Assembly: GCA_026985515.1 (NCBI GenBank)
Contig: JALSQH010000254.1
Location: 1-23,277 of the forward strand
DNA: 23,277 nt
Origin: a bacterium
GTDB taxonomy: Bacteria > JALSQH01
Reading direction: 5' to 3'
Position numbers and translations under genes: made by a program. Under the pieces are notes generated by a model. It ran no database searches and was not told where the DNA came from. It saw only the letters and a list, made by a program, of their open reading frames with translations. Shown piece after piece: positions 1-23,277 of the stretch. The first letter of the stretch is position 1; each line of letters starts with the position of its first letter.

Positions 1-783
1 GAGGGGAAAAAATTGCTCATGGGTTTTGCATGGGGTGGTTATCTTGCAAGGTCAGCAGATGAGAGGAGATGGATACTTGAGGCCACTCCTGCACCAACGG
101 GATGGGGCTTTCCCTTCCCTGATCATTCTGCACTCTTTCTCTGGGTGGGAGCAGAGGGAGAGAATTTCAAATCCAGGTTTTTCTTTTCCGAGAATTCTGA
201 CTCTCTTAAAAACAGTGGATTTACGGGAGTCTTTTTCAAAAAAAATACAGCTATAGATGTTGAATATGTTGTTTCAAGGAGCAGTCTATCAAGGGGGGAT
301 GCCTTTCTTATAAGCGGGAAAGTGGGAAATGATAAAAATTTTATCAAAGCGGGGTATGTGGATGTAAGTGGCTACGATTACACCATTGTGGGAAATGAAA
401 AGCAATCCGCCTTTCAATGCATGGAAGCTTTTCCCCCGGCAGGTAAGATTCTTCTCCCCTATCTCAGAAATCTTCCACCTCTTATTCTGACCTTTGTAGA
501 TGGTGAGCTGAATAAGGGAAGCTTTGGTGTCAGATTATCTGCTTTCAGATATGCGGCATCCGGTTATTCAAAGCCCTTTTCATCATATTTGGGTACCGAG
601 GTGGATTCAGGTCTCTCCTTTGATGGTGGCTTTTATTTTCTCAAATTGGATTATTCCCTTTTATTCTCCGGAGAAGGATTGAAAGAAATAGTCAGTGATT
701 ACCTGACCGAGAACAGGTTGCAGAGTAACTTTTCAGTAAGAAGGACAACTCTTTTGTCAGTTGAGGGGGGAGTACGATTTTAG
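1..783 (+). CDS. Outer-membrane beta-barrel protein, 3' part
   Basis: The reading frame is open from base 1 to the TAG at 781-783, so this is the C-terminal part (about 260 residues) of a gene that starts upstream of the window. An in-frame TTG at 13 and an ATG at 19 exist, but nothing marks them as true starts. The protein shows alternating polar and hydrophobic residues, frequent aromatics and glycines, and ends in GGVRF. A terminal Phe after a beta-strand is the usual BamA-recognised signal of outer-membrane barrels. There is no recognisable catalytic motif. It is probably a porin-like or transport barrel, but the substrate cannot be read from the sequence. Its stop codon interlocks with the stop of the convergent lipoprotein gene. 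I am fairly sure of outer-membrane location and unsure of family. Confidence 0.6.
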   Translation, partial: EGKKLLMGFAWGGYLARSADERRWILEATPAPTGWGFPFPDHSALFLWVGAEGENFKSRFFFSENSDSLKNSGFTGVFFKKNTAIDVEYVVSRSSLSRGDAFLISGKVGNDKNFIKAGYVDVSGYDYTIVGNEKQSAFQCMEAFPPAGKILLPYLRNLPPLILTFVDGELNKGSFGVRLSAFRYAASGYSKPFSSYLGTEVDSGLSFDGGFYFLKLDYSLLFSGEGLKEIVSDYLTENRLQSNFSVRRTTLLSVEGGVRF

Positions 784-1466
784 GAAAAGATTGAAACAAT
801 TTTTCTCCAGAGTTTCTTGAGCATCCACCACAGCACTTCGTACCACTTTGCCGGGACTTCCGCATAGAGAACCTTTGTGCGGGAGAGGTGAGTCATATCG
901 TAAAGGGAAATTTTCCATGTTACTGTATTCCAGTCAATTTCGTCAGCATTGGTCTCCACAACTTTCCGTGGCATGTGTACTTCATACGTAATGTAGTATT
1001 TCCCCATGGCTTCTTTTATTGCTTTCTCAATGATGGGGTTGTTCCGGCTTGCATGACCATAACCTTTGATTTTTATTCTCAGCACATACCTTCCACCTTC
1101 CAGATCCCAGGAGTATTCTGTTTGTTCATCATTCAGGTATTTGATATTGTCAAAGGCAACTATTATATGCACTCTCTCTGTGTCTTTACTTACATCCTTA
1201 AAGTCGATCTTAAGAAGTTTAACACCTTTTTTCCTTTCATAGTACTTCTTTATACCCTCAGGTGTCAGGGGGAACTGGTGAGTCATCATCCGCTGTTTTA
1301 CCACTGTGGCAAGAAGGCTCTTGTTAACAAGGTAAACAACATTCAGAACCCCTGAACCATCCAGATTGAGGTAGAATTTTGCAGTGTACTCCACGCAACT
1401 TGAAAGTTTCAGAATGAAAACGAGAAGGAGAAGGATTGTTAAGGATTTGAGCTTGTTTCTTAACAC
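780..1466 (-). CDS. Lipoprotein, LppM-like, unknown function
   Basis: A 228-residue protein beginning with GTG. The N-terminus has basic residues, a hydrophobic stretch and a lipobox LSSC, with the acylated Cys at residue 24, so it should be an anchored lipoprotein on the outer face of the inner membrane or in the outer membrane. The segment after the Cys (KFYLNLDGSGVLNVVY) resembles the opening strands of LppM-type domains, found in bacterial lipoproteins of unknown role. The C-terminus is rich in Trp and Lys (WMLKKLWRKIVSIFS) and looks like an amphipathic or membrane-associated helix. The GTG start is supported by a promoter whose -10 lies 6 nt upstream, implying a leaderless mRNA, and no Shine-Dalgarno is present. 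It lies downstream of the HU-tRNA unit but has its own promoter. Function unknown. Confidence 0.75.
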   Translation of the reverse strand: MLRNKLKSLTILLLLVFILKLSSCVEYTAKFYLNLDGSGVLNVVYLVNKSLLATVVKQRMMTHQFPLTPEGIKKYYERKKGVKLLKIDFKDVSKDTERVHIIVAFDNIKYLNDEQTEYSWDLEGGRYVLRIKIKGYGHASRNNPIIEKAIKEAMGKYYITYEVHMPRKVVETNADEIDWNTVTWKISLYDMTHLSRTKVLYAEVPAKWYEVLWWMLKKLWRKIVSIFS

Positions 1467-1472
1467 GGGAAA

Positions 1473-1501
1473 ATTTTATCAGAAAGGCATTTTGATGGCA
1501 A
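1473..1501 (-). promoter_or_regulatory. Sigma70-type promoter of the lipoprotein gene
   Basis: On the minus strand: TTGCCA (1501-1496), a 17-nt spacer, then TAAAAT (1478-1473) preceded by TGA (extended -10). Only 6 nt separate the -10 from the GTG at 1466, so transcription should start at or next to the start codon. The -35 overlaps the first base of the T8 tract that follows tRNA-Asp, so termination of the tRNA unit and initiation here share bases. Confidence 0.65.
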
Positions 1502-1508
1502 AAAAAAA
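1501..1508 (-). terminator. T8 tract directly after tRNA-Asp
   Basis: Eight T residues (minus strand) follow the encoded CCA end of tRNA-Asp without a gap. The stable stem-loops of the tRNA itself could provide the hairpin for intrinsic termination. There is no separate GC-rich hairpin between the tRNA and the T run. Alternatively this is only an A/T-rich spacer with 3' trimming by nucleases. Confidence 0.45.
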
Positions 1509-1585
1509 TGGCGGGGCCGACGAGACTTGAACTCGCGACCTCCGGCGTGACAGGCCGGCGTTCTAACCAGCTGAACTACGACCCC
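1509..1585 (-). tRNA. tRNA-Asp(GUC)
   Basis: On the minus strand a full cloverleaf can be folded. The 7-bp acceptor stem is GGGGTCG with CGGCCCC (one G-U pair), the anticodon stem is CCGGC/GCCGG around the loop CTGTCAC (anticodon GTC), and the T arm contains TTCAAGT. The CCA end is encoded in the DNA. Length is 77 nt including CCA. It is the last element of the HU-tRNA-Val-tRNA-Asp unit, 9 nt after tRNA-Val. Confidence 0.95.
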
Positions 1586-1594
1586 GCTCTAAAA

Positions 1595-1670
1595 TGGTGG
1601 GCGAAACAGGACTCGAACCTGTGGCCCCCAGCTTGTAAGGCTGGTGCTCTCCCAGCTGAGCTATTCGCCC
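1595..1670 (-). tRNA. tRNA-Val(UAC)
   Basis: On the minus strand: acceptor stem GGGCGAA paired with TTCGCCC, D arm containing AGCTCAGCTGGGAGAGC, anticodon stem CCAGC/GCTGG around CTTACAA (anticodon TAC), T loop TTCGAGT, discriminator A and encoded CCA. Length 76 nt. Its 5' end lies only 2 nt after the stop codon of the HU gene, so it must be released from the same primary transcript by RNase P. Confidence 0.95.
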
Positions 1671-1672
1671 CC

Positions 1673-1948
1673 TTATTTTTTAACTTCCTCTTTCAGACTT
1701 GAACTCGGTCTGAATTTTGGTACTCTGGTTGCTGGTATTTTTATCTTTTCCCTGGTTGCCGGGTTAATACCCTCTCTTTCCTTTCTCTCAACCACTTCAA
1801 AGATTCCAAAACCCGCAATGGAAACTCTTTCTCCCTTTTTCAATGCTTCCTTTATGATGCCAAAAACTGCATTTGTTGCATGTTCAGCATCCTTTTTCTT
1901 TAATCCAGTTTTTTCTGCCACCAGTTTCACAAGTTCACTTTTGTTCAT
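1673..1948 (-). CDS. hup: HU-family DNA-binding protein
   Basis: A 91-residue nucleoid protein, the usual length for HU. Family signatures in order: N-terminal helices starting MNKSELVKLVAEKTG; the turn and strand GFGIFEVVER; the flexible DNA-embracing arm with INPATREKIKIPA; and the closing VPKFRPSSSLK. HU dimers bind and bend DNA non-specifically, with a preference for distorted structures, and organise the chromosome. The ATG at 1948 is preceded by a strong Shine-Dalgarno (AAAGGAG) at good spacing. It is the first gene of a unit continuing into tRNA-Val and tRNA-Asp; its stop codon ends 2 nt before tRNA-Val. It could equally be named an HU/IHF-family protein, but the arm and the absence of IHF-specific features favour a homodimeric HU. 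Confidence 0.95.
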   Translation of the reverse strand: MNKSELVKLVAEKTGLKKKDAEHATNAVFGIIKEALKKGERVSIAGFGIFEVVERKEREGINPATREKIKIPATRVPKFRPSSSLKEEVKK

Positions 1949-1982
1949 TTTTACTCCTTTTATCTTTGATTTCCAGTTATTA

Positions 1983-2010
1983 ATTTTACACAGAGAAGCT
2001 ATTCTGTCAA
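1983..2010 (-). promoter_or_regulatory. Promoter of the HU-tRNA unit
   Basis: On the minus strand: consensus TTGACA (2010-2005), a 16-nt spacer and TAAAAT (1988-1983). A start near 1976 would give a leader of about 28 nt carrying the Shine-Dalgarno of the HU gene. A second TTGACA lies at 2035-2030 inside the end of the SpoIID gene but has no convincing -10 at the right distance. Confidence 0.65.
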
Positions 2011-2023
2011 GATGGAGTGCCGA

Positions 2024-3607
2024 TTACCTTGTCAATGCTTCATGAAAATAGAGTCTAATTCTGCTAATAGGGGTTATTCTTGTTCCTGGATAGTAAAATT
2101 GCAGGATTTCCCTGTAATTTTTCCCTGCTCTGGCCATGTAATAGGCACCCCACTGACTGAGTCCAACTCCGTGACCGTACCCCTTACCTTCAAAAATGTA
2201 GAGATTGCCTTTTTTCCTGAGAGTGAATATTGCACTTCTGATTTTTGAGGGACCAACGATTAATCGAAAATTGTTTGTTCTGATTTTGATATTCCCTCTT
2301 GATGTTTTGATGAGGAGGAATATCACTGTCTGGCCATCTCTTACCGGGATTATCTTTTTAACACTTCCCATGAATGGATATGCTCTTTTTAATCTGGTGG
2401 TTATTTCTGAAAGGGATAGGGTGTACCTCCACTTCTGGGGATGATACATACACCAGGGATCTATGCCTCTTGCAAAGTAGGGAAATGAAACTCCCCACAC
2501 ATTTTCAGGCACCTCCCTGAAGCCTCCGTCACAGGAGTGAAAGTATGCAAGAATGGGGTATCCGTTGTAGGTTAGAATTTCACCCTTTGTTGCCTCTATT
2601 GCCATGTTTGTAGCGGGATTTTCGATGGATGCCCCTTTGTACACCTGGGAAAGGACTGTGGATTCAAGATCATATTCATTTTTCTGCAGAATGTGGTATA
2701 GAGCATAGGTTCTTGCTGCCACTGCCTGTGCCTTCAGAGCTTCAAAGGGCCAGCGGGGATTGATCTCCCAGGGGAGTACTCCTTTCAGATAATCTTCCAG
2801 TGGGAGGACATTTATCACCTCTATTTTTCCATTATCCAGTAATTTCAGTATGAAGGATCCTCTGTATCGTTTCCCCCGGAAGGAAAGTGTTTTTCTATAT
2901 GATCTTATGGTGAAAGTTGTCCCGGCCGGGAATTGATTGCTGTTTATTTCCTGAAGAGATCTTAGTGTATCAGAGATCCCGCCTGGCAGAAAAACAGTTA
3001 TGGCAGAAAAGTTGATTTTACCCAGCTCCCTGAAAGAATGTATCATTCCCAGTTTAACCTTAACTGGTGGATTTTCAGGGATTGTGGCAAAGGGGGGCTT
3101 TCCGGTTTTCTTTTTCGAGGGCTTGTGAGTCCCTCTTTCCTGGATTTTGAATTTCTTAATTTCTCCCATCATGTAGTTGATCGAGGCAATTTCAGGACGA
3201 CCCCTGTAAATTGATTTTAGATTTTCAAGAATTTTTAAGGCCTTTTTTACTTCGCCTTTCCTCGCATGTGCCTGGGTAAGGCCAAAGAAGGATTTCAGGT
3301 ACTCTTCTGAAAAAGGTTTTGCATATTCAAGGGAGTGAGAGTATGCTTTCAGAGCATCCGAGGGATCATGGAGATAAAAGAGGTATATGTCTCCTTCTTC
3401 TTTGTAAAGTTTTGCCTTCTCGTGAGGTGATAGTTTAACGCTTTCCCATGTTTTCAGGTAGGATACCGCTCCCGCAAAATCCCCCCTGAGAATAAGCTCT
3501 CTGCTCTTCTGAATGAAAATGGGATCAGCAAAAAGGTATCTGTTGCTTAAAAGCAGAAGCAGGATATAATAAAGAATATGAAACTTTCCGAACTTATACG
3601 CAAACAT
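2024..3607 (-). CDS. SpoIID/LytB-domain exported protein
   Basis: A 527-residue protein in three parts. Residues 1-27 form an export signal (basic start, then a long Leu/Ile core ending YLFA). About 30-150 is a helical, TPR-like region (repeated Ala/Leu/Tyr pattern, for example DALKAYSHSLEYAKPF). About 240-510 is a SpoIID domain. In that domain the block EDYLKGVLPWEINPRWP, with the likely catalytic Glu281, is followed by EALKAQAVAARTYAL, HSCDGGFRE, ENVWG and the C-terminal GYGHGVGLSQWGA. SpoIID proteins of endospore formers are lytic transglycosylases that cut glycan strands lacking stem peptides; homologues outside spore formers probably remodel the cell wall. The gene's first 30 nt overlap the divergent orphan gene. 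No alternative ATG lies near, since the next is far inside the helical region. No Shine-Dalgarno; a TATAAT sits 13 nt upstream. Confidence 0.85.
   Translation of the reverse strand: MFAYKFGKFHILYYILLLLLSNRYLFADPIFIQKSRELILRGDFAGAVSYLKTWESVKLSPHEKAKLYKEEGDIYLFYLHDPSDALKAYSHSLEYAKPFSEEYLKSFFGLTQAHARKGEVKKALKILENLKSIYRGRPEIASINYMMGEIKKFKIQERGTHKPSKKKTGKPPFATIPENPPVKVKLGMIHSFRELGKINFSAITVFLPGGISDTLRSLQEINSNQFPAGTTFTIRSYRKTLSFRGKRYRGSFILKLLDNGKIEVINVLPLEDYLKGVLPWEINPRWPFEALKAQAVAARTYALYHILQKNEYDLESTVLSQVYKGASIENPATNMAIEATKGEILTYNGYPILAYFHSCDGGFREVPENVWGVSFPYFARGIDPWCMYHPQKWRYTLSLSEITTRLKRAYPFMGSVKKIIPVRDGQTVIFLLIKTSRGNIKIRTNNFRLIVGPSKIRSAIFTLRKKGNLYIFEGKGYGHGVGLSQWGAYYMARAGKNYREILQFYYPGTRITPISRIRLYFHEALTR
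3543..3570 (+). promoter_or_regulatory. Promoter of the orphan gene at 3578
   Basis: TTGCTT (3543-3548), a 16-nt spacer and a perfect TATAAT (3565-3570). The ATG at 3578 begins after 7 intervening bases, the normal distance to a transcription start, so the mRNA should be leaderless. The whole promoter lies inside the signal-peptide codons of the oppositely transcribed SpoIID gene. Confidence 0.6.
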
Positions 3608-4012
3608 GATTTCTTCGTAGATTATATCACATTTTATGAGGATGCCATAAATCTCTATATTGACGATAGGCTGAAAGAGGTTTATGGGGACAGAAAATTG
3701 AAAAAGGTCCTTGAGAGGTTTCTTGGTAAATTTGGGGAGAGAAGAGTCGTTTTTTTTCCCACAGATCTTGCATCAGCTCCACCACTTAATATTGTTCTGG
3801 GGAGTGAAGACTATAAATTCCTTTTTGAGTATGATGATTTCAAAGAGGGTGACATACTTGTAAAGACTGACCATGTTACAATGATGTCGGTGGGACTGAG
3901 AAGTATTTCCGTTTTGAGAGCTCTGATAGAGGAAAGAATGGATGTCTATCCTTTTTATCCATTACTTGAGAAAATAAGGCTTGCGAAGATCTTTAACCTC
4001 AGGATTTTTTAA
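3578..4012 (+). CDS. Small cytoplasmic protein, unknown function
   Basis: A 144-residue protein without a signal peptide, membrane segment or motif that I recognise. The first 60 residues look helical and charged (YIDDRLKEVYGDRKLKKVLERFLGKF). A strand-like VVFFPTDLAS follows, then KFLFEYDDFKEGDILVKTDH, and a helical end with several basic and aromatic residues. It is flanked by overlaps on both sides: 30 nt head to head with the SpoIID gene, and 14 nt tail to tail with the DnaK-like gene. The coding status is supported by a good leaderless-type promoter placed exactly before the ATG, and by a full-length frame with ordinary protein composition, but no family match is claimed. It could be lineage-specific. 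Confidence 0.6.
   Translation: MKLSELIRKHDFFVDYITFYEDAINLYIDDRLKEVYGDRKLKKVLERFLGKFGERRVVFFPTDLASAPPLNIVLGSEDYKFLFEYDDFKEGDILVKTDHVTMMSVGLRSISVLRALIEERMDVYPFYPLLEKIRLAKIFNLRIF
3621..3629 (-). promoter_or_regulatory. Extended -10 of the SpoIID gene
   Basis: On the minus strand TGATATAAT (3629-3621) is a perfect extended -10 element (TGnTATAAT). The matching -35 region is poor (for example TTATGG at 3650-3645), as is common for extended -10 promoters. Thirteen bases separate it from the ATG at 3607, predicting a leader of only about 5-7 nt. The element lies inside the coding region of the oppositely directed orphan gene. Confidence 0.5.
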
Positions 4013-5756
4013 AAAGGCTTTTGATCCTTTCCCATAGACTTTTTCTTTTACTTTCTTTTTTCTCTTCAACACTTTTTTCTCTATCCTCAGTTTCTCTATT
4101 AAGTTCTACTTTTTCCTCTTTTACCACTGGTTTTTCTTCTACCGCATCTTTTGAAGTAGATGGCATCTCTGTTTCAGATTCTTCCTTTTCCTGGACGGCT
4201 GTTATTTTTTTCTTCAGTATCTTGTCAGTCCTGTAGGTTTCCTTTCTCACATATCCATTGGTTTTGAAGACGGCTTTTACACTCTGACCCGTGTCAATAT
4301 CACGAGCTGAAACATGCAGAATGCTTTCTTCATCAAGCTTGAATGTTATTTCTATTTTAACTTCACCAGCTTTTGCCTTTCTTATATTGGGGAAGATGAA
4401 TTCTCCGATAAATTCGTTCTCCTCAACCCTGTCACTTTCACCCTGGTATATCTTTATCTTCACAGCAGGCTGATTGTCTCTAACAGTTTTGAATATCTGC
4501 TTTACCTCAGTTGGAACTCTCGTATTTTTCTTTATGAGCTTCTTAAATTTCCCCCTGGCGAGACCTATGCCTATGGATACAGGCAATACATCCACAAACA
4601 CCATGGGAGCTTCCCCTCTTTCAAGTACATCAGCAAGAATGGCTGCTCCCAGTGCCACAACTTCGTCGGGATGAACACCTTTTCTGGGTGGTCTACCAAA
4701 AAACTCGGTGACAGCTCTTGTGATTATGGGCATCCTGGTCTGTCCACCCACAAGAATAACTTCATTTATATCCGATGGCTTAAGATTAACTTCGTCAAGG
4801 GTCTGCTGAACAATTTTCAGTGTACGCTTCACGAGATCCATTGTGAGCTTTTCCACCTTTTCTCTTGTGAGGGTGATGTCCAGGTTCAGTGGTTTTCCAT
4901 TTTCGTCAACGGTTATGAAGGGAAGGCTGACCCTTGTTTCTGTAAGAGTTGATAGGTCCTTCTTGGCTCTCTCTGCTGCGTCCCTGAGTCGCTGCATGGC
5001 AATGGGATCCCTGCTGAGGTCGATCCCGGTCTGTTTTTTAAATTCGAGGACCATATGCTCAGCAATTCTCTGGTCAAAATCCATCCCCCCCAGAAAGGAG
5101 TCACCACCAATTGCCACCACTTCATATACATCTTCATACAGTTCCAGAATGGAAACATCAAATGTTCCTCCCCCCAGGTCATACACGAGAATCTTTTCAT
5201 TGAGTCTTTTCCCCCATCCATAGGCAAGGGCTGCTGCAGTGGGTTCATTGATGATCCTCAAAACCTTTAGCCCTGCCTTCTCACCTGCTCTCCTGACAGC
5301 TTCTCTCTGTTTCTCATTGAAGTAAGCGGGGACTGTGATTACTGCCCTGTCCACTTCCTCCTCTAAATAATCTTCTGCAATTTCCTTCAGCTCTTCGAGA
5401 ATAAGAGCTGAAACATCGGTCAGATCAAGCACCTTTCCTGCAACTCTTATTGCCGCTTCATCCCGGGGACCTTCAACTATGTCATACATGAACTTCAATT
5501 TTGCCTTTTTAACTATACCGGAGGTGTAGTGTCTGCCCATCAGCCTTTTTGCACCGAGAACTGTATCTCTTGGATTTATAACCATCTGCCTTTTGGCTGC
5601 CTGACCAACGAGTCTGTGGCCTTTATTATCGTAGGCTATCATGGAGGGAACAACCGGATCACCCTGGGGGCTTGGAATAACTTTAGGCCTCCCATTCTCC
5701 ACAATGGCAACCGCCGAATTTGTTGTACCAAGGTCAATTCCGACTACTCTTCCCAT
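3999..5756 (-). CDS. DnaK/Hsp70 paralogue lacking the helical lid
   Basis: A 585-residue Hsp70. The ATPase domain (about 1-375) is complete: GIDLGTTNSAVAI (phosphate 1), NEPTAAALAYGWG, DLGGGTFDVSILEL (phosphate 2) and VGGQTRMPIIT (adenosine). The linker DVLPVSIGIG and the beta substrate-binding part with NTRVPTEVKQIFKT, DNQPAVKIKIYQGE and LHVSARDIDTG follow to about residue 500. Where a standard DnaK (about 610-640 residues) has its alpha-helical lid, this protein has about 77 residues of low-complexity Glu/Lys sequence ending in SLWERIKSLFKKS, which looks amphipathic. It should bind and hydrolyse ATP and bind peptides, but without a normal lid substrate release would be fast. No grpE, dnaJ or second dnaK is adjacent, so it is probably a specialised paralogue. 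The ATG at 5756 has a promoter 9 nt upstream and no Shine-Dalgarno. Confidence 0.88.
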   Translation of the reverse strand: MGRVVGIDLGTTNSAVAIVENGRPKVIPSPQGDPVVPSMIAYDNKGHRLVGQAAKRQMVINPRDTVLGAKRLMGRHYTSGIVKKAKLKFMYDIVEGPRDEAAIRVAGKVLDLTDVSALILEELKEIAEDYLEEEVDRAVITVPAYFNEKQREAVRRAGEKAGLKVLRIINEPTAAALAYGWGKRLNEKILVYDLGGGTFDVSILELYEDVYEVVAIGGDSFLGGMDFDQRIAEHMVLEFKKQTGIDLSRDPIAMQRLRDAAERAKKDLSTLTETRVSLPFITVDENGKPLNLDITLTREKVEKLTMDLVKRTLKIVQQTLDEVNLKPSDINEVILVGGQTRMPIITRAVTEFFGRPPRKGVHPDEVVALGAAILADVLERGEAPMVFVDVLPVSIGIGLARGKFKKLIKKNTRVPTEVKQIFKTVRDNQPAVKIKIYQGESDRVEENEFIGEFIFPNIRKAKAGEVKIEITFKLDEESILHVSARDIDTGQSVKAVFKTNGYVRKETYRTDKILKKKITAVQEKEESETEMPSTSKDAVEEKPVVKEEKVELNRETEDREKSVEEKKESKRKSLWERIKSLFKKS

Positions 5757-5765
5757 CAGAACTTA

Positions 5766-5794
5766 ATTATACTTTTAATCTTGACATTTTTCAA
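5766..5794 (-). promoter_or_regulatory. Promoter of the DnaK-like gene
   Basis: On the minus strand: TTGAAA (5794-5789), a 17-nt spacer and a perfect TATAAT (5771-5766). Nine bases separate it from the ATG at 5756, so the transcript should be leaderless or carry only 1-3 extra bases. It overlaps the divergent promoter at 5781-5809 by 14 bp, so the two cannot be occupied together. No CIRCE element or sigma32-like sequence is seen. Confidence 0.65.
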
Positions 5795-5809
5795 AAAAGG
5801 TTTTATTAT
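5781..5809 (+). promoter_or_regulatory. Promoter of the exported-protein gene at 5819
   Basis: A consensus TTGACA (5781-5786), an optimal 17-nt spacer and TATTAT (5804-5809). Nine bases separate the -10 from the ATG at 5819, which implies a leaderless or nearly leaderless mRNA. The core overlaps the divergent DnaK-like promoter. Confidence 0.65.
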
Positions 5810-5818
5810 TTTGCGAAA

Positions 5819-7027
5819 ATGAAACAGCTGTTCAGTTTATTGATTTTTCTTTTAGTGCCGATACATCTTGCAGGGTGGAACTCCATAAGAGTCATTGTGG
5901 TTAAGGGAAGTAGATTCCCTGATCTAAAAGGGAAGCCCCTTGCTGCTCTCCATCTTTTCAGGTGTGAGGGAACCTCTCTCGTTTCAATACCATATCAGTG
6001 GGATGAGAAAGATGGGCAGAATAAATTTATCTTTTCTGGTGGTCCCGGAACTCTTTCAGAAAATGATGAGCTTGTATTCAGGTTTTCAGATGGCGGGGAA
6101 AGATGCAATCTACCAGATTTTCACGGGTATGAGATTGCAGTAAGACATGCGGGAGAGGTGAAGTATTTTTACCTTTTGTGCTGCCCTGCTCCTTCAATTG
6201 TCAGAGAGACAGAAGATTATGTGAGTGTGAGTAAGAATTTTAATGTGAAGACCCAGAGGTATGAAATGATTTTTTCAGATAAATACAAAATAGTGCCACT
6301 GGAGTTTGTTTACAGGGAGAAAAATCGTGAAATCCATTTTATGGATGAGGTAAAGACCAGAATCTTTCTCAAGTTTTTCAGATTTTTTCACATTACAAAG
6401 AATGAAACTGATTTTGTAACCAGGAAGCTTGGGGTAATTGATGGTAAGGTCAGGGGTGTATTGGGTATGAAAAACTACACAAAAATGGCTTTTGGAATAC
6501 CTGCTTTTCCCATTTACACTGCTGTGGAGGTGTATCCAGATTATGTTAAATTTCCTGTTCAGATTGAAATTCCCATCGTTCCAGATTCTTTTAAAATAAA
6601 ACTCTGCAATGACTTTAACAACCTGATAGGCTGGAAGGTATATTCTTCATGCAGCAAAAGAGGTTATGTGGTTAAGGGTAACCCCGCCGGGATTGAAGGG
6701 TATAAATGTGACGGGTGGAAGTGGTTTGCCCTTTCAGGCAGGGATTTTTCATTCTGGGTGCTGAGTTTACTTCCACAAAATTATCCAGTGAAGTTTGGTT
6801 TTTACCTCCAGGATGATAAAAATTTCCTTGATCCGCCAGAAAGGTTTCCGGGAGAGGTGCCCGGGATTGGATGGGATATAAGATCACTCAGGAAAATTGA
6901 GAAAAAGGTTAGAAAAATAAGTTTTACCATTTATGACCTTTTTGCTCCTCCCTATCATCCCGGTGACGAAAAATTGATAATCAGGGACCTTCTGTCGGAA
7001 CCCGATATTAAAGTGAATTTCAGGTAA
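5819..7027 (+). CDS. Exported protein, unknown function
   Basis: A 402-residue protein with a clear N-terminal signal (MKQLFSLLIFLLVPIHLAGW; cleavage after Ala18 is plausible). The frame stays open upstream to 5720, but that part lies inside the DnaK-like gene and before the promoter, so the ATG at 5819 is chosen. The mature part is rich in beta-type alternation and aromatic residues and contains several Cys (CCPAP, KLCNDF, YSSCSKRG, GYKCDGW) that may form disulphides. Motifs such as YQWDEKDGQN, FRFSDGG and GVIDGKVRGVLG do not match a family I know. There is no C-terminal Phe, so it is more likely periplasmic than an outer-membrane barrel. Its stop overlaps the convergent SDR gene by 8 nt. 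Confidence 0.7.
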   Translation: MKQLFSLLIFLLVPIHLAGWNSIRVIVVKGSRFPDLKGKPLAALHLFRCEGTSLVSIPYQWDEKDGQNKFIFSGGPGTLSENDELVFRFSDGGERCNLPDFHGYEIAVRHAGEVKYFYLLCCPAPSIVRETEDYVSVSKNFNVKTQRYEMIFSDKYKIVPLEFVYREKNREIHFMDEVKTRIFLKFFRFFHITKNETDFVTRKLGVIDGKVRGVLGMKNYTKMAFGIPAFPIYTAVEVYPDYVKFPVQIEIPIVPDSFKIKLCNDFNNLIGWKVYSSCSKRGYVVKGNPAGIEGYKCDGWKWFALSGRDFSFWVLSLLPQNYPVKFGFYLQDDKNFLDPPERFPGEVPGIGWDIRSLRKIEKKVRKISFTIYDLFAPPYHPGDEKLIIRDLLSEPDIKVNFR

Positions 7028-7922
7028 AGATTTCTCTCAGGGCGCTGTCAATGTCGGGATACTGGAAGGTGTAACCCGCCGTGAGAAGTTTTTCAGGAAT
7101 CACCCTCTGGCTGAAGCTCAGATAAAAGGCAAGTTCACCCATAATCAGAGCCATGAGAGGTACCGGAACAGGTATCCAGCAGGGGCGGTGAATGAATTTT
7201 CCTATTTTTTTACAGAATTCCTTCATGGTCACCGGTTCTGGTGCAGTGAGATTTACTGGTCCAGAAATTTCACTGTTTCCTATGATAAAGTTAACCGCTT
7301 CCGTGAAGTCCTTAAGGTGAATCCATGAAAAAAAGTTTTTTCCTCTCCCTGGATATCCCCCCAGGAAAAATTTCATTGGAAGGAGCATCTGTTTTATCAC
7401 AATTGAGTCTTTTGAAATAACACTCCCGGTTCTCAAAAGCACTATTCTTTCAATCTTTTCTTTCTCTTCAAGTGCCACACCTTCCCATTCTTCCACTATC
7501 ATTGAAAGTTCATCTTCACCGGGGAGAAAATTTTCGGTGACTTTTCTTGTGCCGGCGTTTCCGTAGTAACCCACCGCTGATGCACTGATGAGCAGAGAGG
7601 CACTTTTTATGTGTTTAAGAAGGTTTTCTGTAGCTTTCACCCTTGATAGATAGATCCTTCTTTTCTTTTTCTTTGTCCATCTTCCAAAGATCGATTCGCC
7701 GGTAAGGTTGATCACGATGTCCCAATCTTTATTGACTGCTTCACCCCAGCTTCCCTCTTCGGTTAGGTCTGCCTGAAGCGGAATAACTGAGAACTTTTCC
7801 CTCAGATATTCAAGTTTTGACCTGTTTCTTCCAATAGCCGTTACTTCCCATCCCTTTTCTGAAAAGGATGGAATGAGGTTTGAACCCAGAAAACCTGTGG
7901 CTCCTGCCAGTAAAACTTTCAT
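7020..7922 (-). CDS. TIGR01777 family SDR protein (YfcH/SDR39U1-like)
   Basis: A 300-residue extended short-chain dehydrogenase-like protein, the usual length for this family. The NAD(P) fingerprint GATGFLGSNL is at residues 7-16. The family signature SASAVGYYGNAG follows near residue 112, with the catalytic-type YYG in the expected place, then VLLRTGSVIS and FSWIHLKDF. The final 45 residues (IHRPCWIPVPVPLMALIMGE, then SQRVIPEKLLTAGYTFQYPD) form the DUF1731-type C-terminal block. Substrate is unknown for bacterial members, which are often called nucleoside-diphosphate-sugar epimerases without proof. It is the last gene of the minus-strand operon, starting 5 nt after the upstream stop codon; no Shine-Dalgarno is visible, so translation is probably coupled. 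Confidence 0.88.
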   Translation of the reverse strand: MKVLLAGATGFLGSNLIPSFSEKGWEVTAIGRNRSKLEYLREKFSVIPLQADLTEEGSWGEAVNKDWDIVINLTGESIFGRWTKKKKRRIYLSRVKATENLLKHIKSASLLISASAVGYYGNAGTRKVTENFLPGEDELSMIVEEWEGVALEEKEKIERIVLLRTGSVISKDSIVIKQMLLPMKFFLGGYPGRGKNFFSWIHLKDFTEAVNFIIGNSEISGPVNLTAPEPVTMKEFCKKIGKFIHRPCWIPVPVPLMALIMGELAFYLSFSQRVIPEKLLTAGYTFQYPDIDSALREIFT

Positions 7923-7927
7923 TATAC

Positions 7928-8962
7928 TTAATAGGGAATGAGGGGCAGAAGTTCCTCTAAATTTTCAGGTGATATCTTTCTTATCCCATCTTCAATTTCA
8001 TGAACCATCTTTACAATTTTCTCATTTACAGGGGTGGGTACTCCTGCCTCTTTTCCATATTTTACTATGGTGCCATTGATAAAGTCTACTTCTGTTTTCC
8101 TTCCCCGTTCAAGACTCTGGAGACTTGAGGATTTGAGTCTTCTGAATCTCCACCCAATTGCTCTGATAATGGTATCCTTCAAAAAGCGAGAGAATGTAAA
8201 CCCTTTTTTTCTGTCATTTTCAGATGGTGCTAGTTTGTCAATGGGTACCCCTGAGATTTTTTCCAGTTTTATTCCCCTGGCCTGTGCTACCTTGACACCT
8301 TCGTAAATTATTTCTCCAAAGATTTTTCTAAATTCCTTTCTTCTGAGCATTTCTCCGAGGTAGAGACCTGAAACAGCTCCCATTGTAGTTATACATGCGT
8401 TGATTAAAAGTTTTGAATATTTTGCGCCCCAGATATTTTCTGAGATTCTGGTGGGAGTCACATAGTTGAGAATTCGCTGCAGTTCCTTAACTCTTTCAGT
8501 TACTTTTCCATTCCGTTCACCGATGATGAGTTCACCCCTGGATGTCATTTCAACGACGCCAGGTGAGAGGAGAGTACCACCAAAGCCCACTATTCCCCCA
8601 ATAAGTTTTTCCTCAGGAACTATTTCCAGTAACTTATCCTCCACAATCCCATTCTGAAATGTCACCATGAATCCATCTGGCTTCAGGTAGTTTAAAGCAT
8701 CCTTTGCTGCATCGTAAACTGCTGTGGCTTTCATTGTAAGTATAATAATGTCAAATTTTTCTCTCTGATCAGAAAAATTGGCATAAGCCCTTGGTGTGAA
8801 TCGCCAGTTTCCCCTTACCCCTTTTACATAGAGACCATGGGTTCTGATTGCCTGGGTTATTTCAGGGTTCTTGCATATCAGAACAGTATCTTCCTTGTCC
8901 CACACAAATCCACCAATGATACCACCGATTGCTCCACATCCTGCAATAGCTATTGAGGGCAT
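7928..8962 (-). CDS. Ketopantoate reductase family (ApbA/PanE)
   Basis: A 344-residue 6-phosphogluconate-dehydrogenase-like oxidoreductase. The Rossmann motif GCGAIGGIIGG is at the N-terminus. TMKATAVYDA and FQNGIVEDKL follow, then WGAKYSKLLINACI with the conserved active-site Lys and Asn, and the C-terminal SSSLQSLERGRKTEVDF-INGTIV...GVPTPVN block typical of the family. PanE itself reduces 2-dehydropantoate to pantoate with NADPH on the way to coenzyme A. The family also contains enzymes acting on other 2-oxo acids, and no pantothenate gene is adjacent, so the substrate is not certain. At 344 residues it is longer than many PanE proteins (about 300). A strong Shine-Dalgarno (AAAGGAGG) precedes the ATG at 8962. 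It is the middle gene of the operon. Confidence 0.85.
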   Translation of the reverse strand: MPSIAIAGCGAIGGIIGGFVWDKEDTVLICKNPEITQAIRTHGLYVKGVRGNWRFTPRAYANFSDQREKFDIIILTMKATAVYDAAKDALNYLKPDGFMVTFQNGIVEDKLLEIVPEEKLIGGIVGFGGTLLSPGVVEMTSRGELIIGERNGKVTERVKELQRILNYVTPTRISENIWGAKYSKLLINACITTMGAVSGLYLGEMLRRKEFRKIFGEIIYEGVKVAQARGIKLEKISGVPIDKLAPSENDRKKGFTFSRFLKDTIIRAIGWRFRRLKSSSLQSLERGRKTEVDFINGTIVKYGKEAGVPTPVNEKIVKMVHEIEDGIRKISPENLEELLPLIPY

Positions 8963-8978
8963 AAAATCCTCCTTTTGC

Positions 8979-9653
8979 TTATAGAATCAATCCAATTATA
9001 ACCGGTATCAGAATCAATATCAAGGTGGCGAGAATCCATATTATGAAGGGGGTTTCCAGAAGTTCGTCAATACTCTCTTCAACATAGAATGTGGCGACTT
9101 TCTTAACGACTTTCATAAATCTTGCCTTGCTGGTAAATTCTGTTCCTTTTACTTCTGGAGACTCTGTAAGTGAAAAAAGCACATCAGCAGTGATCTGGTA
9201 AGCCTTTGATTTGATAAATTTCGTGAGGAAGAAACCTCTGCCCTCTTTAATTTTTTCAGCTTTTAATCGCAGTTTCCTGATCTGATTATCTATGACACTG
9301 AACAGATTCTGGGTTACTTTTTCAGAATCAGAAACTCTGTCTACTGCAGAGAGGGAGAGAGAAACTGCACTCCCCACAACACTTTCAAGGAATCCTGTTT
9401 CAATAACCAGGTATTTGATTCCGCCAGTGACACCCAGGATGATTCCTCCGGCGATACCCGAGAGCGTGCCTGCAGGGATAAAATAGATCAACCAGTACCA
9501 CGAGTGGAGAAGAGAGAGTTTTAGTAACAGAAAGAACAGGCCAAAACCCGCCCCTGTACCAATGAGTGCACCAAGCAGAGTTATTACAACGACTTTCAAA
9601 AGAGCGTGGGGTATCTTTTTCAGGGGTAACTCAGGTATTGGTATGGTATCCAT
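8979..9653 (-). CDS. Membrane protein, unknown function
   Basis: The chosen ATG at 9653 gives 224 residues; an in-frame GTG at 9686 would add 11 residues, but it lies in the -35 of the likely promoter. After a short cytoplasmic-type start there are two hydrophobic, glycine-rich segments (about 20-45, and about 55-85 with IAGGIILGVTGGI). A long soluble middle with many charged residues follows (DNQIRKLRLKAEKIKEGRG), and then a C-terminal transmembrane helix (IIWILATLILILIPVIIGLIL). No family recognised. It is the first gene of the operon with the PanE-family and TIGR01777 genes (16 nt to the next). The promoter -10 is 7 nt upstream of the ATG, implying a leaderless mRNA. Confidence 0.7.
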   Translation of the reverse strand: MDTIPIPELPLKKIPHALLKVVVITLLGALIGTGAGFGLFFLLLKLSLLHSWYWLIYFIPAGTLSGIAGGIILGVTGGIKYLVIETGFLESVVGSAVSLSLSAVDRVSDSEKVTQNLFSVIDNQIRKLRLKAEKIKEGRGFFLTKFIKSKAYQITADVLFSLTESPEVKGTEFTSKARFMKVVKKVATFYVEESIDELLETPFIIWILATLILILIPVIIGLIL

Positions 9654-9660
9654 ACTTCTA

Positions 9661-9688
9661 ATTTTATTTTTAATGAGAAAAAACACAA
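9661..9688 (-). promoter_or_regulatory. Promoter of the membrane-protein operon
   Basis: On the minus strand: TTGTGT (9688-9683, weak match), a 16-nt spacer and TAAAAT (9666-9661). The ATG at 9653 follows after 7 bases. The divergent promoter for the long plus-strand operon starts only 10 bp away. Confidence 0.5.
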
Positions 9689-9698
9689 TTTTTTTCTG

Positions 9699-9726
9699 TT
9701 GACATGATGCAGGTAAATGGTATTAT
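9699..9726 (+). promoter_or_regulatory. Promoter of the THEP1-to-ispG operon
   Basis: Consensus TTGACA (9699-9704), a 16-nt spacer and TATTAT (9721-9726). The predicted start near 9733 gives a leader of about 32 nt that contains the Shine-Dalgarno AGGGAGGG (9752-9759) of the first gene. No other promoter of this quality was seen before the following genes, so it probably serves the whole run to ispG. Confidence 0.65.
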
Positions 9727-9764
9727 TGTTTATTGTGGGGATGAGGAACATAGGGAGGGAAAAA

Positions 9765-10340
9765 ATGTCAAATAAAACGATGCAAAAAAATCTGCTTATT
9801 ACTGGCAAGCCAAGAACCGGAAAAACCACTCTGGTTGTTAACGTTATCAGAAGGCTGGATCTTCCATTTTGCGGTTTTTACACAAGTGAATTGTTGAAAA
9901 ATGGGAATAGAGTGGGTTTTGTAATAAACAATCTGCGAGGTGAAAGGGGGATTTTTGCGTATGTGGATTCTGAGTCGGATATAAGAGTATCCAGATATGG
10001 AGTGGAACTTGATGTGCTTGAAGCAGTTGGAGTGAGTGAGGTGGAGAGGTGTTCAAGGGATCATGAACCCAAAATAATTGTAATTGATGAGATTGGCAAA
10101 ATGGAACTTTTTTCAGAACCTTTTAAACAGTCGGTTCTCAGATCGCTTAATTCACCCTTTCCAGTTCTTGCCACAGTGATGGGAAGGGGAGATGAATGGG
10201 TCGCTGAGAATGTTTTAAGCAGGGAAGACATAAAACTTTTCATGATAAATGTGAATAATCGCAAACAGATTGAGGATAAAATAGTTCGTATTCTTCCTGG
10301 CATATTTAGAGAGATTGAGCAGAATTTGAAAGTTATCTGA
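9765..10340 (+). CDS. THEP1-like nucleoside-triphosphatase
   Basis: A 191-residue P-loop NTPase. Walker A is GKPRTGKTT near the N-terminus. The family block FCGFYTSELLKNGNRVGFVI and NLRGERGIFA follow, then Walker B IIVIDEIGKMELFS and a downstream LATVMGRG. THEP1 proteins (named from an Aquifex enzyme) slowly hydrolyse ATP, GTP and other nucleotides, and their cellular role is unresolved. The ATG at 9765 is preferred because AGGGAGGG lies 5 nt before it; the ATG at 9741 lacks a good site. It is the first gene of the operon, 23 nt before the first PpiC-like gene. Its association with periplasmic chaperones and uvrA is unexplained. Confidence 0.85.
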   Translation: MSNKTMQKNLLITGKPRTGKTTLVVNVIRRLDLPFCGFYTSELLKNGNRVGFVINNLRGERGIFAYVDSESDIRVSRYGVELDVLEAVGVSEVERCSRDHEPKIIVIDEIGKMELFSEPFKQSVLRSLNSPFPVLATVMGRGDEWVAENVLSREDIKLFMINVNNRKQIEDKIVRILPGIFREIEQNLKVI

Positions 10341-10363
10341 TAAAAATTTGTGGAGGTGTTGAT

Positions 10364-11440
10364 ATGAAAAAGAGAGGAATTGCATTTTTGAGTCTATTCC
10401 TGGTTGCTCTATTTGTGTGGGGATGCAAGGGGAAGGAGAAGACCACAGGTGAAAAAGGTGGAGGCGTTGTTGGTGTTGTTGGTAATGAGAAGGTAACATG
10501 GGCAGAGTTTAAAAAGGAGCTTGATAACCTCCCCCCCTATTACCGCAGATTTCTGAGAAATGCCAATGCTCTTTCCACATATCTGAAGAAGTATTTAATA
10601 AGAAAAGCTATGGTTCTTGAAGCTGAGAAGAGAGGCTACGAGAATGATCCAAAAATAAAAAGGCAAATTGAAAGATACAAAGAACAGCTGTTGATCAGAA
10701 AGCTTAGAGAAGAGATGAGAAAGAAGCAGATGAGCGTGACAGATGATGAAATAAAGGAGTATTACGAAAAGCACAAAGATCGATTTAAGGTTGGAGAGCA
10801 GCGAAAAATAAGAGAAATAATGGTTAAAGTTTCTCCAAATGCTCCGGAGAAGGAATGGTTAAAGGCTAAGCGTAAAATTGAAAAAGCTCTGAGAGAGTTG
10901 AAGAGGGGAATTCCGTGGGAAAAAGTATTTAAAAAGTACAATGAAGATGAAACGATCAGAGTTTTAAATGGAGAACTTCCATATTTCAGCCGAAACAGAA
11001 GGATAAGATACTACATGGATGACAATTTCATAAATGCTGTATTTAATTTGAAAAAACCTGGTGACATGACAATTGTAAAAACGAGATATGGTTATGTTCT
11101 TGTGCAGTTGAGAGATGTGAAGCCGCCCCACACGAGAGAGTTTATTGAGGTGGCTCCAGAAATTAAGAGAGAACTTGAACAGAAAAAGAGGATCCTTCAG
11201 GAGAAGAAACTGGAAGATATGCTTGTAAAAAAGTATGGGATAAAGGTTTACACCGATGTTCTTGCTGAGTTTTCTGGAGGTGGCAGGATGAATAAAAAGG
11301 CAACAAAACCTGCACCGGTCAAACCTGCACCGGTCAGGGTAAAACCCGCCAGTCAGGGTAAGGCTCAGCAGCAGACAAATATGCCAGGGAAAATGCAGAA
11401 GATGAGTCCACAGCAGAAGACACCTTCCGGTAAAAAATGA
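10364..11440 (+). CDS. SurA/PpiC-like lipoprotein 1 (parvulin-type)
   Basis: A 358-residue lipoprotein with lipobox VWGC (Cys21). Residues about 40-130 form the SurA N-like helical region (LIRKAMVLEAEKRGYENDP, then EYYEKHKDRFKVGEQRKIREIMVKV). About 140-250 is a parvulin-type rotamase domain with KRGIPWEKVFKKYN and KKPGDMTIVKTRYGYVLVQL, which keeps the final strand pattern of the family. The last 60 residues are a flexible Lys/Pro/Gln tail. SurA/PpiC proteins hold unfolded outer-membrane proteins in the periplasm and may isomerise prolyl bonds. The Shine-Dalgarno GGAGGTG precedes the ATG. It overlaps the next gene by ATGA (4 nt). Of the three tandem copies this has the best preserved rotamase domain. 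Confidence 0.85.
   Translation: MKKRGIAFLSLFLVALFVWGCKGKEKTTGEKGGGVVGVVGNEKVTWAEFKKELDNLPPYYRRFLRNANALSTYLKKYLIRKAMVLEAEKRGYENDPKIKRQIERYKEQLLIRKLREEMRKKQMSVTDDEIKEYYEKHKDRFKVGEQRKIREIMVKVSPNAPEKEWLKAKRKIEKALRELKRGIPWEKVFKKYNEDETIRVLNGELPYFSRNRRIRYYMDDNFINAVFNLKKPGDMTIVKTRYGYVLVQLRDVKPPHTREFIEVAPEIKRELEQKKRILQEKKLEDMLVKKYGIKVYTDVLAEFSGGGRMNKKATKPAPVKPAPVRVKPASQGKAQQQTNMPGKMQKMSPQQKTPSGKK
11306..11335 (+). repeat. 15-bp direct repeat, two copies
   Basis: The unit AAACCTGCACCGGTC is present twice without a gap and encodes KPAPV twice; a degenerate third unit follows in the protein (RVKPAS). It lies in the low-complexity tail of the first PpiC-like lipoprotein and is a likely site of slippage length variation. 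Confidence 0.85.
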
Positions 11441-12399
11441 GAAAGTTTTTCTTTTCAGGTGCTATGAGAGTGGTGGGGGAGCTCATTGCTGGCTCCTCCA
11501 TTTTTTTTATTTTGCTGTATGGGTGCAGTAGAAAAAAAACTGGAGATTCCTCTATTCTTCTCACCATCAATGGTGAGGCAGTCCACATGGAGGATGTGGA
11601 GGATATTATTTCCAGTATATATCCCTGGAGAAATGCTTCAGAAAGTTACAAGCTTTCATTTCTGTGGGACCCTTCCAAAAAGAAGTTGAGAAGAGAGATA
11701 CTTGATGCGGTTATTGAGAGGAAGTTACTTCTTCAGGAGGCAAGAAAGAGGGGAATTGTCGTTACGGGAAAAGATCTCACAGAGGAGTTGAAGAGGATTA
11801 AGGCGGGGGTTTCAAAGGAAGTTTTTGGTAAGCTGTTCTGGAGATATGGAAAGGATCCTGCCAGATGGATGAGACATCTAAGAGAGGAAATATTGATAAG
11901 AAAACTTCTGAGAGAATATGTATACAGGGGAATAACGGTTAGCGTGGATGAAATTGACAGGTACTATGCAGACCACGTTTCAGATTTTACGGGAAAAGAG
12001 TGGGTGAAAGTTCACATGATAATGTTTGATTCTCTGGCAGAAGCCCGGAATTTCAGGAAGAGAGTGAAAAGGGCTGAAGACTTTATAGGTGTGGAGCATG
12101 AGAAAAATGTTTATATCCCAGAAGATGGTTTCCTTTTCTTTAAAGGAGACATACCGGATAATTTATGGAAGATTTTTAACACCCTTCCTTTGAATCATCC
12201 TTCAAAAGTGTACAATCTCCATAACGGTTACTATGTTTTTCTTGTTACATCGCGGGGAAAAGGGTATCCGGGTGGTCAGAAGGCTATCAGAAGAAAAATA
12301 AGAAAGATTCTTCTTGAGAAAAAGAGGCATCAGGCATATATGAAATTTCTGGCAAATTTAAAGAAAAAAGCTAAAATAAAGATAAATCTTGAGTACTGA
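11437..12399 (+). CDS. SurA/PpiC-like lipoprotein 2, degenerate rotamase
   Basis: A 320-residue lipoprotein; lipobox LYGC, Cys30 from the ATG at 11437. An internal ATG at 11464 would give a more ordinary 20-residue signal and is preceded by AGGT, so it is a real alternative; the ATGA overlap with the previous gene favours translational coupling at 11437. The SurA N-like helical part is clear (LDAVIERKLLLQEARKRGI, REEILIRKLLREYVYRGITV, DEIDRYYADHVSDF). The following rotamase-like part is shortened: VKVHMIMFDSLAEA to LHNGYYVFLVTSRGKG. It lacks much of the usual active-site block, so it is probably a chaperone without isomerase activity. Third position in the operon. Confidence 0.78.
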   Translation: MRKFFFSGAMRVVGELIAGSSIFFILLYGCSRKKTGDSSILLTINGEAVHMEDVEDIISSIYPWRNASESYKLSFLWDPSKKKLRREILDAVIERKLLLQEARKRGIVVTGKDLTEELKRIKAGVSKEVFGKLFWRYGKDPARWMRHLREEILIRKLLREYVYRGITVSVDEIDRYYADHVSDFTGKEWVKVHMIMFDSLAEARNFRKRVKRAEDFIGVEHEKNVYIPEDGFLFFKGDIPDNLWKIFNTLPLNHPSKVYNLHNGYYVFLVTSRGKGYPGGQKAIRRKIRKILLEKKRHQAYMKFLANLKKKAKIKINLEY

Positions 12400-12404
12400 A
12401 AAAG

Positions 12405-13304
12405 ATGAAGACTCTTTTGCTGCTCCTCCTAACGCTGTACTTTAATAAGCCTCGTACTGTGGAGAAGCTCTTGTTCACAGTGGATGGAAAGCCTTTTTTC
12501 CTTTCTGATTACGTGGCTTATCTTGAATTGAAGAATTTGAAAAAAATCTCCACTCCTCCTGCATCATTCGATTCTTTGAAGGATTTCATAAATTTTGTAT
12601 TGATGAGTGAGGAGGCAAGCGCCAGGGGTTACTCAGTATCAGAGGCGGATATTGATAAAGATATTACGATGATTGCACTTAAAACAGGTGTTGACAGGGA
12701 TTCTCTTCTGAACTTTGTTCATCAAAAGTTTGGAATATCTCCTGAGAAGTTCAGAGAGATGAGGAGGAGATACATACTTGTCAATTATCTGCTTTCTCCC
12801 TATTTGAGGAACATAAGAATTGACCAGGATGAAGTAGAGGCATTCTACAGACAGCATATTCGTGATTTTTCTAAGAAGAGAGTGAAGGTGATTCTCATCA
12901 CTTCTGAGAGAGAGGTAAAGTTTTATTCTAAAATTTCTCCCTCTGAGTTACACTCCTACTTTCCTGATGCTTCCACTTCTGTAATGGAAGTAAAAGAGGG
13001 TGAGTTTAAGCGATCTCTTGAAAGAGAGATTTTCTCTGCCAGAAAGGGAGATATTGTGGGTCCACTGAAGGGAGGTGGCAAATTCACCTATTTCTATCTT
13101 CTGGATGATCCCGCTATTTCACCGGAACCCCTTGAAAGTGTCAGAGACAAAATTGTTGAGATACTCCAGGAGGAAAAGAGAGAAGAAGTTGTAAATAAGA
13201 TTCTTGAGGAGATTTCATTCAATCACTACCTTGAAAAATGTTTTTCGGTAAAAAATGATGAAGTTGATTTTGACCAGCGGGGATCCTGCGGGAGTGGGCA
13301 GTGA
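12405..13304 (+). CDS. SurA/PpiC-like exported protein 3
   Basis: A 299-residue protein starting 5 nt after the previous stop. It begins with a short Leu-rich segment (MKTLLLLLLTLYF) that may be a signal peptide or anchor, but has no lipobox Cys. FTVDGKPFFLSDYVAYLE is the typical opening of SurA N domains. Helices and RIDQDEVEAFYRQHIRDF follow, and then a degenerate parvulin-like part ending GDIVGPLKGGGKFTYFYLLDD. It is placed immediately before pdxA, the position of surA in E. coli, and could be the functional counterpart. Its 3' end overlaps the pdxA start by about 50 nt. Role inferred: periplasmic chaperone for outer-membrane proteins. Confidence 0.75.
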   Translation: MKTLLLLLLTLYFNKPRTVEKLLFTVDGKPFFLSDYVAYLELKNLKKISTPPASFDSLKDFINFVLMSEEASARGYSVSEADIDKDITMIALKTGVDRDSLLNFVHQKFGISPEKFREMRRRYILVNYLLSPYLRNIRIDQDEVEAFYRQHIRDFSKKRVKVILITSEREVKFYSKISPSELHSYFPDASTSVMEVKEGEFKRSLEREIFSARKGDIVGPLKGGGKFTYFYLLDDPAISPEPLESVRDKIVEILQEEKREEVVNKILEEISFNHYLEKCFSVKNDEVDFDQRGSCGSGQ

Positions 13305-14274
13305 AATCACTATTAGAGCCCTTTCGGAGTTAACACTCCCCGCAGATGTGTCACTTTTAATTCTTGGAGATCTGGAACTTTACAGGGCTATTAGTGAAAA
13401 AATAGGGATAAATCTAAAGTTCAGTGAAGTTCAAAAGATGGATGAAATTAAGCCCGGGGTCAATTTTCTCAATGTTGAACCTTCAGGATTTGATCTTTCA
13501 ATTCTTGGTAAACCCTCTGAGAGAAGTGGTGAGGCAGCGTACAATTATCTCAAACTCTCAGCTGAACTCCTTAAAGGAGATTATGATGGTGTCGTAACTG
13601 CGCCGATAAGCAAGGAGAATATGTGGAGGGTGGGATTCAAATATCCCGGTCATACGGAATTTTATGCAGATTCTCTGGGTGCAAGAGATTTTGTGATGAT
13701 GCTGGGGGGTAAAAAGCTTAAGGTAGTTCTTGTAACCATTCATGTTCCTCTGAGGAATGTTCCTGATCTGATCACTGCAGAGAGGCTCGAAAAAACTATT
13801 AAAATCACTCACCGGGAATTTGTAATCTCTTTTGGTATATCTTCTCCGCGAATCGGAGTGGCTGGTCTCAATCCCCACGCCGGTGAGGGTGGTAAACTTG
13901 GGAGGGAGGAGATAGAGGTTATTGCTCCTGTGGTGGAAAAGATGAAAAAAGAGGGTTATAACGTGATGGGACCTTTTCCCGCAGACACTCTCTTTTACCG
14001 TGCATTCAGAGGGGAGTTTGATGTGGTTGTCTCCATGTATCATGATCAGGGGCTTGGACCCCTTAAGCTTGTTCATTTTGATGATGCTGTTAATGTAACC
14101 CTTGGTCTTCCAAAGGTCAGAACGAGTGTTGATCACGGGACTGCCTTTGACATCGCCCCCCTGTTCAGAGCAAATCCAGGCAGCATGAAAAGTGCCATAG
14201 CCACAGCAATTGAGATGATCAGAAACAGGAAAAAATATGAAGTACATAAGGATAAGGGGAGCAAGGGAACATAA
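13255..14274 (+). CDS. pdxA: 4-hydroxythreonine-4-phosphate dehydrogenase
   Basis: A 339-residue enzyme (338 if the second of two adjacent ATGs is used), normal length for PdxA. It oxidises 4-phosphohydroxy-L-threonine with NAD to the aminoketone used with deoxyxylulose phosphate by PdxJ to make pyridoxine phosphate. Motifs: TSGDPAGVGSEI at the N-terminus; TAPISKENMWRVGFKYPGHT with a metal-ligand-type His; GLNPHAGEGGKLGREE; MYHDQGLGPLKL; and VRTSVDHGTAFDIA. PdxA2-type homologues act on related phosphorylated acids in catabolism, but the surA-like neighbour favours the vitamin B6 enzyme. No strong Shine-Dalgarno; the start lies inside the preceding gene by 50 nt and the end lies inside uvrA by 38 nt, suggesting coupled translation. 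Confidence 0.92.
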   Translation: MMKLILTSGDPAGVGSEITIRALSELTLPADVSLLILGDLELYRAISEKIGINLKFSEVQKMDEIKPGVNFLNVEPSGFDLSILGKPSERSGEAAYNYLKLSAELLKGDYDGVVTAPISKENMWRVGFKYPGHTEFYADSLGARDFVMMLGGKKLKVVLVTIHVPLRNVPDLITAERLEKTIKITHREFVISFGISSPRIGVAGLNPHAGEGGKLGREEIEVIAPVVEKMKKEGYNVMGPFPADTLFYRAFRGEFDVVVSMYHDQGLGPLKLVHFDDAVNVTLGLPKVRTSVDHGTAFDIAPLFRANPGSMKSAIATAIEMIRNRKKYEVHKDKGSKGT

Positions 14275-17083
14275 TCTGAAAAGTATTAATCTGGATATTC
14301 CCAAGGAGAGATTTGTCATTATAACCGGACTGAGTGGTTCCGGGAAATCCTCTCTTGCTTTCAACACAATTTATGCCGAAAGTCAGAGACTCTACATTGA
14401 AAGCCTTTCAACCTATGCCAGACAGTTTCTGGGCCAGATGCAGAAGCCTGATGTGGATTTTATTGAGGGTCTTTCCCCTTCCATAGCCATAGAACAGCGA
14501 ACAATTACCCATAATCCGAGATCCACAGTTGGAACTGTGACTGAGGTTTACGATTATCTCAGGCTGTTGTTTGCCAGAGTGGGTAAGGCCTACTGTTACA
14601 GGTGTGGTAGGGAAATAACATCTCAGACTCCCCAGCAGATGGTGGATAAGATTATGAGTTATCCGCCCGGGACGAGAATTCTTGTTCTTGCTCCTGTGGT
14701 GAGGGGGAAAAAGGGGGAATTCAGGGATCTTTTCAGAAGACTTTTAAAGATGGGGTATGTGAGAGTTTTTGTGGATGGGGAGATGAAAGATCTCGAATCT
14801 CCCATTGATCTGGATAAAAATAAGAAACACGATATTGATGTTGTGGTGGACAGGCTTGTAATCAGCAGTGATATAAGGGGAAGATTGACAGATTCTGTGG
14901 AGCAGGCTCTTGAACTTGCCGACGGGGTTTTGAAGATAAGAAACTATGATACCGGGGAGGAGGAGCTTTTCAGCAGCAAGTTTGCCTGTGTTTACTGTGG
15001 CATCAGTTACCCCGATATTGAACCCAGATTATTTTCTTTTAACAGTCCATATGGCGCATGTCCTGTATGTCAGGGACTGGGGGTAACCTATACCTTTGAT
15101 GAGGAGGATATTTTTCCTTCCCCCCATTTACCCATTAAAAGTGCTCTTGCCTCCTGGGTACACATTGGAAGAATCTTTGAAATGAAGTTGAAGGATCTCT
15201 TTCTGTATTATGGTTACGATTTTCACACACCATACAGGGAACTGCCCCCAGAGTTCAGACGGAAGATCCTCTATGGAACAGATGATCCCATTCCCATTAC
15301 CAGAGGTGGGGCAAAGTACAGGGGCTACTGGAAGTATGAGGGTATAGTAAACTACCTGCTGGAGAGGTATGGTGAATCAGAGGGTGACGAGTTTATGGAA
15401 ATCTCTTCTCATCTCAAATACAGGACCTGTCCTGCCTGTGGAGGAGCGAGACTTCGCAAAGAGGCACTCCATGTCAAAATAGCAGGTAAGAATATATATG
15501 AAGTCACGCAAATGACTGTTAAAAAAGCCCTTGAATTCTTCAAGTCCCTTCAATTTCAGGGAAAGGATAAGATCATAGCTGAAAAGATAATTAAAGAAAT
15601 TGTCAACAGGCTAAGTTTTATGGCTGATGTGGGACTTGATTATCTGACCCTTGATCGTACAATGGGAACCCTCTCTGGAGGTGAAGCTCAGAGGATAAAA
15701 CTTGCAACGCAGATAGGTTCAAGATTGACGGGGGTACTTTACATCCTTGATGAGCCAAGCATTGGACTCCATCCGAGAGATGTTGACAGATTGATAAACA
15801 GTCTCAAGCAGTTGAGGGACCTGGGAAACACTGTAATAGTTGTGGAGCATGATGAGTCCACCATAAGAAGTGCCGATTTCATTGTTGATCTTGGTCCTGG
15901 AGCGGGGGAGAAGGGTGGTGAAGTTGTCGTTGCAGGTACCATTGATGATGTGATGAAATGTGAGAGGTCTCTCACGGGTCAATATCTGAGTGGAAAGAAA
16001 AGGATACCACTTCCTGCAAGAAGGAGAAAGAAAGCGGCTGGTTACATAAAAATAAGAGGAGCAAGGACGCATAATCTGAAAAACATCGATGTGGATATTC
16101 CTCTGGGAATGTTTGTGGGAATAACGGGTGTTTCAGGGTCGGGAAAGAGCAGTCTCATTGTTGATCTTCTCTATCCTGCTTTAAGAAAACTTACCTATTA
16201 CAGGGAAGAAAAATTTTCTTCAGAAGAGGTGGATGAAATCTCCATAAAAAAGGGATGGGTAGAGAAGGTGATTAATGTTGATCAATCCCCCATAGGAAGA
16301 ACACCCAGATCAAATCCCGCCACCTATATCGGTGTTTTTGACAGCATAAGGGAACTTTTTGCAATGTTGCCTGAAGCAAGGGCAAGGGGATACACAAAGA
16401 GCAGATTCAGTTTTAATGTCAGAGGAGGAAGATGTGAAGCGTGTAAAGGGGAAGGTGTGGTGAGAATAGAGATGCACTTCCTTCCAGATATGTATATCGT
16501 ATGTGATGAATGCAAGGGAAAGAGATACAACAGAGAGACTCTGGAGGTGAAACTCAAGGGGAAAAGTATAGCAGATGTCCTTGATATGACCGTAAGTGAA
16601 GCCCTCGAATTCTTTGCAAATTTCCCGAAGATAAAGAGGAAACTTCAGTTTCTTGCTGATGTTGGACTTGATTACATAAAACTTGGCCAGCCATCCACAA
16701 CCTTCTCCGGAGGGGAGGCACAGAGGATTAAACTTGGAAGAGAACTTCTCAGAAGAAGCACCGGAAGGATCGTGTACATCCTTGATGAACCCACCACAGG
16801 ATTGCACTTTGATGATGTGAAAAAATTGATAGATGTACTTCAGAGACTGGTTGATGCGGGTAATACGGTTATCATAATTGAACACAACCTTGATGTACTG
16901 AAGTCTGTTGATTACATTATAGATCTTGGACCTGAAGGTGGTGAAGAAGGAGGTATGGTTGTTGCTGAGGGTACCCCGGAAGAGATTGCCATGAATGATA
17001 AGAGCTACACTGGAAAATTCCTGAGAAAGGTTTTGTGGACACAGAACAATGAAGATAGAGAGAAGGAAAACCCGACAGATTAG
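14237..17083 (+). CDS. uvrA: Excinuclease ABC subunit A
   Basis: A 948-residue protein, full length for UvrA, the damage-sensing ATPase of nucleotide excision repair that loads UvrB. Two ABC ATPase modules are complete. Walker A GLSGSGKSSLAF is near residue 30-40 and GVSGSGKSSLIV near 630. The signatures LSGGEAQRIKLATQIGS (about 478) and FSGGEAQRIKLGRELL (about 823) are present, as are Walker B YILDEPSIGLHP and YILDEPTTGLHF. Zinc-type Cys pairs occur at CYRCG, CVYCG with CPVCQGLG (about 252-280), CPACGGARL, and CEACKGEG with CDECKGKRY (about 731-758). The ATG at 14237 has AGGA upstream and overlaps pdxA by 38 nt; the 3' end overlaps ispG by 35 nt. All key residues look intact. Confidence 0.97.
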   Translation: MKYIRIRGAREHNLKSINLDIPKERFVIITGLSGSGKSSLAFNTIYAESQRLYIESLSTYARQFLGQMQKPDVDFIEGLSPSIAIEQRTITHNPRSTVGTVTEVYDYLRLLFARVGKAYCYRCGREITSQTPQQMVDKIMSYPPGTRILVLAPVVRGKKGEFRDLFRRLLKMGYVRVFVDGEMKDLESPIDLDKNKKHDIDVVVDRLVISSDIRGRLTDSVEQALELADGVLKIRNYDTGEEELFSSKFACVYCGISYPDIEPRLFSFNSPYGACPVCQGLGVTYTFDEEDIFPSPHLPIKSALASWVHIGRIFEMKLKDLFLYYGYDFHTPYRELPPEFRRKILYGTDDPIPITRGGAKYRGYWKYEGIVNYLLERYGESEGDEFMEISSHLKYRTCPACGGARLRKEALHVKIAGKNIYEVTQMTVKKALEFFKSLQFQGKDKIIAEKIIKEIVNRLSFMADVGLDYLTLDRTMGTLSGGEAQRIKLATQIGSRLTGVLYILDEPSIGLHPRDVDRLINSLKQLRDLGNTVIVVEHDESTIRSADFIVDLGPGAGEKGGEVVVAGTIDDVMKCERSLTGQYLSGKKRIPLPARRRKKAAGYIKIRGARTHNLKNIDVDIPLGMFVGITGVSGSGKSSLIVDLLYPALRKLTYYREEKFSSEEVDEISIKKGWVEKVINVDQSPIGRTPRSNPATYIGVFDSIRELFAMLPEARARGYTKSRFSFNVRGGRCEACKGEGVVRIEMHFLPDMYIVCDECKGKRYNRETLEVKLKGKSIADVLDMTVSEALEFFANFPKIKRKLQFLADVGLDYIKLGQPSTTFSGGEAQRIKLGRELLRRSTGRIVYILDEPTTGLHFDDVKKLIDVLQRLVDAGNTVIIIEHNLDVLKSVDYIIDLGPEGGEEGGMVVAEGTPEEIAMNDKSYTGKFLRKVLWTQNNEDREKENPTD

Positions 17084-18122
17084 GGTGGGTGATGTTACTG
17101 TGGGAGGAGATGCCCCTGTGAGGGTTCAATCGATGACATCAACAGATACGAGAAATGTGAAAGCAACTCTTGATCAGATTCACAGATTGTATGAGGCAGG
17201 TTGCGAAATAGTTCGTGTGGCTGTTCCAGATATGGAAGCTGTCAGTGCTCTAAAAAGGATTGTTAAAGCTTCCCCCATACCTGTGATTGCAGATATCCAT
17301 TTTCACTACAAGCTTGCAATAGAATCGGTCAGGGCAGGTGCTGGAGGTATCAGGATCAATCCCGGAAATATCGGAGGCATTGAGCGTCTCAGGGAAGTTG
17401 TCAGAGCGTGTAAGGATTATGGAGTACCCATCAGAGTGGGAGTTAATTCTGGTTCTGTGGAGAGGGACCTTCTGGAGAAATATGGCTATCCATCTCCGGA
17501 GGCAATGGTGGAGAGTGCGGTGAGGCATGTGAAGATGCTTGAAGATATGAACTTTACCATGATAAAGGTCTCTGTAAAGTCCAGCAGGGTAAAGGATACC
17601 ATTGAGGCTAACCGACTTCTTTCAAAGAAGATTGATTATCCCATTCATCTTGGAGTAACTGAGGCTGGTCCATTTCCTGAGGGAGCCATAAAAACTGCTG
17701 TGGCATTTGGGGTACTTCTCAGCGAAGGTATTGGGGATACCATAAGAGTCTCTCTGACAGATGATCCCGTGAAAGAAGTTGAAGTGGGATATGAGATACT
17801 GAAGTCCCTGGAGATAAGGAGCAGGGGGGTTAACATAATCAGCTGTCCAACCTGTGGCAGAATAGAAATAGATGTAATCTCTCTCACAAAAAAGGTGAAA
17901 GAAAAATTGAAAAGTATAACGAAACCCATAACTGTTGCCATCCTGGGATGCGTTGTCAATGGTCCCGGTGAGGCTGCGGAGGCAGATGTGGCTCTTGCAG
18001 GTGGGAAGCATGTGGGGATTATCTATGTCCGGGGGAAGTATTATAAAAAGGTAAGAGAAGAAGAGATGGTGGATGAACTCTACAAAACTGTTCTTGATTA
18101 CCTTGAGGGAAAGATAAACTGA
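17049..18122 (+). CDS. ispG: 4-hydroxy-3-methylbut-2-enyl diphosphate synthase
   Basis: A 357-residue enzyme of the short bacterial form. IspG (GcpE) converts methylerythritol cyclodiphosphate to HMBPP in the MEP isoprenoid pathway using a 4Fe-4S cluster. The start RRKTRQIRVGDVTVGG and VRVQSMTSTDT is canonical, so the ATG at 17049 inside uvrA is right. The TIM barrel contains VIADIHFHYKLA, GIRINPGNIGG and HLGVTEAG. The cluster ligands are CPTCGR (about 264 and 267) and GCVVNGPGEA (about 299), with the cluster Glu in PGEA. Last gene of the plus-strand operon, overlapping uvrA by 35 nt and the convergent geranylgeranyl-reductase-family gene by 25 nt. It indicates use of the MEP rather than the mevalonate pathway. 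Confidence 0.97.
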   Translation: MKIERRKTRQIRVGDVTVGGDAPVRVQSMTSTDTRNVKATLDQIHRLYEAGCEIVRVAVPDMEAVSALKRIVKASPIPVIADIHFHYKLAIESVRAGAGGIRINPGNIGGIERLREVVRACKDYGVPIRVGVNSGSVERDLLEKYGYPSPEAMVESAVRHVKMLEDMNFTMIKVSVKSSRVKDTIEANRLLSKKIDYPIHLGVTEAGPFPEGAIKTAVAFGVLLSEGIGDTIRVSLTDDPVKEVEVGYEILKSLEIRSRGVNIISCPTCGRIEIDVISLTKKVKEKLKSITKPITVAILGCVVNGPGEAAEADVALAGGKHVGIIYVRGKYYKKVREEEMVDELYKTVLDYLEGKIN

Positions 18123-19174
18123 GAAATATTTCTCCAGAGAAGCGTAATAAAAATAAAAGGATGCCTGTATATTTCCCCATAACCTGAAAGGCGCGAGAGA
18201 TCTTTTTGAAGTTTTTTGTCTGAAATCATTTTCAACCACTTTTCGCCATATCTGCTGTAAATCAGAGAAGATAAAAGGGTATTGAACCTGAATTTTTTCC
18301 CTGTAAAACTTGAGTATAACGCACTGTAGTAATTGGGAAAATCTCTTCTGCCCCTTGAGGTGCTCCATATTATTTCTCTTGCTGCCAGCATTCCCATTTC
18401 TATGGCGGGTGCTATCCCCTCTCCAAGAAGTGGATCAACTCCAATTCTCTCTCCCACAAGTATTAATCCTTTCTTCCAGTGGGGATTGAGTGGTGAGTAG
18501 AGATGCTCTGCTGCTCCCTCCATGAAATTTTTTTGAGGTCTTCCCTGAAAGTAAAAATACCCCTTTGAAGTTGTCTCAACAGAAGGTATTGTCCAGTGAT
18601 AACCCCTCTGCCCCTTATTGTGAAAAAATGTGAATGTGGGATTGCCATCTTCTGCCGAATCTGTCCTCACTACCAGCAGAGGTACTATTTTTCCTTTGAG
18701 GGGAAGAATTTTTCTTGTTATTCCTCTGATCCCATCTGCTCCAACAATTATTTCTCCTTCTAACTTTCCACATCTGGTATCCACTTCCCAGTGTTCTTCT
18801 TTTTCAATGATTGATAAAACTTCACAGTTATCTCTAATTTCAATTCCCATATCAAGTGCGTGTTGAGCCAGATTATGATCAAATTTCTCTCTTTTTACAA
18901 TTATTCCACTTTCCCGCCCCTTAACTGTGATTTCTCTATCCCTGAAGCGAAGGGTAACTGTATCATAGGGAATCCCCTCCTTGTATTTGAATTTGAGTTT
19001 TTCCAGCAATTTCACTCCCTCTGGGGTGATCATCCCGCCACACGGTTTATGCCGGGGGTATCTGTACTTTTCAAGAATTGTAATTCTGTCCTTCCATTCA
19101 GGTTTCAGCAGAACCAGGGTTATTCCGGTGCTCAGGCCGGCAGGTCCACCTCCAATAATTACCACTTTTTTCAT
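18098..19174 (-). CDS. Geranylgeranyl reductase family flavoprotein
   Basis: A 358-residue FAD-dependent oxidoreductase. The dinucleotide motif GGGPAGLSTG is at residues 8-17. The family hallmark PRHKPCGGMITPEG follows near residue 42, then IVGADGIRGITRK and the second FAD motif VDPLLGEGIAPAIEMGMLAAREI. Members saturate isoprenoid chains (chlorophyll side chain, archaeal lipids, menaquinone side chains) or act on other lipids; the substrate cannot be chosen from sequence. The segment before the second FAD motif reads GERIGVDPL rather than the common GDAAGxVxPL, a small departure. Its ATG overlaps the stop of the upstream hydrolase by ATGA, so the two are co-translated. It converges on ispG, whose product feeds isoprenoid supply. 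Confidence 0.88.
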   Translation of the reverse strand: MKKVVIIGGGPAGLSTGITLVLLKPEWKDRITILEKYRYPRHKPCGGMITPEGVKLLEKLKFKYKEGIPYDTVTLRFRDREITVKGRESGIIVKREKFDHNLAQHALDMGIEIRDNCEVLSIIEKEEHWEVDTRCGKLEGEIIVGADGIRGITRKILPLKGKIVPLLVVRTDSAEDGNPTFTFFHNKGQRGYHWTIPSVETTSKGYFYFQGRPQKNFMEGAAEHLYSPLNPHWKKGLILVGERIGVDPLLGEGIAPAIEMGMLAAREIIWSTSRGRRDFPNYYSALYSSFTGKKFRFNTLLSSLIYSRYGEKWLKMISDKKLQKDLSRLSGYGEIYRHPFIFITLLWRNISQFIFPSR

Positions 19175-20136
19175 TTCTCAATCAATGGTTGTTTTACAGG
19201 GGTTCCGTCTGACCATAGTCCCATAAATCTAGCTTCAGGGGTGTCATTAATATAATTGCAATTTTCTCCGTAGAAACTGCATTCAATCAGTGCTTCTGAC
19301 CATTTCCAGAAACCATACCAGTCAAGGGCATTTGTTGTACTTTCTCCAGAGAGGGGAGCGAGGTGATCTGCAATGAGAGGATAATCCCCATGAGAATCAC
19401 TCAGCATTGTAATTCTTGTTTTTCTGTAAGATGGGATCCTGGTTGCTTCATTAAAGATTTTATCTGCGTAGATTGAGCCTGCAACGAAATCATCTTCGGC
19501 AGATAGGGTGATCAACAGCGTGCTGGTGGGAATTCCATTGAAATTTTCCTCTTTCAGGGGCAGAACCGTACCTGGCTCAACGGCAAAAATACATGCAGGT
19601 TCTGGCAGAGACAATTTTCTGTACATTCCAGCTATCACCGCAGAAAAGTAACCTCCAAGTGAATGTCCCATAAAGCATATTCTGAGGGAGTGGGGTATAT
19701 CCTCGTTGTCAAGGATCTTTAGAGCCCTTGTGGTTGAGGAAGTCAGGTTGTTGAACATGGACTCAATGTCAACACTCAGCATTGTCTGATAATATGGATA
19801 AATGATGATATTCCCCTTTCTGACAATGTGGGAAATCCACAGCCTGTAAAAATCAGGGGAAATAGCAGTGTAACCATGTATGAAAACAACCACTGGAGCA
19901 GCAGAGGAGAGATTGTCTGGATAGAAAATCTTTACTTTTCCTGCTCCCTCTCCATCCTCAATTATGCTGATTGTGGAGAATAAATAATTGCTCCCCTCTG
20001 GTCCCGAATCAGGTTGTTTCACGGGAGGTAATATTTTTTCTCTAAGGTTGCTCTCTTTCTTTACCTGTTTTTTCTCCTGCCCACATCCTGCCGGGAGGAT
20101 GAGAAGAGATAAAATGAGAAGAAACTTTTTCATCAT
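19171..20136 (-). CDS. Lipoprotein alpha/beta hydrolase
   Basis: A 321-residue lipoprotein with lipobox LPAGC (Cys18). The hydrolase fold shows the oxyanion strand VVVFIHGYTA, the nucleophile elbow GHSLGG with Ser159, an acid residue in LSAEDDFVAG (Asp215 or Asp216) and a likely catalytic His249 in SDSHGDYPLIADH. The set suggests an active esterase or lipase-like enzyme anchored in the envelope; platelet-activating-factor-acetylhydrolase-like or dienelactone-hydrolase-like families are possible. Two adjacent ATGs (20136 and 20133) are possible starts; no Shine-Dalgarno is seen and the -10 is 8 nt before the first, so the mRNA is probably leaderless. It forms a two-gene operon with the downstream flavoprotein, which suggests a lipid substrate (inference). 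Confidence 0.85.
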   Translation of the reverse strand: MMKKFLLILSLLILPAGCGQEKKQVKKESNLREKILPPVKQPDSGPEGSNYLFSTISIIEDGEGAGKVKIFYPDNLSSAAPVVVFIHGYTAISPDFYRLWISHIVRKGNIIIYPYYQTMLSVDIESMFNNLTSSTTRALKILDNEDIPHSLRICFMGHSLGGYFSAVIAGMYRKLSLPEPACIFAVEPGTVLPLKEENFNGIPTSTLLITLSAEDDFVAGSIYADKIFNEATRIPSYRKTRITMLSDSHGDYPLIADHLAPLSGESTTNALDWYGFWKWSEALIECSFYGENCNYINDTPEARFMGLWSDGTPVKQPLIEK

Positions 20137-20144
20137 CCAGAGAA

Positions 20145-20173
20145 ATTATACCTCACCAGGTGTATCTCCTCAA
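20145..20173 (-). promoter_or_regulatory. Promoter of the hydrolase-flavoprotein operon
   Basis: On the minus strand: TTGAGG (20173-20168), a 17-nt spacer and a perfect TATAAT (20150-20145). The first ATG follows after 8 bases. The short palindrome CACCAGGTG (20154-20162) lies between the two hexamers and could be an operator, though at 9 bp it may be chance. Confidence 0.65.
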
Positions 20174-20209
20174 CAGAATAATCCTTTGAGAATATACACT
20201 ATCTTTTTC

Positions 20210-20239
20210 TTGACATCTGAAGGGTTTTTACTGTATAGT
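20210..20239 (+). promoter_or_regulatory. Promoter of the OmpA-type gene
   Basis: TTGACA (20210-20215), an 18-nt spacer and TATAGT (20234-20239). The start near 20246 leaves a leader of about 26 nt carrying AAAGGGGG before the ATG at 20272. In contrast to its divergent neighbour this gene has a normal leader. Confidence 0.65.
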
Positions 20240-20271
20240 ATATAGAGTTACAGTAAAAGGGGGAAAATAGT

Positions 20272-23058
20272 ATGTCTGCACTTTTTGGTCGCTGGAAAAT
20301 TTTCCTGATAATTGGAGTTCTTGGCCTGATAACTGCTTTTCCCATCTTCGCAGAAGAAAATCCTGTTCAGACAACCACTGAATTAACTGGTCCTCAGAAT
20401 CCACCTGGTCCCCAGCTGGGAGAGGGAGAGGAGGAGAGTGAATCCCCTGTAAAATTTTATAAAGGTGAGGCTCTGCCCTACTATACAGGTTCAAATCTTT
20501 ATGGTGATTTTGGAATTCTGAGAATTTTCTCTGCATACACCCCTTACCCGGGTTCATTTTACATAAATGGAAATATAAAATTCTGGAGTGCCAATAATTA
20601 CCTTGGCGAGGGAATGAAGCACAAGAGGCTGGAGACTTCGTCAGGTTTCGGGATTGCCATTACCAATTTCATGTACTTTTTTCTCAATGTGATGAGCAGT
20701 TCCCATTATTATGAAAATACTCTCTACTCCGGTGGTGTTCTTCAATCCTCGAGGCTGGTTCAATCAAATGGAGACCTGACTTTTGGATTAAAGCTGGGTT
20801 ATGATGCGCCCACCGTTTTCTCCTTTTCTATACTTCCGATTTTCAAAGTTTATTCAAAAGTTTCTGAAATAGGACCCGATTTCAAGACCTTTTCCTATGG
20901 TTCAGAGATGCTTTTCACCTTTGACCTTTCCAGGAAAGAGAATCCCGTACCGCTGAGGATTCACCTGAACCTTGGTTATTTCCTCGACAATGCTGCCAGA
21001 ATTGCTGAGAATATATCCACAGATCCAAATCTGGAAGCAGCTCTTGGTATCCCCTACGATGATGATACATTTCTGTGGGGACTTGGATTTGAATTCCCGC
21101 AGAAGTATTTTGAGCTTTTCCTTGAATATACCACTGAACAGTACTTCAATCTTAACAATTCCAGATATCCAGGTTCAGAAACTGTAAAACCGAGAAGAGC
21201 TTATAGTCAGAATCCCCAGAGGATAACACCCGGTGTGAGATTCTTCCCCTACAGAGGTTCATATCTTGATTTTGCAGTGGATCTGAGTTCGCAGCTTCTT
21301 GGTTTTGGTAAAGGATGGGATTATGGAACAGGTCAGCTTGAGGAAATTATGCCTCCATGGCAGTTTATTGCACAGATTGGTTACGCCTTTCAGCCACCGA
21401 GACCACAGCTTCCAAAAGAAGGTATTATTGTGGGAACTGTCTATGATGCGGAAACCAAGAAACCGCTTGAGGGTGCAATTGTAACATTTCCAGGAAGAAA
21501 TCTCACTGCACTTTACACCGATAAAGAGGGTCACTTTTATTCATACAAATTCAAGAAGGGACTCGTAGAGGTAAAAGTTGAGAAAGAGGGATATAAACCT
21601 GAGAGCGAAACAGTCAGAGTTAAGCCTCTCAGAAGGGTTCCTGTTGTTTTCTATCTTAAAACCTCTGTTAAAACTGGTAAGGTCATAGTAAAAGTTGTAT
21701 CCGCAGAAGGCAAGCCACTTCTTGCTGAGCTGATCTTTACCAGAAATGGAGAAGAGGTGGCGAAGGAGACCACTGATCCCGATACCGGGACTGTCTCCCT
21801 TAATCTCCTTGAGGGTACATACATCGTGACAGTAAAGTCGGAAGGAATGGTAACAAAAAAGGTAAAATTACGGGTTGTTAAAAGAACGACCAAAAAGTAC
21901 ATAATAAAGATGAGACCTGCCTACGGTAAATTGCAGGGAATGGTGGTTAATGAAAGTAGAGAAGGAGTGCCAGCTGTAATTTCACTCTTTGGAAAGAAAA
22001 ATGTGAGGATTACCAGCGATCCACTGACAGGCAAGTATTCTGCTTCTCTCCCTGCAGGAAGGTATAACATTAAGGTGGAAAGCAGAGGTTATGGAACCTA
22101 CACGGCACAGGTAACGATTCCAGCTGGAAAGGTTGTCACCCTCAACATTATTCTGAAGAAGATACAATCTGCCGGAAAGGTATCCGGTACAGTTACCTCT
22201 GTAAATGGCAAGCCTCTCGCAGGTGTCGTGGTATTTACAGGTCCTGTTACCCAGAGGGCTCCAACTGATCCATCCACCGGTACATATTCTATTCAGCTGC
22301 CTGCTGGTACATATCAGGCGATGGCAGTGGTAACTGGATACAAGCCAAAGACAATGCAGGTTGTTGTTCAGGTTGGAAAGACAACTCCTGCCAATTTTGT
22401 CCTTGAACCGGCTCAGGCTTTTGGAATTGTAAAGGGAAGAGTAATTTCAAAAGATAAGAAGAAGGGTATACAGGCTGTCATCACATTCCCCGGAGAAACT
22501 ATACCAAATGTAACAACTGATCCAGATACGGGGGCATTTGTGGTCAAGGTGCCGGCAAAGAAATTGACAATTAAAGCCAGTGCTCTGAATTACAAGGCTC
22601 AGACGAAAGAAATTGAGGTGAAACCGGGTCAGACAGTTGTTGTCAATTTTGAGCTTGAGCCATACAAGTTGATTAAGGTTACAAAGAAGAAGATTGTTAT
22701 CAAACAAAAGATTTACTTTGAAACAGGGAAAGCCATCATAAGACCCGAGTCCTTCCCTGTGCTGGATGAGATAGCCCAGGTCCTCAAGGACAATCCCGGC
22801 CTCCGGATCAGGATTGAAGGCCACACAGATAGTGTTGGACCGGCATCATACAATCTGAGGTTATCTCAGAAGAGAGCCAATGCCGTCAGGAATTACCTTA
22901 TATCCAAGGGCATTGATCCTTCAAGACTTGAAGCGGTAGGTTACGGTGAAAGCAGACCCATTGCTCCCAATACAACACCTGAAGGCAGAGCAAAGAACAG
23001 AAGAGTTGAGTTTGTGATCATATCACACAGCTTCGAGAAGACGGTGCCTCAGAAATAA
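20272..23058 (+). CDS. Barrel/five-repeat/OmpA outer-membrane protein
   Basis: A 928-residue envelope protein. Residues 1-27 are a signal peptide (FLIIGVLGLITAFPIFA). About 30-380 is rich in aromatic beta-strand patterns (YFLDNAARI, FELFLEYTTEQYF, FLDFAVDL-like segments) and resembles an outer-membrane barrel. About 384-797 holds five tandem carboxypeptidase-regulatory-like repeats of about 80 residues each. About 810-925 is an OmpA C-terminal domain: IYFETGKAIIRPES, RIEGHTDSVGPASYNLRLSQKRA, GYGESRPIA and RAKNRRVEF. OmpA domains bind the diaminopimelate of peptidoglycan, so the protein should join outer membrane and cell wall with an extended periplasmic spacer. The Shine-Dalgarno AAAGGGGG supports the start. 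Single-gene unit, divergent from the hydrolase operon, followed by a hairpin. Confidence 0.88.
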   Translation: MSALFGRWKIFLIIGVLGLITAFPIFAEENPVQTTTELTGPQNPPGPQLGEGEEESESPVKFYKGEALPYYTGSNLYGDFGILRIFSAYTPYPGSFYINGNIKFWSANNYLGEGMKHKRLETSSGFGIAITNFMYFFLNVMSSSHYYENTLYSGGVLQSSRLVQSNGDLTFGLKLGYDAPTVFSFSILPIFKVYSKVSEIGPDFKTFSYGSEMLFTFDLSRKENPVPLRIHLNLGYFLDNAARIAENISTDPNLEAALGIPYDDDTFLWGLGFEFPQKYFELFLEYTTEQYFNLNNSRYPGSETVKPRRAYSQNPQRITPGVRFFPYRGSYLDFAVDLSSQLLGFGKGWDYGTGQLEEIMPPWQFIAQIGYAFQPPRPQLPKEGIIVGTVYDAETKKPLEGAIVTFPGRNLTALYTDKEGHFYSYKFKKGLVEVKVEKEGYKPESETVRVKPLRRVPVVFYLKTSVKTGKVIVKVVSAEGKPLLAELIFTRNGEEVAKETTDPDTGTVSLNLLEGTYIVTVKSEGMVTKKVKLRVVKRTTKKYIIKMRPAYGKLQGMVVNESREGVPAVISLFGKKNVRITSDPLTGKYSASLPAGRYNIKVESRGYGTYTAQVTIPAGKVVTLNIILKKIQSAGKVSGTVTSVNGKPLAGVVVFTGPVTQRAPTDPSTGTYSIQLPAGTYQAMAVVTGYKPKTMQVVVQVGKTTPANFVLEPAQAFGIVKGRVISKDKKKGIQAVITFPGETIPNVTTDPDTGAFVVKVPAKKLTIKASALNYKAQTKEIEVKPGQTVVVNFELEPYKLIKVTKKKIVIKQKIYFETGKAIIRPESFPVLDEIAQVLKDNPGLRIRIEGHTDSVGPASYNLRLSQKRANAVRNYLISKGIDPSRLEAVGYGESRPIAPNTTPEGRAKNRRVEFVIISHSFEKTVPQK
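21421..22662 (+). repeat. Five tandem ~80-residue beta-sandwich repeats
   Basis: Repeat units start near 21421, 21676, 21916, 22168 and 22420. Each has the pattern G-x-V-x-G-x-V near its start, a proline/alanine hydrophobic strand, then a turn TDPxTG (TDPDTG, SDPLTG, TDPSTG, TDPDTG in units 2-5; TDKEG in unit 1), a GxY-type strand with V or A, and a closing V/L-rich strand. They are alike in spacing but clearly diverged in sequence, so they are old duplications rather than recent ones. Confidence 0.8.
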
Positions 23059-23083
23059 AAAGGGGGGGTGTACCCCCCATTTT
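23058..23083 (+). terminator. G6/C6 hairpin between OmpA-type gene and coaE
   Basis: Directly after the TAA stop, GGGGGG (23063-23068) pairs with CCCCCC (23073-23078) around the loop TGTA. Flanking AAAA (23058-23061) can also pair with TTTT (23080-23083) across one G-A mismatch. Only four T residues follow, so it is a weak or partial intrinsic terminator. It ends 7 nt before the coaE start and could also affect coaE translation. Confidence 0.55.
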
Positions 23084-23089
23084 GGTTAC

Positions 23090-23277
23090 ATGAAGGTAAT
23101 TGGACTGACTGGTGGAATAGGTACGGGAAAGAGCAGTGTTGCCGGGTTCTTCAGGGAAAAGGGTGTACCTGTAATTGATCTGGATGAGATAGTTCATGAG
23201 TTGCAGAGGCCGGGAAAACAGGTTTACAGGAGGATTGTGGAGGAGTTTGGAGAGAGTATCCTCAACTCTGACGGTAC
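23090..23277 (+). CDS. coaE: Dephospho-CoA kinase, 5' part
   Basis: The first 62 codons of a gene running off the window. The protein begins MKVIGLTGGIGTGKSSVAGF, with the P-loop GGIGTGKSS. It continues with VPVIDLDEIVHELQRPG, the position of the conserved Asp-Ala/Asp-Glu segment that contacts dephospho-CoA in this family, then YRRIVEEFGESIL. CoaE phosphorylates the 3'-hydroxyl of dephospho-CoA in the last step of coenzyme A synthesis. The ATG at 23090 is the only sensible start because the P-loop follows at once. No Shine-Dalgarno is seen; the G6/C6 hairpin lies immediately upstream. The gene may be read from the upstream promoter by read-through. Confidence 0.93.
   Translation, partial: MKVIGLTGGIGTGKSSVAGFFREKGVPVIDLDEIVHELQRPGKQVYRRIVEEFGESILNSDG

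Follow-up and report, generated by a model that had tools for sequence, protein, structure and literature searches.

Whether an uncultured bacterium of this lineage begins many of its transcripts at, or almost at, the start codon of the first gene is the question raised by the window, the 23,277-nt stretch of DNA analyzed here, which forms one contig, 254, of a draft genome (G000; 2.36 Mb, 268 contigs, GC 0.40). The first-pass annotation had proposed leaderless mRNAs for six first genes with -10 hexamers ending 6, 7, 9, 9, 7 and 8 nt before their start codons and without a Shine-Dalgarno (SD) sequence, and had reported a -10 distance of 13 nt for the SpoIID gene, a -35 hexamer at 16-17 nt for five of the six, with a weak one at 9653, and leaders with SD sequences for the HU, THEP1-type and OmpA-type genes. 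All of these distances were re-measured and found to be exact (Table 1). Upon re-inspection no usable SD was found at any of the six starts (1466, 3578, 5756, 5819, 9653 and 20136), and the leaders and SD sequences of the other three genes were seen as described.

Table 1. Promoters, SD sequences and start codons of the leadered and putatively leaderless genes in the window, with the promoter layouts of their orthologs in the related species G001 (numbers within layouts are distances in nt).
Gene	Strand	Span	-35	-10	SD	Start codon	Layout in window	Layout in G001
HU gene	-	1946..2010	TTGACA 2005-2010	TAAAAT 1983-1988	AAAGGAG ~1954-1960	ATG 1946-1948		
THEP1-type NTPase gene	+	9699..9767	TTGACA 9699-9704	TATTAT 9721-9726	AGGGAGGG 9752-9759	ATG 9765 (probable)		
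OmpA-type gene	+	20210..20274	TTGACA 20210-20215	TATAGT 20234-20239	AAAAGGGGG 20255-20263	ATG 20272		
Lipoprotein-like gene 780-1466	-	1464..1501	TTGCCA 1496-1501	TAAAAT 1473-1478		GTG 1464-1466	TTGCCA-17-TAAAAT-6-GTG	TTGAAA-17-TAGAAT-8-ATG
Orphan gene 3578-4012	+	3543..3580	TTGCTT 3543-3548	TATAAT 3565-3570		ATG 3578	TTGCTT-16-TATAAT-7-ATG	TTGCGG-16-TAAAAT-7-ATG
SpoIID gene	-	3605..3629		Extended, TGA-TATAAT, hexamer 3621-3626		ATG 3605-3607	-10 to ATG, 13	-10 to ATG, 13
DnaK/Hsp70-family gene 3999-5756	-	5754..5794	TTGAAA 5789-5794	TATAAT 5766-5771		ATG 5754-5756	TTGAAA-17-TATAAT-9-ATG	TTGAAA-17-TATAAT-11-ATG
Exported orphan gene 5819-7027	+	5781..5821	TTGACA 5781-5786	TATTAT 5804-5809		ATG 5819	TTGACA-17-TATTAT-9-ATG	TTGACA-17-TATCTT-7-ATG
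Membrane-protein gene 8979-9653	-	9651..9688	TTGTGT 9683-9688	TAAAAT 9661-9666		ATG 9651-9653	TTGTGT-16-TAAAAT-7-ATG	Extended, TGG-TACAAT, at 10
Alpha/beta-hydrolase lipoprotein gene 19171-20136	-	20134..20173	TTGAGG 20168-20173	TATAAT 20145-20150		ATG 20134-20136	TTGAGG-17-TATAAT-8-ATG	TATAAT-8-ATG

These arrangements were compared with those of G001, the sole comparison species from the same phylum, which belongs to another genus of the same family. Its contig L194 is syntenic with the window, orthologs of all of the genes in question are present, and the ortholog proteins are ~45-82% identical. All six orthologous starts in G001 have a -10 nearby, at 7-11 nt (the start of the 5819 ortholog was taken directly from the L194 sequence). 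The weak promoter of gene 9653 scored 4.6, under our threshold, and the corresponding promoter in G001 scored 6.5. The SD sequences of the HU, OmpA-type and 8962 genes are conserved in G001 as well, and so is the promoter of the OmpA-type gene. A promoter match close to a THEP1 start at 9741 was dismissed as an artefact of a wrong start, and the start at 9765, which has an SD, was preferred. The promoters of the 5819 gene and the DnaK gene are interleaved, the promoter and start of gene 3578 fall within the SpoIID coding sequence, and the extended -10 and start of SpoIID, for which a leader of ~6-7 nt is predicted, fall within the coding sequence of 3578.

For gene 1466 the HU-tRNAVal-tRNAAsp context is found at the G001 ortholog too, with identical gene order, and a tRNA-Asp on the same strand ends ~42 nt upstream of the gene. 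It could be argued from this that the gene is co-transcribed with HU and the two tRNAs and that its mRNA receives its 5' end from tRNA 3' processing, leaving a leader of ~40 nt. However, the tRNA is followed by a run of T and then by a two-box promoter that is conserved in G001, and the stretch between the tRNA and the GTG has no SD, which makes this origin of the transcript improbable.

Errors in gene starts are common, and if the true start codons lay downstream these genes would have ordinary leaders. Indeed, the home-made caller that set the start codons in our genome sample, which is blind to upstream signals, misplaced the starts of 1466 and 5819. The protein sequences nonetheless make such errors a very improbable account of the six promoters. 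The G001 orthologs are colinear with the window products from the first residues (from residue 1 in the case of 3578), and the signal or lipoprotein peptides of the 1466, 5819 and 20136 products, with their lipoboxes, require the starts given in Table 1. The product of 5756 matches Pfam HSP70, and its N-terminus, MGRVVGIDLGTTNS, supports the start that was assigned, as a later one would drop the conserved GIDLGTTNS segment. On this evidence, wrong starts were rejected as the sole explanation.

The genome-wide search for -10 motifs that the first-pass annotation suggested was run on a sample of 764 kb, or ~32% of the window's own draft assembly, and returned a clear enrichment. The class that was counted comprised genes preceded by a -35/-10 two-box promoter, with a distance of 5-11 nt between the end of the -10 and the start codon. 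Such promoters were present at 25 of 136 divergent-first genes, compared with a mean of 0.72 and a maximum of 3 in 200 dinucleotide shuffles, at 12 of 73 genes with a same-strand gap of 20-70 nt (0.35 shuffled) and at 6 of 77 with a same-strand gap of at least 70 nt (0.32 shuffled); for operon-internal genes the count was 1/349 versus 1.13 shuffled. The corresponding figure for divergent-first genes of G001 was 10/36, versus 0.32 shuffled. When alternative starts were allowed, the real matrices identified 40 genes and 40 column-permuted decoy matrices a mean of 2.0 and a maximum of 6. Chance as the sole explanation was rejected on the basis of the shuffles and decoys. Summed over all first-type genes, the signal was found at 45/286 (15.7%) in G000 and 18/69 (26%) in G001.

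The positions of the matches were also informative. The histogram of -10 distances is bimodal, with a peak at 6-9 nt in the genome sample and a trough at 12-18 nt; for divergent-first genes the counts in 7-nt bins from 5 nt upward were 25, 7, 16, 14, 8 and 7. Hexamers resembling a -35 (at least 4/6 matches) occurred at a spacer of 16-18 nt in 25 of 43 genes of the leaderless type and at other offsets in 1-9 of the 43. An SD was found at only one of the 25 leaderless-type divergent-first genes versus 67 of the other 111, a depletion to which geometry contributes, as the -10 takes up the place of the SD. No 16S rRNA from which to read the anti-SD was found in the G000 or G001 assembly.

In a genome with a GC content of 0.40, hexamers of this kind might be no promoters at all but AT-rich, unstructured sequence that aids SD-independent initiation on longer leaders, and the starts of non-SD genes elsewhere are often unstructured. 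This idea is hard to reconcile with the concentration of -35 hexamers at the 16-18 nt spacer, with a peak that neither shuffles nor decoy matrices reproduce, and with the finding of a second promoter farther upstream at just 2 of the 43 genes. Moreover, the signal was absent from two unrelated genomes of similar GC, G003 (GC 0.40; 0/136 first-type genes) and G008 (GC 0.37; 0/75). AT-richness as the sole explanation is largely refuted by the spacing, the shuffles, the decoys and these two genomes, and we give the idea very little credence.

Escherichia coli K-12 (GC 0.51) likewise had no such promoter at any of 160 first-type genes in the same pipeline, which brings the combined count for it, G003 and G008 to 0/371. 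The two-box signal was found at 4 of 118 first-type genes in G009 and at 11 of 72 in the unrelated G014. Plasmid 1 of Deinococcus deserti scored 2/126, and its TANNNT profile has the expected peak at 6 nt (6 versus a background of 0.5), which agrees with the published independence of Deinococcus leaderless promoters from a -35 (PMC12340547); the two-box score is a poor positive control on this plasmid because its leaderless promoters do not have a -35.

Judging from the DNA sequence, this organism very probably does use leaderless or near-leaderless (~0-5 nt) transcription, beside SD-led translation. The explanation that we favor, and consider highly likely, is that sigma-70-type promoters lie so near to the coding sequence that transcripts start at, or within ~0-5 nt of, the start codon. 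A two-box promoter for the housekeeping sigma factor (sigma-70/RpoD type) would adjoin the coding sequence, RNA polymerase would initiate on the start codon or within ~0-5 nt of it, and the resulting mRNA, without an SD, would present a 5'-terminal AUG or GUG to 70S ribosomes, or to 30S subunits with initiator tRNA and IF2. Initiation by 70S or IF2-assisted 30S ribosomes on a 5'-terminal codon is described for leaderless mRNA (PMC9031893). The promoter architecture, its enrichment and its conservation were read directly from the DNA, and it is from them that we infer the 5' ends of the transcripts and the mode of ribosome entry. On these counts the leaderless type would make up about 1/6 to 1/4 of promoter-proximal genes, the remainder being mostly SD-led. 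Across all genes sampled from G000 its share would be no less than ~6-7%.

How strictly leaderless these messages are is a finer question. The -10 lies most often at ~8 nt, and at 9-11 nt in many genes. With +1 exactly on the A of the ATG the distance would be 6 nt, 1-2 nt less than the mode, so that 1-3 nt may precede the start codon in many messages; the mode suggests a leader of 0-3 nt for most genes of this type. As such, the first-pass reading stands in so far as near-leaderless promoters are genuine, common and conserved in G001, and needs to be qualified as to the last few nucleotides. It is quite possible, although we would put it below an even chance, that transcription starts 6-7 nt past the -10 and yields leaders of 1-7 nt, to which ribosomes bind independently of an SD in a mode that tolerates a short 5' end, as the modal distance and the SpoIID spacing in both genomes would allow. 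Such messages would be functionally near leaderless, and the trough at 12-18 nt points to an avoidance of leader lengths between ~5 nt and those of SD leaders.

With near-leaderless transcription as the preferred reading, we also considered which genes use it. Among reciprocal ortholog pairs of the G000 and G001 samples, four were leaderless in both, nine were SD-led in both and none was mixed, the remaining pairs lacking an assignment for at least one member; between the two genera, the mode of a gene appears to be conserved in evolution. The first-pass annotation had set regulatory and orphan genes, as leaderless, apart from HU and the major envelope gene. Pfam searches of 40 leaderless-type and 40 SD-led first genes did not uphold that division: regulators were identified both in the leaderless set (XRE-cupin, TetR, DtxR-like, GGDEF) and in the SD-led set (GntR, Fur, a sigma-54 activator, P-II), and proteins of unknown function occur in both. 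The leaderless set also includes the DnaK paralog, RsmI-type and PrmA methyltransferases, TatA and a DegT aminotransferase. The data do support a tendency of ribosomal and other highly codon-adapted genes to be SD-led. Eight of the 40 SD-led genes, but none of the 40 leaderless ones, encode ribosomal proteins, RpoA, aminoacyl-tRNA synthetases or HU (one-sided p ~0.003, calculated by hand and post hoc), and leaderless genes show lower codon adaptation, measured against the ribosomal cluster (0.703 versus 0.727, p = 2e-4). The most codon-adapted core genes tend, then, to be SD-led, and because regulators and unknowns sit in both sets the wording that is supported is that the highest-expressed core genes retain SD leaders. 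In D. radiodurans leaderless genes showed no pathway bias (PMC12340547). We speculate, while regarding it as rather unlikely in full, that in this lineage leaderless genes form a heritable class without switching between genera, that this class excludes highly expressed genes, and that its compactness permits head-to-head overlapping genes with promoters within each other's coding sequence.

Leaderless starts, such as those of 1466 and 5819, are easily misplaced because standard start prediction leans on the SD, and misplaced starts harm the annotation of signal peptides and promoters. Since G014 shows a similar signal and two genomes of similar GC show none, the trait should be scorable from sequence across uncultured phyla. 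The present lineage, apparently isolated at phylum level among the genomes compared, adds to the patchy occurrence of leaderless expression among bacteria and is relevant to whether the mode is ancestral or was gained repeatedly. The best matches to its IspG protein are mostly alphaproteobacterial, at ~55% identity. No prior report of leaderless genes in this lineage was found in the literature searched.

The closest parallel is with Deinococcus-Thermus, in which TA-led genes have a -10 directly before the start and no SD, exist alongside an SD-led class and are conserved among relatives (Zheng 2011, PMC3160421; Zhong 2025, PMC12340547), all of which applies here. The leaderless -10 motif of Deinococcus lies ~6-7 nt from the start and is active without a -35 (PMC12340547), whereas the mode here is ~8 nt and the promoters are full -35/-10 pairs, the enrichment of the -35 setting them apart from a -10-only type. 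Actinobacteria similarly mix a leaderless minority with an SD-led majority; the cases of Mycobacterium tuberculosis (PMC3898074) and M. smegmatis (PMC4633059) are based on 5'-end mapping together with ribosome profiling, whereas ours was read from sequence, in a genome of 40% rather than high GC. In Firmicutes, Aquificae, delta-Proteobacteria and other groups leaderless genes are described at lower frequency, likewise with a TATAAT-type signal, ~12 bp before the start (PMC3160421; GeneMarkS-2 survey summarized in PMC9581028), and survey estimates of the leaderless share run from a few to ~30% of genes. Leaderless expression is already known, then, from Actinobacteria, Deinococcus-Thermus and others, and its extension to this phylum-level lineage, with two species compared, appears to be new.

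The SpoIID gene (minus strand) and the orphan gene starting at 3578 (plus strand) overlap head-to-head by 30 bp (window 3578-3607), such that the promoter of each lies within the coding sequence of the other. A 30-bp overlap is likewise present between their orthologs in the related genome G001, which belongs to another genus of the same family (L194:8212-8241), and approximately 40 bases surrounding the SpoIID extended -10 are identical between the two genomes. Synteny with G001 (L217) was also apparent at window 780-1948, where the gene order is HU, tRNA-Val, tRNA-Asp and a lipoprotein gene with a leaderless-type promoter (-10 ending 5-11 nt before the start codon). A T-run immediately 3' of the tRNA in this region may be a terminator.

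Leaderless-type promoters were also identified at three PF09820 (AAA-ATPase-like) genes, two of which are nearly identical. These genes form a multi-copy family, and the promoter may move along with the gene. In the unrelated control genome G014 (L257-L266), leaderless-type promoters were found in a similar fraction (11/72).

PF09820 genes with leaderless-type promoters and -35 elements of the DnaK-type/5819 spacer
Feature	Position	Strand
PF09820 gene	L112:2-295	
PF09820 gene	L156:4805-5458	
PF09820 gene	L190:5283-6608	
-35, plus-strand promoter	5781-5786	+
-35, minus-strand promoter	5789-5794	-

The top named relatives of IspG (window 17049-18122) are mostly from Alphaproteobacteria, at ~55% identity, in a searched set from which the lineage's own relatives may be absent; the gene may have been horizontally transferred.

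The DnaK-type gene and the exported orphan gene at 5819, each leaderless-type, are separated by a 62-bp spacer (window 5757-5818) carrying two interleaved promoters, and therefore polymerase occupancy of the two should be mutually exclusive. The same layout is present in G001, in which the 5819 ortholog (L194:5290-6000) aligns as several pieces in differing frames, and so looks frameshifted or affected by an assembly error. In E. coli, symmetric bidirectional promoters are on record (PMC12825309).
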